Below are positions 1 through 64,000 of a DNA stretch of 64,000 nucleotides, piece after piece. This DNA comes from Pseudomonadota bacterium. GTDB lineage: Bacteria > Pseudomonadota > Gammaproteobacteria > Burkholderiales > Burkholderiaceae_C. Position 1 is the stretch's first letter; each line of letters starts with the position of its first letter. The position numbers and the translations under genes are program-made. The DNA lies in assembly GCA_020161065.1 (NCBI GenBank), contig JAIUPH010000007.1:248001-312000 (forward strand), written 5' to 3'. Under the pieces are notes generated by a model. It searched no databases, was not told the DNA's origin, and saw only the letters and a program-made list of their open reading frames with translations.

Positions 1-405
1 TCGCGGCAGGCGATGGCGCTGCTGCTGATCCGCACCTCGGCGCACGCGGCCGAATCCTTCGGCGTGCGCCGGAGCTGGGCGCGCTTGTCGTGCATGGCGC
101 TCGGTGCGGCGATCGCGGCCATCGGCGGCGCGCTGCTGGCGTTCAGCTCGTCGACGGTGTCGCCCAACAGCTTCACGCTGTGGACTTCGATCTTCCTGCT
201 CGTCGGCTCGGTGGTCAGCCTGTACTCGCTGACGGTGCTGGGCAGCTTCGTCGGCGGCGCATTCCTGACGCTGATGCCGCTGCTGCTGGCCGGCGCCGGC
301 GACTGGGTGCCCATCCTCTACGGCGCCGCGCTGCTGGCGGTGGTGCTGGGCGTCAACGCGCTGCCCGAAGGCTGGCGCGCGCGGCTCGAAGGGCGGGCGC
401 AATGA
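1..405 (+). CDS. livM: Branched-chain amino acid-type ABC permease (LivM family), 3' end only
   Basis: The reading frame is open from the first base, so only the C-terminal part of this inner-membrane permease is present. The visible 134 residues contain several hydrophobic segments, including a Gly/Ala-rich stretch, SLYSLTVLGSFVGGAF and a final helix, followed by a short basic cytoplasmic tail. Such proteins form the channel of HAAT-family importers together with a LivH permease. The stop overlaps the start of the following ATPase gene (ATGA), so they are translationally coupled. The substrate cannot be told; many Burkholderiales copies carry aromatic or small organic acids rather than Leu/Ile/Val. 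Confidence 0.85.
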   Translation, partial: SRQAMALLLIRTSAHAAESFGVRRSWARLSCMALGAAIAAIGGALLAFSSSTVSPNSFTLWTSIFLLVGSVVSLYSLTVLGSFVGGAFLTLMPLLLAGAGDWVPILYGAALLAVVLGVNALPEGWRARLEGRAQ

Positions 406-1176
406 GTGCGGCCATGGCCGCCGAGCCGCTGGTGGTCGAGCAGCTTGCGCTGGCCTTCGGCGGCGTGCGCGTGCTGCAGGACATCGCGCTGGAGCTGCGG
501 GCGGGCGAGATCACCGGGCTGATTGGGCCCAACGGCGCCGGCAAGACCAGCTTCTTCAACTGCCTGACGGGGCTGTACGCGCCGCAGCAGGGCCGCATCC
601 GGCTGGGCGGGCTGCAGCTCGAGCGCGTGCCGCCCGCGGGGCGCGCGGCGCTGGGCTTCTCGCGCAGCTTCCAGCACGTGGCGCTGTGCCCCGAGCTGAG
701 CGTGGTCGAGAACGTGATGATCGGGCTCGACCGCCAGTCGCGCGCCGGCTGGCTGGACGCCTTCCTGCCGCTGCCGCGCGGGCGCGCCGAGCGCGCCGCG
801 AACCGCGAGCGCGCGCTCGCCGCGCTCTCGCGCGTGGGGCTGGCCGAAGTGGCCGACCGTTCGCCGACGGAACTGCCGCCCGGCGTGCTGCGGCTGACCG
901 AGATCGCGCGCGCGATCGTCGGCGCGCCGCGCGTGCTGCTGCTCGACGAGCCGGCGGCGGGGCTGAACTCGGTCGAGACGCGCGACCTGGCGGACGCGCT
1001 GAAGCGGCTGCGCGCGCCGGAACTGGTGCTGGTGGTCGTCGAGCACGACATGGACCTGATCATGGAGGTCTGCGACACCATCCACGTGCTCAATGTCGGG
1101 CGCCTGCTGGCGTCGGGAACGCCGGCCGCGGTGCGCGCCAACCCGGAGGTGGTGCGCGTCTACCTGGGGGACGACG

Positions 1177-1184
<8 letters not shown>
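402..1184 (+). CDS. livG: ABC transporter ATP-binding protein, LivG type
   Basis: Cytoplasmic ATPase of about 260 residues that powers the neighbouring LivM-type permease. A Walker A motif GPNGAGKT lies at residues 42-49, Walker B is VLLLDEPAAGLN and the switch His is in VVVEHDMD. The C-terminal part is the LivG-type extension (HVLNVGRLLASGTP). The signature loop reads LPPGVLRLTEIARA, where LivG proteins usually have LSYGQQR. The start at 402 overlaps the livM stop and gives a normal LivG N terminus; a longer upstream frame is only read-through. Its stop overlaps the livF start. Confidence 0.93.
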
Positions 1185-1923
<739 letters not shown>

Positions 1924-1940
1924 CACAGGAGACCCATCCG

Positions 1941-2867
1941 ATGAAGCAGCTCAAGCTCGAAGGCCGCGTGATCGCCGGCGGCCTGGCGTTTCCCGAAGGC
2001 CCGGTCGCGCTGCCCGACGGCAGCGTGCTGGTGGTCGAGATCGCCGGCGCGACGCTCAAGCGCGTGCACCCCGACGGCCGCGTCAGCGTGCTCGCCGAGC
2101 TCGGCGGCGGCCCCAATGGCGCCGCGATGGGGCCCGACGGCCACTGCTACGTGTGCAACAACGGCGGCTTCAGCTGGCGCACCGACGACGGCTTCTCGCG
2201 GCCCACCGGGCCGGCGGCCGGCTACCGCGGCGGCAGCATCCAGCGCGTCGACCTGGCCAGCGGCACGGTGCAGACCCTGTACACCGAATGCGAGGGCCAG
2301 CCGCTGCACGGCCCCAACGACCTCGTGTTCGACGCCGACGGCCACTTCTGGTTCACCGACTTCGGCAAGGTCTTCGAGGACCGCCTGATGCGCGGCGCGG
2401 TCTACCACGCCAGCACCGACGGCCGCACGATCCGCCGCGCCGCGCACCCGGTGCTGACGCCCAACGGCGTGGGCCTCGCGCCCGACGGCCGCACGCTGTA
2501 CGTCACCGAGACCGAGACCAGCCGGCTGTGGAGCTACCCCATCGTCGGCCCCGGCCGCCTGGGGCACGAGCCCTGGCCGTCGCCCAACGGCGGCCGGCTG
2601 CTGCACGGCCTGCCGGGCTACCAGCGCTTCGACTCGCTGGCGGTGGAAGAGGGCGGCAACGTCTGCGTGGCGACGCTGGTGCGCGGCGGCATCAGCGTGT
2701 TCTCGCCGCAGGGCGAGTGGCTGGAGTTCCACGAGGCGCCCGAAGGCTATTGCACCAACATCTGCTTCGGCGGTGCTGACCGCCGAACCGCGTACATCAC
2801 GCTGTCCGGCTACGGGCAGCTGCTGGCCGTGCCCTGGCCGCGCCCCGGTCTGCCACTGGCCGCCTGA
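1941..2867 (+). CDS. SMP-30/gluconolactonase/LRE family protein
   Basis: A 308-residue six-bladed beta-propeller of the SMP-30/gluconolactonase family, which hydrolyses lactones using one divalent metal. Metal-ligand regions are visible: FPEGP near the N terminus (Glu), GPNDLVFD (Asn), and the TPNGVGLAPDG region (Asn). No signal peptide is seen, so it is probably cytoplasmic. I chose ATG 1941 because an AGGAG lies nine bases upstream; an in-frame ATG at 1920 overlaps the livF stop but has no ribosome site. It sits between the ABC importer and a Bug receptor, suggesting a lactone intermediate of the imported compound. The lactone itself is unknown. Confidence 0.85.
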   Translation: MKQLKLEGRVIAGGLAFPEGPVALPDGSVLVVEIAGATLKRVHPDGRVSVLAELGGGPNGAAMGPDGHCYVCNNGGFSWRTDDGFSRPTGPAAGYRGGSIQRVDLASGTVQTLYTECEGQPLHGPNDLVFDADGHFWFTDFGKVFEDRLMRGAVYHASTDGRTIRRAAHPVLTPNGVGLAPDGRTLYVTETETSRLWSYPIVGPGRLGHEPWPSPNGGRLLHGLPGYQRFDSLAVEEGGNVCVATLVRGGISVFSPQGEWLEFHEAPEGYCTNICFGGADRRTAYITLSGYGQLLAVPWPRPGLPLAA

Positions 2868-2868
2868 C

Positions 2869-2910
2869 CCGACGAAAGATCCGACGAAAGATTCGACGAG
2901 AGAGCCGACG
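2869..2910 (+). repeat. 12-bp tandem repeat directly before a Bug receptor start
   Basis: Units CCGACGAAAGAT (2869-2880), CCGACGAAAGAT (2881-2892), TCGACGAGAGAG (2893-2904) and a half unit CCGACG abut the ATG at 2911. The purine-rich unit ends may serve as the ribosome-binding region. Copy-number change would alter leader length by 12 bases. Confidence 0.8.
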
Positions 2911-3894
2911 ATGCAACAACGTTTCACCTGCGCCGCGCGCCGGCTGCTGCTGGCGGCCGGACTGGCCTTCACCCTGACGCCGCTGGCCGCGCAGCCGGCC
3001 TGGCCGACGAAGCCGGTGACGCTGGTCGTGCCCTATGCCGCCGGGCAGGGCGCCGACGTGCTGATGCGGCTGGTGGCCGAAGAGTTGGCGAAGACGCTGG
3101 GCGCCACCTTCGTGGTCGACAACAAGGCCGGCGCCGGCGGCAACATCGGCACCGCCGCGGTGGCCAAGGCGGCGCCCGACGGCTACACCTTCATGATCGG
3201 CACCAACGCCACCCACGCCGCCAACGAGTTCCTCTACCCGAGCCTGGGCTTCAACCCGGCGACCGACTTCGAGCCGGTGGCGATGATCGGGCTGCTGCCG
3301 ATGGTGATCTCCACCTCGCTGGCCGAGCTGCCCACCAACGGCCTGGCCGAGATGGTGGCGCGTGCGCGCGCCAAGCCCGACGCGCTGAGTGTCGGCCTGC
3401 CCAGCACCACCGCCGCCGTGGTGTTCGCGCAGTTCGTCAAGGGCGCGCAGGCGCCGCTGTTCGGCGTCAAGTACAAGGCCTCGGGCCAGGCGATGACGGA
3501 CCTGATGGGCGGCCACATCCCGCTGGTCATCGACACCGTCACCGCGACGCGGCCGCGCCTGGCCGACGGCAAAGTCAAGGCGCTGGCGATCACCTCGCGC
3601 CACGCGAGCGAGATGCTGCCCGGCGTCAAGCCGGTCGCCGAGCAGGGCGTGCCCGGCTTCGACGTCGTCGCCTGGGATGCGCTGTTCGCGCCGCGCGGCA
3701 CGCCGCCCGAGATCGTCGCCAAGGTGGCCGATCACCTGCGGCGCGCGCTCGAGCAGCCGGCCATCCGCCGCAGGCTGATGGACATCGGCGTCGAGCCGCT
3801 CTACATGGACCCCGCCCAGCTCGGCCGCTTCGTGCGCGACGAGCGCAGCAAGTGGGGCGCCGCGATCAAGGCCGCCGACATCCGGCTCGACTGA
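2911..3894 (+). CDS. Bug/TctC-family tripartite tricarboxylate receptor
   Basis: Periplasmic solute-binding protein of about 327 residues. It has an N-terminal signal peptide (basic MQQRFTCAARR, hydrophobic core, cleavage near AAQPAWP). The family landmarks follow: WPTKPVTLVVPYAAGQGAD, VVDNKAGAGGNIG and AAPDGYTFMIG. Bug proteins bind carboxylates or amino acids in the periplasm and deliver them to TctAB permeases, but no TctA/TctB is in this window. The start at 2911 gives the best signal peptide; the frame is open further upstream through the repeat. It may be co-transcribed with the SMP-30 gene 43 bases before it. Confidence 0.93.
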   Translation: MQQRFTCAARRLLLAAGLAFTLTPLAAQPAWPTKPVTLVVPYAAGQGADVLMRLVAEELAKTLGATFVVDNKAGAGGNIGTAAVAKAAPDGYTFMIGTNATHAANEFLYPSLGFNPATDFEPVAMIGLLPMVISTSLAELPTNGLAEMVARARAKPDALSVGLPSTTAAVVFAQFVKGAQAPLFGVKYKASGQAMTDLMGGHIPLVIDTVTATRPRLADGKVKALAITSRHASEMLPGVKPVAEQGVPGFDVVAWDALFAPRGTPPEIVAKVADHLRRALEQPAIRRRLMDIGVEPLYMDPAQLGRFVRDERSKWGAAIKAADIRLD

Positions 3895-3934
3895 AGCACA
3901 AGGCCGGTCCCCGGTGCTTCAGGGTCGCCAAGGA

Positions 3935-3970
3935 TTGACGCGCCAACTCAAACAATGCATTCTGCATTTT
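3935..3970 (+). promoter_or_regulatory. Putative promoter with GCAT-centred palindrome
   Basis: A -35-like TTGACG (3935-3940) is followed after 17 bases by CATTCT (3958-3963). The 8-bp palindrome AATGCATT (3954-3961) and a following CTGCATTTTGTAT overlap this -10. The same core, as the longer palindrome AGAATGCATTCT, lies at 9895. It is a likely operator for the GntR/FCD regulator encoded at 9160, placed to control the operon starting at 4020. Confidence 0.5.
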
Positions 3971-4019
3971 GTATTCGAAGACCCCAAGCCCGCAAACCCC
4001 CGCATCAGGAGCATCCACT

Positions 4020-5225
4020 TTGAGCACCCCCACACAAGGCGAAGTCGGCAACCGGCCGGCCGAAGGCGTCATCACCGACAAGGCCGTGGCCGACGCCCGG
4101 GCCATGATCGGCCTGCACCTGCGCCCCGAGGGCCCGTACCTGCAGGACGCCACCGCCGACACGCTGCGCAACTGGTGCAACGGCATCGGCGACCTCAACC
4201 CGCTGTACCGCGAGAGCGGCTACGGCGCCGCCACGCGCTACGGCACGCAGCTCGGGCACCCGATGTTCCCGATGGCCTTCGGCTGGCTGGGCCGCACGCG
4301 CTGGGGCCTGCCGGGCGTGCACGGCTTCTACGCCGGCAACGACTGGGAGCTGTTCCGCCACGTGCGCCCGGGCGACCGCATCACCGCCATCGAGCGCGTG
4401 GTGGGCGTCGAGGAGAAGGAGAGCAAGTTCTCCGGCCGCCTGGTGCTGCAGTACGTGGAGGCCTGCTACTACAACCAGCGCAGCGAGCTGGTCGCGCGCG
4501 CCCTGGGCACCTGCACGCGCCACGAGCGCAAGGCCGCGCGCGAGACCGGCAAGTACAAGGAGATCACGCAGCACGAGTACAGCGACGAAGAGCGCGACCG
4601 CATCGACCAGATCGTGCTCGACGAGCCGAAGAACATCCGCGGCCAGGCGGTGCGCTACTGGGAGGACGTGACCGAGGGCGAGGCGCTGCCGACCATCGCG
4701 CGCGGCCCGCTGTCGCTGATGGACACGATGGGCTTCCTGGTCGGCTGCGGCCGCGGCCACACGCACGGCGTGGTGCTGCAGGCGGCCGTCAAGCATCCGG
4801 GGCACTTCTTCCGCAACCCGGAAGCCGGCGGTGGCGTGGAGTACACCGGCATCGGCCACCACCGCGAGTCGATCGCCAAGGAGGTGGGCGTGCCCGGCAC
4901 CTACGACTACGGCCCGCAGCGCTCGGCCTGGATGGCCACGCTGGTGAGCAACTGGATGGGCGACGCCGCCTTCCTCAAGCGTGTGCGCACCGAGATGCGG
5001 CGCTTCAACATCGTCGGCGACACCACGTTCTGCAAGGGCAAGGTGGTGCGCAAGTACGTGAAGGACCGAATCGGGCTGGTCGACATCGAGATCGCCGCCG
5101 AGAACCAGCGCGGCGAGGTCACCACGCCGGGCCTGGCGACCGTGGCGCTGCCCTCGCGCGACGTCAGGCTGCCCGCCTTCATCGACGGCGCCGGGGTCGA
5201 CCTGGAACTGCCGGTGGTGCGCTGA
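4020..5225 (+). CDS. FAS1-like/MaoC-type dehydratase domain protein
   Basis: About 401 residues. The N half has an HGFYAGNDWELFRHVRPGD stretch and a substrate-loop-like DLNPLYRESGYG, both usual for FAS1-like dehydratase (hotdog-fold) proteins; the C half is a second hotdog-like region. Family members hydrate enoyl-CoA esters, including mesaconyl-CoA. I chose the TTG at 4020 because AGGAG lies eight bases upstream; an in-frame ATG at 3969 would place the promoter elements inside the gene. It is the first gene of an operon with CoA-transferases and a CitE-type lyase, which fits hydration of an unsaturated dicarboxylyl-CoA. The exact substrate is inferred, not shown. Confidence 0.8.
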   Translation: MSTPTQGEVGNRPAEGVITDKAVADARAMIGLHLRPEGPYLQDATADTLRNWCNGIGDLNPLYRESGYGAATRYGTQLGHPMFPMAFGWLGRTRWGLPGVHGFYAGNDWELFRHVRPGDRITAIERVVGVEEKESKFSGRLVLQYVEACYYNQRSELVARALGTCTRHERKAARETGKYKEITQHEYSDEERDRIDQIVLDEPKNIRGQAVRYWEDVTEGEALPTIARGPLSLMDTMGFLVGCGRGHTHGVVLQAAVKHPGHFFRNPEAGGGVEYTGIGHHRESIAKEVGVPGTYDYGPQRSAWMATLVSNWMGDAAFLKRVRTEMRRFNIVGDTTFCKGKVVRKYVKDRIGLVDIEIAAENQRGEVTTPGLATVALPSRDVRLPAFIDGAGVDLELPVVR

Positions 5226-5236
5226 GGCGCGGGGCC

Positions 5237-6415
5237 ATGCCTGGGTCCGACGCCGCCGCAGGCGCTGAATTGCCGTTGGCCGGCTGCCGCGTCGTCGAGC
5301 GTTCGCGCACGCCGGCGGCGGCCTACGCCGGCCGCCTGCTGGCGGCGATGGGCGCCGACGTGCTGATGCTGGAGCCCGCCGCCGGCTCACCGCTGCGCGC
5401 CGCGCCGCCGCTGCTGGCGGGCGGGATGCCGGTGAGCGCGCTGTTCGCCTACCTGGCCGCCGGCAAGCGCAGCCGCGTCTGCGAGCTGCCGTCGCCCGGC
5501 GGGCACGAGGCGCTGCACGCGGCGCTGGCCGATGCCGACATCCTGATCGACGACACCCCGGTTGCCGAGCGCGAGGCCTGCGGCCTGGCGCCGCCGGCGC
5601 TGGCGCGGCGCTTTCCGAAGCTGGTGCACGTCAGCGTGCTGCCCTTCGGTGACAGCGGCCCCAAGCGCGACTGGCAGGCCGAGGAGCTGAACCTGCTGCA
5701 CGCCAGCGGCGAAGGCTTTCTGCTGCCCAACGGGCTGTCCAACGAGCGCTTCCCCGAGCGCGCGCCGCTCAAGATCTACGGCCATTTCGCCGGCTACCAG
5801 GGCGGCTGCATGGCGGCGCTGGCGGCGCTGTCGGCGTGGTGGGCGCTGCCGGCCGCGGGCGGCCAGCATGTCGACGTCTCGGTGCAGGATGCCGCGCTCG
5901 CGGTCGGCGCGTTCGCGCTGCAGCGCCTGGGCGACGGCTCGCTGGAGCACCGCGCGACGCGGCGCTTCCGCTACGGCGGCGTGTTCCAGGCGGCCGACGG
6001 CTTCATCGAACTGCTGACGCTGGAAGACCGCCAGTGGGACGGCCTGGTGGACCTGCTCGGCCGCCCCGACTGGAGCGCCGACCCCGCCCTGCGCGACCCG
6101 CTGGAGCGCAGCCGCCGCGGCGACGAGATCAACCACCGCGTGCGCGAATGGATGCGCCAGCACCGCGTGGACGACATCGTGCGCCGCGCGCAGGAGCTGG
6201 GCGTGCCGGCCGCCAAATACCGCAGCCCGGCCGACGTGGTGCACGGCGCGCACGAGCGCGCGCGCGGCCTGTTCGCGCCGGCGGCCCTGCCCGACGGCCG
6301 GCCGGCCGAGGTGCTGCTGGCGCCGTTCCAGTTCCGCGCCTCGCCGCTGGCGCTGGCGCGCGGCGTGCCGGCGCTGGACGAATCGCGCCAGGCCGTGCCG
6401 GAGACCGCCCGATGA
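5237..6415 (+). CDS. CaiB/BaiF class III CoA-transferase (first of pair)
   Basis: A 392-residue class III CoA-transferase. The N-terminal fold LPLAGCRVVERSRTPAAAYAGR is recognisable, and the catalytic Asp region reads GQHVDVSVQDAALA, aligning with the MQDAVLN region (Asp169) of formyl-CoA transferase. It transfers CoA between carboxylic acids through an Asp-CoA anhydride intermediate. The N-terminal portion lacks the usual DFSRVLAGP sequence and is more diverged than in its partner. The next CoA-transferase gene overlaps its stop (ATGA), suggesting a heteromeric enzyme like the two-gene CoA-transferases of benzylsuccinate or malate metabolism. Confidence 0.85.
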   Translation: MPGSDAAAGAELPLAGCRVVERSRTPAAAYAGRLLAAMGADVLMLEPAAGSPLRAAPPLLAGGMPVSALFAYLAAGKRSRVCELPSPGGHEALHAALADADILIDDTPVAEREACGLAPPALARRFPKLVHVSVLPFGDSGPKRDWQAEELNLLHASGEGFLLPNGLSNERFPERAPLKIYGHFAGYQGGCMAALAALSAWWALPAAGGQHVDVSVQDAALAVGAFALQRLGDGSLEHRATRRFRYGGVFQAADGFIELLTLEDRQWDGLVDLLGRPDWSADPALRDPLERSRRGDEINHRVREWMRQHRVDDIVRRAQELGVPAAKYRSPADVVHGAHERARGLFAPAALPDGRPAEVLLAPFQFRASPLALARGVPALDESRQAVPETAR

Positions 6416-7638
6416 ACCCATCCCTTGCCGCCGTTGGGGCCGCCGGCGCCCCGCTGGCCGGCGTGCGCATCGCCGACTTCACGATCCATGCCGCCGGACC
6501 CTTCGCCACCCATCTGCTGTCGCAGCTCGGCGCCGAGTGCATCAAGGTCGAGAGCAAGGCGCGCCCCGACGCCTTCCGCAAGCCGCACGCGGTTTACGGC
6601 CGCATGGCGGCCGCCACCTTCGACCAGGTGTCGGCGAACAAGCTCTCGGTGCGGCTGAACCTCAAGCTGCCCGAAGCCGTGGCGCTGGCGCGGCGGCTGG
6701 TCGCCGTCTCCGACGTCGCCGCCGAGAGCTTCCGCCCCGGCGTGATGCAGCGCCTGGGCCTGGGCTTCGACGCGCTCCGCGAGGCCCGGCCCGACATCGT
6801 GATGCTGTCGCTGTCGTCGTCGGGGCAGAGCGGGCCTGACTCTCACTTCGCCGGTTATGCGCCGCTGTTCGGCGCCTGGGGCGGCCTGGGCTGGATGAGC
6901 GGCTACCCCGACGGCCCGCCGGTCGAGATGCGGCACGTGATGGACCATTCGGCCGGGCTGCACGCCGCGCTGGCGCTGGTGGCCGCGCTGCACCAGCGGC
7001 GGCGCACCGGGCGCGCGCAGCACATCGACCTGGCGGCGCGCGAGGTGGCCTCGGCGATGGTCGGCGACGCGTTGGTGCAGAGCGCGCTCGGCGAAAGCCC
7101 GCAGCGGCCGGGCAACGGCGACCCGTCGATGGCGCCGCACGGCGTCTATCCCACCGACAAGCCCGACCGCTGGCTGACGCTGGCGGTGCGCGACGACGCC
7201 CAGTGGCGCACCTTCGCGCGCGCGCTGGACCAGCCCGGCGCCGCGCAAGACGAGCGTTACGCCACGACGGCCGCGCGGCTGGCGCGCCGCGACGAGCTGG
7301 ACGCGCTGGTCGCCGGCTGGCTGGCCGGCCGCGACGCCGATGCCGCCGCCGCGCTGCTGCAGCGCGCCGGCGTCTGCGCCCATGTCTCGTGGAACCTGCA
7401 GGACATCGCCGATGATCCGCACCTGCGCGCGCGCGGTGCGGTCACCGAGGTCAGCGCGCCGGGCATCCCGCCGCGGCCGGCGGTGGGCGCGCCGGCGCGC
7501 TTCTCGGTGAGCAGCGGCTGTGGCATCCGCCGCCTGACGCCGGCGCTCGGCGAGGACGAGGACTACGTCTTCGGCGAGCTGCTGGGCCTGAGCCGCGCAC
7601 AGCGCGACGACCTCGAAGCCCGCCAAGTGATCTACTGA
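6412..7638 (+). CDS. CaiB/BaiF class III CoA-transferase (second of pair)
   Basis: A 408-residue class III CoA-transferase with GVRIADFTIHAAGPFATHL at the N terminus, GAECIKVES, and a FRPGVMQRLGLG segment. At the catalytic Asp position the sequence reads AQHIDLAAREVA, placing Glu where the upstream partner has Asp. This may mean that the first subunit carries the classical nucleophile, or that this one uses Glu. ATG 6412 overlaps the previous stop. Co-translation with the partner suggests a complex that activates a dicarboxylic acid for the hydratase and lyase of the same operon. Confidence 0.88.
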   Translation: MNPSLAAVGAAGAPLAGVRIADFTIHAAGPFATHLLSQLGAECIKVESKARPDAFRKPHAVYGRMAAATFDQVSANKLSVRLNLKLPEAVALARRLVAVSDVAAESFRPGVMQRLGLGFDALREARPDIVMLSLSSSGQSGPDSHFAGYAPLFGAWGGLGWMSGYPDGPPVEMRHVMDHSAGLHAALALVAALHQRRRTGRAQHIDLAAREVASAMVGDALVQSALGESPQRPGNGDPSMAPHGVYPTDKPDRWLTLAVRDDAQWRTFARALDQPGAAQDERYATTAARLARRDELDALVAGWLAGRDADAAAALLQRAGVCAHVSWNLQDIADDPHLRARGAVTEVSAPGIPPRPAVGAPARFSVSSGCGIRRLTPALGEDEDYVFGELLGLSRAQRDDLEARQVIY

Positions 7639-7656
7639 AACCGAAAGGCCCCCGCG

Positions 7657-8256
7657 ATGAGCAGCGTTCCCTCGATCTACCTCGTGCTCGACATGATGAA
7701 CGACCTCGTGCATGCCGACGGCCCCAACGGCCGCGCCGCCTACGGCGAGCAGGTGCGCGCGCGGCGCATCGTCGAGAACACGCGCCACGCGATCGACCAG
7801 GCGCGCGCCGCCGGCGTGCCGGTGGGCTTCGTGCGCGTGGGCTTCTCGGCCGACTACCGCGAGTGCCCGCCGAACTCGCCGATCTTCTCCGGCGCGCGCA
7901 AGAACGGCATCTTCAAACTCGGCACCTGGGGTACCGAGACCCACCCCGAGCTCGGCCAGCGGCCGGAGGACTTCGACATCGTCAAGCACCGCGTGAGCCC
8001 GTTCTACGCCACCGCGCTGGAGGCGGTGCTGCGCGCGCGCGGCATCGGCCGCATCGTCTGCTCGGGCATCTCCACCAACGCCGTCGTCCAGGCCACGGTG
8101 CGCGAGGGCCACGACCGCGACTACGAGATCGTCGTGCTCGAAGACGGCTGCTGCGCACTGTCGGCCGAGGAACACGAATCGGCGCTGAAGAACCTGCAGC
8201 GCTTCTGCCGCATCAGCAACTCGCGCGATTTCGACTTCGGCGTGGCGGCCGCATGA
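7657..8256 (+). CDS. Isochorismatase-fold (cysteine hydrolase-like) protein without the usual Cys
   Basis: A 199-residue alpha/beta hydrolase of the isochorismatase superfamily. The Asp of the triad lies in YLVLDMMNDLV (about residue 11) and the Lys in DIVKHRVSPFY. The nucleophile loop reads GISTNAVVQATVREG: Val takes the position of the Cys found in nicotinamidases and amidases. Isochorismatases proper also lack that Cys, so the protein could hydrolyse a vinyl ether or be inactive as an amidase. It has a good ribosome site (GAAAGG) and overlaps the CitE-type gene. Its role in the operon is not evident. Confidence 0.83.
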   Translation: MSSVPSIYLVLDMMNDLVHADGPNGRAAYGEQVRARRIVENTRHAIDQARAAGVPVGFVRVGFSADYRECPPNSPIFSGARKNGIFKLGTWGTETHPELGQRPEDFDIVKHRVSPFYATALEAVLRARGIGRIVCSGISTNAVVQATVREGHDRDYEIVVLEDGCCALSAEEHESALKNLQRFCRISNSRDFDFGVAAA

Positions 8257-9086
8257 CCCGTCTGTCGCGCAGCCTGCTGTTCGTGCCGGGCGACCGGCCC
8301 GAGCGCTTCGACAAGGCCGCCGCCAGCGGGGCGCACGAGATCGTGCTCGACCTGGAAGACTCCGTGGCGCCGGCTGCCAAGGCCGGCGCGCGCGACGCGG
8401 TGGCACGCTGGCTGGACGGCGGCCGCCAGGTGCAGGCGGGGTTGCAAGTGGGCGTGCAGGCGGGCGTGCAGGTGCGCGTCAACGGCTGGCAGACGCCGTG
8501 GTTCGACGACGACCTGGCGCTGCTGCGGACGCTGCCGGCGGCCACGGCCATGCTGCCGAAGGCCGACGCCGAATCGCTGGCCGCGGTGGCGGCGGCGCTG
8601 CCGGGCCGGCAAGTCGTCGCGCTGCTGGAGACGGCGCGCGGCTGGCGCGACCTGCGCGCGCTGGCGGCGCTGCCCAACGTCGCGCGCATCGCCTTCGGCA
8701 GCGTCGACTTCGAGGCCGAGACCGGCATCGCCGACGATGGCGACGCGCTGACCCCGGTGCGCACGCAGATCGTGCTGGAGTCGCGCGCCGCGGGGCTGGC
8801 GGCGCCGATCGACGGCGTGAGCCTGGCGTTCGACGACGAAGACGCGATGCGCCGCCACGCGCTGCGGGCGCGGCGCTTCGGCTTCGGCGGCAAGCTGTGC
8901 ATCCACCCGCGCCAGGTGGCCGCGGTGAACGGCGCCTGGCAGCCCAGCGCCGAAGAGCGCGCCTGGGCCGAGCGCGTGCTCGCCGCCTTCCAGGCCAGCG
9001 GCGGCGGCGTCACCACGGTGGACGGCAAGATGGTCGACAAGCCGGTGGTCGAGCGCGCGCGCCAGATCGCGGCGGAAGCCGGTTGA
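8253..9086 (+). CDS. HpcH/HpaI (CitE-type) aldolase/lyase
   Basis: A 277-residue TIM-barrel lyase of the CitE-like group, which cleaves malyl-, citramalyl- or citryl-CoA in a Mg-dependent manner. The start SRSLLFVPGDRPERFDKA, the LDLEDSVAP loop, the metal-binding Glu in LLETARG and Asp in GSVDFEAETG, and the KLCIHPRQV C-terminal motif are all present. Just before the conserved VRVNG strand there is a 16-residue run of (V/L)Q(A/V)G units coded by a 12-bp repeat. With the hydratase and CoA-transferases upstream it could complete cleavage of a hydroxy-dicarboxylyl-CoA to acetyl- or propionyl-CoA plus an oxoacid. Confidence 0.88.
   Translation: MTRLSRSLLFVPGDRPERFDKAAASGAHEIVLDLEDSVAPAAKAGARDAVARWLDGGRQVQAGLQVGVQAGVQVRVNGWQTPWFDDDLALLRTLPAATAMLPKADAESLAAVAAALPGRQVVALLETARGWRDLRALAALPNVARIAFGSVDFEAETGIADDGDALTPVRTQIVLESRAAGLAAPIDGVSLAFDDEDAMRRHALRARRFGFGGKLCIHPRQVAAVNGAWQPSAEERAWAERVLAAFQASGGGVTTVDGKMVDKPVVERARQIAAEAG
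8430..8477 (+). repeat. Four 12-bp units inside the CitE-type gene
   Basis: The units GTGCAGGCGGGG, TTGCAAGTGGGC, GTGCAGGCGGGC and GTGCAGGTGCGC follow each other without gaps and stay in frame. They encode repeated V/L-Q-A/V-G residues just before a core beta-strand, which looks like a slippage-generated expansion. Confidence 0.8.
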
Positions 9087-9159
9087 GCGCTGGGGCCGAC
9101 CGCGGCTGACGCGGGCCGGCAACGGGCCGATGCCGGAATCGGCGATGCACAATCGGCCC

Positions 9160-9825
9160 ATGTCGGCCCGGGGGCCGGCCGAGCGGCGGCAGATGGACTA
9201 TCGAACCAAGGAGGAGCAGGTCGCTGACTACCTGCGCGAACGCATCATTTCCGGTGTGTATCCGCGCGGTTCGCGCCTGAAGCAGGCAGAGATCGCCGAG
9301 CAGCTCAAACTGAGCATCACGCCGGTACGCGAGGCGCTCAAGCTGCTGGAAGCCGAGGGCTACGTCAGCGGCGATTCGTACCGCGGCGCGCGCGTCGTGC
9401 CATTTGACGCCGCCGCCTCGGGCGAGATCCTGCAGTTGCGCCTGCTGCTCGAAGCCCAGCTCGTGCGCGGCGCGGCCGACAAGATCACCGCGCGCGACAT
9501 CGCCGAACTGCGCGAGCTGGCCAAGTCCTTCGAGGACGCCTTCGCCGGCGGCGACCGGGCGGCGGCGCGCGGCATCAACTACCGCTTCCACCGCCGCCTG
9601 TACGACGTGGCCGGCATGCCGCAGACGCTGCACTTCGTGCAGATCCTCTGGGCGCGCTACCCGTTCGACCTCATCAATGCGGTCGAAGGCCGGGGCGAGC
9701 GCGCGGCGCGCGAGCACGACGAGATCCTGCAAGCCCTGACCCTGGGCGACGCCGCCGCGGCGATGCTGGCGATGCGCCAGCACATCGAGTCCGGCGCCGG
9801 CGTGCTGAAGTCGGTCACCCGCTGA
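9160..9825 (+). CDS. GntR-family (FCD domain) transcriptional regulator
   Basis: About 221 residues: an N-terminal winged helix (YLRERIISGVYPRGSRLKQ, recognition region ITPVREALKLLEAEGYV) and an all-helical FCD ligand domain with FHRRLYDVAG and the final HIE. FCD regulators bind small carboxylates and usually repress the neighbouring operon. In-frame ATGs exist at 9130, 9145, 9160 and 9193 and none has a clear ribosome site, so the start is uncertain; 9160 follows a -10-like CACAAT by only a few bases. It lies between the hydratase/lyase operon and a Bug gene, both preceded by the GCAT palindrome. Confidence 0.88.
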   Translation: MSARGPAERRQMDYRTKEEQVADYLRERIISGVYPRGSRLKQAEIAEQLKLSITPVREALKLLEAEGYVSGDSYRGARVVPFDAAASGEILQLRLLLEAQLVRGAADKITARDIAELRELAKSFEDAFAGGDRAAARGINYRFHRRLYDVAGMPQTLHFVQILWARYPFDLINAVEGRGERAAREHDEILQALTLGDAAAAMLAMRQHIESGAGVLKSVTR

Positions 9826-9842
9826 AAAACGCAGCGCTGCGC

Positions 9843-9862
9843 GCCGGCCCTTCGCGGCCGGC
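9843..9862 (+). terminator. GC-rich hairpin after the gntR gene
   Basis: Arms GCCGGCC (9843-9849) and GGCCGGC (9856-9862) with loop CTTCGC form a 7-bp stem 17 bases after the stop codon. Only a short CTTTC follows, so termination strength is uncertain. Confidence 0.45.
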
Positions 9863-9894
9863 ACGGGCTTTCACGGGTTGTCGGCATAAAAAAT

Positions 9895-9906
9895 AGAATG
9901 CATTCT
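9895..9906. promoter_or_regulatory. Perfect palindrome AGAATGCATTCT before a Bug gene
   Basis: This 12-bp perfect palindrome lies in an A-rich promoter-like stretch (CATAAAAAATAGAAT). A partial copy GATGCATTCT overlaps the start codon at 9949, and the core recurs at 3954. The size and symmetry fit a GntR/FCD operator, most simply for the regulator encoded just upstream. Confidence 0.55.
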
Positions 9907-9948
9907 TGAGGCCGTTGCCGGATTCGGTGCCGGACGTAGGGGTTATTG

Positions 9949-10920
9949 ATGCATTCTTTTCTGGTTCGTTCGATCGTGAGCCTGGTGATCGCCGCGGGCT
10001 GCGCGCTGGCCCAGGCGGCCTATCCGGAGCGGTCCATCCGCCTGGTCGTCGGCTTCCCGCCCGGCGGCGGCGCCGACTACGTCGCGCGGCAGGCGGCCGC
10101 CGGCCTCACGCAGGCGCTGGGGCAGGCCGTGGTGGTGGACAACCGCGCCGGCGCCAACGGCACGCTGGCCGCGGCCGAAGTCGCGCGCGCGCCGGCCGAC
10201 GGCTACACGCTGCTGCTGGGCGTGACGGCCACGCAGTCGATCGCGCCGGTGCTGAATCCCAAGCTGCCCTACGACGCGCTGCGCGACTTCACGCCGGTCA
10301 CGGAGGTCGGCTACACGCCGATGGTGCTGGTCGTGCACCCGCAGTCGGCGCCGCGCAGCGTGGCCGACTTCATCCGCTTCGCCGGCGACCCGGCGAACAA
10401 CGCCACCTACGCCTCGGCCGGCATCGGCAACATCACGCACATGGCGGCCGAGCTGTTCGTGCAGTCCACCGGCGCGAACAAGATCACCCACGTGCCGTAC
10501 AAGGGCAGCAGCCCGGCGCTGACCGACCTGCTGGGCGGCCGCATCAGCGCCTACTTCGACACGCTACCGTCGTCGCTGCCGTTCATCCAGAACGGGCAGT
10601 TGCGCGCGCTGGGGGTGACCAGCGCCGCGCGCTCGCCGGCGCTGCCCCAGGTGCCGGCGATCGCCGAGGCGGGCGTCAAGGGCTATGAAGCCACCGCGTG
10701 GTACGGCCTCTTCGGACCCGCGAACCTCAGCCCCGACATCACCCGCCGCCTGCACGAGGCGCTGCTGAAGTCGCTGGGCAGCGGCGAGGCCAAGGCCCAG
10801 CTCACCAGCCGCGGCGTCGACACCGTGCTCGAGCCGCCGGCCGAGTTCCGCAAGATGCTGGAGGCCGACCTGCTGCGCTGGCGCCGCGTCGCCGAGACGG
10901 GGCAGATCAAGCTCGACTGA
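9949..10920 (+). CDS. Bug/TctC-family receptor
   Basis: A 323-residue periplasmic receptor with signal peptide MHSFLVRSIVSLVIAAG ending near AQAAYPE. The family landmarks are SIRLVVGFPPGGGADY, VVVDNRAGANGT and ADGYTLLLG, and the C terminus is the usual GQIKLD type. ATG 9949 is preceded by TAGGGG; a TTG at 9946 is the alternative. It stands as a single gene behind the AGAATGCATTCT palindrome and is probably regulated with the 4020-9086 operon, for which it could supply or sense the substrate. No permease partner is nearby. Confidence 0.92.
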   Translation: MHSFLVRSIVSLVIAAGCALAQAAYPERSIRLVVGFPPGGGADYVARQAAAGLTQALGQAVVVDNRAGANGTLAAAEVARAPADGYTLLLGVTATQSIAPVLNPKLPYDALRDFTPVTEVGYTPMVLVVHPQSAPRSVADFIRFAGDPANNATYASAGIGNITHMAAELFVQSTGANKITHVPYKGSSPALTDLLGGRISAYFDTLPSSLPFIQNGQLRALGVTSAARSPALPQVPAIAEAGVKGYEATAWYGLFGPANLSPDITRRLHEALLKSLGSGEAKAQLTSRGVDTVLEPPAEFRKMLEADLLRWRRVAETGQIKLD

Positions 10921-11004
10921 CCTGGCGCGCGCGCGTCCCAAGTCAACCCGCGACTCCGGGACGATGCCGATGCGGCGCAAAGCGCGCTGTTCAAACAATC
11001 GGCC

Positions 11005-11835
11005 ATGGATGAACTGATCACTCTGGGGGCCGCGGAGCGTGCGCTCGCCGCGGCGCCCGCCGCCGACCGCAACGGCACGCAAAGCCTGTCGCGCGGCATC
11101 CGGCTGATGCGCGCGGTCGCCGCGCGGCCGCAGTTCGGCTGGCGCTTGTCGGACCTGGCCGCGGTGTGCGGCATGGACAAGGGCACCGTGCACCGCATGC
11201 TGGCCTGCCTGGTCGACGAGCGCCTCGTCGTCCAGCGCCCCAGCGACCGCCACTACCTGCCCGGGCCGCTGATGTACGAGCTGGGCCTCGCGCTGCCCGA
11301 CCCGGCGCAGTTCCAGCGCGCGGCCGAAGCGCATCTGCGGGCCTTCGCGGCGCGCCTGGGCGGCATCGCGCTGCTGCAGCTTCGCAGCGGCAACGAGTAC
11401 GTCTGCAGCCTGCGCGTGGGCGCGCTGCCGCTGACCGCGCTGATGGTCTACCCGAGCACGCGCCGGCCGCTGTTCACCTCGGTGGGCGGCATCGCGATCC
11501 TGCAGACGCTGGACGCCGACGAGCAGCGCCGCATCCTGCTGGATAACGTCGCGCAGGAGATCGCCAAGCAGGGCACGCAGCGGCTGGAGGCGCTGCAGCG
11601 CATGCGCGAGCGCTCGGCGCGGCACGGCTTCGGCGTCAACCTCGGCGACGTCGTGCCCGGCGTGCATGCCTTCGGCGTGCCGCTGCTGGCGGGCGAGCCG
11701 CCGCGCGCCTTCGCCGCCGTCAGCCTGATGGGCACGGCCGAGCTGTACGGCGCCGCGCGCATCGACGAGATCCGCGCCGCGCTCGACGAGGTCGCGGCGC
11801 TGCTGACGGCCGAAGCTCGCAAGTTCAACATGTGA
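11005..11835 (+). CDS. IclR-family transcriptional regulator
   Basis: A 276-residue IclR regulator. The N-terminal winged helix includes SLSRGIRLMRAV and the recognition region GMDKGTVHRMLACLVDERLV; the C-terminal effector domain has FTSVGGIAIL (the usual small-ligand loop) and FGVNLGDVVPGVHAFGVPLL. Such proteins control aromatic or organic acid catabolism. It is encoded immediately before a long co-directional run (11922-21404) that it most likely controls. The ATG at 11005 follows AACAATCGGCC with no ribosome site. A second in-frame ATG is not close. Confidence 0.92.
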   Translation: MDELITLGAAERALAAAPAADRNGTQSLSRGIRLMRAVAARPQFGWRLSDLAAVCGMDKGTVHRMLACLVDERLVVQRPSDRHYLPGPLMYELGLALPDPAQFQRAAEAHLRAFAARLGGIALLQLRSGNEYVCSLRVGALPLTALMVYPSTRRPLFTSVGGIAILQTLDADEQRRILLDNVAQEIAKQGTQRLEALQRMRERSARHGFGVNLGDVVPGVHAFGVPLLAGEPPRAFAAVSLMGTAELYGAARIDEIRAALDEVAALLTAEARKFNM

Positions 11836-11921
11836 AACTGCGCGCCGGCGGCGCCTTCCCGCTGCCGGACGCCTTGCCTAAGGTGGCGCCACCTGCGAAT
11901 CGCAGGGCCCGAGCGCCGCCG

Positions 11922-13169
11922 ATGAACCTGCGATCCGCCGTCAACCTGCACGACCTGCGAGCGCTGGCGCGCCGCCGGCTGCCGCGCATCGCGTTCGACT
12001 TCATCGACGGCGGCGCCGACGACGAGGCCTGCCTGCAGCGCAACCGCGAGGCCTTCGCCCGCTACTGCCTGCTGCCTCGTTATCTGCGCGACGTGACCCG
12101 GCGCGACCAGTCGGTGATGCTGCTCGGCCGCCGCTTCCGCAGCCCGATCGGCATTTCGCCCACCGGACTGGCGGGCCTGTTCCACCCCGACGCCGACCGC
12201 GCGCTGGCCGCCGCCGCACGCGAGGCCGACGTGCCCTTCCTGCTGTCCAGCGCCGCCAACGGCGCGCTGGAGGAGGTGGTGCCGATCGCGCCCGAGCATG
12301 TCTGGTTCCAGATGTACTGCACCTCGCGCGAGGACATCAACGCCGACCTCGTGCAGCGCGCGCTGAAGACCGAGACGCGCGTGCTCGTCGTCTCCGTCGA
12401 CGTGCCCGTCAACTCCAACCGCGAGCGCAACCGTCGCAACGGCTTCAGCCGCCCGTTCCGCATGACCGCGGGCGTCGCGTTCGAGGCGCTGGGCCATCCG
12501 CTATGGGTGCTGCGCTACCTGCGCAGCGGCGGCATCCCGATGATGAAGAACTGGGCGCCGTACGCGAATGCCGGCGCCGGCGCCGACGCGGTGGCCGACC
12601 TCTATGGCACGCTGACGCCGGCGCCGATGGTGACCTGGGAGCACCTGCGGCGCATCCGCGACGCCTGGCCGCGCAAGCTGGCCGTCAAGGGCCTGCTGCA
12701 CGCCGACGACGCGCGCCAGGCGGTGGCGCTGGGCGCCGATGCGCTGGTGGTCTCCAACCACGGCGGCCGCCAGCTCGACGCCGCGCCGGCGCCGCTGGAC
12801 GTGCTGCCGGCGATGCGCGCCGCGGTCGGCGAGCACGTCGAGCTGATCCTCGACAGCGGCGTGCGCCGCGGCTCCGACCTCGTGATCGCGCGCTGCCTGG
12901 GCGCGAACTCGGCGATCTTCGGACGGCCCACGCTGTACGGCGTGGCGGCCGGCGGCCAGGCGGGCGCCGCGCGCGCGCTGGAGATCGTGCGCAAGGAGAT
13001 CGACATGGTGCTGGCGCAGATCGGCTGCGCCCGCTTCGAGGACCTGGACGCCGGCTACCTGTGGCCGGCGCCCGAGCGCGCCGCCGCGGCGGCACGCCCG
13101 CCGGCGATCGCCCGGCGCCCCGCCGCGGACGCCGCGGCGACAACGACAACGACGACGGAGACGACATGA
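11922..13169 (+). CDS. FMN-dependent alpha-hydroxy acid oxidase/dehydrogenase (LldD type)
   Basis: A 415-residue TIM-barrel flavoenzyme oxidising 2-hydroxy acids such as L-lactate, glycolate or mandelate. Visible landmarks are FDFIDGGADDE (N terminus), ISPTGLAGL, WFQMYC (substrate Tyr), the FMN-contacting Lys in LAVKGLL, and the catalytic His/Arg in VSNHGGRQLD, then LDSGVRRGSD. The frame extends upstream to GTG 11832, overlapping the IclR stop; ATG 11922 gives the normal family N terminus but has no clear ribosome site. The C terminus ends in an unusual Ala-rich and Thr-rich tail coded by ACAACG-type repeats. Its stop overlaps the TRAP receptor start. Confidence 0.88.
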   Translation: MNLRSAVNLHDLRALARRRLPRIAFDFIDGGADDEACLQRNREAFARYCLLPRYLRDVTRRDQSVMLLGRRFRSPIGISPTGLAGLFHPDADRALAAAAREADVPFLLSSAANGALEEVVPIAPEHVWFQMYCTSREDINADLVQRALKTETRVLVVSVDVPVNSNRERNRRNGFSRPFRMTAGVAFEALGHPLWVLRYLRSGGIPMMKNWAPYANAGAGADAVADLYGTLTPAPMVTWEHLRRIRDAWPRKLAVKGLLHADDARQAVALGADALVVSNHGGRQLDAAPAPLDVLPAMRAAVGEHVELILDSGVRRGSDLVIARCLGANSAIFGRPTLYGVAAGGQAGAARALEIVRKEIDMVLAQIGCARFEDLDAGYLWPAPERAAAAARPPAIARRPAADAAATTTTTTETT

Positions 13170-14167
13170 ACACGCTGATCGAGACCACGCGCCGTGCGGC
13201 GCTTGCCGGTGCCCTCGGCATCGCGGCCGCGCTGGCCGCCCCGGCCGCGCAGGCGGCCGAGCACTGGCGCGCCTACACCTACAACGCGGTGGCCACCGCC
13301 ACCGCGGTGAAGGGGCTCAACGCGCTGTTCGAGGCGATCCAGAAAGAGACCAACGGCGAGCTGACGCTGCGCCTGAACCTCGGCGGCACGCTGCCCATCA
13401 CCGCCACCAACATCACGCAGGCGGTGGCCGACAACGTGGTGCAGCTCGGCGACGACGCCTTCTTCGTCGGCAGCGTGCCGCTGGGCGGCGCCGTGCGGCT
13501 GCCGATGCTGCTGCCGCAGCGCGCGCAGTTCGAGAAGGCCTGGGACCTTGCGGCGCCGGCGCTGCGCGCCGAGTACGACAAGAAGAACGTCGTACTGCTG
13601 GGCCGCTACATCTTCCCCGAGAACGTGATGTGGTCGAAGAAGAAGCTCAGCGCGCTGGCCGACGTCGCGGGGCAGAAGATCCGCGTCGTCTCGCCCGAGC
13701 AGGCCGAGTTCATCAAGCTGCTGGGCGGCATCCCGGTGACGCTGGGCACCTCGGAAGTGCCGGCGGCGCTGGACCGCGGCGTGATCGACGGCGTGCTGAC
13801 CGCCAGCTCGGGCTACGGCTACGTCTGGCGCGATCTGCTGAAGTACTCGTGGCGGCTCAACGTGAGCTTCATCGACTCGCTGCTGCTGGCCAACAAGACG
13901 GCCTGGGAGAAGCTGCCGCCGCCGGTGCGCGCCAAGGTGCAGGCGCTGGTCGACGAGCACACGGCGAAGATCGGCGCCGCGATGGCGGCCGAGGACCAGT
14001 CGCTGACGAAGAAGCTCGCAGAGGGCGGCATGGTCGTCACCGAGCCCAGCGCCGCCGACCTCGCCGAGGCCGAGCGCCGCATCGCCCCGTACTGGCAGCA
14101 GTGGGGCGAGCAGCGGCCGGCCGCCAAGGACGTGCTCGTCAAGGTCCGTGCCGCGACGGGCCGCTGA
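13166..14167 (+). CDS. TRAP transporter solute-binding protein (DctP family), system 1
   Basis: A 333-residue periplasmic receptor with a twin-Arg-like signal (TTRRAALAGALG) cleaved near AAQAAEHW. Family features include the central GQKIRVVSPEQAEFIKLLGG region, whose Arg normally binds the substrate carboxylate, and the VPAALDRGVIDGVLT segment. It captures an organic acid for the sodium-driven permeases encoded next. The start overlaps the oxidase stop (ATGA). Confidence 0.92.
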   Translation: MNTLIETTRRAALAGALGIAAALAAPAAQAAEHWRAYTYNAVATATAVKGLNALFEAIQKETNGELTLRLNLGGTLPITATNITQAVADNVVQLGDDAFFVGSVPLGGAVRLPMLLPQRAQFEKAWDLAAPALRAEYDKKNVVLLGRYIFPENVMWSKKKLSALADVAGQKIRVVSPEQAEFIKLLGGIPVTLGTSEVPAALDRGVIDGVLTASSGYGYVWRDLLKYSWRLNVSFIDSLLLANKTAWEKLPPPVRAKVQALVDEHTAKIGAAMAAEDQSLTKKLAEGGMVVTEPSAADLAEAERRIAPYWQQWGEQRPAAKDVLVKVRAATGR

Positions 14168-14168
14168 G

Positions 14169-14729
14169 GTGGCCGCCGACACCGCCGCGGCCACGGCGCT
14201 CGACGACGACGTCGAGCTCGACCACGAGGACGCCGACGCCTTCAGCCCGCCCGAAGACGCGCCGGCCCGCCTGGGCCGCTGGCTGTGCCAGGCGCTGACG
14301 CTCGGGCTGGTGGCGATGATGGGCGTCGAGATCGTCGTGCGCAGCCTGCTCGGCTGGTCCATCCAGTGGAGCAACGAGGTCGGCGGTTATGCGCTGGTCG
14401 GCATCACCTTCCTGTCGCTGGCCTCGGGCCAGTGCCTGCACGCCTACCACCGCGTGCACTTCGTCGAGCACCGGCTGGGCGCGCGCGGCCGCGCCGCGCT
14501 GCGCCTGGGCTTCGACCTCGCGTCGCTGGCCGTCGCGCTGGTGCTGACGGCCGAATTCCTGCGCTTCGAGTGGATCACCTTCGGCTCGGGCGACGTCGCG
14601 CCCACCGCGCTGCTGACGCCGCTGTGGATCCCGCGGCTGGCGATGCCGGTGGGCGCGGCGCTGCTCGCCTGGGCGCTGCTGCGCACCGTGGCGGCCGACT
14701 GGCGGCGCTGGCGCGCGGTGCGCGGCTGA
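14169..14729 (+). CDS. TRAP transporter small permease (DctQ family), system 1
   Basis: About 186 residues. An acidic, probably cytoplasmic N-terminal segment (ALDDDVELDHEDADAF) precedes four hydrophobic helices, the standard DctQ layout. The helix-1 end carries VRSLLGWSIQWSNEV, resembling the family (R-x6-W-x-E-E) region. The start is taken as GTG 14169, one base after the DctP stop; an in-frame GTG at 14148 would overlap dctP. It links receptor and large permease in the inner membrane. Confidence 0.87.
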   Translation: MAADTAAATALDDDVELDHEDADAFSPPEDAPARLGRWLCQALTLGLVAMMGVEIVVRSLLGWSIQWSNEVGGYALVGITFLSLASGQCLHAYHRVHFVEHRLGARGRAALRLGFDLASLAVALVLTAEFLRFEWITFGSGDVAPTALLTPLWIPRLAMPVGAALLAWALLRTVAADWRRWRAVRG

Positions 14730-14741
14730 AAGGGCAGCGGC

Positions 14742-16046
14742 GTGCAGGACCTGCAGATCGTCTTCGTCTTCGTGCTCTTCATCGGGCTGCTGGCCACCGG
14801 CATGGCGGTGCCGTTCGCCATCCTGCTGCCGGGCATGGTCTATCTCTGGCTGGAAGGCGGCGTCGGCGCGCTGCACGGGCTGGGCCTGACGAGCTGGGGC
14901 AGCATGGACAGCTACACGCTGACCTCGATCCCGCTGTTCGTGCTGATGGCCGACGTGCTGCAGGCCAGCGGCCTGGGCCTGCGCGTCTACGGCGGCCTGT
15001 CCAAGCTGGTGCGCCGCGTGCCGGGCGGCCTGCTGCAGACCAACATCGCCGGCTGCGCGGTGTTCTCGGCGGTGTGCGGCTCCAGCATCGCCACCGCGGC
15101 GTCGATCGGCAAGGTCGCGCTGCCGCAGCTGCAGGCGCGCCGCTACGACCCGCGGCTGGCCACCGGCAGCCTGGCCGCCGGCGGCACGCTGGGCATCCTG
15201 ATCCCGCCGTCGATCGCGATGATCGTCTACGCGACCTTCACCGACACCTCGGTGGCCAAGCTGTTCATGGCCGGCGTGGTGCCGGGTGTCGTGCTGACGC
15301 TGCTGTTCATGGCCTACGTGGCGGTGGCCGCGGTGCTGCGGCCCGGGCTGGCGCCCAAGGAGTCCGGCGAGCCGCTGTCGCGCGACGCCGCGCTGCGCGC
15401 GCTGGTCGACGTGGTGCCGTTCATGCTGCTGATCCTGGGCATCCTGGGCGCCATCTACACCGGGCTGGCGACGCCGACCGAGGCCGCCGGCGCCGGCTGC
15501 ATCTTCGCCTTCGCGATCGCCCGCCTCTTCGGCACGCTGGACCGGCGCGTGCTGGTCGACTGCCTGAAGCGCTCGACGCTGGCGGTCAGCAACATCCTGT
15601 TCATCACCTACGCGGCCTTCGTGTTCTCGTATGCGCTGAGCTATGCCGGCGTCGGCGAGCGCATCACCGAGTTCATCATCGGCCTGCACCTGTCCAAGCT
15701 GGCCTTCTTCGTCGCGCTGCTGCTGCTGTTCACGGCCTTGGGCGCGCTGGTCGAGAGCCTGGGCATGATCGTCATCACCGTGCCGCTGCTGTACCCGCTG
15801 CTGGCCGGCTACGGCATCGACCCGGTGTGGTTCGGCATCGTCGTCGTGGTCTTCGTCGAGATGGGGCAGATCACGCCGCCGATCGGCATCAACCTGTTCG
15901 TGATCCAGAGCATCGCGCGCGGTTCGCTGTCCGACGTGGTGATGGGCACCATCCCCTTCCACCTGCTGATGTTCCTGCTGCTGGGCCTGCTGGTCGTCTG
16001 GCCCGAGCTGGCGCTGTGGCTGCCGGCGCAACTGTCCGGCCGCTGA
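14742..16046 (+). CDS. TRAP transporter large permease (DctM family), system 1
   Basis: A 434-residue, 12-13-helix inner-membrane permease. Typical hairpin motifs are present: AVFSAVCGSSIATAASIG, GGTLGILIPPSIAMIVYAT and the matching C-terminal FVEMGQITPPIGINLFVIQ. It catalyses sodium-coupled uptake. The start is GTG 14742 with AAAGGG eight bases upstream. Together with the two preceding genes this is a complete TRAP system. Confidence 0.94.
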   Translation: MQDLQIVFVFVLFIGLLATGMAVPFAILLPGMVYLWLEGGVGALHGLGLTSWGSMDSYTLTSIPLFVLMADVLQASGLGLRVYGGLSKLVRRVPGGLLQTNIAGCAVFSAVCGSSIATAASIGKVALPQLQARRYDPRLATGSLAAGGTLGILIPPSIAMIVYATFTDTSVAKLFMAGVVPGVVLTLLFMAYVAVAAVLRPGLAPKESGEPLSRDAALRALVDVVPFMLLILGILGAIYTGLATPTEAAGAGCIFAFAIARLFGTLDRRVLVDCLKRSTLAVSNILFITYAAFVFSYALSYAGVGERITEFIIGLHLSKLAFFVALLLLFTALGALVESLGMIVITVPLLYPLLAGYGIDPVWFGIVVVVFVEMGQITPPIGINLFVIQSIARGSLSDVVMGTIPFHLLMFLLLGLLVVWPELALWLPAQLSGR

Positions 16047-16077
16047 CCCCGGCCGCCGACACCCCGAGGAGAAACCC

Positions 16078-17010
16078 GTGTTCGCACCCCCCGAGCGGCT
16101 GAAGGCCGAAGTCTTCGCGCGCATCCCCGAGCGCCTGCACGTCAGCGGCCGCAGCAGCCGCTGGGCGCAGGTGCAGTTGCACGGCGCGCCGGCGCCGGTG
16201 TTCCTGGAAGGACCGTCGTTCGACCGCGACGGCAACCTGTGGGTGGTCGACATCCCCTGGGGCCGCATCTTCCGCATCGACCCGCAGGGCGGCGTCGATC
16301 TGGCGGCCGAATACGACGGCGAGCCCAACGGGTGCAAGTTCCACCCCGACGGCCGCGCCTTCATCGCCGACTACCGGCGCGGCATCATGGTGCTGGACCC
16401 GAAGACCGGCCGCGTCGAACCGTATCTGGAACGGGCGCGGCTGGAGAACTTCAAGGGCTGCAACGACCTCTTCTTCGCCGCCAACGGCGACCTCTACTTC
16501 ACCGACCAGGGGCAGACCGGCCTGCACGACGCCAGCGGCCGCCTGTTCCGCCTGCGCGCGAACGGCACGCTGGACGTGGTGCTGAGCGGCGTGCCCAGCC
16601 CCAACGGCCTGGTGACCAACCTCGACGAGACCGCGGTCTACCTCGCGGTGACGCGCGACAACGCGATCTGGCGCGTGCCGCTGATGGACGACGGCACCGC
16701 CACCAAGGTCGGCGCCTACCTGCGGCTTTCGGGCGGCGGCGGGCCCGACGGCATCGCGCTCGACGAGCAGGGCGGCCTGGCGGTGTGCCACGTGGGCTTC
16801 GGCGCGGTGTGGATCTTCAGCCCGCGCGGCGAGCCGCTCTACCGCATCGAGCCGCCCGGCGGCGGCCTCTACACCACCAACTGCGCCTACGGCGGCGCCG
16901 ACGGGCGCACGCTGCACATGATCGAGTCGCGCAGCGGCACCATCTTCACCGCCCGCGTGCCGGTGGCGGGGCGGCCGATGTACTCGCACGCCGGCGGGGC
17001 CGCACGATGA
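16078..17010 (+). CDS. SMP-30/gluconolactonase-like hydrolase
   Basis: A 310-residue beta-propeller lactonase. Metal-site regions are LEGPSFDRDGNLWVVD, KGCNDLFFAANGDLYFTD and SPNGLVTN, with GGGGPDGIALDEQG in a later blade. GTG 16078 has a strong AGGAGA site. It has only loose similarity to the first SMP-30 protein at 1941. Placed between a TRAP importer and an RraA/amidohydrolase pair, it may open a lactone derived from the imported acid. Confidence 0.87.
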   Translation: MFAPPERLKAEVFARIPERLHVSGRSSRWAQVQLHGAPAPVFLEGPSFDRDGNLWVVDIPWGRIFRIDPQGGVDLAAEYDGEPNGCKFHPDGRAFIADYRRGIMVLDPKTGRVEPYLERARLENFKGCNDLFFAANGDLYFTDQGQTGLHDASGRLFRLRANGTLDVVLSGVPSPNGLVTNLDETAVYLAVTRDNAIWRVPLMDDGTATKVGAYLRLSGGGGPDGIALDEQGGLAVCHVGFGAVWIFSPRGEPLYRIEPPGGGLYTTNCAYGGADGRTLHMIESRSGTIFTARVPVAGRPMYSHAGGAAR

Positions 17011-17738
17011 CGCGCTCCACCGTCTACCGGCGTGTCAACCGCGTTGCTGCCGGGTTATGCGAACGGGCCCGCGCCACCTCGGTGTCGGACCTGCACGAGG
17101 CCGCGTACGCGCTCGGCCTCGACGGCCGGCGGCGCATGCTGATGTCGCCCCGCATGCGGCCGCAGCAGAAGGGCGCGCGCATCGCCGGCCCGGCGGTGAC
17201 GGCGCGCGTCGCGCCGGGCGACAACCTGATGATGCACCGCGCGCTGGTGCTGGCGCAGCCGGGCGACGTGCTGGTCGTCGTCTCCGACGCGCCGACCTCG
17301 GGCGCGCAGTGGGGCGACATGGCGGCGCGCTGGGCGCTCAAGCAGGGCCTGGCCGGCATCGTCTTGCAGGGCTGCGTGCGCGACACCGACACCGTCGAGG
17401 CGCTGGGCTTCGCGGTCTGGGCGACGCACGTCTCGCCGGCCCATCCGGGCAAGGCCGGCCACGGCAGCGTCAACGCGCCGGTGGTCTGCGACGGCGTGCC
17501 GGTGGAGCCGGGCGACCTCGTCGTCGCCGACGGCGACGGCGTTATCGTGGTGCCGCGGCGCGACGCCGCCGCGGTGGTGGACGGCGCCGAGGCGCGCATG
17601 CGGCGCGAGGACGCGCTGGCGCTGCAGCTCGCCGCCGGCGCCACGGTGTGGGAGCTGAGCGGCGCCGCCGCCAGCTACGCGAAGCTGGGCATCGACGAGA
17701 TCGACGCCGCGTTCGACGACGACCCACCGCATGGCTGA
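17007..17738 (+). CDS. RraA/4-carboxy-4-hydroxy-2-oxoadipate aldolase-like protein
   Basis: A 243-residue member of the RraA/HMG-CHA aldolase family. The active-site signature is intact: AQWGDMAARWAL followed by GIVLQGCVRDTDTV, in which the RD pair holds the metal and pyruvate enolate. Aldolases of this type cleave 4-hydroxy-4-methyl- or 4-carboxy-2-oxoadipate, the last step of protocatechuate 4,5-cleavage. Its neighbour, an LigI-like hydrolase, belongs to the same pathway, which strengthens a catabolic aldolase role over RNase E inhibition. Start and stop both overlap neighbouring genes. Confidence 0.85.
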   Translation: MTRSTVYRRVNRVAAGLCERARATSVSDLHEAAYALGLDGRRRMLMSPRMRPQQKGARIAGPAVTARVAPGDNLMMHRALVLAQPGDVLVVVSDAPTSGAQWGDMAARWALKQGLAGIVLQGCVRDTDTVEALGFAVWATHVSPAHPGKAGHGSVNAPVVCDGVPVEPGDLVVADGDGVIVVPRRDAAAVVDGAEARMRREDALALQLAAGATVWELSGAAASYAKLGIDEIDAAFDDDPPHG

Positions 17739-18618
17739 AAGCCACCCCCTCGGGCTGCCGCCGCGGGCCTGCGACTGCCACACGCACGTCTTCCTCGACG
17801 AGCGGGCCTACCCCTTCGACCCCGGCCGCCACTACACGCCGCCGCCGGCCGCCATCGAGGCGCTGGCCGCGTGGCACGACGCGCAGGGCATCGCGCGCGT
17901 GGTCGTCGTGCAGCCCAGCGTCTACGGGCTGGACCACCGCGCCACGCTGCAGGCGCTGCGCGTGCTGGGCCCGGCACGGGCGCGCGGCGTCGCCGTGATC
18001 GACCCCGACGCGCCCGAGGACGAGCTCGACGCGCTGGCCCGCGCCGGCGTGCGCGGCCTGCGCGTGAACCTGATCTTCGGCGGCGATGCCGGCAACGGCG
18101 CCGCGGCGCAGGCCGACGCCGCGCTGCGCCGCACCGCTGCGCGCGCGGCGCGCCGCGGCTGGCACCTGCAGGTCTACGCCCCGCTGCCGCTGCTGGCGGC
18201 CTGCATCGAGACGCTGCGCGCGCTGCCGGTGCCGGTGGTGCTGGACCACCACGCCGGCGCGCAGGCGGCGCCGGGCGAGCGGCAGGACGGGCTGGCGGCG
18301 GTGCTGGACCTCGTGGCCGGCGGCCGCGCCTGGGTCAAGCTCTCGGCGCCGTACCGCGCGTCGGCGCTGCCGGGCCACGCCGACCTCGAAGCGCTGGCGC
18401 GGCGGTTCGTGCAGGCCCATCCCGGGCGCGTGCTGTGGGGCAGCGACTGGCCGCACCCGCGGCCCGGCGCCGCGCCGCGGGCCACCGACCTGAGCGCACC
18501 GCACGCGGTGGACGTGGCCGCCGTGCTGCGCACGCTGCAGCGCTGGCTGCCGGACCCGGCGCTGCAGCGCCGGCTGTTCACCGACAACCCGGCCGCGCTG
18601 TACGGCTTCGACGACTGA
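17731..18618 (+). CDS. Amidohydrolase_2 family, 2-pyrone-4,6-dicarboxylate hydrolase-like
   Basis: A 295-residue TIM-barrel amidohydrolase. The HxH motif CDCHTHVF, the VLDHHAG strand-5 His and the LWGSDWPHP strand-8 Asp are all present and arranged as in LigI, which hydrolyses the lactone of 2-pyrone-4,6-dicarboxylate. The gene overlaps the RraA-like gene by 8 bases. Together they suggest conversion of a pyrone or lactone dicarboxylate to oxalocitramalate-like acids and then aldol cleavage. Other amidohydrolase_2 functions (decarboxylase, other lactonases) cannot be excluded. Confidence 0.85.
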   Translation: MAESHPLGLPPRACDCHTHVFLDERAYPFDPGRHYTPPPAAIEALAAWHDAQGIARVVVVQPSVYGLDHRATLQALRVLGPARARGVAVIDPDAPEDELDALARAGVRGLRVNLIFGGDAGNGAAAQADAALRRTAARAARRGWHLQVYAPLPLLAACIETLRALPVPVVLDHHAGAQAAPGERQDGLAAVLDLVAGGRAWVKLSAPYRASALPGHADLEALARRFVQAHPGRVLWGSDWPHPRPGAAPRATDLSAPHAVDVAAVLRTLQRWLPDPALQRRLFTDNPAALYGFDD

Positions 18619-18641
18619 CCGACCGACTGACCGACGACCGA
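18613..18641 (+). repeat. 12-bp GACTGACC-type repeat in a TRAP leader
   Basis: GACTGACCGACC (18613-18624) and GACTGACCGACG (18625-18636) followed by ACCGA lie between the hydrolase stop and the AGGAGA ribosome site of the DctP gene at 18656. The style resembles the leaders at 2869 and 48537. Confidence 0.7.
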
Positions 18642-18655
18642 CAGGAGACATCGAC

Positions 18656-19645
18656 ATGCACCGTTATCTCATTCGCCTGGCCGCCGGCCTGCTGCTGGGC
18701 TGCGGCCTCGGCGCCGGCGCGCAGCCGCTGACCATCAAGCTCGGCTGGGCCACCTCCGACGGCGCCACCGACCCCGTCGCCGTCAGCGCGCGCAGCTTCA
18801 AGCAGGCGGTGGAAAAGCGCGCCGGCGGCAGCATCCAGGTGCAGCTCTACCCGAACCGCCAGCTCGGCGACGAGAAGCAGGTGGTCGAGGGCATGCGCTT
18901 CGGGACGGTGGACGCCTCGGTCGTCACCAACGCCGTCACCGCGCAGGTGGAGCCGGCCTTCGGCGTGATCGACCTGCCCTTCGTCTTCGAAAGCCAGGCC
19001 CATGCCTGGAAGGTGCTCGACGGCGCCGTCGGCGCCGACCTCGCCAGGCGCGCCGAGGCCAAGGGACTGGTGGTGCTGGCCTACACCGAAGGCGGCTTTC
19101 GCAGCATGCTCAACAACAAGCGCCCGGTGCAGCAGCCGCAGGACATGGGCGGCATCAAGATGCGCGTGATGCAGAACCCGGTCTACATCGACTTCGTCAA
19201 CTCGCTGGGCGGCGCCGCGGTGCCGATGGCCTGGGGCGAGGCGGTCACCGCGATCCAGCAGGGCACGATCGACGGCGTGGAACTGCCCGTCGCGCTGGTG
19301 GAGCCGCTGAAGATGAACGAGTTCACCAAGTACCTGTCGCTGACGCAGCACACCTTCACGGTCTACGAGGTGATGGTCAGCAAGCGGCTGTTCGACCGCC
19401 TGGCGCCGCAGCAGCGCGATCTGCTGCGCGCCGCCGCGAAAGAGGCCGCCGACGAGCAGCGCCGCTTCATGGCCACCGAGACGCCGCGCGCGCTGCAGGG
19501 GCTGGAGAAGCTGGGCATGAAGATCAACGCCATCGGCGACGTGTCGGCCTTCCGCCACAGCGTCAAGCCGGTCTACGACAAGGCGCGCGCCAGCGCGGGC
19601 ATGGGCGCGCTGCTGGACCAGATCCTCGCCACCAGCGCGAAGTGA
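18656..19645 (+). CDS. TRAP transporter solute-binding protein (DctP family), system 2
   Basis: A 329-residue DctP receptor with signal peptide MHRYLIRLAAGLLLGCG cleaved near GAGAQPL. It shows the family sequence PNRQLGDEKQVVEGMRFG, the ligand Arg region GIKMRVMQNPVYIDF and WGEAVTAIQQGTIDGVE. It is closer to the classical C4-dicarboxylate-type DctP than the system 1 receptor. An AGGAGA lies eight bases before ATG 18656. Its stop overlaps the small permease start (GTGA). Confidence 0.94.
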   Translation: MHRYLIRLAAGLLLGCGLGAGAQPLTIKLGWATSDGATDPVAVSARSFKQAVEKRAGGSIQVQLYPNRQLGDEKQVVEGMRFGTVDASVVTNAVTAQVEPAFGVIDLPFVFESQAHAWKVLDGAVGADLARRAEAKGLVVLAYTEGGFRSMLNNKRPVQQPQDMGGIKMRVMQNPVYIDFVNSLGGAAVPMAWGEAVTAIQQGTIDGVELPVALVEPLKMNEFTKYLSLTQHTFTVYEVMVSKRLFDRLAPQQRDLLRAAAKEAADEQRRFMATETPRALQGLEKLGMKINAIGDVSAFRHSVKPVYDKARASAGMGALLDQILATSAK

Positions 19646-20136
19646 AGCGCGCATTGGCGGCCGCCGCGGCGGCCGCGGTCGCTGCCGTGGCAACCGGTGC
19701 CGCCTGGCTGGTGCGCGGGCTGACCGCCGCCGCGCTGCTGGTGCTGGGCTGGCAGGTGTTCATGCGCTCGGTGCTGGCATCGCCGCCGTCGTGGAGCGAG
19801 GAGGTGGCGCTGCTCGCCTTCACCTGGGCCGTGCTGCTGGCGGTGGCCTGCGGCGTGCGCGACGGCATCCACGTGCGCATGGACCTGCTGCTCGACCGCC
19901 TGCCCGCACCGGCGCGCGTCGCGATGGAGCGCGCGCTGCTGCTGGCGACCGCCTTCGTCGGCGGCTATCTGGCCTGGGCCGGCGCCGGTTACGCCGCCGC
20001 GTCGGCCGACACCACCTCGGCCGCGACGGCCTACCCGATGCCGCTGCTGTACGCCAGCGCGGTCGCCTGCGGCGCGCTGATCCTGCTGTTCGCGCTGGAG
20101 CGCTTGCTGCTCGGCGCGCCGGCATCTCAAGCATGA
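19642..20136 (+). CDS. TRAP transporter small permease (DctQ family), system 2
   Basis: A 164-residue protein with four hydrophobic helices and the DctQ region VFMRSVLASPPSWSEEVALL followed by GVRDGIHVRMDLLLDRLP. GTG 19642 overlaps the DctP stop. It is the membrane anchor of the second TRAP importer. Confidence 0.9.
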   Translation: MKRALAAAAAAAVAAVATGAAWLVRGLTAAALLVLGWQVFMRSVLASPPSWSEEVALLAFTWAVLLAVACGVRDGIHVRMDLLLDRLPAPARVAMERALLLATAFVGGYLAWAGAGYAAASADTTSAATAYPMPLLYASAVACGALILLFALERLLLGAPASQA

Positions 20137-21404
20137 GCGCGGTTGCATTGATTTTGTCGTTAGGCTTCGCCGGCCTCGTCGCGCTGGGGCTGCCGTTCGC
20201 CTTTGCGCTGGCGCTGGCGGTCATCGCGTCGCTGTTCGCGACCGGACTGGACCCGATGCTGCTGCCGCAGACGCTGGTGGCCGGCACGCAGAGCTTCAGC
20301 CTGCTGGCGATCCCGTTCTTCATGCTCGCCGGCGAGGTGATGGCCGCGGGCGACCTGTCGCGCCGCCTCGTCAACGTGGCCGACGTCTTCGTGCGCCACC
20401 TGCCGGGCGGGCTGGGGCTGGTGACCATCCTCGCGGCGCTGGTGTTCGCCGCGGTCAGCGGCTCGGCGCCGGCGACCACCGCGGCCATCGGTACGGTGAT
20501 GATCCCGGCGATGGCCGAGCGCGGCTACTCGCGCGCCTACGCCACCGCGCTGGCCGTCAGCGCCGGCGTGCTGGCGCCGCTGATCCCGCCGTCGATCGCG
20601 TTCGTGATCTGGGGCGTGATCGCCGAGCAGTCGATCGCCAAGCTGTTCCTCTCCGGCGTCGTGCCGGGGCTGCTGATGGCCGCCGGCATGGCGCTGCTGG
20701 TGCTGTGGCACGCGCGGCGCGGCGACATCCCGCGCAGCCCGCGCGCCACGGGCGCCGAGGTGCGCCGCGCGCTGCGCGAAGGCGCGTGGGTGCTGCTGGC
20801 GCCGGTGATCGTGCTCGGCGGCATCTACGGCGGCCTGTTCACGCCCACCGAGTCGGCGGTGGTCGCCTGCCTGTATGTGCTGGCGATCGCGCTGTTCGTG
20901 CAGCGCTCGCTGCGCTGGCGCGACCTGGGGCCGGTGCTGAGCCGCGCGATGTCGACCACCGCGCTGGTGCTGGCCATCGTCGGCTTCTCGCAGGGCTTCG
21001 GCATCCTGGTCGCGCAGGAGCAGCTCGCGCCGGCGCTCACGCAATGGCTGGCCGGCCATGTGCACGACAAGGCGCTGATGCTGGCGGTGCTGAACCTGGG
21101 CTTCTTCCTGCTGGCCGCGGTGATGGACGAGGTGGCGATCATGGTCATCCTGGGGCCGATGCTGATCGCCATCGGGCGCCAGTACGGCGTCGACCCCATC
21201 CACTTCGGCAGCATGATCGTCACCAACGTCGCGATCGGCATGGCCGCGCCGCCGATCGGCTACTGCCTGTTCGTCGGCATGGCGATCGCCAAGCTCAAGC
21301 TCGGCGAGGTGGCGCGCGCCATCATGCCCTTCGTGCTGATGATGCTGGGCGTGCTGTTCCTCGTCACCTACGTGCCGGCGTTCTCGCTCGTGCTGGTGCG
21401 TTGA
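20133..21404 (+). CDS. TRAP transporter large permease (DctM family), system 2
   Basis: A 423-residue multi-helix permease with the hairpin motifs FAAVSGSAPATTAAIGTVM, SAGVLAPLIPPSIAFVIWG and the second-half IGMAAPPIGYCLFVGMAI. ATG 20133 overlaps the small permease stop. It ends the long co-directional run that begins behind the IclR gene. The next gene is convergent and only nine bases away. Confidence 0.94.
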   Translation: MSAVALILSLGFAGLVALGLPFAFALALAVIASLFATGLDPMLLPQTLVAGTQSFSLLAIPFFMLAGEVMAAGDLSRRLVNVADVFVRHLPGGLGLVTILAALVFAAVSGSAPATTAAIGTVMIPAMAERGYSRAYATALAVSAGVLAPLIPPSIAFVIWGVIAEQSIAKLFLSGVVPGLLMAAGMALLVLWHARRGDIPRSPRATGAEVRRALREGAWVLLAPVIVLGGIYGGLFTPTESAVVACLYVLAIALFVQRSLRWRDLGPVLSRAMSTTALVLAIVGFSQGFGILVAQEQLAPALTQWLAGHVHDKALMLAVLNLGFFLLAAVMDEVAIMVILGPMLIAIGRQYGVDPIHFGSMIVTNVAIGMAAPPIGYCLFVGMAIAKLKLGEVARAIMPFVLMMLGVLFLVTYVPAFSLVLVR

Positions 21405-21413
21405 ACGGCCTCG

Positions 21414-22145
21414 TCATGCCGGCGGCACGCGCAGCCCGCGCACGCCGTGGGCGGCGATCAGCGCCGCCACGCGGCCGGCCTTGGCCGCGGCGATGAAGCC
21501 GGCCACCCAGGCGGCGGCCGCCGGGCGGCCGCGCGGCACCGCGGCGGCCTGCTGGATCGCGGCGCAGCAGCCGTCGAGCAGGCGCGAGCCGGGCAGCCGC
21601 GCCTGGTCCTGCTCCAGCCGCACGCGCAAGCCGGCCAGCGCGTCGAGCTGCTGCTCGGCGAAGAGATGGAACGATCCGTCCAGCCCGTCGGCATGGACGA
21701 TCGTCGCCGCCTGCAGCGTGCGCTGCAGCGCGTGGTCGTAGGCGGTGGCGCGGGCGACCGCGATGCGGACGCCGGGCCGGTCGACCTCGGCCAGCGTGCG
21801 CAGGGATGAGCCGGCGGGCACGAGGTAGGTGGCCTCGATCTCGACGTAGGGCTCGCTGAAGGCGATCGCCGCCGCGCGCGCCGGGTCGGCGCCGATGAAG
21901 CCGAGGTCCCAGGCGCCGCGCGCCGCATCGTCGGCCAGCGCGCCGGGGCTGTCGTAGGCCACCACCTGCAGCGGCAGGCCCAGCGCCGCGGCCATCTCGC
22001 GTCCCAGGTCGGCGGCGATGCCGGCCGCGTCGCCGCCGCTGGTGGCATGCGTCACGAGCAGGAAGTTGGCGCGGTTCAGCGCCACGCGCAGCGCCCCGGT
22101 GGGCGCGATCTCGGCGCGCAGCGCCGCGGTGACGGGAGCGTTCAT
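21414..22145 (-). CDS. Periplasmic-binding-protein-like domain (PBP2) protein without signal peptide
   Basis: About 243 residues with the type 2 periplasmic binding fold: ALRVALNRANFLLVTH at strand 1, AWDLGFIGADPARAAAIAF, SEPYVEIEATYLVP, and GVRIAVARATAYDHAL. These resemble amino acid-binding receptors of ABC importers. No signal peptide is seen from ATG 22145 (MNAPVTAALRAEI), nor from the upstream in-frame start near 22196. It may therefore be a cytoplasmic sensor-like protein or have lost export. No permease is adjacent. It is convergent with the TRAP genes and divergent from the mutase operon. Confidence 0.75.
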   Translation of the reverse strand: MNAPVTAALRAEIAPTGALRVALNRANFLLVTHATSGGDAAGIAADLGREMAAALGLPLQVVAYDSPGALADDAARGAWDLGFIGADPARAAAIAFSEPYVEIEATYLVPAGSSLRTLAEVDRPGVRIAVARATAYDHALQRTLQAATIVHADGLDGSFHLFAEQQLDALAGLRVRLEQDQARLPGSRLLDGCCAAIQQAAAVPRGRPAAAAWVAGFIAAAKAGRVAALIAAHGVRGLRVPPA

Positions 22146-22205
22146 CGGCGCGACGATAGCGCCCGCCGGGCGCGGCCGGCGGCGCCCGAAGTTCACGGCT
22201 TGAAA

Positions 22206-22246
22206 CGGCGCCGCGCGGCCGCCTTGCCGCGGGCCGCGCGGCGCCG
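22206..22246. promoter_or_regulatory. Perfect 15-bp inverted repeat before the mutase operon
   Basis: CGGCGCCGCGCGGCC (22206-22220) and its exact complement (22232-22246) enclose an 11-base loop. It lies 46 bases before the first mutase gene, in the divergent intergenic region. It could be an RNA hairpin in the leader of either transcript or a terminator-like attenuator. I saw no cobalamin-riboswitch features around it. Confidence 0.6.
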
Positions 22247-22291
22247 CTAAGGTCCCCCTTCGATGCCAAGCCCCGCCGGAGCCCGCCCACG

Positions 22292-22738
22292 ATGAACGCC
22301 AACGCCGAACCTGCCGTCGACTCCCGCCCGGTGGTGCTGCTGGGCGTGCTGAAGGACATCCACAACCTGGGCGTGCTGATCCTCAAGCACGCGCTCGACC
22401 GCGGCGGCTTCCACGTCGTCAACGCCGGCGCGATGCTGTCGCAGGCCGAGCTGGTCAACGCCGCGGTGGAGACGCATGCGCGCGCGATCCTGGTGTCGTC
22501 GTCGTACGGCATGGCGGCGCTGGACGCCGAAGGCCTGCGCGGGCGCTGCCAGGAGGCCGGGCTCAACGACGTGCTGCTGTACATCGGCGGCAACCTGTCG
22601 GTGTCGCGCCAGAACCGGCAGTGGGAGGACATCGAGGCCGAGTTCAAGGCACTCGGCTTCGACCGCGTGTTCCCGCAGAACGTGATGCCGGTGCAGGTGG
22701 CGGCGATGCTGCGCCAGGACCTGGGCCTGGGGGACTGA
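22292..22738 (+). CDS. glmS: Methylaspartate (glutamate) mutase S subunit
   Basis: A 148-residue B12-binding subunit. The cobalamin motif DxHxxG is present as KDIHNLGVL (about residues 22-30), and ILVSSSYGMAALD and LYIGGNLS match the other two parts of the B12 pocket. It carries the lower-axial His that ligates cobalt. With the E subunit it forms adenosylcobalamin-dependent glutamate mutase, which interconverts L-glutamate and threo-3-methylaspartate. No RBS is obvious. The order S-MutL-E is the one known from clostridial-type clusters; homologues acting on other substrates exist. Confidence 0.9.
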   Translation: MNANAEPAVDSRPVVLLGVLKDIHNLGVLILKHALDRGGFHVVNAGAMLSQAELVNAAVETHARAILVSSSYGMAALDAEGLRGRCQEAGLNDVLLYIGGNLSVSRQNRQWEDIEAEFKALGFDRVFPQNVMPVQVAAMLRQDLGLGD

Positions 22739-22740
22739 GC

Positions 22741-24129
22741 TTGGCTGCGCTGGCCGTCCTGGTCGACTTCGGGTCGACCTACACCAAGGCGGTGGCCGTC
22801 GACCTGGAACGGCCGGCGCTGGTGGCGCGCGCGCAGCATCCGTCCACCGTCGAGCGCGACATCACCATCGGCCTGGAGCAGGTGCTGGCCGATCTGCAGC
22901 GCCAGGCCGGCGGCGACGTGCGGCTGTGCCTGGCCTCGTCGTCGGCGCGCGGCGGGCTGCGCATGGTGGCCGTGGGCCTGGTGCCCGAGCTCACCGCCGA
23001 GGCCGCGCGCCAGGCCGCGCTGGGCGCCGGCGCCAAGGTGGTGGGGGTGTTCTCGCACGAGCTGACCCGCGGCGACGTCGAGCAGATCGAAGCGCTGCGG
23101 CCCGACCTGCTGCTGCTGGCCGGCGGCACCGACGGCGGCAACCGCGAGGTCATCGTGCGCAACGCGCGCACGCTGGCGGCCGGCCGCATCGAGGCGCCGG
23201 TGATCGTGGCCGGCAACCGCGTCGCGCGCGACGAGGTGCTGGCGCTGCTGCAGCAGGGCGGCAAGACGGCGCATGCCACCGCCAACGTGCTGCCCGCGCT
23301 CGACCGCCTGGACGTGGAGCCGGCGCGCGCGGTGATCCGCGAGGTCTTCGTGCAGCGCATCGTCGACGCCAAGGGCCTGGACCGCGCGCTGGCCCGGGTC
23401 GACGGCATCGTGATGCCGACGCCGGCAGCGGTGATGCAGGCGGCGCAGCTGCTGTCGCAAGGCGCGGCCGGCGAGCCCGGCTGGGGCGACGTGATGGTGG
23501 TCGACGTCGGCGGCGCGACGACCGACGTGCACACCGTGGCCGACGCGCCGCCCGGCGAAGGCCTGGTGCCGCGCGGCCTGCCCGAGCCGCACGCCAAGCG
23601 CACGGTGGAAGGCGACCTCGGCCTGCGGGTGAGCGCGCAGTCGGTGATCGCGCTCGCCCAGGCGCGCGAGCTGCGCGGCGACCTCGCGCGCGCGCTCGCC
23701 GAGCCCGGCGCGCGCGAGCGCGGCGACTTCCTGGCCGCCCACACCGAGGTGCTGGCGGCCAGCGACGCCGAGCGCCGGCTCGACGCCGCGATGGCCGCCG
23801 CCTGCGTGGACATCGCGGTCGAGCGCCACGTGGGCCACGTGCAGGAGGCTTGGGGGCTGCACGGCCCGGTGCGCCTGCTGCACGGCAAGGACCTGCGCGG
23901 CGTGAAGGCGCTGGTCGGCGTCGGCGGCGTGTTCGCCCACGGCGCCGACCCCTGGCCCGCGCTGCAGGCGGCGCTGGCCCGCGCCGAGCTGCCGCACTCG
24001 CTGCGGCCCGCGGCGCCGCGGCTGCTGCAGGACGCGCACTACGTGTTCTATGCCATGGGGCTGCTGGCCTCGCGCGAGCCCGCCATCGCGCTGCGGCTGC
24101 TGGCGCAGTCCCTCGTCGAAAAGGAATGA
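22741..24129 (+). CDS. glmL: MutL/GlmL-type protein of glutamate mutase
   Basis: A 462-residue ASKHA-fold protein. The phosphate-1 loop LVDFGSTYTKAVAVD lies at the N terminus and a second nucleotide-binding loop MVVDVGGATTDVHTVA near residues 250-265, as in other MutL proteins. It is thought to act as a chaperone or reactivating factor that restores B12 enzymes after cofactor damage. The start is taken as TTG 22741, two bases after the S-subunit stop; no closer ATG or GTG fits the conserved N terminus. Its stop overlaps the start of the E subunit. Confidence 0.9.
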   Translation: MAALAVLVDFGSTYTKAVAVDLERPALVARAQHPSTVERDITIGLEQVLADLQRQAGGDVRLCLASSSARGGLRMVAVGLVPELTAEAARQAALGAGAKVVGVFSHELTRGDVEQIEALRPDLLLLAGGTDGGNREVIVRNARTLAAGRIEAPVIVAGNRVARDEVLALLQQGGKTAHATANVLPALDRLDVEPARAVIREVFVQRIVDAKGLDRALARVDGIVMPTPAAVMQAAQLLSQGAAGEPGWGDVMVVDVGGATTDVHTVADAPPGEGLVPRGLPEPHAKRTVEGDLGLRVSAQSVIALAQARELRGDLARALAEPGARERGDFLAAHTEVLAASDAERRLDAAMAAACVDIAVERHVGHVQEAWGLHGPVRLLHGKDLRGVKALVGVGGVFAHGADPWPALQAALARAELPHSLRPAAPRLLQDAHYVFYAMGLLASREPAIALRLLAQSLVEKE

Positions 24130-25556
24130 GCCCGATGGAACTGAGCAACCGCCGCCTCGGCGACGACGAACTGAAGCGCGAACTCGACCGCCTGCGCGGG
24201 CTGTGGCCCACCTTCCGCGAGCTCGACCTCGACGAGATGGCGCAGTACCACCGCGACGTGGTGGGCACGCGCACCTTCGCCGACGCCTACCGCCGCGCGC
24301 GCGCGCAGGGCGCGGTGCTGCTGCAGCCGCGCTTCGGCGTCGCCACCATCGAGGCGCAGGAGGAGGGCGTGCGCGTGCTGGAGACCGAAGGCGGCGCCGA
24401 CCTGCAGACCATGTCGTCCGACACCTATTCGCGGCGCGAGGAGTTCGCCGCCGCCGCCGACGCGGTGCGCCTGTCGCACGAGAAGGGGCGCTCGATGCTC
24501 AACGGCTTTCCGGCCGGCGTGCACGGCATTGCCGGCACGCGGCGGGTGACCGAGGCGACCACGCTGCCGATCTCCGGGCGCGGCGCCACCGGCTCGCCGC
24601 AGGCCTACTGCGCGATGATGCTGGCCGGCGGCGCGACCGAGTTCAACGGCTCGGCGCTGGCTTTCGTGATGAACGTCGAGGCGCGCATGACGGTGCCCGC
24701 GGCGATCCGCAACACGCAGTACCTCGACCGGCTGCTGGGCCGGCTCACCGAGCTGGGCGCGCGGCCGGCCAAGGAGTCGAGCACCATCGTCTCCGGCACC
24801 ATCGTGCCGCCGGCCATCGCGGTGGTGTGCGGCGTCGTCGAGGTGCTGCTGGCCGCCGAGCAGGGCGTCAAGTACCACTGCGTGGCCTATCCGGTGAACT
24901 CCAGCGTCATGCAGGACATCGCCGCCTGCCGCGTGATGCGCGAGTTCTGCGACCGCTACGCCCGCGAGGCCGGCCACGCCGACGTGGAGATCGCCTACGC
25001 CATCCACCAGTGGCTGGGGCCCTTCCCCGAGGACCGCTCGCGCGCGCTCGGCCGCATCGCCTTCGACTCGGTGACCGGCGTCTACGCCGGCGTCGACAAG
25101 ATCATCGTCAAGTCGTCGGAAGAAGGCCTGGGCACGCCGACCAACCAGGGCAACATCGAGGGCCTGCGCGCCACCCGGCAGGCAGTGGACCTGGCGCGCG
25201 GCCAGGCCTTCCCCGAGACCGCCGCGCTCGCAGAGGAATGCGAGCAGATCCGCAAGGAAAGCCAAGCGATCCTGGACGCCATCTTCGAGCTGGGCAAGGG
25301 CGACGTGGCGGTCGGCGTTGCCAAGGCCATCGAGCTGGGCACCTACGAGTTCCCGTACAGCGTCAACGCTTCCAACTGCGGCCGCATGCTGGCCTGCCGC
25401 GACGCCGCCGGCGCGGTGCGCTACCTCGACAGCGGCAACCTGCCGTTCGACCGCGCCACGCGCGACTGGCACCGCGCCAAGCTGGCCTCGCGCCTGAAGA
25501 CGGTGGCCGACGAGTACGAGCTGGTGATCGAGGACATCCGCGCGCTGATCCGCTGA
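24126..25556 (+). CDS. glmE: Methylaspartate (glutamate) mutase E subunit
   Basis: A 476-residue catalytic barrel subunit. Conserved stretches include LLQPRFGVATIEAQ, NGFPAGVHGIAGTRR, LPISGRGATGSPQAYC (substrate-binding Arg region), EGLGTPTNQGNIEGLRAT and EFPYSVNASNCGRML. ATG 24126 overlaps the MutL stop; ATG 24135 lies ten bases after an AAGG and may be the real start. The length agrees with the family. A methylaspartate ammonia-lyase, which normally follows in the pathway, is not in this window. The gene ends in TGATCA, shared with the convergent DUF2889 gene. Confidence 0.92.
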   Translation: MSPMELSNRRLGDDELKRELDRLRGLWPTFRELDLDEMAQYHRDVVGTRTFADAYRRARAQGAVLLQPRFGVATIEAQEEGVRVLETEGGADLQTMSSDTYSRREEFAAAADAVRLSHEKGRSMLNGFPAGVHGIAGTRRVTEATTLPISGRGATGSPQAYCAMMLAGGATEFNGSALAFVMNVEARMTVPAAIRNTQYLDRLLGRLTELGARPAKESSTIVSGTIVPPAIAVVCGVVEVLLAAEQGVKYHCVAYPVNSSVMQDIAACRVMREFCDRYAREAGHADVEIAYAIHQWLGPFPEDRSRALGRIAFDSVTGVYAGVDKIIVKSSEEGLGTPTNQGNIEGLRATRQAVDLARGQAFPETAALAEECEQIRKESQAILDAIFELGKGDVAVGVAKAIELGTYEFPYSVNASNCGRMLACRDAAGAVRYLDSGNLPFDRATRDWHRAKLASRLKTVADEYELVIEDIRALIR

Positions 25557-26114
25557 TCAATCGCCGGCGCGCGGGCGGTGCAGCTGCGGCCACAGCCGCG
25601 CCACCACCTCGCGCTCGGCCGCATAGGCGTAGCAGCTTCCCACCTTGCGCTGGCGCTCGGCGTCGCTGCCGGATTGGTTGAGTGCCGCCAGGCGCTCGGG
25701 CGCCAGCGCCTGGTGCACCGTGGTCGCCATCGGGCCCAGCAGCTCGACGATGTGCGTGCAGGCCTCGTCGCGCGCCAGCAGCTCGCGCACGCGGCGGTTC
25801 CAGCCGGCGCCCAGCGTCTGGCCGCGCAGCCGGTCCAGCACCGCGGCGGCGCCGGGGCAGAGGTCGAACGGCGTCGTCGCCATCTGCGCGCGCACGGCCT
25901 GCACGACGAGCGCACGGTCGACCAGCATCGTGACCGTGATGTCGTGCAGCGGCTGGCCCGGCGGTACGTCGGCTGCCGCGAGCTGGCGGCGGAACGGATG
26001 GCCCTTGGTGTCGAGCAGCCTGCCCTCGACCTCGATCAGCCCGTCGCCGCGCCGCCAGGCCCGCAGCTCGATGCGGCGCTGGTGCAGTTCCTCGCGTGGC
26101 ATGGCGTCGTTCAA
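25557..26114 (-). CDS. DUF2889 family protein
   Basis: About 185 residues. The pattern RIELRAWRRGDGLIEVEGRL-type start, LLDTKGHPF, the HDITVTMLVD segment and the C-x-H-containing ARDEACTHIVELLGPMATT region resemble the conserved DUF2889 family found in Burkholderiales acyl-CoA gene clusters. Its function is unknown. I chose TTG 26114 because AGGAG lies six to seven bases upstream; ATG 26102 and GTG 26159 are alternatives. It is the last gene of the minus-strand unit that starts at 30787 and stops head-on against glmE with no space. Confidence 0.72.
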   Translation of the reverse strand: MNDAMPREELHQRRIELRAWRRGDGLIEVEGRLLDTKGHPFRRQLAAADVPPGQPLHDITVTMLVDRALVVQAVRAQMATTPFDLCPGAAAVLDRLRGQTLGAGWNRRVRELLARDEACTHIVELLGPMATTVHQALAPERLAALNQSGSDAERQRKVGSCYAYAAEREVVARLWPQLHRPRAGD

Positions 26115-26201
26115 GGACTTCTCCTGCAGGCGGTGGACGGTGGCGGGCTGCTTCGTCACGAAGCGCCGCCCGGCCTCGGCATGGTAGCCGCCGGCGCTGC
26201 C

Positions 26202-26249
26202 ACTGCACCCGCCACCGCACCCGCCACCGCACCCGTCACCGCAAACGCT
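26202..26249. repeat. 12-bp tandem repeat across an acyl-CoA dehydrogenase stop codon
   Basis: ACTGCACCCGCC, ACCGCACCCGCC, ACCGCACCCGTC and ACCGCAAACGCT follow one another (26202-26249). The stop codon of the minus-strand dehydrogenase (26236-26238) lies in the third unit. The array fills the gap towards the DUF2889 gene. Confidence 0.8.
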
Positions 26250-27396
26250 TCTCCAGATCCCGCGCGATCAGCTCCTTCATGATCTCGTTGGTGCCGGCCA
26301 GGATGCGGTGGATGCGCACGTTCTGGTACAGGCGTGCAATCGGATACTCCGTCATGTAGCCGGCGCCGCCGTGGAGCTGCAGGCATTCGTCGACCACCTT
26401 GCCGCAGGCGTCGGTGGTCCACCACTTGGCCTTGGCGGCGGTGGCGGCGTCCAGCGTGCCGTCGATCAGCCGTTGCACGCAGTGGTCGATGAAGGCGCCG
26501 GCCAGCGAGACCATGGTGTCGCATTCCGCCAGCTTGAAGCGGGTGTTCTGCATCGCCAGCAGGCTTTGCCCGAAGACCTGGCGCTGCGCGGTGAAGGCCA
26601 GCGTCTCCTCGACCGCGCGCTCCATGCACGCGAACGACGACAGCGCGGTGATCAGCCGCTCGCGCGACAGTTCCTTCATCAACTGCTTGAAGCCCTGGCC
26701 TTCCTCGGGGCCCAGCAGGTTGGCCACCGGCACGCGCAGCTCGTCGAAGAACAGCTCGGCCGTGTCCTGCGAGTGCAGGCCGATCTTCGACAACGTGCGC
26801 CCGCGGCGGAAGCCGGCTTCGACCTGGTCGGTCTCGACGACGACGATGGAGACGCCGCGCGCGCCCTGGCCGGGGTCGGTCTTCAGCACCAGGCAGATCA
26901 GGTTGGCGCTGCTGCCGTTGGTGATGTAGGTCTTGGCGCCGTTGATCACGTAGTGGTCGCCGTCGCGCCGCGCGTGGGTGCGGATGCTTTGCAGGTCCGA
27001 GCCGGTGCCGGGCTCGGTCATCGCCAGGCCGCCGATCAGCTCGCCGCGCGCCATCTTCGGCAGCCATTGCAGCTTCTGCGCTTCGCTGCCGAAGTTCTTC
27101 AGGTAGTGCGCGACGATGCCGCTGTGCACCGAGTTGCCGAGGCCGCCGCACAGCAGGCGGATCGGCTCCGAGAGGATGACCGCTTCGTGCAGGAAGCTGC
27201 CACCGCCGCCGCCGTATTGCTCGGGGATGCCGGGCAGCAGCAAGCCGGCTTCGGCCGCCTTGAACCACGCGTCGCGGTCCACGCATTGCTGCTGCGCCCA
27301 GCGCTCTTCGTTGGGCAGCAGCTCGGCCAGGCAGAAGCGGCGCACGCTCTCGCGCAGGCTCTCCAGCTCGGCGGTCATCCAGGTGTGCTGGTACAT
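26236..27396 (-). CDS. Acyl-CoA dehydrogenase
   Basis: A 386-residue FAD-dependent acyl-CoA dehydrogenase. The N-terminal helical domain, the FAD motifs GGLAMTEPGTGSDLQS and YITNGSSANL, and the C-terminal QLHGGAGYMTEYPIARLYQN are clear. At the medium-chain Glu position (E-G-T) the sequence has LAGTNEIM, so the catalytic base is probably the Glu in LSRERLITA, as in isovaleryl- and long-chain-type enzymes. ATG 27396 begins MYQHTWMT. It is followed by the DUF2889 gene and preceded by a Bug gene in the same unit. Substrate unknown. Confidence 0.9.
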   Translation of the reverse strand: MYQHTWMTAELESLRESVRRFCLAELLPNEERWAQQQCVDRDAWFKAAEAGLLLPGIPEQYGGGGGSFLHEAVILSEPIRLLCGGLGNSVHSGIVAHYLKNFGSEAQKLQWLPKMARGELIGGLAMTEPGTGSDLQSIRTHARRDGDHYVINGAKTYITNGSSANLICLVLKTDPGQGARGVSIVVVETDQVEAGFRRGRTLSKIGLHSQDTAELFFDELRVPVANLLGPEEGQGFKQLMKELSRERLITALSSFACMERAVEETLAFTAQRQVFGQSLLAMQNTRFKLAECDTMVSLAGAFIDHCVQRLIDGTLDAATAAKAKWWTTDACGKVVDECLQLHGGAGYMTEYPIARLYQNVRIHRILAGTNEIMKELIARDLEKRLR

Positions 27397-27410
27397 GGCG
27401 GCCCCGGCGC

Positions 27411-28394
27411 TCACTGCGGCTTGATGTCGACCGCCTTGCTGTTGGCGACCCATTCGTCGTGCGCCTTGCGCATCACGGCCAGGAAGTCGGCCGGCGTGCT
27501 GGGCGAGGTGGGCTCCAGCGCCAGCGCGGCCAGGCGCTCGCGCGTCTCGGGGAGTTGCGAGATGCGGTTGAATTCGCGGTTGAGTCGCTCGATCACTGCT
27601 GGCGGCGTGCCCGCCGGGGCGAAGAAGCCGGCGAACGATTCGTTGCCGATGCCCTGGTAGCCCAGCTCCTTGAAGGTGGGCAGCTGCGGCAGCAGGTGCA
27701 GCCGCTGGTTGCCGCTGACGGCCAGCACGCGCACGCGGCCGTCGTCGAACTGCTTGGCCGCGGCGCCGGAGATCACGCCGCCTTGCACGCGGCCCGACAT
27801 CAGGTCGGGCATCAGCGGCGCCTCGCCCTTGTAGGGCACGTGCACGAGGCTCAAGCCCGCCTGCTTGGCCAGCAGCTCGATGAAGTAGTGCGAGCTGGAG
27901 GCGTGCCCGATGGTGCCGTAGGTCATCGGCTCGCGCGCGGCCTTGGCGGCGGCCGTGAAGTCGGCCAGCGTCTTGACGGGCGAGCTGCCCGGCACCGCCA
28001 GGATGGCGTACAGCTCGTAGGTGCGGTGCACCGGCGCGAAGTCCTTGAAGGGGTCGTACTTGACGTTCTGCAGCAGCACCGCGTTGGAGACGATGGCCGT
28101 CATGTTGAACAGCAGCGTGTAGCCGTCGGCCGGCGCGCGCGCCGCCTCCTGCGTGGCCAGCATGGTGTTGACGCCGGGCTTGTTCTCGATCACGAAGGGC
28201 TGGCCCAGGCTGGCCTCGGCCTTTTGCGCGTAGTAGCGCACCACGGCGTCGGTCTGGCCGCCGGCCGGCACCGGCACTAGCACGCGGATGGGCTTGATCG
28301 GCCAGGCCGGGCTTTGCGCGGCGGCGACCATCGGCAGCGTGATCATCGGCAGCGTGGCCAGCGCGGCCAGCAGGGTGCGGCGGAACGGGTTCAT
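27411..28394 (-). CDS. Bug/TctC-family receptor
   Basis: A 327-residue periplasmic receptor with signal peptide MNPFRRTLLAALATLPM cleaved near VAAAQSP. Family motifs: WPIKPIRVLVPVPAGGQTD, VIENKPGVNTM and ADGYTLLFN; the C terminus is VDIKPQ. The ATG overlaps the stop of the enoyl-CoA hydratase upstream (ATGA), so it is translated from the same acyl-CoA operon. That makes an uptake or sensing role for the operon substrate likely. Confidence 0.92.
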   Translation of the reverse strand: MNPFRRTLLAALATLPMITLPMVAAAQSPAWPIKPIRVLVPVPAGGQTDAVVRYYAQKAEASLGQPFVIENKPGVNTMLATQEAARAPADGYTLLFNMTAIVSNAVLLQNVKYDPFKDFAPVHRTYELYAILAVPGSSPVKTLADFTAAAKAAREPMTYGTIGHASSSHYFIELLAKQAGLSLVHVPYKGEAPLMPDLMSGRVQGGVISGAAAKQFDDGRVRVLAVSGNQRLHLLPQLPTFKELGYQGIGNESFAGFFAPAGTPPAVIERLNREFNRISQLPETRERLAALALEPTSPSTPADFLAVMRKAHDEWVANSKAVDIKPQ

Positions 28395-29209
28395 GCGTCG
28401 TCTCCGGGGTCGTTGTGGTGTGGTGGCGGAAAGCCGGTGTACGGCGGCGCGCGGCGCGCCAGCATCGCCTCCAGCGCCTGCAGCGGCTCGGGCGATGCAA
28501 AGGCGGCGGCCTGGCTGGCGGCTTCCAGCGCAAAGAGGCTGGCGCGGTCGCTGTCCAGCGAGACGTTGAGCGCGGCCTTGGTCAGCGCCACCGCGGCCGG
28601 CGCGGCCTGCGTCAGGCTCTCGGCGATGGCGCGGGCGCGCGCTTCCAGCGCGGCGCTGTCGTGCACTTCCAGCACGATGCCCAGCGCCTGGGCCTCGGCG
28701 GCGTCGATCTCGCGCGCCGACAGCATCAGCTCCTTGGCGCGCTGCAGGCCCACGATGCGCGGCAACAGGTACAGCGGGCCGATGTCGGGCACCAGCCCGA
28801 GCTTGAGGTACGACATCGCGAAGCGCGCCTGCGGCGAGGCGAGCACGATGTCGGCCATCAGCGCCAGCGCGAAGCCGGCGCCGTAGGCCGGGCCGTCGAC
28901 GACGGCGATCAGCGGCCGCGTCAGCGTCAGCAAATCGTTGGCCAGGCGCAGGCCCGAGCTGACGCGCTGCTGCCAGTAGGCCGGGCCGGCGCCGGCGTTG
29001 GCTTTGAGCATCGGCAGGTTGCCGCCGGCGCAAAAGGCACCCGGGCTGCCGGCGAGCACCAGCACGCGCACCGCGGGGTCTTCGCGCACCCGGGCCAGCA
29101 CGTCCATCAGTTCGGCGCGCAGCTCGGTGTCGAATGGGTTGCGCTTCTGCGGCCGCGCCAGGCGGATCCAGCCGACGCCCTGGCTGACTTCGAAAGTGAG
29201 CGTATCCAT
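28391..29209 (-). CDS. Enoyl-CoA hydratase/isomerase family protein
   Basis: A 272-residue crotonase-fold protein. The oxyanion-hole segments are GAFCAGGNLPML and GPAYGAGFALALMAD. At the first catalytic Glu of hydratases the sequence has FAMSYLKLGL, but an Asp follows in VPDIGPLYLLPRIVG, the layout of isomerase and PaaG-like crotonases. It is therefore more likely an isomerase or other crotonase than a true hydratase. ATG 29209 follows the DUF35 gene after eight bases. Confidence 0.85.
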   Translation of the reverse strand: MDTLTFEVSQGVGWIRLARPQKRNPFDTELRAELMDVLARVREDPAVRVLVLAGSPGAFCAGGNLPMLKANAGAGPAYWQQRVSSGLRLANDLLTLTRPLIAVVDGPAYGAGFALALMADIVLASPQARFAMSYLKLGLVPDIGPLYLLPRIVGLQRAKELMLSAREIDAAEAQALGIVLEVHDSAALEARARAIAESLTQAAPAAVALTKAALNVSLDSDRASLFALEAASQAAAFASPEPLQALEAMLARRAPPYTGFPPPHHNDPGDDA

Positions 29210-29217
29210 CGTCGGGC

Positions 29218-29616
29218 TCAGGCCGGGGTGAACATCGGCACCGGCTGGCCGCCGTCGTCGGGCTTGAAGGTGAGCCTCACCTTCTGGCCGATGCGCAGCT
29301 CGTCGAGGTCGCAGTCGACGATGTTGCTCATCATCGTCACGCCTTCGTCGAGCTGGACCCAGGCCAGCGCGTAGGCGATGGGCCCGGCGCGCCGCGTGAC
29401 GCTGAGGCTGTAGATCTCGCCCGTGCCCTGGGCGTCGACCCACTCGGTGTCGCCCTGGCAGAAGGGGCACACCGGGCGCGGGTACCAGTGCGGCCGGCGG
29501 CAGGCGGTGCAGCGGCGCAGCTTGAGCACGCCTTCGCGCGCGGCGGCCCAGTAGGGCTCGGTGGCGGCGTCGACGACGACCTTGCCGAGCGGGCGGTCTT
29601 GGGATGGGGTGCTCAT
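29218..29616 (-). CDS. DUF35 OB-fold/zinc-ribbon acyl-CoA-associated protein
   Basis: A 132-residue protein. A zinc ribbon with two C-x2-C pairs (CTACRR and CPFCQG, about residues 36-54) precedes an OB-fold. Such proteins bind and stabilise thiolase-like or aldolase enzymes; ChsH2 with Ltp2 in steroid side-chain removal is the best-known example. It lies five bases after the thiolase-like gene upstream, so a complex with that protein is likely. No catalytic function of its own is expected. Confidence 0.87.
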   Translation of the reverse strand: MSTPSQDRPLGKVVVDAATEPYWAAAREGVLKLRRCTACRRPHWYPRPVCPFCQGDTEWVDAQGTGEIYSLSVTRRAGPIAYALAWVQLDEGVTMMSNIVDCDLDELRIGQKVRLTFKPDDGGQPVPMFTPA

Positions 29617-29620
29617 CGCG

Positions 29621-30787
29621 TCATTGCCTTTCGAGGATCAGCGTGGCCGAGCCGTGGCGCGTGCCCAGCATGCCGCCGGTGCCGTGGGCCAGCGCCAGCG
29701 CGCAGTTCTTCACCTGCACCGCCGGGTGGGCCTCGCCGCGCAACTGGCGCACGGCCTCGATCACCTTGGTCATGCCGCCGCGGTTGGCCGGGTGGTTGTT
29801 GCACAGGCCGCCGCCGTCGGTGTTGAAGGGCAGCTGGCCGACGCCGCTGATCAGGTTGCCGTCGGCGACGAAGCGGCCGCCGTCACCCTTCTCGCAGAAG
29901 CCCAGGTCTTCCAGCGCGATCAGCACGCTGATGGTGAAGCTGTCGTAGATCGACGCGTACTGGATGTCCGACGGCCTCACGCCGGCCTCGGCGAAAGCCG
30001 TCGCGCCGCTGAAGCGCGCCGCCGACCACGTGAGGTCGACGTGGCCGCCCAGCGTGCCCTTGATGGCCTCGCCGGCGCCCAGCACGTTGACGACCGGGCG
30101 CTTCAGCGACTTCGCGATGTCGGGGTGCACGACCACCAGCGCGCCGCCGCCGTCGCTGACGACGCAGCAGTCCAGCCGGTGCAGCGGGTCGGCGATCAGC
30201 GGCGAATCGAGCACGTCCTGCACGGTCACCGTCTCGCGCAGCATCGCATTCGGGTTGTGCTGCGCGTGCGCGGCGGCGGCCACCTTGATCCAGGCCAGCT
30301 GCTCGGCCGTGGTGCCGTACTCGTGCATGTGGCGCGCCGCGGCCAGCGCGTAGACGTTGACGGTGACCGGGCCGTAAGGCATCTCCCAGGGCACGTCGGG
30401 CGTGGTGTTGGTCACCAGGCGCGGCGCGGTGCCGCTGCTGCCTTCGCTGCGCGGGCGGCCGGCCAGCGTGATCAGCGCCACCCGGCAGCGGCCTTCGGCG
30501 ATGGCCTGCGCCGCGTGCGACACGTGGATCAGGTAGGCCGAGCCGCCGGTGTCGGTGGTGTCGACGTGGCGCAGCTTCAGGCCCAGGTAGTCGGCCATGC
30601 TGTTGGCGCCGAGGCCGGGCGCGTCGCCGGCGCAGAAGTAGCCGTCGACGTCGGCCAGCGTCAGCCCGGCGTCGGCCAGCGCGCCGCGCGCCACCTCGGC
30701 ATGCAGCTGGGCCACGGTCTTGTCGGGCGCCTTGCGCGTCGGGTGCTCGAAGGCGCCGGCGATGCAGGCTTTGCGCGGGGTGGGCAT
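29621..30787 (-). CDS. Thiolase-superfamily (SCP-x/lipid-transfer type) protein without nucleophilic Cys
   Basis: A 388-residue thiolase-fold protein. Where thiolases have the nucleophilic Cys loop it reads VDTTDTGGSAYLIH, with no Cys; the C-terminal half has LPFNTDGGGLCNNHPANRGG and LAHGTGGMLG. This is the pattern of non-thiolytic SCP-x-like proteins such as the retro-aldolase Ltp2, which works together with a DUF35 protein. A DUF35 gene follows directly. Retro-aldol cleavage of a beta-hydroxyacyl-CoA is thus a reasonable but unproven role. It is first in a minus-strand operon with DUF35, crotonase, Bug, dehydrogenase and DUF2889 genes. Confidence 0.87.
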   Translation of the reverse strand: MPTPRKACIAGAFEHPTRKAPDKTVAQLHAEVARGALADAGLTLADVDGYFCAGDAPGLGANSMADYLGLKLRHVDTTDTGGSAYLIHVSHAAQAIAEGRCRVALITLAGRPRSEGSSGTAPRLVTNTTPDVPWEMPYGPVTVNVYALAAARHMHEYGTTAEQLAWIKVAAAAHAQHNPNAMLRETVTVQDVLDSPLIADPLHRLDCCVVSDGGGALVVVHPDIAKSLKRPVVNVLGAGEAIKGTLGGHVDLTWSAARFSGATAFAEAGVRPSDIQYASIYDSFTISVLIALEDLGFCEKGDGGRFVADGNLISGVGQLPFNTDGGGLCNNHPANRGGMTKVIEAVRQLRGEAHPAVQVKNCALALAHGTGGMLGTRHGSATLILERQ

Positions 30788-30801
30788 AGGGGTTTCGCGT
30801 G

Positions 30802-30844
30802 TTGACGGCGGGTGGACGCCAAATCTATCATTGGTTCAACCATC
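30802..30844. promoter_or_regulatory. Divergent promoter with FadR-type operator (site A)
   Basis: For the plus strand, TTGACG (30802-30807), 18 bases and TATCAT (30826-30831) are followed directly by the perfect palindrome TGGTTCAACCA (30832-30842). The region also separates the divergent thiolase-like operon. The palindrome matches the TGGTNNNACCA shape bound by FadR/PdhR-type GntR proteins. Confidence 0.65.
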
Positions 30845-30865
30845 ACACAACCGAGAAATGCCTTC

Positions 30866-31642
30866 ATGACTGCTCCCCTCGTCTCGCTGGCCGGCCGCAC
30901 CGTCGTCGTCACCGGCGCGGCCCAAGGCATCGGCCGCGCCATCACCGAACTGGTGATCGAGCTCGGCGGCAACGCCGTCGCGCTGGACATGAACGGCGAC
31001 ACGCTGGCCGCCGCGCTGCAAGGCCTGCCGGCAGACCGCGTGCTGGCGGTGGTCGGCAGCGTCACCGACGCGGCGCTGGCCGCCAAGACGGTGGTCGACG
31101 CGGTGGCCCGCTTCGGCGCCGTGCACGGCCTGGTCAACAACGCCGGCATCACGCGGCCGGCGATGATCGACAAGATGACGGCCGAGCAGTGGCAGCAGGT
31201 GATCGACGTGCACCTCACCGGCAGCTTCCACTGGACGCAGGCGGTGGGCCGCCACCTGCTGCAGCGCGCCAAGGGCGGCGACGCCAGCGGCGGCGCCATC
31301 GTCAACATCTCGTCGGACGCCGGGCGCAAGGGCTCGATCGGCCAGATCAACTACGCCGCGGCTAAGGCCGGCATGCTGGGCATGACGATGACCGCGGCGC
31401 GCGAATGGGGCAAGTTCAACATCCGCGCCAACTCGGTGTGCTTCGGCCTGGTGGAAACGCCGATGACCGAGGTGGTGCGCAGCGACAAGTTCCGCGACAC
31501 CATGCTGGCGCAGATCCCGATGGGCCGCTGGGCGCAGCCCGAGGAAGTGGTGAAGACGGTGTGCTTCCTGCTGTCCGACGCGGCCGGCTACATCACCGGC
31601 CAGCATCTCGCGGTCAACGGCGGCTTCCACATCAGCTTGTGA
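30866..31642 (+). CDS. SDR-family oxidoreductase (3-hydroxyacyl-CoA dehydrogenase/FabG-like)
   Basis: A 258-residue classical short-chain dehydrogenase. The NAD(P) loop GAAQGIG, the LVNNAGITRP motif, catalytic Ser in NISSDAG and Tyr-Lys in INYAAAKAG, and a C-terminal VNGGFHISL are in place. An Asp after strand 2 (ALDMNGDT) favours NAD. It probably oxidises a 3-hydroxyacyl-CoA. ATG 30866 lies behind promoter/operator site A; an upstream ATG at 30812 would overlap the promoter. Confidence 0.9.
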   Translation: MTAPLVSLAGRTVVVTGAAQGIGRAITELVIELGGNAVALDMNGDTLAAALQGLPADRVLAVVGSVTDAALAAKTVVDAVARFGAVHGLVNNAGITRPAMIDKMTAEQWQQVIDVHLTGSFHWTQAVGRHLLQRAKGGDASGGAIVNISSDAGRKGSIGQINYAAAKAGMLGMTMTAAREWGKFNIRANSVCFGLVETPMTEVVRSDKFRDTMLAQIPMGRWAQPEEVVKTVCFLLSDAAGYITGQHLAVNGGFHISL

Positions 31643-31751
31643 GCGCCCTCGGGTCCAGGCGGGTGGCACGGCACGCTTGGCAAGGGGGATCCAGTCTCGA
31701 GCGGGCCGCGCGCTGGCCTTCGACGACCGCGCGCTTTGAAAGGAACGCAGC

Positions 31752-32798
31752 ATGTACATGCCCCCCGGCACCCGATTGAAGCTGGACCCGCAGGACGAGT
31801 ACACGCACCCGCCCGAAGCCGCGGGCAACTACAACGAGAGCATGTACTTCAACGCCTTCGACAGCGCGCGCGGCATCGGGCTGTGGCTGCGCCTGGGCAA
31901 CCGGCCCAACGAAGGCCATGCCGAGATGAGCGTCTGCGTCTACCTGCCCGACGGCCGCGTCGGCTTCATGTTCGCGCGGCCGGCGATCGAGCACAACCGC
32001 GAGATGGCCGCCGCCGGCATGCGCTTCGAGGTGGTCGAGCCCTTCAAGCGCCTGCGCGTCAGCTACCGCGGCGAGCTGCTGCTGATGGACGACCCGATGG
32101 CGATGGCCGACCCGAGCAGTGCCTTCAAACGTTATCCGAAGAAGCCGGCGACGATCGAGCTGGACTTCGAAGGCGTGTCGCCGATGCACGGCGGCGAGAT
32201 CGTCAACCTCGACGGCAGCCCCTGGGCGCTGGACCCCGAGCAGTCGGTCTACCGCGGCCACACCGAGCAGAACGTGGCGGTCAACGGCTTCGTCGAGGTC
32301 GACGGCACGCGCCACGAGCTGCGCCACGGCACCGGCTACCGCGACAAGTCCTGGGGCCCGCGGCACTGGCACAGCTTCAGCTGGTACAAATGGCTGCCGG
32401 TGACCTTCAGCCGCGACTTCGGCGTGCTGCTGTCGATCAAGCCGGTCGGCGGCAAGGCACTGCCGGTCAGCGGCAACGTGCTGCGCGGCGGCGTCTACGA
32501 GCCGGTGCTGGACGGCCGAATCGAGACCGACTACGACGCGCAGTACGTGCCGCGCGGCCTGACCGCGTGGGTCAAGACGGCGCAGGGCGAGTACACCATC
32601 ACCGGCCGCGTACTGACCACCGTGCCGCTGCGCCACAAGCTGCGCGGCGCGGCGGACTTCAGCCGCTACACGCGCATCACCGAAAGCATCAGCGAATACC
32701 GCTGCGGCGACCGGCGCGTGCTGGGCATGACCGAATACTGCGACGTGATGGCAGGCGGCGTGCCGCTGTCGGTCAGCGAGCAGCAGGCGGCCGCATGA
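31752..32798 (+). CDS. Conserved protein of unknown function (possibly DUF7064/DUF7065)
   Basis: A 348-residue soluble protein without signal peptide. It is rich in beta-strand-like segments and aromatic residues, including GTGYRDKSWGPRHWHSF, SWYKWLPVTFSR and the early FNAFDSARGIGLWLRLG. The pattern resembles large lipocalin/AttH-like proteins found in actinobacterial and betaproteobacterial terpenoid or steroid gene clusters. I do not recognise a catalytic motif. ATG 31752 follows GAAAGGAAC. The ATGA overlap with the crotonase gene ties it to acyl-CoA metabolism. It may bind a hydrophobic intermediate. Confidence 0.65.
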   Translation: MYMPPGTRLKLDPQDEYTHPPEAAGNYNESMYFNAFDSARGIGLWLRLGNRPNEGHAEMSVCVYLPDGRVGFMFARPAIEHNREMAAAGMRFEVVEPFKRLRVSYRGELLLMDDPMAMADPSSAFKRYPKKPATIELDFEGVSPMHGGEIVNLDGSPWALDPEQSVYRGHTEQNVAVNGFVEVDGTRHELRHGTGYRDKSWGPRHWHSFSWYKWLPVTFSRDFGVLLSIKPVGGKALPVSGNVLRGGVYEPVLDGRIETDYDAQYVPRGLTAWVKTAQGEYTITGRVLTTVPLRHKLRGAADFSRYTRITESISEYRCGDRRVLGMTEYCDVMAGGVPLSVSEQQAAA

Positions 32799-33616
32799 GT
32801 TCGCTGGAAACGCTGCAGATCGACGCGGCCGACGGCGTCGTCACCGTCACGCTGAACCGCCCCGGCGCGAAGAACGCGCTGTCGCCGCAGATGGCCGACG
32901 AGCTGACGGCGGCGCTACGCGCACTGCGTGCCGACGAGGCCGTGCGCGCCATCGTGCTGGCCGGCGCCGGCGGCGACTTCTGCGCCGGCGGCGACGTCAA
33001 GGGCATGGGCAGCGGCGGTCCGCGCAGCCCCGAGCAGCGGCGCGCGCTGATGCGGCGCTACCGCGAGCTGACGCTGGCGCTGACCGGGCTGGACAAGCCG
33101 CTGGTCGGCGCGCTGGACGGCGTGGCCTATGGCGCGGGCCTGAGCATCGCGCTGACGGCCGACCTCGTGCTGGTGAGCCGCCGCGTGCGCTGCGCGATGG
33201 TCTTCCACCGCATCGGCCTAGTGCCCGACTGCGGCGCCTGGTACACGCTGCCGCGCGTCGTCGGCCTGCAGCGCGCGAAAGAGCTGATCTACTCGGCGCG
33301 CGAGTTCGGCGCCGACGAGGCGCTGCGCATGGGCCTGGCGCTGGAAGTGCTGGCACCGGAGCAACTGCTGCCGCGTGCGCAGGCGCTGGCGCGCAGCCTG
33401 GCCGACGGGCCGGCGCTGGCCTTCAGTTTGTCGAAGCAGGCGCTGAATGCCTCGCTGCAAAGCGATCTGACCGCCATGTTGGACCTGGAGGCGGCGGCGC
33501 AAGCCATTGCCGGCGGCAGCGAATACAACGCCGACGCGCTGCGCCGCTTTGCAGCGCGCGAGCCGGCACGGCTGCGGTGGCCGGCTGCTCCTTCCTCTTC
33601 AGCGAACGAAGCATGA
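32795..33616 (+). CDS. Enoyl-CoA hydratase/isomerase family protein
   Basis: A 273-residue crotonase with GDFCAGGDVKGM and GVAYGAGLSIALTAD forming the oxyanion hole. As in the protein at 28391, the catalytic region is VFHRIGLVPDCGAWYTLPRVVG, with Asp but not the first hydratase Glu, and RAKELIYSAREF follows. It therefore belongs to the isomerase-like branch; the two paralogues are clearly related. It overlaps the genes on both sides by four bases. Confidence 0.88.
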   Translation: MSSLETLQIDAADGVVTVTLNRPGAKNALSPQMADELTAALRALRADEAVRAIVLAGAGGDFCAGGDVKGMGSGGPRSPEQRRALMRRYRELTLALTGLDKPLVGALDGVAYGAGLSIALTADLVLVSRRVRCAMVFHRIGLVPDCGAWYTLPRVVGLQRAKELIYSAREFGADEALRMGLALEVLAPEQLLPRAQALARSLADGPALAFSLSKQALNASLQSDLTAMLDLEAAAQAIAGGSEYNADALRRFAAREPARLRWPAAPSSSANEA

Positions 33617-34479
33617 TCGACTACGAACGAACCAAGGCCTGGCGCAGCGCCGACGTGCGCCACGCCTACACCACGCGCGACACCATCCTCTACGCGCTGG
33701 GCCTGGGCGCCGGGCAGAACCCGACCGACGCCGCCGAGCTGCGCCTGTGCTACGAGCGTGACCTGCTCGCGCTGCCGACGATGGCCGCGGTGCTGGCCTC
33801 GCCGGGCTTCTGGATGCGCGATCGCAACGAGCTGGGCATCGACTTCGTCAAGCTGGTGCACGGCGAGCAGGCGGTGACGATCCACCGCCCGCTGCCGGTG
33901 GCCGGCACGCTGGTCGGCGTGAGCCGCGTCACGCGCATCGTCGACAAGGGCGAAGGCAAGGGCGCGGTGATGTCGGTGGAAAGGCGGCTAACGGATGAAT
34001 CAGATGGTGCACTGGTCGCCACCGCCGAGCAGACGCTGTTCCTGCGCGGCGACGGCGGCTTCTCCAAGAACGGCGGCGGCGACGAGCCCGGCCCGCCGCC
34101 GCCGGCCACGCCCGAGACCGCGCCCGAGTTCACGCTGGACCTGGCGACGCGGCCCGAAGCCGCGCTGATCTACCGCCTCTCGGGCGACATCAACCCGCTG
34201 CACGTGGACCCCGGCTTTGCCGCCAAGGCCGGCTTCCCGCGGCCCATCCTGCACGGGCTGGCCACCTACGGCGTGGCCTGCCGCGCGATCGTCAAGGGCT
34301 TCTGCGGCGACGACCCCACGCGCCTGAAGCGCTTCAGCGCGCGGCTGACCTCGCCGGTGTTCCCGGGCGAGACGCTGCGCGTCGAGGCCTGGCGAAGCGG
34401 CGAAGGGGCAGTGGCTTTCCGCTGCCGCGTCGTCGAGCGCGACCTCGTCGTGCTGGCCAACGGGCAGGCGCTGCTATGA
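33613..34479 (+). CDS. MaoC/hydratase 2-type double-hotdog enoyl-CoA hydratase
   Basis: A 288-residue protein with the N-terminal and C-terminal hotdog halves of eukaryotic-type hydratase 2. The catalytic motif is intact: YRLSGDINPLHVDPGFAAKA with Asp and His, followed by PILHGLATYG. It should hydrate trans-2-enoyl-CoA to (R)-3-hydroxyacyl-CoA. ATG 33613 overlaps the crotonase stop; the frame continues upstream but only as read-through. It is co-translated with a crotonase and a quinone oxidoreductase. Confidence 0.9.
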   Translation: MIDYERTKAWRSADVRHAYTTRDTILYALGLGAGQNPTDAAELRLCYERDLLALPTMAAVLASPGFWMRDRNELGIDFVKLVHGEQAVTIHRPLPVAGTLVGVSRVTRIVDKGEGKGAVMSVERRLTDESDGALVATAEQTLFLRGDGGFSKNGGGDEPGPPPPATPETAPEFTLDLATRPEAALIYRLSGDINPLHVDPGFAAKAGFPRPILHGLATYGVACRAIVKGFCGDDPTRLKRFSARLTSPVFPGETLRVEAWRSGEGAVAFRCRVVERDLVVLANGQALL

Positions 34480-35459
34480 GCACGATGCAGGCCTGGCGCG
34501 TCGAGCAGATCACCGACCCGGCCACGCTGCTGCGGCGCGAGATCGAGCGGCCCGAGCCGGCGCCCGACCAATACCTCGTGAAGGTCGAGGCCGCCGGCGT
34601 CGCCTTCGGCGACACGCTGATCGTTCGCGGCCAGTACCAGGTGAAGCCGCCGCTGCCGTTCACGCCGGGCTCGGACGTCGTCGGCCGCATCGTCGGCGGC
34701 GAGCTTGATGGCCAGCGCGACGGCCAGCGCGTCGCCAGCTCCACCGCGCGCCAGGGCGGCTTCGCCCAGTACGTGCTGGTGCCGCGGCACGAGGTGGAGG
34801 CGATCGGCGACGACACGCCCGCCGGCGCCGCGCTGGCGCTGCGCAGCAACTTCCCCACCTCGCTGTACGCGCTGCGCCACGCGGCGAAGCTGCAGCTCGG
34901 CGAGACGCTGCTGGTGCACGCCGCGGCCGGCGGCGTCGGCAGCGCCGCGCTGCTGCTGGGCAAGCGCATCGGCGCGCGCGTGATCGCCACCGCCGGCGGG
35001 CCCGAGAAGGCCCGGCTCTGCCGCGAGCTGGGTGCCGATGAGGTGGTGGATTATCTGAACGGCGACTGGGTGAGCGCCGTGCGCGCGCTGGCGCCGCAAG
35101 GCGTCGACGTGGTCTACGACCCGGTGGGCGGCGAGACCGGCGCGCAAAGCCTGCGCGTGCTGGCCTTCGGCGCGCGCTACCTCGTGATCGGCTTCGCCGG
35201 CGGCGCGCTGACGCAGTTGCCCGCCAACCGGCTGCTGCTGCACAACGCCAGCGCCGTCGGCGTGCTGTGGGGCGAGCTGCGCAAGCGCGACCCGGCGCTC
35301 TCGGCCGCGCTGACGGCCGAGATCTACGCTGCCTTCCGCGACGGCAGCTTGCGCCCGCCGCCCGGCCGCGGCTACGCTTTCGACGAGCTGCCGCAGGCGC
35401 TGGCGGCGCTGCAAACGCGGCACACGGTGGGCAAGGTCTGGATCACGATGCCGGGTTGA
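34476..35459 (+). CDS. Zinc-independent MDR oxidoreductase (NADPH:quinone/enoyl reductase type)
   Basis: A 327-residue medium-chain reductase. The N-terminal GroES-like domain includes VAFGDTLIVRGQYQVKP and FTPGSDVVG; the Rossmann loop is HAAAGGVGSAALLLGK. The Cys and His zinc ligands of alcohol dehydrogenases are absent, as in QOR and enoyl-CoA reductases. It may reduce an enoyl-CoA or quinone formed in the pathway. It overlaps the MaoC gene by four bases. Confidence 0.9.
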   Translation: MSTMQAWRVEQITDPATLLRREIERPEPAPDQYLVKVEAAGVAFGDTLIVRGQYQVKPPLPFTPGSDVVGRIVGGELDGQRDGQRVASSTARQGGFAQYVLVPRHEVEAIGDDTPAGAALALRSNFPTSLYALRHAAKLQLGETLLVHAAAGGVGSAALLLGKRIGARVIATAGGPEKARLCRELGADEVVDYLNGDWVSAVRALAPQGVDVVYDPVGGETGAQSLRVLAFGARYLVIGFAGGALTQLPANRLLLHNASAVGVLWGELRKRDPALSAALTAEIYAAFRDGSLRPPPGRGYAFDELPQALAALQTRHTVGKVWITMPG

Positions 35460-35560
35460 CGATGCGGGTCTTCGAAGGGCTCGAGCTCGTCGGCGCCGCC
35501 GGCTTCACCGCCGCGCCGCGGCTTGAATGCAACCTTGGACGCGAAACTCAGGAGATGGCG

Positions 35561-36352
35561 ATGACGATCGAGAACCCCGACGAAGTGGTGCAGTTCCGGC
35601 GCGAAGGCGGCCACGTCGCCGTCGTCACGCTGAACCGGCCGCAGGCCCGCAACGCCGTCAGCCGCGCGCTGGCGCTGGGGCTGGACCGCGCGGTCAAGGC
35701 AGTGGAGGCCGACGCCGCGCTGCGCGTGGCCGTGCTCACCGGCAACGGCGCTGCGTTCTGCGCCGGCGCCGACTTGAAGGAGATGGCCGGCGGCGACGAT
35801 CCGCTGTCGCGCAGCACGCCCGACGGCGGCTTCGCCGGCTTCGTGTTCGCGCCGCGGCGCAAGCTGTGGATCGCCGCCGTCAACGGCCCCGCGGTGGCCG
35901 GCGGCTTCGAGATCATGCTGGCCTGCGACCTGGCCATCGCCAGCAGCAGCGCGGTGTTCGGCCTGCCCGAGGTGAAGCGCGGCCTGGCGGCCACCGCCGG
36001 CGGCCTGTTCCGCCTGCCGCGGCGCGTGCCGCGCGGGCTGGCGCTGGAGATGATCGCCAGCGGCGACCCCATCGACGCCGCGCGCGCCGAGCGGCTGGGC
36101 CTCGTCAACCGCGTGGTCGCGCCCGAGCAGTTGCTGCCCGAGGCGCTGGCGCTGGCGGCGCGCGTCGCGGCCAATGCGCCGCTGGCCGTCGAATGGAGCC
36201 TGGGCCTGGCGCGCCGCGCCACCGACGTCGACGAGCCGGCGCTGCGCCGCGAAGCGCACGAGCTGACGCAGCGCATCCTGGCCACCGACGACGCGCGCGA
36301 AGGCCCGCGTGCCTTTGCCGAGCACCGCGCGCCGCGTTGGACGGGCGCTTGA
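35561..36352 (+). CDS. Enoyl-CoA hydratase/isomerase family protein
   Basis: A 263-residue crotonase. AAFCAGADLKEM and GPAVAGGFEIMLACD form the oxyanion hole, and VFGLPEVKRGLAATAGG carries the Glu usual for hydratases (PE), although the following GGT-type loop is altered to AGGLFRLPRR. I chose ATG 35561 because CAGGAG precedes it by six bases; ATG 35555 is too close, and an in-frame ATG at 35462 would add a 33-residue extension. About 100 bases separate it from the oxidoreductase gene, without a clear promoter. Confidence 0.87.
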   Translation: MTIENPDEVVQFRREGGHVAVVTLNRPQARNAVSRALALGLDRAVKAVEADAALRVAVLTGNGAAFCAGADLKEMAGGDDPLSRSTPDGGFAGFVFAPRRKLWIAAVNGPAVAGGFEIMLACDLAIASSSAVFGLPEVKRGLAATAGGLFRLPRRVPRGLALEMIASGDPIDAARAERLGLVNRVVAPEQLLPEALALAARVAANAPLAVEWSLGLARRATDVDEPALRREAHELTQRILATDDAREGPRAFAEHRAPRWTGA

Positions 36353-36406
36353 GCGCATGAGGAGGCAGCCTGCGCCTGCCGGTCATCGTGTGTACCGCGG
36401 TCTGCA

Positions 36407-36422
36407 CCGGCCCTGCGGCCGG
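36407..36422 (+). terminator. Short GC hairpin after a crotonase gene
   Basis: CCGGCC (36407-36412) and GGCCGG (36417-36422) pair around CTGC, followed by GAAAG rather than a T-run. It lies between the crotonase stop and a new promoter, so it may end the upstream transcript. Confidence 0.35.
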
Positions 36423-36455
36423 GAAAGCCCGCACCCCGGCGGCCTGGATCGGTGC

Positions 36456-36475
36456 TATAAAAAGGTACGACCATT
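36456..36475 (+). promoter_or_regulatory. TATAAA -10 with FadR-type operator (site F)
   Basis: TATAAA (36456-36461) is followed two bases later by GGTACGACC (36464-36472), within AAGGTACGACCATT. This keeps the GGTNNNACC shape of the other sites but with a less symmetric centre. No convincing -35 is seen. It precedes the crotonase/Bug/CoA-transferase unit. Confidence 0.5.
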
Positions 36476-36502
36476 GACAAACAGCTCGTCGAGCGGACCA
36501 TC

Positions 36503-37273
36503 ATGGAGCACCTGAGCGTCGAGCACCCGCAAGGCCACGTCGCCCTGGTCCGCATCGACCGGCCGGGCAAGCGCAATGCGCTGAGCGTCGCGCTGCGGCG
36601 CGAGCTGGTGCAGTTGCTGCAGGCGCTGGACGCCGACGCCCAAGTGCGCGCCATCGTGCTGGCCGGCGGCGCCGAGGTCTTTGCCGCCGGCGCCGACCTG
36701 GCCGAGATCGCCGACGCCGGCGCGGTGGAGATGGTGCTGCGCGACACCTTCAGCCTGTGGAGCGCGATCGGCCGCATCGCCACGCCGATGCTGGCCGCCG
36801 TGCGCGGCCAGGCGCTGGGCGGCGGCTTCGAGCTGGCGCTGCATGCCGACCTGATCGTCGCCGGCGAGGGCGCGCGCTTCGGGCTGCCGGAGATCAGGGT
36901 CGGGCTGATGCCCGGCGGCGGCGGCACGCAGCGGCTGCTGCGGCTGATCGGCCGCCAGCGCACGCTGCAGTACCTGCTGACTGGCGACGTGATGAGCGCG
37001 CCGCAGGCGCTGGCCCTGGGCATCGTCAACGCCGTGGTGCCGGACGCCGAGGTCGAGCCCGCCGCCGTGGCGCTGGCCGCGCGCGTGGCCGCGATGCCGC
37101 CGCTGGCGGTGCGCCAGATCCGCGAGGTGGTGGCCGCCGGCGCCGACTGCCCGCTGGACGCCGCGCTGCGCCTGGAGCACAAGGCGCTGCAACTGCTGTG
37201 CGCCAGCGACGACAAGCGCGAAGGCATCCGCGCCTTCTTCGAGAAGCGCCCGCCGCGCTATGTCGGGCGTTAG
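36503..37273 (+). CDS. Enoyl-CoA hydratase
   Basis: A 256-residue crotonase. Oxyanion-hole segments are VFAAGADLAEI and GQALGGGFELALHAD. The first catalytic Glu is present in FGLPEIRVGLMPGGGGTQRL; the second, normally Glu about 20 residues later, reads RQRTLQYLLTG with Gln. It is nevertheless the most canonical hydratase sequence of the five in the window. It is the first gene behind operator site F, followed by two Bug receptors and a CoA-transferase. Confidence 0.9.
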   Translation: MEHLSVEHPQGHVALVRIDRPGKRNALSVALRRELVQLLQALDADAQVRAIVLAGGAEVFAAGADLAEIADAGAVEMVLRDTFSLWSAIGRIATPMLAAVRGQALGGGFELALHADLIVAGEGARFGLPEIRVGLMPGGGGTQRLLRLIGRQRTLQYLLTGDVMSAPQALALGIVNAVVPDAEVEPAAVALAARVAAMPPLAVRQIREVVAAGADCPLDAALRLEHKALQLLCASDDKREGIRAFFEKRPPRYVGR

Positions 37274-37283
37274 GAGATTGACG

Positions 37284-38279
37284 ATGACCGTTCGCCCTTG
37301 CACGTCCATCGCCCGCCGGGCCTTCGCGGCCGCCGCGCTGGCGCTCACGGCCGGCATCGCCGGCATCGCCGGCGCACAGGCACCGGCGCCGAGCGACGGC
37401 CTGCGCCTGATCGTCGGCTTTGCCGCCGGCGGCGGCACCGACGTCGCGGCGCGCCTGGTCGCCGAGCCGCTTGCCAAGAAGCTGGGTCTGCCGGTGGTGG
37501 TGGACAACCGCCCCGGCGGCGGCGGCGTGCTCGCGATGGGCGAGTTGAAGCGCGCCGCGCCCGACGGCCGCACGCTGCTGATGAGCTCCACCGGCACGCT
37601 GGTGATGCTGCCGCACCTGCAGAAGGTGCCGTTCGACATCGACAAGGACGTGGGCTACGTCGGCACCGTGGTGCAGTACCCGCTGGTCATCGTCGTGCCG
37701 GCGAGCCTGGGCCCGAAGACGCTGCGCGAGTTCGTCGACCACGCGCGCCAGCACCCGGGCAAGCTGTCGTACTCGTCGGCCGGCATCGGCACCGGCAACC
37801 ACTTCGCGGCCGAGGTGCTGAAGAAGGAGACCGGCATCGACCTCGTGCACGTGCCCTACAAGAGCGATGGCGCGGCGCTGCCCGACCTGATGGAAGGCCG
37901 CATCGCGATGCACGTGATCAACATCCAGGTGGCGCTACAGCACATCCGCGCCGGCAAGCTGGTGGCGCTGGCCGTCACCGGCCCCAAGCGCACGCCCGAC
38001 CTGCCCAACGTGCCGACGGTGGCCGAGGCCGGCTACCCGGCGGTGGAGCAGGCGCCGTGGACCGCGGTGATCGGGCCCGCCGGCATGAGCGCCGAGCTGA
38101 CGGCGCGGCTGTCGGCCGCGCTGAACGAGGTGCTGGCCGACCCCGAGCTGCGCCGCCGCTTCGCCGCGCTGGGCCAGGAGGTGGCGCCGCGCAGCCCGGC
38201 CGAGACGCGCAGCTTCGTCGCCGCCGAGAACGCGCGCTACAAGGCGATTGCCGCGGCGGCGAAGATGGCGACCGAATGA
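37284..38279 (+). CDS. Bug/TctC-family receptor (first of tandem pair)
   Basis: A 331-residue periplasmic receptor. The signal peptide (MTVRPCTSIARRAFAAAALA) ends near AGAQAPAP. Family landmarks: LRLIVGFAAGGGTDVAARL, VVVDNRPGGGGVL and APDGRTLLMS. TAGGAG lies seven bases before ATG 37284. A second Bug gene follows 13 bases later; the two differ strongly in sequence and are not a recent duplication. Confidence 0.93.
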   Translation: MTVRPCTSIARRAFAAAALALTAGIAGIAGAQAPAPSDGLRLIVGFAAGGGTDVAARLVAEPLAKKLGLPVVVDNRPGGGGVLAMGELKRAAPDGRTLLMSSTGTLVMLPHLQKVPFDIDKDVGYVGTVVQYPLVIVVPASLGPKTLREFVDHARQHPGKLSYSSAGIGTGNHFAAEVLKKETGIDLVHVPYKSDGAALPDLMEGRIAMHVINIQVALQHIRAGKLVALAVTGPKRTPDLPNVPTVAEAGYPAVEQAPWTAVIGPAGMSAELTARLSAALNEVLADPELRRRFAALGQEVAPRSPAETRSFVAAENARYKAIAAAAKMATE

Positions 38280-38292
38280 ACGGAGGCAGGCC

Positions 38293-39264
38293 TTGAAAAA
38301 ACGGGTTATCTGGGCGGCAGCCGCGCTGGCTGCCGCCACCTTGTCGGCGCTGCCGGCACAGGCGCAATCGGCGTTCCCGACGCGGCCGATCACGCTGGTC
38401 GTGCCCTTCACGCCGGGCTCCACCTCGGACATCAGCGCGCGCCTGGTCGCGCAGAAGATCGCCGGCCCCTTGGGCCAGCCGGTGGTGGTGGAGAACCGCC
38501 CCGGCGCCAACGGCCAGCTCGGCATGCAGGCGGTGGCGCGCGCCGCGCCCGACGGCCACACGCTGGTGGTGGGCAGCGTCTCGGCGACCATCGTGCCGAC
38601 GGTGATCCAGAAGAGCGTGCCTTTCGACATCCTGAAAGACTTCGCGCCGGTCTCGGTGATCGCCGGCACCACGCTGGTGCTGCTGGCCGCGAAGGAGGCG
38701 CCTTACAACAGCGTGGCCGAGTTGGTCGCCGCGGCGAAGAAGGCGCCGGGCACGATGAGCTACGCCAACTCCGCGGGGCTGTACCGCGTCTCGATGGAGG
38801 CGCTGAACCTGCAGGCCGGCATCGACCTCGCGCCCATCGCCTACAAGGGCCCGGCCGAAGCGGCCAACGACCTGATCGGCGGCCGCTTGAGCGTGGCGCC
38901 CGATTCGCTGGGCTCGGCGACGCGGCTGATCCAGGCTGGCCGCACCAAGGCGCTGGCGGTGTTGAGCGGCCGCCGCTCGAGCGCGCTGCCCGAGGTGCCG
39001 ACGATGCAGGAGCTGGGCTACAAGGACTTCGACTTCAACGGCTGGATCAGCATCCTCGCGCCGGCCGGCACGCCGCCCGCGGTGCTGCAGCGGCTGCACG
39101 AGGAGATCGCCAAGGCCGTGGCCGCCGACGACGTCCGCCAGCAGTACCTCGCCGTCGCGCTGGACCCGGTGACGATGGGCCCGAAGGAGTACCGCGAACT
39201 GCTGGAGCGCGAGATCGCCAAGTACCAGCGCATCGGGCGCGACGCGCGCATCGAGAAGCAATGA
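38293..39264 (+). CDS. Bug/TctC-family receptor (second of tandem pair)
   Basis: A 323-residue periplasmic receptor starting at TTG 38293, which has GGAGG at an ideal six-base distance. The signal peptide (LKKRVIWAAAALAAATL) is cleaved near AQAQSAF. Family motifs: RPITLVVPFTPGSTSD, VVENRPGANGQLG and APDGHTLVVG. It is translated in the same unit as the first receptor and a CoA-transferase. Confidence 0.93.
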   Translation: MKKRVIWAAAALAAATLSALPAQAQSAFPTRPITLVVPFTPGSTSDISARLVAQKIAGPLGQPVVVENRPGANGQLGMQAVARAAPDGHTLVVGSVSATIVPTVIQKSVPFDILKDFAPVSVIAGTTLVLLAAKEAPYNSVAELVAAAKKAPGTMSYANSAGLYRVSMEALNLQAGIDLAPIAYKGPAEAANDLIGGRLSVAPDSLGSATRLIQAGRTKALAVLSGRRSSALPEVPTMQELGYKDFDFNGWISILAPAGTPPAVLQRLHEEIAKAVAADDVRQQYLAVALDPVTMGPKEYRELLEREIAKYQRIGRDARIEKQ

Positions 39265-39295
39265 CGCTGCAATCAAGCGCACGCGCCGACCGGCC

Positions 39296-40516
39296 ATGAA
39301 CGAACCCGCGCCCCACGTTCCCGCCACGGCCGCCCCGCTGGCCGGCATCCGCGTGCTGGACTTCAGCAGCATGATGGCCGGCCCTTATGCCACGCGCTAC
39401 CTGGCCGACCTGGGCGCCGAGGTGATCAAGATCGAGGCGCCCGAGGGCGACTACATCCGCCAGCGCGAGCCGCTGCGCGAGGGCTGCAGCGCCTACTTCG
39501 GCCATCTCAACGCCGGCAAGCGCAGCGTCTGCCTGGACCTGAAGGACGCCGCCTCGGTGGCCGCGGTGAAGGCCATGGTGCCGCACGCCGACGTGGTGAT
39601 GGAGAACTTCCGCCCCGGCGCGATGCAGCGGCTGGGGCTGGACTACGCGACGCTGGCGGCGATCAACCCGCGGCTGGTGTACTGCTCGATCTCCGGCTTC
39701 GGCCAGACCGGGCCCGATGCCGAACGGCCGGCCTATGCGCAGATCGTGCAGGCCGCCTCGGGCTACGAGCTGGCCTTTGCCGCGTACCAGGGGCAGGAAG
39801 GGGCTCCAACGCGGCCGGCCAACACCGCGATCTTCATCGCCGACGTGCTGGGCGCGCTGTACGCCTGCAACGGCGTGCTGGCGGCGCTGCAGCAGCGCCA
39901 GGCCAGCGGCCGCGGCCAGCACGTCGACACGACGCTGATCGAAGGCATGCTCAACCTCATGCCCTACGAGGTGCAGGAGGCGCAGTTCCCGGCCAAGCAG
40001 CGGCGCCCGGTCTACCCGCCGTTCCAGGCTGCCGACGGCTGGCTGATGATCTCGGCCGTCAGCCCGCGCAACTTCGAGGCGCTGCTGGACGCCATCGCCG
40101 TGCCCGGCTGGCGCGACGACCCGATGTTCGCCACCGACCGCGGCCGCCAGCAGCACTGGGACGCGGTGATGGCGCGCGTCGAGGCCTGGACGTCGCCGCG
40201 CACGCGCGCCGAATGCGAGCGCGTGATCGGCGGCGCCGGCGTGCCGATCACCGCCTACCGCACGGTGCGCGAGGCGCTGGCCGGCGAGCAGTTGCAGCAC
40301 CGCGGCACGCTGGCCACCATCAGCGACGGCGCCGGCGACTACCGCGTGCCCAACCTGCCCTTCAAGCTGTCAGCCGGCCGCGTGGCCGTGGGCCCGCACG
40401 TGCCGGCGCTGGGCGAGCACACCGAAGCCGTGCTGCGCGAACTGGCCGGGCTGTCGGGCGAGGCGCTGCAGGCGGTGCTGGCGGTGGTGGCGCGCGGCCG
40501 GAGGCCGGGGCGCTGA
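39296..40516 (+). CDS. CaiB/BaiF class III CoA-transferase
   Basis: A 406-residue class III CoA-transferase with LAGIRVLDFSSMMAGPYATR, GAEVIKIEAPEGD and FRPGAMQRLGLDY. At the catalytic Asp position it reads GQHVDTTLIEGMLN, placing Glu where formyl-CoA transferase has Asp169. The GFGQTGPDAERPAYAQIVQA loop is typical. It probably activates a carboxylic acid brought in or sensed by the two Bug proteins encoded upstream. Confidence 0.92.
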   Translation: MNEPAPHVPATAAPLAGIRVLDFSSMMAGPYATRYLADLGAEVIKIEAPEGDYIRQREPLREGCSAYFGHLNAGKRSVCLDLKDAASVAAVKAMVPHADVVMENFRPGAMQRLGLDYATLAAINPRLVYCSISGFGQTGPDAERPAYAQIVQAASGYELAFAAYQGQEGAPTRPANTAIFIADVLGALYACNGVLAALQQRQASGRGQHVDTTLIEGMLNLMPYEVQEAQFPAKQRRPVYPPFQAADGWLMISAVSPRNFEALLDAIAVPGWRDDPMFATDRGRQQHWDAVMARVEAWTSPRTRAECERVIGGAGVPITAYRTVREALAGEQLQHRGTLATISDGAGDYRVPNLPFKLSAGRVAVGPHVPALGEHTEAVLRELAGLSGEALQAVLAVVARGRRPGR

Positions 40517-40650
40517 GCGGGTCGATCGCCGGCCCCGACGCACATTTCACCCGCTGCTAACATGCCGCCCAACCGGATCCGCTGAGGCCCCGATACCCGG
40601 GCGGGCCGCGGTCTTGCAGCGGGCGGTTCAACGCCATGCCGGGCCTTGCG

Positions 40651-41160
40651 ATGAAGCGCCTTCCCCTCACGACCCTGGTGTTCGCCTTCGCGCTGCACCT
40701 CGCGGCGGCCGCTCAGGCGCCGGAGGGCGGCTTCACCTTGAAGGCGCCGGAGCCGCGCACGGGCAGCATGATCCGCGACACGATCGCCTGGTCGGCCCGC
40801 GTGCCGCTCGACAAGACCTACGAGCAGATGACGCCCGAGCAGCAGGCGGCCGTCCGCAGTGCCTATCAAGACCTGCCGGCCGACCAGGAGCCGCCGTACC
40901 CGGCCGAGGGCATGGCGCCGATCGTGCGGGCGGTTGCCAAGCTGGTGAGCCGGCAACGCTTCGAAGGCGAGGTGCTGATGCACGTGCGGGTCGACGCAAC
41001 GGGCAAGGCGCAGGAGTTCAAGCTCATCAAGTACCCGAACACGGAAGCGGCGCGCGCGGTGGCCGCGGTGGTGCTGCTGACCCCCTTCAAGCCGGCGCGC
41101 TGCGGCGCCCAGCCGTGCGCGATGGAGTTCCCGCTGCACCTGAAGCTGCGCTTGGAGTGA
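40651..41160 (+). CDS. Secreted protein with a TonB C-terminal-like domain
   Basis: About 169 residues with a clear signal peptide (MKRLPLTTLVFAFALHLAAA). The C-terminal part, GEVLMHVRVDATGKAQEF through TPFKPARCGAQ to LHLKLRLE, resembles the TonB C-terminal fold. Unlike TonB it has no Pro-rich spacer and the N-terminal helix looks cleavable, so it is a periplasmic TonB_C-like protein rather than an energy transducer. An upstream ATG at 40636 would add five residues. The 134 bases before it contain nothing I can identify. It faces the next Bug gene convergently. Confidence 0.7.
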   Translation: MKRLPLTTLVFAFALHLAAAAQAPEGGFTLKAPEPRTGSMIRDTIAWSARVPLDKTYEQMTPEQQAAVRSAYQDLPADQEPPYPAEGMAPIVRAVAKLVSRQRFEGEVLMHVRVDATGKAQEFKLIKYPNTEAARAVAAVVLLTPFKPARCGAQPCAMEFPLHLKLRLE

Positions 41161-41161
41161 C

Positions 41162-41184
41162 GGCGGCGCGGGCCGGGCGCCGCC
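41162..41184. terminator. Hairpin between convergent genes
   Basis: GGCGGCGC (41162-41169) and its complement GCGCCGCC (41177-41184) enclose a 7-base loop. It directly follows one stop codon and lies 16 bases from the convergent one, so it could serve both directions. No strong T-run is present. Confidence 0.45.
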
Positions 41185-41199
41185 CGCCCTTGCTGGCGC

Positions 41200-42180
41200 T
41201 CAGGACTTGATGTCCGCCTTGCTCACCACCGGCCCCCATTGCGCGATCTCGTCGCGGATTAGCTTCTCCAACTCCTGCGGCGTGCTGCTGCGCGCTTCGA
41301 CGTTGCGGTCGGCGAAGAGCTTGCGCACCTCGGGCAGCGCCACGGCCTTGACGATGGCGGCGTGCATCTTGGCGGCGATGTCGTCGGGCAGGCCCTTGGG
41401 CGCCAGCACGCCGAACCAGGCCACGCTCTTGAAGCCGGGCACGTCTTCGGCGATGGCCGGCACGCCGGGCAGCACCTCGGTGCGCTTGGGCGTGCCCACC
41501 GAGAGGTAGCGGATGCGGCCGGCCTGCAGCATGCTGGCGCCGTCCAGCCCGGTGACGAAGGCGGCGTGCAACTGGCCGCCGGCGAAGGCGGTGACCATCG
41601 GCGCGCCGCCGTTGTAGGGGATGTGCTGCATCTTCAAACCGGCCATCTCGTTGAAGTGCTCGCCGGTCAGGTGCGAGATCGAGCCCACGCCCACCGAGCC
41701 GAAGTTCAGCGCCGCGCCCAGCATGCGCGCATGGGCGACGAAGTCCTTCAGCGTCTTGTACGGCGCCTCGGCCGGCACCGCCAGGATCATCGGCACGATG
41801 GCCACGGTGGACAGCGGCCGCAGGTCTTTCAGCGAGTCGTAGGGCAGCTTGCGGATCAGCCCGGCCAGCGCGTTGGGGCCGCTGTTGCCGAAGACGAAGG
41901 TGTAGCCGTCGGGCGCGGCCTTGGCCACCGCATCGGTGCCCAGCGTGCCGCCGGCGCCGGCCTTGTTGTCGATGACCACCGGCTGGCCCAGCGTCTCGCC
42001 CAGCGAGTTCTGGATTGCGCGCGCCAGCTGGTCGGTGGAGCCGCCGGCCGGGTAGGGCACGACGATGCGGATGGGCTTGGACGGCCAATGGTCCTGCGCG
42101 GCGGCGGCCAGCGGCAGCGCGGCGGCGGCGACCAGGGCCAGCAGGGAGCGGCGGAGGGGGTGTGGGTGCGGGTGCGGCAT
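41200..42180 (-). CDS. Bug/TctC-family receptor
   Basis: A 326-residue periplasmic receptor. Its N terminus begins MPHPHPHPLRRSLLAL, a His-Pro repeat coded by a CCGCAC-type hexamer run, before the hydrophobic core and cleavage near AAAAQDHW. Family motifs are WPSKPIRIVVPYPAGGSTD, VVIDNKAGAGGTLG and APDGYTFVFG; the C terminus ends KADIKS. It is divergent from a FadR-type regulator, with operator site G between them, so it is probably a direct target. Confidence 0.93.
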   Translation of the reverse strand: MPHPHPHPLRRSLLALVAAAALPLAAAAQDHWPSKPIRIVVPYPAGGSTDQLARAIQNSLGETLGQPVVIDNKAGAGGTLGTDAVAKAAPDGYTFVFGNSGPNALAGLIRKLPYDSLKDLRPLSTVAIVPMILAVPAEAPYKTLKDFVAHARMLGAALNFGSVGVGSISHLTGEHFNEMAGLKMQHIPYNGGAPMVTAFAGGQLHAAFVTGLDGASMLQAGRIRYLSVGTPKRTEVLPGVPAIAEDVPGFKSVAWFGVLAPKGLPDDIAAKMHAAIVKAVALPEVRKLFADRNVEARSSTPQELEKLIRDEIAQWGPVVSKADIKS

Positions 42181-42210
42181 GGGGCGGCGAGCAAAGGCTA
42201 GCGTTGACTT

Positions 42211-42233
42211 ATGGTATAAAGGATCAACCAATG
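42211..42233. promoter_or_regulatory. Divergent promoter region with degenerate FadR-type operator (site G)
   Basis: TATAAA (42215-42220) is followed directly by GGATCAACCAATG (42221-42233). Read on the minus strand this is ATTGGTTGATCC: one half-site is perfect and the other has one change. The spacing to the -10 box matches sites A and F. It lies between the Bug gene and the gntR gene at 42292. Confidence 0.5.
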
Positions 42234-42291
42234 TCACCATCGTGATAACCCGATCTACATCAAGCCGGCCGGGTCGGCGGGCGGGCGCGCG

Positions 42292-43056
42292 ATGAGCGCC
42301 GCCGCCGCAGGCGCCGCCACCACCGGCGCTGCGCTCCTGGGCCGCTTCAACGCGATCACCCCGCAGCGCGCGTTCGAGGAGATCGCCGACCAGATCCGCG
42401 CGCTGGTCGCCCAGGGCCAGCTGCGCCCCGGCGACCGGCTGCCGCCGGAGCGCGAGCTGGCCGGCGCCTTCCAGGTCAGCCGCAACACGCTGCGCGAGGC
42501 GCTGCGCGCGCTGGAGCTGGCGGGGATGATCGAGTCGCGCAAGGGCGCCGCCGGCGGCGCCTTCGTGCGGCCGGGCAACGCGCAGGTGGTGGCCGGCGGC
42601 ATGCGCGACCTCTACCACCTGGGCGCCATCACGCCCGAGCACCTGACCGAGGCGCGCATCTGGCTCAGCGAGATGGTGGTGCGCGTGGTCTGCGCGCGCG
42701 GCACCGAGGCCGACTTCGCGGCGCTGCAGGCCAACGTCGAGGCCATGCGCGCGGCCGACGCCGCCGGCGACTTCGACGAGCGCCAGCGCCTGAACCGCGA
42801 GTTCCACCTGATCCTGGCGCGCGCCACGCGCAACCCCATCGTCGTGGTCACGATGGAAGGCGTGATGGCGGTGCTGGGCCGCTTCATCGAGCAGATCGGC
42901 CCCGGCAGCAACCCCTTCACGCTGCCTTCGCGCGAGCGCTTCATGCGCCACCTGCGCGCGCGCGACGCCACCGCGGCCGTGGCCGAGATGACGCGCTTCC
43001 TGGCGCGCATGCAGCGCAGCTACCTGGCGCAGTGGAAGGCGCGGTTGAAGAGTTAG
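42292..43056 (+). CDS. GntR-family regulator, FadR subfamily (regulator 1)
   Basis: A 254-residue regulator. The winged helix has IRALVAQGQLRPGDRLPPER and recognition region VSRNTLREALRALELAGMIE, then the AAGGAFVRPG wing. The C-terminal FCD domain has NREFHLILARAT and a final HLRARDATAA region with the metal/ligand His residues. FadR-subfamily members bind TGGTNNNACCA-type sites and respond to acyl-CoA or organic acids. Its own upstream region contains such a site, suggesting autoregulation. It is tail-to-tail with the DUF35 gene, one base apart. Confidence 0.92.
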   Translation: MSAAAAGAATTGAALLGRFNAITPQRAFEEIADQIRALVAQGQLRPGDRLPPERELAGAFQVSRNTLREALRALELAGMIESRKGAAGGAFVRPGNAQVVAGGMRDLYHLGAITPEHLTEARIWLSEMVVRVVCARGTEADFAALQANVEAMRAADAAGDFDERQRLNREFHLILARATRNPIVVVTMEGVMAVLGRFIEQIGPGSNPFTLPSRERFMRHLRARDATAAVAEMTRFLARMQRSYLAQWKARLKS

Positions 43057-43057
43057 C

Positions 43058-43501
43058 TCACACGCGCCACTGCAGCAGCGTATAGGGCGCGTCGGCCACG
43101 TCGTGCGGCTCGAACACCCCATCCACCTCGGCGCCGATGGTCACCGGCTGCAGCGGGTCACCCAGCAGGTTGCCCAGCAGGCGCACGCCGCCGGCCTGCG
43201 GCAGTTCGACCAGCACCGCAAGGTAGGGCGCGGCGCCGGCCAGCGCGGGGTGCGAGGGGTGCCAGATGCGCTCCCAACTGAAGATGCGGCCGCGCGGCTC
43301 GACGGGAAGCCATTCGAAATCGAAGGCATGGCAGCGGTGGCAGATCCACTCGGGGCCGAAGCGCCAGGTCGCGCAGCGCGTGCAGCGCTGGACCAGCAGC
43401 CGGCCTTCGCGCAGGCCCTGCCAGAACGGCGCACTCAGCGCGTCGCGCGTATCGGGCGCGGGCAGCCCGGGCGGCAGGTAGGTGGTGCGCGGTGCGTTCA
43501 C
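43058..43501 (-). CDS. DUF35 OB-fold/zinc-ribbon acyl-CoA-associated protein
   Basis: A 147-residue protein with two C-x2-C pairs (CTRCAT and CHRCHA) forming a zinc ribbon, then an OB-fold ending YTLLQWRV. The start is GTG 43501, overlapping the stop of the thiolase-like gene (GTGA). It is the second DUF35/thiolase-like pair of the window and its partner is most likely the protein encoded immediately upstream. Confidence 0.85.
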   Translation of the reverse strand: MNAPRTTYLPPGLPAPDTRDALSAPFWQGLREGRLLVQRCTRCATWRFGPEWICHRCHAFDFEWLPVEPRGRIFSWERIWHPSHPALAGAAPYLAVLVELPQAGGVRLLGNLLGDPLQPVTIGAEVDGVFEPHDVADAPYTLLQWRV

Positions 43502-44682
43502 AGCGCGGCCTCCGACCCCAGCAGCAGGCTGCTGGCCGGCGTGACCAGCGGGCCGCCGATGACCAGCGCCACGTCGTGCCGCCGCGCTTGGCTGGTGGAC
43601 TGGCCGCGCACCTGGCGCACCGCTTCGACGATCAGTTCCATGCCTTGCAGGTAGCACTCCGCGAGGTTGCCGCCGCTGGTGTTGAAAGGCAGCCGGCCGT
43701 CGGGCGCGATCAGGTTGTCCAGCGTCAGGAAGTCGTTGGCGTCTTCGGGCTTGAACAGGCCGTGCTCGGCCAGCGCCATCACCACCGCGCCGGTGAAGTT
43801 CTCGTAGGCCTGCACGCTGCCGACGTCGGCGGGGCCGAGGCCAGCCATCGCATACAGGTCTTGGGCGATGCCGGCGTAGTTGGCGCTGGCATATTTTGGC
43901 GCGTTATGCGGCTGCGCGCCGCTGCGGTGCTCGCCGCCGGCGGCCGCGGCCAGCAGGTAGGCCGGCGGCTGGCGCCACTCGCGCACGCGCTCGGCCGCCA
44001 CCAGCAGCACGGCGGCGGCGCCGTCGTTTTCCATGCAGCAGTCGTACAGGCGAAAGGGCTCGACGATCCAGCGCGCCGCGTCGTAGCGCGCGGCGTCCAG
44101 CGGCTTGCCGTGCATCACCGCGCGCGGGTTGGCCTGGGCGTGGTGGCTGGAGGCCAGCGCGATGGCGCGCAGTGCCTCGCGCCGGATGCCGTGTTCGTGC
44201 AGATAACGCATCACCCGAGGGGCAAACTTCTGCGGCGGCGCGATCACGCCGTAGGGCACCTGCCAGGCCATCTCGCCGCTGAGCGCGTTCTCGCCCACCT
44301 GCTGCCCGAAGCGGCCGAACTGGCCTTGCGCCAGCGCGCGGTAGACGACCACGCACTCGGCCATGCCGGCCGCGATGGCCGCGGCGCCGTTGGCCACCGC
44401 GGCCGCACAGCCGCCGCCGCCACCGCCCCATTGCATGGTGGCCGAACGCAGCCGGCGCACGCCCAGCGCGGCGGCCAGGCGCGCGGGGTCGTTGCGGTCG
44501 TTGGCGTAGGAGGCGAAGCCGTCGATGTCGTGCGCGTCGATGCCGGCATCGGCGCAGGCCGCGAGGATGGCCTTGAGCGCCAGCACGAACTCGGGGTCGG
44601 GCGACTGGCCGTGCTTGTGGTACGCGGTCTCGCCGACGCCGACCACGGCCACGCGGCCGCGCAGGCTGCGCGCGCTGGCCAT
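43498..44682 (-). CDS. Thiolase-superfamily (SCP-x/lipid-transfer type) protein without nucleophilic Cys
   Basis: A 394-residue thiolase-fold protein. The nucleophile loop is a Gly run (MQWGGGGGGCAAAVANGA), whose Cys lies at its end; this is not the usual N-x-x-C-x-S-G thiolase context. The C half has LPFNTSGGNLAECYLQG and no GHP motif. Like the protein at 29621 it fits the SCP-x/Ltp2-like group that pairs with DUF35 proteins, and retro-aldol chemistry is possible. It lies downstream of the CoA-transferase and Rieske genes in one minus-strand unit. Confidence 0.83.
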   Translation of the reverse strand: MASARSLRGRVAVVGVGETAYHKHGQSPDPEFVLALKAILAACADAGIDAHDIDGFASYANDRNDPARLAAALGVRRLRSATMQWGGGGGGCAAAVANGAAAIAAGMAECVVVYRALAQGQFGRFGQQVGENALSGEMAWQVPYGVIAPPQKFAPRVMRYLHEHGIRREALRAIALASSHHAQANPRAVMHGKPLDAARYDAARWIVEPFRLYDCCMENDGAAAVLLVAAERVREWRQPPAYLLAAAAGGEHRSGAQPHNAPKYASANYAGIAQDLYAMAGLGPADVGSVQAYENFTGAVVMALAEHGLFKPEDANDFLTLDNLIAPDGRLPFNTSGGNLAECYLQGMELIVEAVRQVRGQSTSQARRHDVALVIGGPLVTPASSLLLGSEAAL

Positions 44683-44684
44683 CG

Positions 44685-45977
44685 TCAGCCGCCGGCCTGG
44701 GGCGCGACGCGGTCGCCGAACACGCCGCTGGCTGCCAGCGCGGCGATGCGCGCGTCGTCGTAGCCCAGCACCTCGCGCAGCAGTTCCTCGCTGTGCTGGC
44801 CGATGGTCGGCGCCGGCGTCGGGTCGGCCAGCGGCGTGCGCGCGTAGCGGATCGGCGAGCGCAGATGCGGCACCTGGCCCACCGCGGGGTGCGGGATCCA
44901 GCTCACCATCTCGCGTGCGCGCGCCTCGGGCGAGCGCAGCGCGGCGCCGACGCTACGCACCTCGCCGCAGGGGATTTGCGCGGCGCGCATGCGCTCCTGC
45001 CAATAACGCCAGGGTTGCGTGGCGAAGATTGCGTCGAGCGTGCGGAACAACTCGTCCTGGCGCGCCAGGCGGCCGTTGCGGTCGGCCAGCACGGGGTCGT
45101 TCGCCAGGTCCGGGCGCTCCAGCACCTGCAGCGCCAGGCGGTTGAAGATGCGGTCGTTGCCGCAGTTGATGTAGAAGGCGCCGTCGGCGGCCTGGAACAC
45201 GCCCGAGGGGCAGGTCTCGGTGCTGGTGTTGCCGTGGCGCTGGTGCTGGAAGCCGGTCATCAAATGCTGCATCGAGGCCCAGCCGGTCATCATCAGCGCG
45301 GTGTCGAAGAGGCCCACTTCGAGGTACTGGCCGATGCCTTGGCGCTCGCGCGCGAACAGCGCGCCCAACACGGCGTTGCCGACCATCATCGCCGTGGAGA
45401 TGTCCATCACCGCGGCCGAGGCGCGCACGCCCTGGCGGTCGGGGTAGCCGTTCATCGCGACGAAGCCGCTCTCGGCCTGCGCGATGGGGTCGAAGCCCAG
45501 GCGGTCGGCGTAAGGCCCTTCGCGGCCGTAGGCCGAGATCGCGCAGAACACGATCTTCGGATTCAGCCCGCGGCAGACTTCGTAGCCCAGGCCCAGGCGG
45601 TCCATCACGCCGGTGGAGAAGTTCTCGATCACCACGTCGGCGCCGGCGATCAGCTCGCGCGCGATGGCGATGCCCTCGGGCTTCTTCAGGTCCAGCGCCA
45701 GGCTGCGCTTGCCGCGGTTGGCCCAGAAGAAAGGCGCGCCCTGGGCCGGCAGCTCGGCCGGCACCGGCGGGTAGTAGCGCAGCTCGTCGCCGCGCGCCGG
45801 CGGCTCGATCTTGATGACCTCGGCGCCCATGTCGGCCAGCAGGCTGGTGGCCAGCGGGCCGGCGATGAAGTGCGTGAAGTCGATGACGCGGATGCCGGCC
45901 AGCACCGTGGGGGCGCCGGCCGGGCGCGGGCGGTAGGGGGGGAAGTCCTGCTTCAGGTCGTCCAGGGCTTGGCTCAT
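44685..45977 (-). CDS. CaiB/BaiF class III CoA-transferase
   Basis: A 430-residue class III CoA-transferase with LAGIRVIDFTHFIAGPLATS, GAEVIKIEPPARGDELR and FSTGVMDRLGLGY. The catalytic Asp is present in GQYLEVGLFDTALM. ATG 45977 gives MSQALDD; ATG 45983 two codons upstream is also possible. It is placed between the Rieske oxygenase and the thiolase-like gene, which suggests that the oxygenated product is activated to its CoA ester here. Confidence 0.92.
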   Translation of the reverse strand: MSQALDDLKQDFPPYRPRPAGAPTVLAGIRVIDFTHFIAGPLATSLLADMGAEVIKIEPPARGDELRYYPPVPAELPAQGAPFFWANRGKRSLALDLKKPEGIAIARELIAGADVVIENFSTGVMDRLGLGYEVCRGLNPKIVFCAISAYGREGPYADRLGFDPIAQAESGFVAMNGYPDRQGVRASAAVMDISTAMMVGNAVLGALFARERQGIGQYLEVGLFDTALMMTGWASMQHLMTGFQHQRHGNTSTETCPSGVFQAADGAFYINCGNDRIFNRLALQVLERPDLANDPVLADRNGRLARQDELFRTLDAIFATQPWRYWQERMRAAQIPCGEVRSVGAALRSPEARAREMVSWIPHPAVGQVPHLRSPIRYARTPLADPTPAPTIGQHSEELLREVLGYDDARIAALAASGVFGDRVAPQAGG

Positions 45978-45997
45978 CGGCATCTCAGGGCGGCGTC

Positions 45998-47314
45998 TCA
46001 AGGGGTGTAGCCGAAGTCGGCACCCAACTTGGCCTTCATGAACTCGCCGCCGAGCTGGTTCCAGTCGCCGCCGGCCGGGATGGTGAGCGACATGGCGCGC
46101 AGCATCAGCGACTCGGGCTTGTCGGCGCTGGCCGGGCGCTTGCCCTCGTCGGCCAGGCGGCGCGCGGTGTCCAGCAGCAGCCGCCGCGTGCGCGCGATGC
46201 CGGTGTCGCTGGTGCCCAGGTGCTCCTTGCTGCGGTCGTAGATGGCCGAGACGCCCGACTGCGCCGCCGCGTCCTGCACCCACAGCCCCGGCAGGCCGGA
46301 GTTGTAGGTCTTCTGCAGCTCGTGGCTGAACTGGTAGGCGTTGCCGCGGTTGTATTTGCTCCAGTACTTCGGGAAGGGGTCGGTGACGGGGCGCGGCTCG
46401 AACGACGCGTCTGATGCATGGCCGGTCTCGCGGCCGTTGTGCCCGCTCTTGTATAGCGCGCGCGTCTTCTCGTTGAAGGGCTGCGTCGGGTGGTACGAGA
46501 ACATCAGGCACAGCGTGTTCTCGTCGTCGATCGGCACCCAGGCATGGCCGTTCAAGTCAGGGTACTGGCTGAACGGCGGCACCAGCGTGTAGAACGGCAT
46601 CAGGAACTGGTTGACGCGGATGTACTGGCGTTCGGCATCCAGGTTGCGGCGCGACGCGATGCTGACGCCGGCCTCGTGCGTCACGCACTCGAAGGTGGGC
46701 GACAAGTCCTGCGCCTGCTTCCACTGGTTGATGACGCCGTCCTTGTGCACGCGGCCATGCAGGATGGCGGCGTGCGCCGAGTCGATCTCGCCTTCCAGCG
46801 CCTGCAGCCAGTTGCATTCCTGGATGCGGATCGAGATCGCCGACTGCGTTTCCGGCACCAGGTTCCATTCCACGTCGGGCAGCGGCGGCGCGCGCTCGGG
46901 GTAGGGGCCCATGTAGGCCCAGAGCACGCCGTTGCGCTGGCGCACCGGGTAGGCGGTGATCTTCATGCGCGAGCACATGGGGCTGTTCGCCGGCTCGGCC
47001 GGCATCTCCTGGCAGCGGCCGTCGACGCCGAACTTCCAGCCGTGGTAGACGCAGCGCAGGCCGTCGTCTTCGTTGCGGCCGAAGACCATCGGCGCGCCGC
47101 GGTGCGGGCAGGCGTGGTCGACCAGGCCGACGCGGCCGCTGCTGTCGCGGAAGGCCACCAGGTCCTCGCCCAGCAGGCGCACGCGGTGCGGCTGGCCGTC
47201 GCGTTCGACATCGGTGGCGCGCAGGAAGGGGATCCAGTGCAGCCGCATCAGGCGGCCCATCGGCGTGCCCGGGCCCACGCGGACCAGGGTTTCGTTGTCG
47301 TCATGGTTGAGCAT
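45998..47314 (-). CDS. Rieske non-heme iron oxygenase, large subunit (phthalate 4,5-dioxygenase-like)
   Basis: A 438-residue oxygenase. The Rieske [2Fe-2S] ligands are CPHRG and CVYHGW with 17 residues between (about residues 69-92); the mononuclear iron site is EIDSAHAAILH (Asp/His/His). The sequence style (LPDVEWNLVP, QECNWLQALEGEIDS) is that of the phthalate dioxygenase/aromatic O-demethylase class, which works without a small subunit. It hydroxylates or demethylates an aromatic or cyclic acid, with electrons from a class IA reductase such as the one encoded divergently. It is the first gene of the minus-strand unit ending at 43058. Confidence 0.93.
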   Translation of the reverse strand: MLNHDDNETLVRVGPGTPMGRLMRLHWIPFLRATDVERDGQPHRVRLLGEDLVAFRDSSGRVGLVDHACPHRGAPMVFGRNEDDGLRCVYHGWKFGVDGRCQEMPAEPANSPMCSRMKITAYPVRQRNGVLWAYMGPYPERAPPLPDVEWNLVPETQSAISIRIQECNWLQALEGEIDSAHAAILHGRVHKDGVINQWKQAQDLSPTFECVTHEAGVSIASRRNLDAERQYIRVNQFLMPFYTLVPPFSQYPDLNGHAWVPIDDENTLCLMFSYHPTQPFNEKTRALYKSGHNGRETGHASDASFEPRPVTDPFPKYWSKYNRGNAYQFSHELQKTYNSGLPGLWVQDAAAQSGVSAIYDRSKEHLGTSDTGIARTRRLLLDTARRLADEGKRPASADKPESLMLRAMSLTIPAGGDWNQLGGEFMKAKLGADFGYTP

Positions 47315-47357
47315 CGGGCACCTCGTGGACGGGCTGGCAGAGAGCTTGCACCGCTGA

Positions 47358-47403
47358 TTGGTTGAACCTTAGGACATTTTAGGGATAATGGGTGCTTCGT
47401 CAA
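47358..47403. promoter_or_regulatory. Divergent promoters with FadR-type operator (site B)
   Basis: For the minus strand, TTGACG (complement of 47398-47403), 16 bases and TAAAAT (complement of 47376-47381) form a promoter. For the plus strand, TTGAAC (47362-47367), 16 bases and GATAAT (47384-47389) form another. The palindrome GGTTGAACC (47360-47368) lies near the minus start point and overlaps the plus -35. One regulator could thus control oxygenase and reductase together. Confidence 0.65.
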
Positions 47404-47464
47404 GTTGACGCCGCTGCCCGCCACTCCTCGCCGTCCCCCGGCGCCCTCGGATCCCGCCTTCGCC

Positions 47465-48442
47465 ATGAGCCTTGCCGCCCCCATCGCCGTCGTCGTCCGC
47501 CAGATCCGCCTGGAAGCCGAGGACGTGCACTCGTTCGAACTGGTCGCCGCCGACGGCGGCGCGCTGCCGGGCTTCGACGCCGGCGCCCATGTCGACCTGG
47601 AACTGCCGGGCCGGCTGCGCCGCAGTTACTCATTGCACGGCGCGCCGTCCGGCAGCGGGCACCCTTGCGCTTGCTGGCCGATCGCCGTCAAGCGCGAGGC
47701 GGCCGGCCGCGGCGCCTCGGCCTGGCTGCACGACCAGGCGCGCGTGGGGCAGCTGCTGCAGGCCTTTGCCCCGGTGAACGACTTCGCGCTGGTGGAAGAC
47801 GCGCCGCATTCGGTGTTCGTCGCCGGCGGCATCGGCATCACGCCCATCCTGGCGATGCTGGAGCGGCTGAGCGCGCTGGGCCGACCCTGGGCCCTGCACT
47901 ACGTGGCGCGCACGCCGCGGCGCATGGCCTTCCGCGAGCGGTTGCTGGCGCTGGCCGCGCGCGGCGGCGGCCGCCTCGTGCTGCACCTCAGCGGGGAAGG
48001 CGGGCGGCCGGCGCTGGCGGGAATCGTGGCGGCCGCGCCGGCGGGCGCGCACTGGTATGCCTGCGGACCGAACGCGATGCTCGACGCCTTCACCGCTGCG
48101 GCGAACGCAGCCGGCATCGACGGCGACCGCGTGCACGTCGAGCGCTTTGCTTCGGCCGCGGCACCAGCCACTGACGGCGGCTTCGCGGTCGAGCTGGCGC
48201 GCGACGGCCGCCGCTTCGAGGTGCCGGCCGGCAAGTCGGTGCTCGACGTGCTGCTGGACCACGGCGTCGACGTGCCGTACTCGTGCATGCAAGGCATCTG
48301 CGGCAGCTGCCGTGTCGGCGTGAAGGCGGGCGAGCCCGAGCACCGCGACGAATGCCTGGGCGACGACGAGCGCGCCGCCAACACGGCGATGACGGTGTGC
48401 TGCTCGGGCTCGCGCTCGGCGCTGCTGGTGCTCGATCTCTGA
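47465..48442 (+). CDS. Phthalate dioxygenase reductase-type flavin/[2Fe-2S] reductase
   Basis: A 325-residue electron carrier. Domains in order: FMN-binding barrel (RRSYSLHG), NAD-binding domain (FVAGGIGITPILAML and YACGPNAMLD), and C-terminal plant-type ferredoxin with CMQGICGSC and a distal Cys in TVCCSGS. This domain order is typical for class IA oxygenase reductases. ATG 47465 is used; the frame extends to TTG 47405, which would lie in the promoter. It likely serves the Rieske oxygenase encoded divergently. Confidence 0.92.
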   Translation: MSLAAPIAVVVRQIRLEAEDVHSFELVAADGGALPGFDAGAHVDLELPGRLRRSYSLHGAPSGSGHPCACWPIAVKREAAGRGASAWLHDQARVGQLLQAFAPVNDFALVEDAPHSVFVAGGIGITPILAMLERLSALGRPWALHYVARTPRRMAFRERLLALAARGGGRLVLHLSGEGGRPALAGIVAAAPAGAHWYACGPNAMLDAFTAAANAAGIDGDRVHVERFASAAAPATDGGFAVELARDGRRFEVPAGKSVLDVLLDHGVDVPYSCMQGICGSCRVGVKAGEPEHRDECLGDDERAANTAMTVCCSGSRSALLVLDL

Positions 48443-48497
48443 GCGTGGGCGAGGGTGGACCCGCATTGACGGCGGATAGGCTCGGCGTCACCATGAC

Positions 48498-48511
48498 AAT
48501 GGTAGAACCAC
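48498..48511 (+). promoter_or_regulatory. FadR-type operator (site C)
   Basis: TGGTAGAACCA (48500-48510) has perfect TGGT/ACCA arms around AGA and directly follows a -10-like GACAAT (48495-48500). A TTGACG lies at 48466, at a distance that does not fit this -10 well. It precedes the Bug gene at 48579. Confidence 0.55.
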
Positions 48512-48536
48512 CGCTTTTGCAAACCACTGATTGCCA

Positions 48537-48575
48537 AACGACTGACTGACTGATTCACTGACTGACCGACTCACC
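48537..48575 (+). repeat. GACT/CTGA tetranucleotide repeat before a Bug start
   Basis: The stretch consists of imperfect GACT-type tetramers (ACTGACTGACTGATTCACTG and continuing) up to the ATG at 48579. There is no ribosome-binding purine run between repeat and start, so translation initiation may depend on the repeat or be weak. Confidence 0.65.
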
Positions 48576-48578
48576 GCC

Positions 48579-49577
48579 ATGCCCCGTCTTCACCACCGCC
48601 ACCCGCCGCGCCGCCGCGCGCTTCTCGTCGTCTTCGGCCTGGCCGCGGCTTGCGCGGCCGGCGGCGCCGCGGCGCAGGACGGCGCCTTCCCGTCCAAGCC
48701 GCTGCGCATCGTGATCCCCACCGCGCCGGGCGGCAACCTCGACCTGCTGGCCCGCGTGGTGGCCGAGAAGCTGCAGCAGGCCTGGGGCCAGCAGGTGATC
48801 GTCGAGTCGCGCGCCGGCGCCAACACGGTGCTGGCCACCACCGCGGTGGCCAAATCGCCGGCCGACGGCTACACGGCGCTGTTCACGATCAGCGGCTTCG
48901 TGCAGAACCTGGTGCTGCAGGCCGAGCCGGCGTACAAGCTGGCCGACTTCGCGCCGGTGTCGATGGTGGCCTCGTTCCCCATCGCGCTGGCCGGCAGCGC
49001 CGGCTTCGCGCCCGACACGCTGACGCAGGTGGTGGCCGCCGCCAAGCAAAAGCCCGGTGCCTACAGCTTCGGCAGTTATGGCATGGGCTCCAGCGGCCAC
49101 ATCATCGGCCAGGGCCTGAACAAGCTGGCCGGCATCGACACCGTGCACGTGCCGTACAAAGGCGAGTCGGCGACGCTGCCCGACCTCGTCAGCGGCCAGT
49201 TGCAGATGGCGTATGGCTCGGTGGGCTTCTTCGCGCGCCAGGTGCCCACCGGCAAGGTCAAGCTGATCGCGGTGGCCAGCCCGCAGCGGCTGAAGGACTT
49301 TCCCAACGTGCCGACCTTCGCCGAGGCCGGCTACGCCGACGTCAACCTGGCCGGCTGGGGCGGCCTGTTCCTGCCGGCCGGCACGCCGCCGGCCGTGCTG
49401 GACAAATGGGTGCAGGAGGTGCGCCGCATCGCCCAGATGCCCGACGTGCAGAAGCGCATCTACGACATGGGCTTCATCCCGGTGGGCAACAGCGGCGCCG
49501 AGTTCGCCAAGGACCTGACGGCAGAGATCGAGAAGTGGCGCGCCGTCGTCAAGGCCAACAACATCAAGCTGGAATGA
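48579..49577 (+). CDS. Bug/TctC-family receptor
   Basis: A 332-residue periplasmic receptor with a long basic start (MPRLHHRHPPRRRALLVVF) and cleavage near GAAAQDGAF. Family motifs: FPSKPLRIVIPTAPGGNLD, VIVESRAGANTVL and PADGYTALFT; the C terminus is NNIKLE. It is led by operator site C and overlaps the flavin monooxygenase gene (ATGA). Confidence 0.93.
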   Translation: MPRLHHRHPPRRRALLVVFGLAAACAAGGAAAQDGAFPSKPLRIVIPTAPGGNLDLLARVVAEKLQQAWGQQVIVESRAGANTVLATTAVAKSPADGYTALFTISGFVQNLVLQAEPAYKLADFAPVSMVASFPIALAGSAGFAPDTLTQVVAAAKQKPGAYSFGSYGMGSSGHIIGQGLNKLAGIDTVHVPYKGESATLPDLVSGQLQMAYGSVGFFARQVPTGKVKLIAVASPQRLKDFPNVPTFAEAGYADVNLAGWGGLFLPAGTPPAVLDKWVQEVRRIAQMPDVQKRIYDMGFIPVGNSGAEFAKDLTAEIEKWRAVVKANNIKLE

Positions 49578-50542
49578 CGAGCCGCGTCAGCCGCCTGCTC
49601 GGCACGCGGCTGCCCATCGTGCAAGGCGGCATGCAATGGGTGGCCACGGCCGAGATGGCGTCGGCGGTCAGCAACGCCGGCGGCCTGGGCTTGCTGTCGG
49701 CGCTGACGCAGGCCACGCCGGAAGACCTGGGGCGCGAGATCGAACGCTGCCGCGCGCTGACCGACCAGCCGTTCGGCGTCAACGTGACCATGCTGCGCAC
49801 GGTGTCGCCGCCGCCGTACGAGCGCATCTTCGAGGTCATCGTCGGTAGCGGCGTCAAGATCGTCGAGACCGCGGGCAACGTGCCCGAGGCCGTGTTCGCG
49901 CGCCTGCGCGCCGCCGGCATCACCCTCATCCACAAGTGCACCTCGGTGCGCCACGCGCTGGCGGCGCAGAAGCGCGGCGTCGACCTCGTCAGCATCGACG
50001 GCTTCGAATGCGCCGGGCACCCGGGCGAGGACGACGTGCCGGGCCTGGTGCTGATCCCGGCCGCGGTGCGCGCGCTGCGCCTGCCGGTGATCGCCTCCGG
50101 CGGCATCGCCTGCGGCCGCGGCATGGCGGCGGCGCTGGCGCTGGGTGCCGAGGGCATCAACATGGGCACGCGCTTCGTCGCGACGCGGGAAGCGCCGGTG
50201 CACGAGGGCATCAAGCAGGCGCTGGTGGCGGCGCGCGAGACCGACACGCGGCTGATGTTCCGCACGCTGCGCAACAGCGCGCGCGTGCTGGCCAACGCGG
50301 TGTCGGAAGACGTGCTGCGACTGGAGCGGCGCGACGGCGGCGCCACCTTCGACGAGCTGCGCCCGCTGGTGGCCGGCGCACGCGGCCGCGCGGCGCTGCA
50401 GTCGGGCCGGGTCGACGACGGCGTGGTCTGGGCCGGCCAGGTGGTGGGCTTGATCGACGACGTGCCGAGCTGCGCCGAACTGCTGGACCGCATGCAGCAT
50501 GAATGCCGCGAGCGGCTGGCGGCGGCTGCACGACTCATCTAG
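49574..50542 (+). CDS. Nitronate monooxygenase/2-nitropropane dioxygenase-like FMN protein
   Basis: A 322-residue TIM-barrel FMN protein. Landmarks: PIVQGGMQWVATAEMASAVS at the N terminus, the SIDGFECAGHPGEDDV loop with the active-site His, VIASGGIACGRGMAAALALG for the FMN phosphate, and MGTRFVATREA. Family members oxidise nitronates, but related FMN barrels act as enoyl reductases (FabK type), and acyl-CoA clusters often carry them. In this setting, between a Bug receptor and a racemase, a role in acyl-CoA metabolism is as likely as nitronate oxidation. Confidence 0.87.
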   Translation: MTSRVSRLLGTRLPIVQGGMQWVATAEMASAVSNAGGLGLLSALTQATPEDLGREIERCRALTDQPFGVNVTMLRTVSPPPYERIFEVIVGSGVKIVETAGNVPEAVFARLRAAGITLIHKCTSVRHALAAQKRGVDLVSIDGFECAGHPGEDDVPGLVLIPAAVRALRLPVIASGGIACGRGMAAALALGAEGINMGTRFVATREAPVHEGIKQALVAARETDTRLMFRTLRNSARVLANAVSEDVLRLERRDGGATFDELRPLVAGARGRAALQSGRVDDGVVWAGQVVGLIDDVPSCAELLDRMQHECRERLAAAARLI

Positions 50543-50559
50543 CAAGGAAGTTGAACGGC

Positions 50560-51711
50560 ATGACTGGTGGACCGCTGCAAGGCTTCAAGCTGATCGAGAT
50601 GGCGGCCATCGGCCCGGTGCCGCTGGCCGGCATGCTGCTGGCCGACATGGGCGCGCAGGTGCTGCGCATCGACCGCCTGGGCGAGGCCGACCTCGGCATC
50701 AAGCGCGATCCGCGCTTCGACGTCGCCTCGCGCGGCAAGCGTTCGCTGGCGCTGGACATCAAGTCGGCCGCCGGGCGCGAGGTGGTGTTGCGCCTGGCGC
50801 GCGATGCCGACGCGCTGATCGAAGGCTTTCGCCCCGGCGTGATGGAGCGGCTGGGCCTGGGCCCGGCCGACTGCCACGCGGTCAACCCCGGCCTGGTGTT
50901 CGGCCGCATGACCGGCTGGGGCCAGCAGGGCCCGCTGGCGCAGGCGGCTGCGCACGACATGAACTACATCGCGCTGACCGGCGCGCTGGAAGCCATCGGC
51001 GAAGCCGGCCGGCCGCCGGTGGCGCCGCTGAACCTGGTGGGCGACTTCGGCGGCGGCTCGATGTTCCTGGCGATGGGCGTGCTGGCGGCGCTGCTGGAGC
51101 GCACGCGCTCGGGCCGCGGCCAGGTGGTGGATGCCGCCATCGTCGACGGCGTGGGGGCGCTGATGGCCGGCGTGCACGGGCAACTGGCCGGCGGCACCTG
51201 GCGCGCGCAGCGCGGCGAACACATCCTGGGCGGTGCCGCGCCGTGGAACACGGTGTACGCCACGCGCGACGGCCGGCACGTCAGCGTCTGCGCGATCGAG
51301 CAGCGTTTCTTCGCCGAACTGCTGAAGCGCCTGGACGTCGATCCGGCCAGCGTGCCCGACCGCATGGACCGCGCCAACTGGCCCGCGCTGCGCGAGCGCT
51401 TCGCGGCGATCTTCGCGACGCGCACGCGCGACGATTGGTGTGCGCTGCTCGAAGGCAGCGACGCCTGCTTTGCGCCGGTGCTGCACGTCAGCGAGGCGCC
51501 GCAGCACCCGCACGCGCAGGCGCGCCAGGCCTTCGTGATGAACGACGGCGTGCGCCAGCCGGCGCCGGCGCCGCGCTTCGACCGCACGCCGAGCGCGGTG
51601 CAAGGCCCGACGATCGCCCGCCCCGGCCAGCACGGCGACGCGGTGCTGCGCGACAGCGGCTTCAGCGACGCCGAAGTCGCTGCATTGCGCGCGGCCGGCG
51701 TGGTGGCTTGA
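50560..51711 (+). CDS. Alpha-methylacyl-CoA racemase-like (CaiB/BaiF family)
   Basis: A 383-residue protein of the racemase branch of the CoA-transferase III family. The active-site His-Asp pair of methylacyl-CoA racemases is visible in AAAHDMNYIALTGALEAIG and NLVGDFGGGSMFLAMG, and the Glu in VCAIEQRFFAELLKRL. It would interconvert (R)- and (S)-2-methylacyl-CoA, needed when a branched substrate enters beta-oxidation. AAGGAAG precedes ATG 50560. It is the last gene of its unit. Confidence 0.9.
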   Translation: MTGGPLQGFKLIEMAAIGPVPLAGMLLADMGAQVLRIDRLGEADLGIKRDPRFDVASRGKRSLALDIKSAAGREVVLRLARDADALIEGFRPGVMERLGLGPADCHAVNPGLVFGRMTGWGQQGPLAQAAAHDMNYIALTGALEAIGEAGRPPVAPLNLVGDFGGGSMFLAMGVLAALLERTRSGRGQVVDAAIVDGVGALMAGVHGQLAGGTWRAQRGEHILGGAAPWNTVYATRDGRHVSVCAIEQRFFAELLKRLDVDPASVPDRMDRANWPALRERFAAIFATRTRDDWCALLEGSDACFAPVLHVSEAPQHPHAQARQAFVMNDGVRQPAPAPRFDRTPSAVQGPTIARPGQHGDAVLRDSGFSDAEVAALRAAGVVA

Positions 51712-51731
51712 AGTGCCTTGTTAGTCCGTCC

Positions 51732-51749
51732 TGCCGAAGCGCTTCGGCA
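51732..51749. terminator. 18-bp perfect palindrome between convergent units
   Basis: TGCCGAAGC (51732-51740) is followed without a spacer by its complement GCTTCGGCA (51741-51749). It lies 20 bases after the racemase stop, in the 162-base gap to the convergent BrnA gene, where I see no other feature. It may be a bidirectional terminator or a recombination scar. Confidence 0.4.
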
Positions 51750-51873
51750 CGTGGACCGGAATGACCAGCGAGAGGCTGGCGGCGACCGCGGCCGCACCGC
51801 CTCGGTGACCGGGAGCGGGTCGCACCGATGCCGACATTTGGAGCATTGGCGCGGCACGAGGCAGCCCTCGAGC

Positions 51874-52233
51874 TCAGGCTCCGCTGCGGCCGCGTGCGGA
51901 CCGCTTGTTTACCCATTCCGGCAAGGCCTCGTTCATGCGCGTCTGCCAGCCCGAGCCCGTGGCCTTGAAGTATTGCAGTACCTCCGGGCTGTAGCGCACG
52001 CTCACCAGTTGCTTGGTGGGGGTGACTTGCGCCCCGCGTTCACCGCGCTTTCGCTTCTGCGCCAGCGCTGTCCGAACGGCCGCATACCCGCCGCCCTTGA
52101 CGACCACAGCGTTGGCCATCTTCTTCTCTTCGCTGGCCGTGAACGCACGGTCCTTGCCTGGCGCGGCAGCGATGAGAGCCTCCCATTCAGCGGGAGTAGC
52201 CGGCGGTTTCTTTCGCGTAGCGACGGATTTCAT
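51874..52233 (-). CDS. brnA: BrnA-family antitoxin
   Basis: A 119-residue protein. Its C-terminal segment, KQLVSVRYSPEVLQYFKATG followed by SGWQTRMNEALPEWV, is the ribbon-helix-helix DNA-binding part of BrnA antitoxins; the N-terminal part is basic and presumably binds the toxin. It is longer than most BrnA proteins, which have 75-100 residues. ATG 52233 overlaps the toxin gene by 47 bases; a start at 52272 is also possible. BrnA neutralises BrnT and represses the operon. Confidence 0.85.
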   Translation of the reverse strand: MKSVATRKKPPATPAEWEALIAAAPGKDRAFTASEEKKMANAVVVKGGGYAAVRTALAQKRKRGERGAQVTPTKQLVSVRYSPEVLQYFKATGSGWQTRMNEALPEWVNKRSARGRSGA

Positions 52234-52408
52234 GCTTCTGGGCCTTGCGAAGACTGATGATGTGCGGCTCATCGTCTCGCTCCGTGTAGGTCATGTGCAC
52301 AACGATGCCATCGAGCCAGCCGAGCAGGTTGATCCTGTGCTCTCCATAGACTTCGCGGGCATCTTCCCAGGTGACGACCGGACCATCGAAGACCGCTTCG
52401 CAACCCAC
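52187..52408 (-). CDS. brnT: BrnT-family toxin, N terminus missing
   Basis: A 73-residue ribonuclease-type toxin of the BrnT (DUF497) family. The conserved middle and end are present: AVFDGPVVTWEDAREVYGEH, HMTYTERDDEPHIISLRKAQ and the RYAKE tail. The family usually begins with a FEWDxxK segment and KHGVSF, about 20 residues earlier; these are absent. The open frame runs upstream only to 52450, reaching the 3' end of the Bug gene without an ATG, and GTG 52408 is the first start. It may be inactive or use a non-standard start. Confidence 0.7.
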   Translation of the reverse strand: MGCEAVFDGPVVTWEDAREVYGEHRINLLGWLDGIVVHMTYTERDDEPHIISLRKAQKHEIRRYAKETAGYSR

Positions 52409-52442
52409 GAAGGCGAGCTTGCGGCCCAGCCTCCGCCCACTC

Positions 52443-53420
52443 TCAAAGCTTCACCCGCCCCGACTCCACCAGCTTCCTGGTCTTCACCAACTGCTCGTCG
52501 AGAAAGGCCTGCAGCTTGTCCGGCCCCCAGCCCACCGATTCGAAGCCGAGGTCCAGCATCTTGGCCTGCACGTCGGGCAGCATGATCACGCGGCTGAGTT
52601 CGGCGGACAGGCGCTCGACGATGTGCTTGGGCGTGGCCGCGGGCACGAACACGGCGCCCCAGCCGGGCATGTTGACGGCGGGCAGACCGGCGTCGGCGAA
52701 GGTGGGCACGTCGCGGTAGACCGGAAAGCGCGTGGGGCTGGCCACCGCCAGCGCCTTGATCTTGCCGGGGTAGCGCGAGGCGCCGCCGAGCGAGGCGATG
52801 ACCGCGTCGACCTGGCCGCCCAGCACGTCCTGGATGGCCGGCGCCTCGCCCTTGTAGGGCACGTGCGTGGTCTCGATGCCGGCCGCGGCGTTGAGCAACT
52901 CGCCGACGAAGTGCCCGCCCGAGCCCTGGCCGTACGAGCCGTAGGTCAGCTTGCCCGGCTGCTTCTTGGCCAGCGCCACCCATTCCTGCAGCGTGTTGAC
53001 GCCCAGCCCCGTGCGCACGCCGATCGCGATCGGCGTCAGCACCAGCATGCACACCGGCGTGAAGTCGGCCGACTTGTAGCCTGGGTTGGGCTGCAGCACC
53101 TGGTTGCTGAGGAAGGCGCTGTAGGTCAGCAGCAGGGTGTGGCCGTCGGCCGGCGCCTTGGCGACGAAGCCAGCGGCCAGCGAGCCGGCGGCGCCGGCCT
53201 TGGACTCGACGATGGCCGGCTGGCCCCAGGCCTCGGTGAGCTTCTGGCCGACCATGCGCATCATCGCGTCGTGCCCGCCGCCGGCCGGCGTGGGGATGAT
53301 GATGCGGATCGGCGCGCTGGGATAGTCCTGCGCGCGCAGCGCGGGCAGGGCCAGGCCGGCACCGAGGCCGGCGCCGATTTGCAGCGCGCGGCGGCGCGTC
53401 GTCGTGAGCTTGCGGGGCAT
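52443..53420 (-). CDS. Bug/TctC-family receptor
   Basis: A 325-residue periplasmic receptor with a Tat-like signal (TTTRRRALQIGAGLGAGL) cleaved near ALRAQDYP. Motifs: APIRIIIPTPAGGGHD, AIVESKAGAAGSL and PADGHTLLLT. It ends in SGRVKL, seven bases before the open frame of brnT begins. It is the last gene of the CoA-ligase/kinase/dehydrogenase operon. Confidence 0.92.
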   Translation of the reverse strand: MPRKLTTTRRRALQIGAGLGAGLALPALRAQDYPSAPIRIIIPTPAGGGHDAMMRMVGQKLTEAWGQPAIVESKAGAAGSLAAGFVAKAPADGHTLLLTYSAFLSNQVLQPNPGYKSADFTPVCMLVLTPIAIGVRTGLGVNTLQEWVALAKKQPGKLTYGSYGQGSGGHFVGELLNAAAGIETTHVPYKGEAPAIQDVLGGQVDAVIASLGGASRYPGKIKALAVASPTRFPVYRDVPTFADAGLPAVNMPGWGAVFVPAATPKHIVERLSAELSRVIMLPDVQAKMLDLGFESVGWGPDKLQAFLDEQLVKTRKLVESGRVKL

Positions 53421-53455
53421 CGTCGTCTCCTGGGTGGATGGGTTCAGCTAGCGCG

Positions 53456-54591
<1,136 letters not shown>

Positions 54592-54595
<4 letters not shown>

Positions 54596-54987
54596 GCTCG
54601 GGCTCCTGGTGGTTTGGATGCGGTGGGCTCGTCGGGCGCAGCCCAGTTCGGGTGGTTGATGGCCAGCGCCTCGCGCAGCGTGCGGCGCAGGTGGTCGATC
54701 AGCGCCGGGTCGTCCAGCGGCTGGTGGCCGTCGCCGATGGCCGTGGCCAGTTCGGCTTGCAGCGCCGCGGGCTCGCCGTCGTGGCCCAGCAGCGCGGCCA
54801 GGCGTTCGCGTTCGGCCGCGTGCTGCGCGGGCCTGAGCTGCAGTTCGCGCACCACGGTGCGCAACACGTTGGCGCTGATGCGGGTCTGGAAGCGGTGATA
54901 GCCCGCCAGCGTGGGCAGCAGCTCGGCTTCCAGGTAATCGGCCGCCGCCTGCAGCAGCGTGGCGGCGTCGGGGACGAAGGCGCTCAT
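54592..54987 (-). CDS. DUF6285 small protein
   Basis: A 131-residue, mostly helical protein ([54 protein letters not shown]) with no membrane segment. It resembles DUF6285 proteins, which are regularly encoded between an aminoglycoside-phosphotransferase-like kinase and an acyl-CoA dehydrogenase. It is similar in size and place to LvaB, the small partner of the hydroxyacyl-CoA kinase LvaA. Overlaps with both neighbours imply fixed stoichiometry. Confidence 0.75.
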
Positions 54988-56030
54988 CGCCTGCCTCCCG
55001 CGTCTTGCGTGGTCAACGCCAGCAGGTCCCACAGCGGCTCTTCCAGCCGGCGGCCGATCGCGGCCAGCTCCACGCTGGCGGGGCGGCCGTCGGCGCGGCG
55101 CGCGCTGCCGCGGCGCACGCAGGAGATGGCCCACTTGAGGTTGGAGAACACTTCCCAGAAGCGCACGCGGTCGGGGTCGACGCGCGTGCCGCTGGCCGCT
55201 TCGTAGGCGGCGTACAAGTCTTCGCGGGCGCCGAAGCCGCCCACTTCGCGCGCCAGGCCTTCGCCGCCGAAGCGCCAGGTGCGCATGCACAGGACGCCCA
55301 GGTCCTGCATGGGGTCGCCGATGCGGGCGATCTCCCAATCGAGCACGCAGCGCAGGCCTTCGGGGCCGACGATCAGGTTGCCGCTGCGGAAGTCGGCGTG
55401 CACGACGCGCGATTCCCATTGCTGCGGCAGGTGCGCGGCGACCCAGCGCACCGCGTAGGCCAGCGCGGCGTGGCGGCGTTCCAGCCCGTCCAGCAGGCCG
55501 GCATAAATGCGAAGTTCGTCGGATGGCGACAGCCGCTGCAGAAAGCCCGAGCGCTCCAGCGGCAGCGCGTGGATCGCCGCCAGCGCGCGGCCGCATTGCG
55601 CCGCCAGCCGTTTGCGCGCCTCGGCCAGCGCCGGGTCGGCCACCAGCTTGCGGCCCAGCGTCTCGCCGGCGATGCGCCCCGTCACGTAGCCGCTGCCCAG
55701 GCCGTCTTCCGGACGCAGCAGCCGATGCACGCGCGGCGCCGGCACGCCGGCCTCGCGCGCCGCGGTCATCAGCGCCGCGTCCTGCTCGGCCGAGAGCTTG
55801 GGCGGCCCGCCGGGCCGCGACGGCGCTTCGCTCATCTGCTGCAGGATCAGCGCCTCGCGCTCGTCGCCGCACACCCAGTCGAAGCTCCAGGTCTGCTTGG
55901 TGGCGCCGCCGGTCAGGCGCTGCAGCGATTGCACCTCGCCATGCGCGCGCGCCTGGCGCGCCAGCACCACGCGCAGTGCGGCGGCCAGCGTGGTGGTCGG
56001 CGTGGCGGTATCGATGGCGCGCTCGGTCAT
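54984..56030 (-). CDS. APH-family phosphotransferase (ACAD10/11 or LvaA-like acyl-CoA kinase)
   Basis: A 348-residue kinase-fold protein. The catalytic loop [13 protein letters not shown] (H-x-D-x4-N) and the metal-binding [15 protein letters not shown] are intact, with [15 protein letters not shown] in the nucleotide lobe. Despite the family name such proteins do not confer drug resistance in this setting; bacterial relatives beside acyl-CoA dehydrogenases phosphorylate 4-hydroxyacyl-CoA, as in LvaA or the kinase domain of mammalian ACAD10/11. ATG 56030 is five bases after the ligase stop. Confidence 0.88.
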
Positions 56031-56034
56031 CGCT

Positions 56035-57564
56035 TCAGATCTTGCGACCGGCCGCTTCCCAGAACGGCTCGCGCAGTTGGCGCTTGAAGATCTTGCCGCT
56101 GTCCTGGCGCGGCAGCCGGTCGTGGAAGTCGATGCGCCGCGGCACCTTCACGCTGGCCAGCCGCTCGCGCAGCCATTGGCGGATGTCGTCGGCGGTCAGC
56201 AGCGCGCCGGGCTGCCGTTCCACCGCGGCGGCCAGCGCCTCGCCCATGTCGTCGTCGGGGATGCCGAACACGGCGCAGTCCTGCACGCCGGGGCATTGCA
56301 TCAGCGCCATCTCGGTCTCGGCCGGGTAGACGTTGGTGCCGCCGATGATCACCATGTCGGCGCGGCGGTCGCACAGGTAGAGGTGGCCGTCCTTCAGGTA
56401 GCCGATGTCGCCGACGCTGATCAGCCCGTCGCGCTCCACGCCGGCGCGCTTGGCGGGGTTGTTGTGGTACGTGAAGTCGGCATAACAAGGCACCCGCATG
56501 TAGATCTCGCCGACCTCGCCTTCGGGCAGCCGATCGCCGAACTCGTCGTAGAACGCGATGCGCGTGCCCGGCGTCGGTACGCCCACGCTGCCGGGGTGGC
56601 TGCGCGAATCGTCCGGCGTGGCCAGCGTGGCGGTGCCGACCTCGGTGCCGCCGTAGGTCTCGTAGACCACCGGGCCCCACCACTGCATGAACTCGCGCTT
56701 GACCTCGGCGGGGCAGGGCGCGCCGGTGTGCGTGACCCAGCGGATCGAGCCGATGTCGTAGCGGTCGCGGACCGCCTGCGGCAGCTTGAGCAGGCGCACG
56801 AACATCGTCGGCACCATCACCGCGTGGGTGATGCGGTGCTGCTCGATGGCGGCCAGCGTCGCCTCGGGGTCGAAGCGCGAGTGCAGCACGATCAGCTCGG
56901 CGTTGGGCAGCGCCTGGCGGCCATAGGCATTGGGCGATGCGTGGTACAGCGGCCCCGGGATCAGGCAGCGCGCGCCGGGCACCAGGCCGTAGACGCGCTC
57001 CAGCATCTTGGCGTAGGCGGCGCTCTGCTCGGGCGTCGCCGGGTCGCGGCGCACGCCCTTGGGGTGGCCGGTGGTGCCGGAGGTGTAGATCATCGTCGCG
57101 CGCGCGCGCAGCGGTGGGCCGGCCCAGGGCTCGAAGCCGGCGGCCCATTCGGGCCACACCACGTCACCGGGCAGCGCTTGCGTCTGCTCGGGCGCCAGCG
57201 CGTAGGCGGCGGCGATCTCGTCCGGCGTCGGCACCACCAGCACCTGCAGCCCCGCGGGCAGCGTGCCGCGCAGCGGCGCCAGCAGGTCGGCATGCGCCAC
57301 CAGCACCTTGGGGCCCGCGTCGTCCAGCACGTAGCGCACCTCGTCGGGCCGGCCGTGCCAGTTGATCGGCACGCAGTAGGCGCCCAGCGCGGCGGCCGCG
57401 GTCTGCGCCTCGAAGAACGCGAAGTCGTTGCGCAGCAGCAGCGCGATGACGTCGCCTTCGCGCACGCCCAGCGCATGCAGCCCGCCGGCGGCGCGGCGGC
57501 CTTGCAGCAGCACCGCGTCGCGGTCGACGCCGCGGCCGTCGAGGAGGATGCGGGCGGTGGACAT
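56035..57564 (-). CDS. Acyl-CoA synthetase (AMP-forming)
   Basis: A 509-residue adenylate-forming CoA ligase. Core motifs: MIYTSGTTGHPKGVRRD (P-loop), YETYGGTEVG, and the hinge LYLCDRRADMVIIGGTNVYP. The catalytic Lys is in PRQDSGKIFKRQLRE near the C terminus. ATG 57564 has AGGAG ten bases upstream; the frame continues to 57648, which would overlap the promoter. It is first in the five-gene minus-strand operon controlled by operator site H and should activate its substrate acid. Confidence 0.92.
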   Translation of the reverse strand: MSTARILLDGRGVDRDAVLLQGRRAAGGLHALGVREGDVIALLLRNDFAFFEAQTAAAALGAYCVPINWHGRPDEVRYVLDDAGPKVLVAHADLLAPLRGTLPAGLQVLVVPTPDEIAAAYALAPEQTQALPGDVVWPEWAAGFEPWAGPPLRARATMIYTSGTTGHPKGVRRDPATPEQSAAYAKMLERVYGLVPGARCLIPGPLYHASPNAYGRQALPNAELIVLHSRFDPEATLAAIEQHRITHAVMVPTMFVRLLKLPQAVRDRYDIGSIRWVTHTGAPCPAEVKREFMQWWGPVVYETYGGTEVGTATLATPDDSRSHPGSVGVPTPGTRIAFYDEFGDRLPEGEVGEIYMRVPCYADFTYHNNPAKRAGVERDGLISVGDIGYLKDGHLYLCDRRADMVIIGGTNVYPAETEMALMQCPGVQDCAVFGIPDDDMGEALAAAVERQPGALLTADDIRQWLRERLASVKVPRRIDFHDRLPRQDSGKIFKRQLREPFWEAAGRKI

Positions 57565-57607
57565 GGAACTCGTCTCCTGCGCCGACCGCGGGGCGGTCGA
57601 ATGCGTC

Positions 57608-57648
57608 AATGGTTCTACAAATGATAGCGCCGCGCGCCGTGCTTGCAA
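57608..57648 (-). promoter_or_regulatory. Promoter with FadR-like operator (site H)
   Basis: On the minus strand, TTGCAA (57643-57648), 16 bases and TATCAT (complement of 57621-57626) form a good promoter. Next comes a palindrome-like element, on the plus strand TGGTTCTACAA (57610-57620). It differs from the complement of site C (TGGTTCTACCA) at one base. The arrangement, operator just after the -10, repeats that of the other sites. Confidence 0.6.
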
Positions 57649-57661
57649 AGCGGCCGCGGCG

Positions 57662-58537
57662 CTAGAAGTCGGGTTCCTGCCACCAGGGATAGACCGGCGG
57701 CAGGTCGGCGCCGACGCGGCCGGGAAAGTGCGGCGCGCGCTTCTCCAGGAAGGCGGCGACGCCCTCGCGCGCGTCGGCCGTGGCGCCGCGCTGGGCGATG
57801 GCGCGGCTCTCGACGCGGTGCGCTTCCATCGGGTGCGCCGCGCCCAGCATGCGCCACATCATCTGCCGCGTCAGCGCCACCGAGACCGGCGCGGCGTTGT
57901 CGGCAATCTCCAATGCCAGCGCGCGGGCGCGCGGCAGCAGCTCGTCGGGCGCGCACAGCTCGCGCAGCAGGCCGCCGGCCAGCGCCTCGTCGGCGGCCAG
58001 CAGCCGGCCCGACAGCGACCACTCCAGCGCGCGGCCGATGCCCACCACGCGCGGCAGGAACCAGCTGGCGCAAGCGTCGGGCACGATGCCGCGGCGCGTG
58101 AAGACGAAGCCGATGCGCGCCTCGCGGCTGGCGATGCGGATGTCCATCGGCAGCAGCATCGACGCGCCGACGCCCACCGCCGCGCCGTTGACCGCGGCGA
58201 TCAGCGGCTTGGTGCTGGCGAACAAGCGCAGCGCCAGCAGGCCGCCGCCGTCGCGGCCGCAATCGCCGCCGGTTTCGTCGGCGTGCAAGGCCTGCGTGGC
58301 GGGGTCGAAGGTGGTGGCGCCGGCCGACAGGTCGGCACCGGCGCAGTAGGCGCGCCCGGCGCCGGTGAAGACGATGGCGCGCACCGCGTCGTCGGCATCG
58401 GCGAGGTCGAGCGCGCGGCACAGCTCGCGGCGCATCGGCGCCGTCATCGCGTTCAACGCCTGCGGGCGGTTCAGCGTGATCGTCAGCACCGGGCCTTCGC
58501 GGGCCCACTGCAGCGTGTCGAAGACGGGGGCTGTCAC
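57662..58537 (-). CDS. Enoyl-CoA hydratase/isomerase family protein
   Basis: A 291-residue crotonase. AYCAGADLSAGA and GAAVGVGASMLLPMD form the oxyanion hole; the catalytic region reads VFTRRGIVPDACASWFLPRVVG, again with Asp and without the first hydratase Glu. The start is GTG 58537, overlapping the dehydrogenase stop (GTGA). It ends with an unusual aromatic tail, PPVYPWWQEPDF. It is the third gene of the unit led by operator site D. Confidence 0.88.
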   Translation of the reverse strand: MTAPVFDTLQWAREGPVLTITLNRPQALNAMTAPMRRELCRALDLADADDAVRAIVFTGAGRAYCAGADLSAGATTFDPATQALHADETGGDCGRDGGGLLALRLFASTKPLIAAVNGAAVGVGASMLLPMDIRIASREARIGFVFTRRGIVPDACASWFLPRVVGIGRALEWSLSGRLLAADEALAGGLLRELCAPDELLPRARALALEIADNAAPVSVALTRQMMWRMLGAAHPMEAHRVESRAIAQRGATADAREGVAAFLEKRAPHFPGRVGADLPPVYPWWQEPDF

Positions 58538-59691
58538 GCCAGCAACGCCGCCAGCCGCCGCGCCTGCGCGTCGGCGTCGCCGAACAAATGGTCGGCCACG
58601 TGCACGCGGCGCAGGCAATGGCCGACCGCGTATTCCTCGGTCATGCCGATGCCGCCGTGGCACTGGATGGCGTGCTGGCAGACCTGGCGCGCATGGCGGC
58701 CGACGATCAGCTTGGCGCGCAGCAGGTCGGCGGCCGAGTCCTCGGCTTCCGGCCGGTCGGCCGCCACCGCGGCGGCGATGGCCATGCTGCGCGCCATCTC
58801 CAGGCTGACCAGCATGTCGGCCGCGCGGTGGCGCAGCGCCTGGTTCTCGCCGATCAGGCGGCCGAACTGCTTGCGCACGTTGAGGTAGTCCAGCGCCAGC
58901 CGGTAGGCGGCCTGCGCGGCGCCCACCATGTCGGCGCACAGCGCGGCGATGCCGGCAGCGTTGACGGCCGTGAGGATGCGCTGGAAAGCGGCGCCGTCGT
59001 GCGGATCGGACAGCGGGTCCGACAGCGGGTCCGCCAACGCTTGCGCCGGCGTCGCGTTGAACGTCAGCTCGGAGGCCGGCGTGTCGTCGACGAGGCGGAA
59101 GTCGCGCCGCTGCAGGCCGGCCGCGCCGGCGTCGACGACGAAGAAAGCGCAGCCTTGCGTGGCATCGGCCGCGCCGGCGATGCGGGCGCTGACGACGAAG
59201 TGCTGCGCCTGCGGGCCGCTGATCACCGGCAGCTTGACGCCGCTGATCGTCCAGCCGCCAGGGCCTTTTTCGGCGCGCGTTTCGATCCAAAGATCAGCGT
59301 GCCGCGTGCCCGGCTCGTCGTGCGCCCAGGCGACGACGGTCGTGCCTTGCGCCAAACCCGGCAGCAGCCGCGCCGCGGGTTCGCCGCCGGCCACGCGCAG
59401 CGCGGTCGCGCCCAGCACGGCGGAGGCCAGCACGGGCTCGGTGCACAGCGCGGCGCCGCAGGCCTGCAGCACCGGCAGCAGGTCTTCCAGCCGGCCGCCG
59501 AAGCCGCCTTGCGCTTCGGGCACCAGCAGCGCCGTCACGCCCAGTTCGGCCAGGCGGCCATACAACGCGGCGCTGCGGCCGTCGGCACTGGCCACGATCG
59601 CGCGGCGCTGCTCGAAGCTGCAGTGGTCGGCCAGCAGGCGGCCGACGCTGTCCTGGAGTTGCTGCTGCTCGTCGTTGAGTTGGAAGTTCAT
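58534..59691 (-). CDS. Acyl-CoA dehydrogenase, probably the non-catalytic partner of a heteromer
   Basis: A 385-residue acyl-CoA dehydrogenase homologue of lower similarity to the rest. FAD region motifs are weak (WAHDEPGTRHADLW), but VRKQFGRLIGENQAL and CHGGIGMTEEYAVGHCLRR are normal. The C terminus, VADHLFGDADAQ, has neither the Glu nor the GT motif of active subunits. In actinobacterial steroid catabolism such subunits form alpha2beta2 dehydrogenases with an active partner (ChsE1/ChsE2 type), and the upstream gene would be that partner. A 12-bp duplication (59009-59032) gives an internal DPLSDPLSDP segment. Confidence 0.82.
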   Translation of the reverse strand: MNFQLNDEQQQLQDSVGRLLADHCSFEQRRAIVASADGRSAALYGRLAELGVTALLVPEAQGGFGGRLEDLLPVLQACGAALCTEPVLASAVLGATALRVAGGEPAARLLPGLAQGTTVVAWAHDEPGTRHADLWIETRAEKGPGGWTISGVKLPVISGPQAQHFVVSARIAGAADATQGCAFFVVDAGAAGLQRRDFRLVDDTPASELTFNATPAQALADPLSDPLSDPHDGAAFQRILTAVNAAGIAALCADMVGAAQAAYRLALDYLNVRKQFGRLIGENQALRHRAADMLVSLEMARSMAIAAAVAADRPEAEDSAADLLRAKLIVGRHARQVCQHAIQCHGGIGMTEEYAVGHCLRRVHVADHLFGDADAQARRLAALLA

Positions 59692-59695
59692 GTCG

Positions 59696-60862
59696 TCAGC
59701 CCACGATCGTCTTGGCGACGATGTCTTTCTGCACTTCGCTCGTGCCGCCGTAGATGCTGGCGGCGCGCGAATAGAAGTAGCGCGGCGACAGCGGCCCGTG
59801 CCGTTCCGGCACGCCGTGGATGCCGCGCCGCTCCAGCCCCGCAGGCCCGTCGATGCGCGCCAGCAGCGCGGCCAGCGCCTGCTGCAGCTCCACGCCCTTG
59901 AGCTTGAGCACCGAGGCGAAGGCCGGTTGTGCCTGCTGCGCCTGCGGGTCGAGCAGGAAGCGCCAGTTGGTCACCTCCAGTGCGCGCACTTCGGCGTCCA
60001 GCTCGGCGAACTCGGCCTTCAGCTTCGGGTCGGCGGCCAGCGGGCGGCCGCCTTCGGTGATGCGCGAAGCCAGCTCGCGCGCGTAGTCCAGCCGCTCGCG
60101 GCACAGGCCGACGTTGGCGATGCCGCTGCGCTCGTTCACCAGCAGGTACTTGGCGCAGTCCCAGCCGCGGTTCTCGTCGCCCACCCGGTTGGCGACGCTG
60201 ACGCGCACGTTGTCGAAGAACACCTCGTTCAAGTGGTGCTCGCCGTCGATCGAGACGATGGGCCTGATCGTGATGCCCGGCGTCTTCAGGTCGATCAGCA
60301 GGAACGAGATGCCTTCCTGCTTGCGCGCCTCGGTGCTGGTGCGCACCAGCGCGAACACCCAGTCGGCCAGGTGCGCGGTGGTGGTCCAGATCTTCTGGCC
60401 GTTGACGATGTAGTCGTCACCGTCACGCTCGGCGCGCGTGCGCAGCGAGGCCAGGTCCGAGCCCGAGCCGGGTTCCGAGAAGCCCTGGCAGAACCACAGG
60501 TCCAGCCGCGCCAGGCGAGGCAGGAAGTGGTCCTTCTGCGCCTCGGTCCCGTACTTCAGCAGCACCGGGCCCAGCATGCCGGTGTTGAAGGCCTGCGGCA
60601 GCGGCGCCGGCGCGCGGTAGATCTCGTCCAGCAGGATCAGCCGCTCGGCCAGGCCCAGGTCGGCGCCGCCGTAGCGCCGCGGCCAGTGCGGCGCGGCCCA
60701 GCCGCGCTCGTGCAGGATGCGTTGCCAGGCCACGGTGTCCTGCTTGCGCGGCGGGTGGCCCAGGCGCAGGCGCTCGCGGATCTCGGCGGGCAGCCGCTCG
60801 CGGATGAAGGCGCGCACCTCGTCGCGGAAGGCGCGCTGTTCGGCGCTGAAGTCGAGGTTCAT
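59696..60862 (-). CDS. Acyl-CoA dehydrogenase, probably the active partner of a heteromer
   Basis: A 388-residue acyl-CoA dehydrogenase with CQGFSEPGSGSDLASLRTRA and the WTTTAHLADWVFALVRT substrate/FAD segments. The C terminus ends SIYGGTSEVQKDIVAKTIVG, with Gly at the medium-chain Glu position, as in FadE26/FadE29-type subunits. ATG 60862 gives MNLDFSAEQRAF, the typical start; the frame upstream runs into operator site D. It lies four bases before the second dehydrogenase, and the two probably form a heterotetramer. Confidence 0.88.
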   Translation of the reverse strand: MNLDFSAEQRAFRDEVRAFIRERLPAEIRERLRLGHPPRKQDTVAWQRILHERGWAAPHWPRRYGGADLGLAERLILLDEIYRAPAPLPQAFNTGMLGPVLLKYGTEAQKDHFLPRLARLDLWFCQGFSEPGSGSDLASLRTRAERDGDDYIVNGQKIWTTTAHLADWVFALVRTSTEARKQEGISFLLIDLKTPGITIRPIVSIDGEHHLNEVFFDNVRVSVANRVGDENRGWDCAKYLLVNERSGIANVGLCRERLDYARELASRITEGGRPLAADPKLKAEFAELDAEVRALEVTNWRFLLDPQAQQAQPAFASVLKLKGVELQQALAALLARIDGPAGLERRGIHGVPERHGPLSPRYFYSRAASIYGGTSEVQKDIVAKTIVG

Positions 60863-60920
60863 GGCGGCGGCCGTCGGGGGCTGAAGCTGAATCGAGACCG
60901 GTGACTCTAGCAACTTGTCA

Positions 60921-60934
60921 ACGGTTCAACCAAT
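60921..60934. promoter_or_regulatory. FadR-type operator in divergent region (site D)
   Basis: The core GGTTCAACC (60923-60931) lies within ACGGTTCAACCAAT. On the minus strand it follows a -10-like CCTATT, so it would control the dehydrogenase unit, and it lies 107 bases upstream of the gntR gene at 61041. Confidence 0.6.
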
Positions 60935-61040
60935 AGGGAACGCACCGATGCGGCGCAGGCGCTCGGGTAGCATGGTCGGGATCGACCCAAGACCGCGGTC
61001 CCACCGGGGCCGCGGCGCCACAAGAGGCGGAGGAACCAGC

Positions 61041-61904
61041 ATGAACAGCAGCGCGGTGGCGGACGCCGGCGGCCCCAACTTTCAGCCCGTGCGCACGCGG
61101 CGCGCCTTCGAGGCGGTGTGCGACCAGGTGCGGCGCCAGGTGGCCGACGGCACGCTGCTGCCCGGCCAGCGCCTGCCCGGCGAGCGCGAGCTGGCCGAGC
61201 GCTTCGGCATCAGCCGCAGCGGCGTGCGCGAGGCGCTGCGCAGCCTGGAACTGGCCGGCCTGGTGGAAGCGCGCACGGGCGCCAGCGGCGGCTTCTTCAT
61301 CCGCTCGTCGGGCAGCGACGGCGTCACGCAGGCGGTGCGCGACATGGTGGCGCTGGGCCAGGTGCCCACCGCCAGCGTGACCGAGGCGCGCATCGAGGTC
61401 ACCAACGTCGCGCTGCGCCTGGCCGCGCAGCGGGCCACCAAGGAAGAGCTGGACGCGATCGAGGCCGACATCGAGCACCACGCCGCGCTGTTCAAGGCCG
61501 GCCACGGCTCGCGCAACACGCGCGCGCTGACCGAGTTCTACCGCCTGCTCGCGCGCGCCACGCACAACGAAGTGATCGTGATGCTGATCGACGCGCTGTC
61601 GGAGATCACGCGCACGCTGCTGGCGCGCATCGACCCACAGCCTTTCCCCGAGATCATCCAGGTGCGCCGCAAGGTGCTGAAGCACTTGCGCGCCGGCGAG
61701 CCCGAGAAGGCCTGCGCCGCGATGGCGGCGCATTTCCGCAACCTTAACCGTTACCTGGAAGAAAAGCCCTGGGCCCAGGGCGCGGCGGGCGCCGCCGGGA
61801 CGGCGGCCCAGGCGGTGGCCAAGGCCGCAGGCGCGGCGCGCAAGGCCGCTGCGCCGGCCGCGGCGGCCGGCGCCCGCAAGGCCGCGGCCCGCAAGCCTGG
61901 CTGA
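61041..61904 (+). CDS. GntR-family regulator, FadR subfamily (regulator 2)
   Basis: A 287-residue regulator. The winged helix has VRRQVADGTLLPGQRLPGER and recognition region ISRSGVREALRSLELAGLVE, very similar to that of regulator 1, then an FCD domain with TEFYRLLARATHN. The last 45 or so residues are a low-complexity Ala/Lys/Arg tail (AAKAAGAARKAAAPAAAAGA) unlike other FadR proteins and reminiscent of histone-H1-like DNA-binding tails. GGAGGAA provides a strong ribosome site. It faces the divergent dehydrogenase unit across operator site D. Confidence 0.92.
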   Translation: MNSSAVADAGGPNFQPVRTRRAFEAVCDQVRRQVADGTLLPGQRLPGERELAERFGISRSGVREALRSLELAGLVEARTGASGGFFIRSSGSDGVTQAVRDMVALGQVPTASVTEARIEVTNVALRLAAQRATKEELDAIEADIEHHAALFKAGHGSRNTRALTEFYRLLARATHNEVIVMLIDALSEITRTLLARIDPQPFPEIIQVRRKVLKHLRAGEPEKACAAMAAHFRNLNRYLEEKPWAQGAAGAAGTAAQAVAKAAGAARKAAAPAAAAGARKAAARKPG

Positions 61905-61913
61905 GCAGCCGGT

Positions 61914-62744
61914 TCAAGCGCGCGGCGGCGGCGCCGACAGCGCATCGGCGCTGGCGTCGCCCAGCCCGGCGCCGCCGTCGCAGTCGAACACCGTGCCGGT
62001 GACGTAGCGCGCGTTGTCGCTGGCCAGGAACAAGGCCATGTCGGCGACGTCGCGGACCTGCCCGTAGTCGCGCAGCGCCAGCCGCTGCTTGATCGCGCGT
62101 TCGCGCTCGGCCGTCGCGGCGAGCCGCGCCATGCCTTCGGTGCCGGCGATCGGCCCCGGCGACAGCGCGTTGACGCGCACGCCCGCCGGCCCCCATTCCA
62201 GCGCCAGGCAGCGCACCAGCATGTTGACGCCGGCCTTGGCCGCGTTGGCGTGCGCCTGGAACGGGCCCGGGTGCGTGGCCCCCGGCGCGGTGATCGCGAT
62301 CAGCGAAGCGCCGGGCTGGCGCAGGTGCTCGAAGCTCGCGCGCAGCACGTGGAAGGTGCCGATCAGGTCGATCTCGACCACGGTGCGAAAGCCGTTGGGC
62401 GACAAATGCGCCGCCGGCGCGTGGAAGTTGCCCGCGGCGCCGGAGACGACGATGTCGATCGGCCCGAAGGTCGCGGCCGTCTCGCGCACCACGGCGGCCA
62501 CGGCGTCGTAGTCGCGCACGTCGGCGGCGCGCGCCAGCACCGCATCGTCCGCGGCGGGCAGCGTGCGCGCCGCCGCGGCGATGCGCTCGGCGCTGCGGCT
62601 CAGGATCGCCACGCGCGCACCATGGCGCGCGAAATGCTGCGCGATGCCGAGGTTGATGCCGCCGGACGCGCCGGCGACCAGCGCGACCTTGCCGGCCAGC
62701 GCGTCGGGCGCGAAGGCGTCGCGGCCGGTGAAGGTGGAGGGCAT
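61914..62744 (-). CDS. SDR-family 2,4-dienoyl-CoA reductase-like protein
   Basis: A 276-residue SDR. The cofactor loop is GASGGINLGIAQHFA and the SGAAGNFHAPA motif replaces NNAG. The catalytic Tyr position reads QAHANAAKAGVN, i.e. without Tyr but with the Lys, followed by EWGPAGVRVNALSPGPIAG; this is the pattern of peroxisomal-type 2,4-dienoyl-CoA reductases, not of ordinary SDRs. It would reduce dienoyl-CoA with NADPH. It is convergent with gntR and divergent from the thiolase gene, behind site E. Confidence 0.87.
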   Translation of the reverse strand: MPSTFTGRDAFAPDALAGKVALVAGASGGINLGIAQHFARHGARVAILSRSAERIAAAARTLPAADDAVLARAADVRDYDAVAAVVRETAATFGPIDIVVSGAAGNFHAPAAHLSPNGFRTVVEIDLIGTFHVLRASFEHLRQPGASLIAITAPGATHPGPFQAHANAAKAGVNMLVRCLALEWGPAGVRVNALSPGPIAGTEGMARLAATAERERAIKQRLALRDYGQVRDVADMALFLASDNARYVTGTVFDCDGGAGLGDASADALSAPPPRA

Positions 62745-62773
62745 GACGGAGGACTCCTCGTTCTTGGGCCATC

Positions 62774-62823
62774 GATGGCGATGGCGTTGGCGTTGGCGAT
62801 TGCATTATGATGGTTGAACCAAT
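62774..62823. promoter_or_regulatory. Divergent promoter with hexamer repeat and FadR-type operator (site E)
   Basis: Five imperfect hexamers (GATGGC, GATGGC, GTTGGC, GTTGGC, GATTGC; 62774-62803) lead to a -10-like TATGAT (62806-62811). It abuts the perfect palindrome TGGTTGAACCA (62811-62821). The repeat occupies the -35 to -10 region, so changes in copy number would change promoter geometry. No good -35 is visible. Confidence 0.6.
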
Positions 62824-62843
62824 GAAAATCCACGCCGACCCGC

Positions 62844-64000
62844 ATGACGACCGAAGCCCTGATCTTTGACGCCGTGCGCACGCCGCGCGGCCGCGGCCGC
62901 GCCGACGGCAGCCTGCACGAGGTCAACCCCGTCGGCCTGCTGGCCGGGCTGATGCGTGGCCTGCAGCGCCGGCTGGACCTCGACACCGCGCAGGTCGAAG
63001 ACGCGCTGATCGGCTGCGTGCAGCCGCACGGCGAGCAGGGCGCGGTGATCGCCAAGCTGGCCGCGCTGGCCGCCGGCTGGCATTGGCGGGTGCCGGGGCT
63101 GCAGCTCAACCGCTACTGCGGCTCGGGCCTGGAGGCCGCCAACCTCGCGGCGGCCAAGGTGCGCGCGGGCTGGAGCGACCTCGTCGTCGCCGGCGGCGTG
63201 GAATCGATGTCGCGCGTGGCGATGGGCGCCGCCCCCAGCGCGCGCGACAACAGCCCGGCGCTGAACTTCCAGCTCCGCCTGGTGCCGCAGGGCGTCAGCG
63301 CCGACCTGATGGCCACGCTGGACGGCCACACGCGCGACGCTCTGGACCGCTACGCGCTGCAATCGCAGCAGCGCGCGGCCGCGGCGCGCGCCGAGGGGCG
63401 GTTCAGCCGCTCGCTGCTGCCGGTCGAGGACATCAATGGGCTGACCATTCTGGCCGAGGACGAGTTCATCCGCCCCGACACCACGCTGGAAGGGCTGGCC
63501 AGGCTGAAGCCATCGTTTGCCGCGATGGGCGAGGCCGGCTTCGACGCGCTGGCCGTCGCCGCCTACCCGCAGCTGGAGCGCATCGAGCACGGGCACACGC
63601 CGGGCAACTCGTCGGGCATCGTCGACGGCGCGGCGCTGATGCTCGTCGGCTCCGAGGCCAAAGGCCGTGCGCTGGGCCTGACGCCGCGCGCGCGCATCGT
63701 CTCGGTGGCCGCCGTCGGCAGCGAGCCGGTGATCATGCTCGACGCGCCGGCGCCGGCGGCGCGCATCGCGCTGGCCAAGGCCGGGCTGGCGCCCGAGGAC
63801 ATCGACCTCTACGAGGTCAACGAGGCCTTCGCCACCGTGGTGCTGCGCTTCATGCGCGAGCTGAAGCTGCCGCCGGAGAAGGTCAACGTCAACGGCGGCG
63901 CCATCGCGCTGGGCCACCCGCTGGGCGCCACCGGCTGCATGCTGGTGGGCACGCTGCTCGACGAGCTGGAGCGCCGCGGCCTCACGCGCGGCATGGTCGT
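62844..64000 (+). CDS. Acetyl-CoA C-acetyltransferase (thiolase), 3' end beyond window
   Basis: The first 385 residues of a classical thiolase; the frame is still open at the last base. The nucleophilic Cys is in [15 protein letters not shown] (about residue 91), [12 protein letters not shown] follows, and the [14 protein letters not shown] motif holds the second active-site His. The distal catalytic Cys near the C terminus is beyond the window. Unlike the two other thiolase-fold proteins in the window it should be a true thiolase, cleaving 3-oxoacyl-CoA. It is under operator site E. Confidence 0.93.

What the first reader, a model, noticed from the sequence alone, without database searches (positions are those of the whole stretch)
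30830..62823. One FadR-type palindrome (TGGTT-N-AACCA) at eight promoters across 32 kb
Copies or near-copies lie at 30832, 36464, 42221, 47360, 48500, 57610, 60923 and 62811. In at least five cases (A, E, F, G, H) the site directly follows a -10 hexamer (TATCAT, TATGAT, TATAAA, TATAAA, TATCAT), as expected for repression at the start point. Five sites lie between divergent units. Two FadR-subfamily regulators are encoded in the same stretch. Together this implies a single dispersed regulon for the whole acyl-CoA island, which defines its membership better than gene neighbourhood alone.
Basis: partly seen in the sequence, partly recalled or inferred. Interest (0 to 1): 0.8.

Follow-up and report, generated by a model that had tools for sequence, protein, structure and literature searches.

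The report
One operator shared across catabolic island
A short palindromic DNA sign repeated in front of many gene groups of an acyl-CoA degradation island is a real, evolutionarily conserved control site, probably read by a small family of related FadR-type repressors, so it marks which genes are likely switched on together to degrade a still unidentified acid.

Summary
The eight sites are real and far above chance. With flanks the consensus is about AWTGGTTNAACCAWT, a PdhR-type box of the FadR subfamily. In the 6.29 Mb genome, 9 of 17 matches to WWTGGTTNAACCAWW (up to 2 mismatches; reversed control 3) lie in 94 kb around the finding. A matrix from the eight sites finds six more nearby and 44 in related islands of three other genera, with 0 reversed-matrix hits in 439 kb. 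At the box A promoter the box is present in 8 of 8 close loci (Variovorax, Bradyrhizobium, Verticiella, an unclassified MAG) and 0 of 72 more distant ones. A -10-like hexamer lies just before it in 35 of 83 oriented promoters. The regulon reading stands, with corrections: it extends beyond the window, firmly to the left and less firmly to the right; it skips window 1-28,000; and at least four FadR-type paralogues sit in the region, not two. Bradyrhizobium has only the R0 type, encoded outside this window, yet keeps the boxes. Binding and inducer are not shown. The enzymes partly resemble a steroid C/D-ring (HIP)-like set; the substrate is unknown. New member of a known kind.

The parts
30832..30842 (.). 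Box A (TGGTTCAACCA) between thiolase-like 29621-30787(-) and SDR 30866-31642(+); follows TATCAT
   Evidence: box before the relatives of the thiolase in 3 of 3 sister islands and in 8 of 8 loci at 83-85% identity
36463..36473 (.). Box B (AGGTACGACCA), weakest core match, after TATAAA, upstream of enoyl-CoA hydratase 36503-37273(+)
   Evidence: no relative of this gene in the sister stretches
42220..42230 (.). Box C (AGGATCAACCA) between TctC receptor 41203-42192(-) and regulator R1 42292-43056(+)
47359..47369 (.). Box D (TGGTTGAACCT) between Rieske oxygenase 45998-47314(-) and reductase 47465-48442(+)
   Evidence: box before the Rieske relative in 2 of 3 sister islands
48500..48510 (.). Box E (TGGTAGAACCA) upstream of TctC receptor 48579-49577(+)
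   Evidence: 1 of 2 relatives has a box
57610..57620 (.). Box F (TGGTTCTACAA) upstream of CoA ligase 56035-57564(-), after TATCAT on the minus strand
   Evidence: 1 of 3 relatives has a box
60922..60932 (.). Box G (CGGTTCAACCA) between acyl-CoA dehydrogenase 59696-60862(-) and regulator R2 61041-61904(+); same arrangement in G122
   Evidence: box before the dehydrogenase relative in 3 of 3 sister islands
62811..62821 (.). Box H (TGGTTGAACCA) between SDR 61914-62744(-) and thiolase 62844-64052(+); overlaps TATGAT
   Evidence: 1 of 1 SDR relatives and 0 of 3 thiolase relatives have a box
42292..43056 (+). R1, GntR+FCD (FadR-subfamily) regulator; its clade was not found in the fetched sister-island stretches
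61041..61904 (+). R2, GntR+FCD regulator; clade members in G053, G122, G177, three Variovorax genomes, G206, Verticiella and Hydrogenophaga
28391..30787 (-). Unit behind box A (leftward): thiolase-like (PRK08142 family), zinc-ribbon/OB-fold protein 29218-29616, enoyl-CoA hydratase 28391-29209
30866..36352 (+). Unit behind box A (rightward): SDR, DUF7064 protein, enoyl-CoA hydratase 32702-33613, MaoC hydratase, zinc dehydrogenase, enoyl-CoA hydratase
36503..40516 (+). Unit behind box B: enoyl-CoA hydratase, two TctC receptors, CoA-transferase III
43058..47314 (-). Unit behind box D (leftward): Rieske oxygenase (closest PDB 7fhr), CoA-transferase III 44685-45953, thiolase-like, zinc-ribbon/OB-fold protein
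47465..51711 (+). Reductase (Fer2), TctC, NMO-family flavoprotein 49502-50539, CoA-transferase III; boxes D and E
52443..57564 (-). CoA ligase, APH-type kinase, DUF6285 protein, acyl-CoA dehydrogenase, TctC; behind box F (operon extent not tested)
57665..60862 (-). Two acyl-CoA dehydrogenases (best PDB 4x28 and 6wy8) and enoyl-CoA hydratase 57665-58537; behind box G
61914..64000 (.). SDR 61914-62744(-) and thiolase 62844-64052(+, runs off the window); behind box H

Best explanation
The palindrome AWTGGTTNAACCAWT is the operator of a regulon that ties together separate transcription units of one catabolic island (C33 about 227-235 kb and 276-312 kb; less surely on to 321 kb). The readers are FadR-subfamily (GntR+FCD) proteins encoded in the same region: R2 (61041) and R1 (42292) in the window, R0 (C33:225698-226528) and R3 (C33:319075-319845) outside it. 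Shown: the boxes, their concentration in the island, a box before relatives of many of the same genes in other genera, their position on or next to -10-like elements, and their association with this regulator subgroup. Inferred: a regulator dimer on the box blocks RNA polymerase; a carboxylate or CoA-thioester intermediate binds the FCD domain and releases it, inducing the units together; R2 and R1 also control their own genes. Which paralogue does what is open; R2 and R0 are the best candidates.
For: Clustering: 9 of 17 genome-wide matches in 1.5% of the genome, binomial 8e-13, the span being chosen after the fact. Matrix: 14 sites in 184 kb of the contig and 44 in 255 kb of G122, G177 and G053, 0 reversed-matrix hits in 439 kb; 57 of 58 outside my called genes, allowing 30 bp at gene ends. 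Of the 8 off-island pattern matches, 7 were looked at: 4 lie inside long coding-like frames, 2 at contig ends, 1 near the stop-to-stop start of a frame. Relatives: of 19 own box-led genes 15 have a relative in the sister stretches, and for 12 of these at least one relative has a box upstream (22 of 35 relatives). Thiolase promoter: 8 of 8 loci at 83-85% identity, 0 of 72 at 80% or less; the scan kept the best 80 of 564 (Fisher 3e-11). Family scan: of 200 genomes, the 4 with an R2 match at E below 1e-80 have 6/0, 10/0, 7/0 and 10/0 boxes (forward/control); none of the other 196 has 6 or more with control 0. Promoters: -10-like hexamer starting in the 14 bp before the core in 35 of 83, against 0, 0, 7 and 2 of 83 in four control windows. 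Fit: R1's best PDB match is PdhR, whose box is AATTGGTnnnACCAATT (PMC7660256, passages); R2's best is 2di3, a GntR-family protein; FadR-subfamily consensus TKGT-3 nt-ACMA (PMC4494728, section 10).
Against: No binding, expression or inducer data. Weak boxes (36463, 233620, 315240, 320869, 320883) may not all work; 233620 lies at the very start of the called gene 231967-233631. The matrix also scores 19.4 and 17.6 at C29:78558 and C37:449413, inside coding-like frames, so a score of 16 alone is not proof. The A/T flanks of the box themselves resemble part of a -10 hexamer, which inflates the promoter test. 13 of 35 relatives lack a box, among them all 3 relatives of the thiolase behind box H. 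Own R0 and R3 have no box directly upstream. The other family genomes with weaker R2 matches (G044, G055, G097, G115, G158, G192) have 0-2 near-perfect boxes. Verticiella (G207) has five homologues but only 2 near-perfect boxes against control 1, and Hydrogenophaga (G211) has an R2-clade gene without a box upstream and a thiolase without one. Activation is not excluded where the box touches a -35-like element.
Confidence: 0.86

Rival explanations
1. One paralogue, of the R0 type encoded outside the window, is the true master regulator; R1 and R2 are secondary or control other genes.
For: Three Bradyrhizobium genomes hold exactly one match of the group at E up to 1e-25, and it falls in the R0 clade (support 100), yet they carry 6/0, 9/3 and 9/0 near-perfect boxes, of which 4, 6 and 6 lie on the contig of that regulator, TTSAA-centred ones included. 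The R0 clade is also in G053, G122, G177 and G206.
Against: Two Variovorax genomes (G200, G201) have many boxes and no R0-clade protein among their 4 matches each; in a third (G205) 4 of 5 matches were classified and none is R0. Boxes upstream of R2-clade genes are TTSAA-centred in 6 of 8. Own R0 has no box of its own.
Confidence: 0.3
2. The paralogues divide the boxes: the skeleton AATGG-N5-CCATT is shared and the central five bases weight the reader (TTSAA for R2, TCCAA-like for R0 and R1, NNAGT-like for a sister clade).
For: Boxes upstream of the regulators' own genes are TTSAA in 6 of 8 R2-clade cases and 0 of 14 in the other clades, Fisher 4e-4.
Against: Cases are not independent (three Variovorax, three Bradyrhizobium); 4 of the 14 rows were read from a sister strain's locus, though one search shows the same centres in their own. 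Bradyrhizobium has TTSAA boxes without an R2-clade match. By the published trend, Asn at HTH position 39 prefers A/T next to the box centre (PMC4494728); I place that position, by my own alignment, at the Asn of R0 and R1, which would fit TTSAA for them.
Confidence: 0.35
3. The box is a repeated element or compositional accident of intergenic DNA, not an operator.
For: The bare 11-bp core at 1 mismatch is only 84 against 51 control genome-wide.
Against: 0 reversed-matrix hits in 439 kb, a box before relatives of the same genes in other genera, and concentration in the island.
Confidence: 0.02
4. Another palindrome-binding regulator (for example TetR or IclR type) reads the box.
Against: The box matches the FadR-subfamily consensus, lies upstream of FadR-type genes in several genomes, and co-occurs with this subgroup.
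Confidence: 0.05

Closest known systems
PdhR of Escherichia coli and its box AATTGGTnnnACCAATT
   Same: GntR wHTH protein, same palindrome skeleton, several units controlled; best PDB relative of R1 (box from PMC7660256, passages).
   Different: Not the same orthologue group: R2 scores 88.5 bits against the PdhR cut-off of 330. Targets are one island of acyl-CoA and oxygenase genes rather than pyruvate metabolism; several paralogues co-reside.
KstR2 regulon of HIP (steroid C/D ring) catabolism in actinobacteria (PMC5380842, passages)
   Same: Partly similar enzyme set: CoA ligase, CoA-transferase pair related to IpdAB, flavoprotein of the NMO family (IpdC is described as FabK-like), SDRs, crotonases, thiolase, several acyl-CoA dehydrogenases; a compact regulon.
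   Different: KstR2 is a TetR-type repressor (recalled); here FadR-type. The CoA-transferase B subunit is closer to glutaconate CoA-transferase. Steroid use is not shown: the KshA_C search found nothing in 7 genomes, but nothing in its controls either.
Other FadR-subfamily regulons (LldR, GlcC, DgoR and others named in PMC4494728)
   Same: TKGT-3 nt-ACMA operators, carboxylic-acid effectors, divergent arrangements.
   Different: As I recall usually one regulator and few units; here about 14 boxes and at least four paralogues in about 95 kb.

Membership tests
FadR-subfamily (GntR) regulator with its operator | GntR wHTH plus FCD C-terminal domain in R0, R1, R2, R3 | tested here: met
   Pfam PF00392 and PF07729 above cut-off
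FadR-subfamily (GntR) regulator with its operator | Palindrome TKGT-N3-ACMA in A/T-rich context near promoters | tested here: met
   consensus from PMC4494728
FadR-subfamily (GntR) regulator with its operator | Regulator binds the box; effector releases it | not testable with these tools
   needs gel shift or DAP-seq and a ligand assay
PdhR orthologue | NCBIfam PdhR equivalog score above cut-off | tested here: not met
E. coli FadR orthologue | FadR_C-type acyl-CoA-binding domain instead of FCD (recalled) | tested here: not met
   FCD found and no FadR_C model listed
HIP (KstR2-type) pathway | IpdA, IpdB, IpdC-like, acyl-CoA dehydrogenases, thiolase, SDR, crotonases present | tested here: inconclusive
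   A subunit 133 bits to 6coj against 106-113 for glutaconate CoA-transferases; B subunit 86.7 bits to glutaconate CoA-transferase against 60.1 to 6con_B; NMO 49502-50539; dehydrogenases near 4x28 and 6wy8; no orthology test against characterised proteins
HIP (KstR2-type) pathway | KstR2 TetR-type repressor | tested here: not met
   no TetR-type hit among the proteins scanned; the regulators found are GntR+FCD and one IclR-type; not all genes of the region were scanned

The most novel reading that the evidence does not exclude
One operator skeleton, several resident readers: an expanded set of FadR-type paralogues (R0-R3) shares AATGG-N5-CCATT across one catabolic island, with the central five bases weighting each box towards one paralogue, and a tandem R2-R0 pair (adjacent in G122, G177 and G206, split here) acting as a two-input or heterodimeric switch that senses different intermediates of the same pathway.
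Probability: 0.3. Interest if true: 0.7.

Novelty: new member of a known kind. Interest (0 to 1): 0.5.

Why it matters
The box gives a sequence-only rule for membership in an uncharacterised catabolic island: it separates island genes from about 40 kb of unrelated DNA lying between them and pulls in units outside the window. It turns an unknown pathway into a testable co-expression set that also occurs in Variovorax, Bradyrhizobium and Verticiella. It also offers a natural series (one regulator of the group in Bradyrhizobium, two in G206, four or five in Variovorax, at least four around this island) for studying how paralogous repressors share or divide one operator.

Tried and rejected
Rejected: chance repetition (0 reversed-matrix hits in 439 kb); the idea that the bare 11-bp core defines the regulon (84 against 51 control genome-wide); that R1 is the conserved regulator (no member of its clade in the fetched sister-island stretches; only 12 candidates per genome were scored, so one elsewhere in those genomes could be missed); that the window's first 28 kb belongs to the regulon (no box at 16 or more; 0 of 33 called genes at C33:234.9-276 kb with a relative at 45% identity and 60% coverage in the fetched sister stretches); orthology to E. 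coli FadR or PdhR.

Led nowhere: a steroid assignment through KshA_C (0 of 7 genomes, controls silent too). Literature on the motif or this island: searches listed nothing; two searches listed two papers (PMC2864759, PMC4417242), seen in the listing only; (a PDB code) gave four unrelated papers; and one search were read as listings except for PMC4494728 and PMC5380842. No claim is made that the regulon is unpublished; only these searches of open-licence PMC papers were run. No structure prediction, phage, plasmid or Rfam search was run.

The gene calls come from my own simple codon-usage scripts and missed genes that were added by hand or found later; operon limits are approximate. The first version of the regulator classification read one strand only and was redone. 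Of the 8 off-island matches the one at C16:2 was not fetched; functions of the genes near the others were not looked up.
Full report
OBSERVATION. Seven of the eight sites match TGGTTNAACCA with 0 to 2 mismatches and the eighth (36463) with 3. Shuffling gives 4.8 such hits per window against 12 seen, with 1 of 100 shuffles reaching 12. The exact core is found 5 times in the 6.29 Mb genome (control 1): 30832, 62811, one 20.7 kb before the window, and one each on C16 and C39. With one mismatch the genome has 84 (control 51), so the core by itself would be a poor marker. Adding the A/T flanks seen in the eight sites, WWTGGTTNAACCAWW with up to two mismatches gives 17 genome-wide (control 3), 9 of them within C33:227,282-320,881; binomial 8e-13, with the span chosen after seeing the sites. 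Of the 8 others, 7 were examined: 4 lie inside long coding-like frames (C29, C3, two on C37), 2 at the ends of contigs C18 and C27, and C16:343888 near the beginning of a stop-to-stop frame; two of the coding ones still score 19.4 and 17.6 on the matrix.

MATRIX SCAN. A 19-position matrix from the eight sites, read on both strands, was run over 184 kb of the same contig and over stretches of G122 (84 kb), G177 (66 + 10 kb) and G053 (three pieces, 95 kb), other genera of the same family found through R2. At score 16 or more it gave 14, 12, 14 and 18 sites; the matrix read backwards gave none in the 439 kb. Fifty-seven of 58 lie outside called genes when 30 bp are allowed at gene ends; the exception lies in a called minus-strand ORF that overlaps the region upstream of the R2 relative on the other strand and is probably a bad call. 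The gene calls are rough and missed some genes. The six new own-genome sites are C33:227284, 233620, 233658, 315240, 320869 and 320883.

WHICH GENES. Relatives (45% identity, 60% coverage, in the fetched stretches only) were found for 8 of 8 called genes at C33:227-234.9 kb, 0 of 33 at 234.9-276 kb, 25 of 31 at 276-312 kb and 2 of 8 at 312-325 kb. So the box-free middle, which includes window 1-28,000, is not part of the shared island, and the right-hand extension is the least certain. Of 19 own genes led by a box, 15 have relatives; for 12 of them at least one relative has a box within 250 bp upstream, 22 of 35 relatives in all. The boxes at the thiolase of A and the dehydrogenase of G are found in 3 of 3 sister islands; the thiolase behind H in 0 of 3.

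CONSERVATION BEYOND THE FAMILY. The thiolase-like protein next to box A was used for the single genome-collection scan; the best 80 of 564 confirmed loci were kept. All 8 loci at 83-85% identity (three Variovorax, three Bradyrhizobium, Verticiella sediminum and one unclassified MAG) have the box 49-94 bp before the start of the match; none of the 72 at 80% or less has one within 300 bp, and 25 of the 26 boxes found in the 80 loci (1.43 Mb, reversed control 3) lie in those 8. Whole-genome counts of near-perfect boxes (up to 1 mismatch, forward/control) in these genomes were 10/0, 11/0, 6/0, 9/3, 9/0, 11/0, 7/1 and 2/1 (Verticiella); in eight comparison genomes, chosen from the 72, 3/4, 4/0, 1/0, 4/0, 1/4, 5/3, 4/2 and 2/2. 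In three of the family genomes the hits are likewise clustered: in G122 all 7 at up to 1 mismatch lie at C1:80-131 kb, in G177 7 of 10 at C5:302-350 kb with two more on C16, in G053 all 10 on three contigs.

PROMOTER GEOMETRY. For 83 site-gene pairs oriented towards a downstream start (up to 250 bp; a site between divergent genes counts twice), 35 have a -10-like hexamer starting within the 14 bp before the core, against 0, 0, 7 and 2 in four control windows of the same number of offsets. The box's own A/T flank contributes to this. The median distance from box centre to called start is 54 bp. Another group has a TTGACA-like -35 just after the box. This suits steric repression; it does not exclude activation at some units.

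REGULATORS. R1 (42292-43056) and R2 (61041-61904) are GntR+FCD proteins, 38% identical over 229 aligned positions. At E up to 1e-40, with 12 candidates scored, the own genome has three further homologues: R3 at C33:319,075, R0 at C33:225,698-226,528 and R4 on C16. The tree places R2 with members from G053, G122, G177, three Variovorax, G206, Verticiella and Hydrogenophaga (support 94), and R0 with G053, G122, G177, G206 and three Bradyrhizobium (support 100). R2- and R0-type genes are adjacent in G122, G177 and G206. R1 belongs to a third clade with Variovorax, Verticiella and Hydrogenophaga members but none from the fetched sister-island stretches. Bradyrhizobium has only the R0 type (one match each at E up to 1e-25, all 74-82 candidates scored) and still has the boxes.

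BOX SUBTYPES. Upstream of the regulators' own genes the skeleton AATGG-N5-CCATT recurs while the centre varies by clade: TTSAA in 6 of 8 R2-clade cases and 0 of 14 in the other clades; the remaining 14 of 36 regulators had no box at the threshold used. Shared ancestry inflates this, and Bradyrhizobium speaks against a strict code, so it is offered as a hypothesis only.

PATHWAY. The box-led units encode CoA ligases, acyl-CoA dehydrogenases, crotonases, a MaoC hydratase, SDRs, thiolases, family III CoA transferases, a Rieske oxygenase very close to PDB 7fhr with a reductase, and TctC receptors. Behind box C33:227284 is a family I CoA-transferase pair whose A subunit is nearest to the IpdA-type entry 6coj (that this entry is IpdA is recalled) while the B subunit is nearer to glutaconate CoA-transferase. 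With the NMO-family protein 49502-50539 and two dehydrogenases near 4x28 and 6wy8/6wy9, the set partly resembles the ring-opening enzymes of HIP catabolism described in PMC5380842 (passages). A ring-containing carboxylic acid is the likely class of substrate; this is inference, and steroid use is not shown.

MECHANISM. Shown: operator-like boxes, their distribution, recurrence before relatives of the same genes, promoter overlap, and association with this regulator subgroup. Inferred: repressor dimers on the box, release by a pathway acid or CoA thioester bound in the FCD domain, coordinated induction of the box-led units, and autoregulation of R1 and R2.

VERDICT. The finding is real and well supported as a conserved FadR-subfamily regulon; it reaches beyond the window and has more candidate regulators than proposed. 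It is a new member of a known kind, with an interesting open question about how several paralogues share one operator.

Noticed in passing
window 1-28000 (C33 about 235-276 kb): A stretch without relatives in the fetched sister islands (ABC and TRAP transport genes, SGL-type lactonase genes, another GntR+FCD gene at 9193-9825, an IclR gene) separates the two box-bearing blocks, as if inserted or the island were rearranged.
   Followed up: partly
C33:320869 and 320883 (L004); G177:C5:302828 and 302842: Two boxes exactly 14 bp apart in both genomes, at least one of each pair with a GGACC or GGGCC half; may allow cooperative binding.
   Followed up: no
C16:2-16, C18:82994-83008, C27:17936-17950 (own genome): The same near-box CATGGTTCAACCCAT lies at the very end of three contigs, suggesting the end of a repeated element that broke the assembly rather than an operator.
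   Followed up: partly
C33:233720-234912 (L003:5720-6912): An acyl-CoA dehydrogenase and a TctC gene, both called as C-terminal parts only although relatives are longer; possibly a frameshift or a gene-call error. Described only.
   Followed up: no
window 51874-52272: BrnA-type antitoxin gene inside the island.
   Followed up: no
C33:315325-318029 (L004): FAD-dependent ring hydroxylase family protein and a gentisate 1,2-dioxygenase-like protein (below its cut-off) behind the weak box at C33:315240; possible aromatic branch.
   Followed up: partly
window 37284-38279, 38341-39264, 41203-42192, 48579-49577, 52443-53420: Five TctC receptors in about 16 kb, with no matching membrane components among the proteins scanned.
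   Followed up: no
L148, L153, L154, L155, L161 (Variovorax, Hydrogenophaga): A sister clade of regulators has boxes with the same AATGG-N5-CCATT skeleton but NNAGT centres (one of the five has TTTGT).
   Followed up: partly
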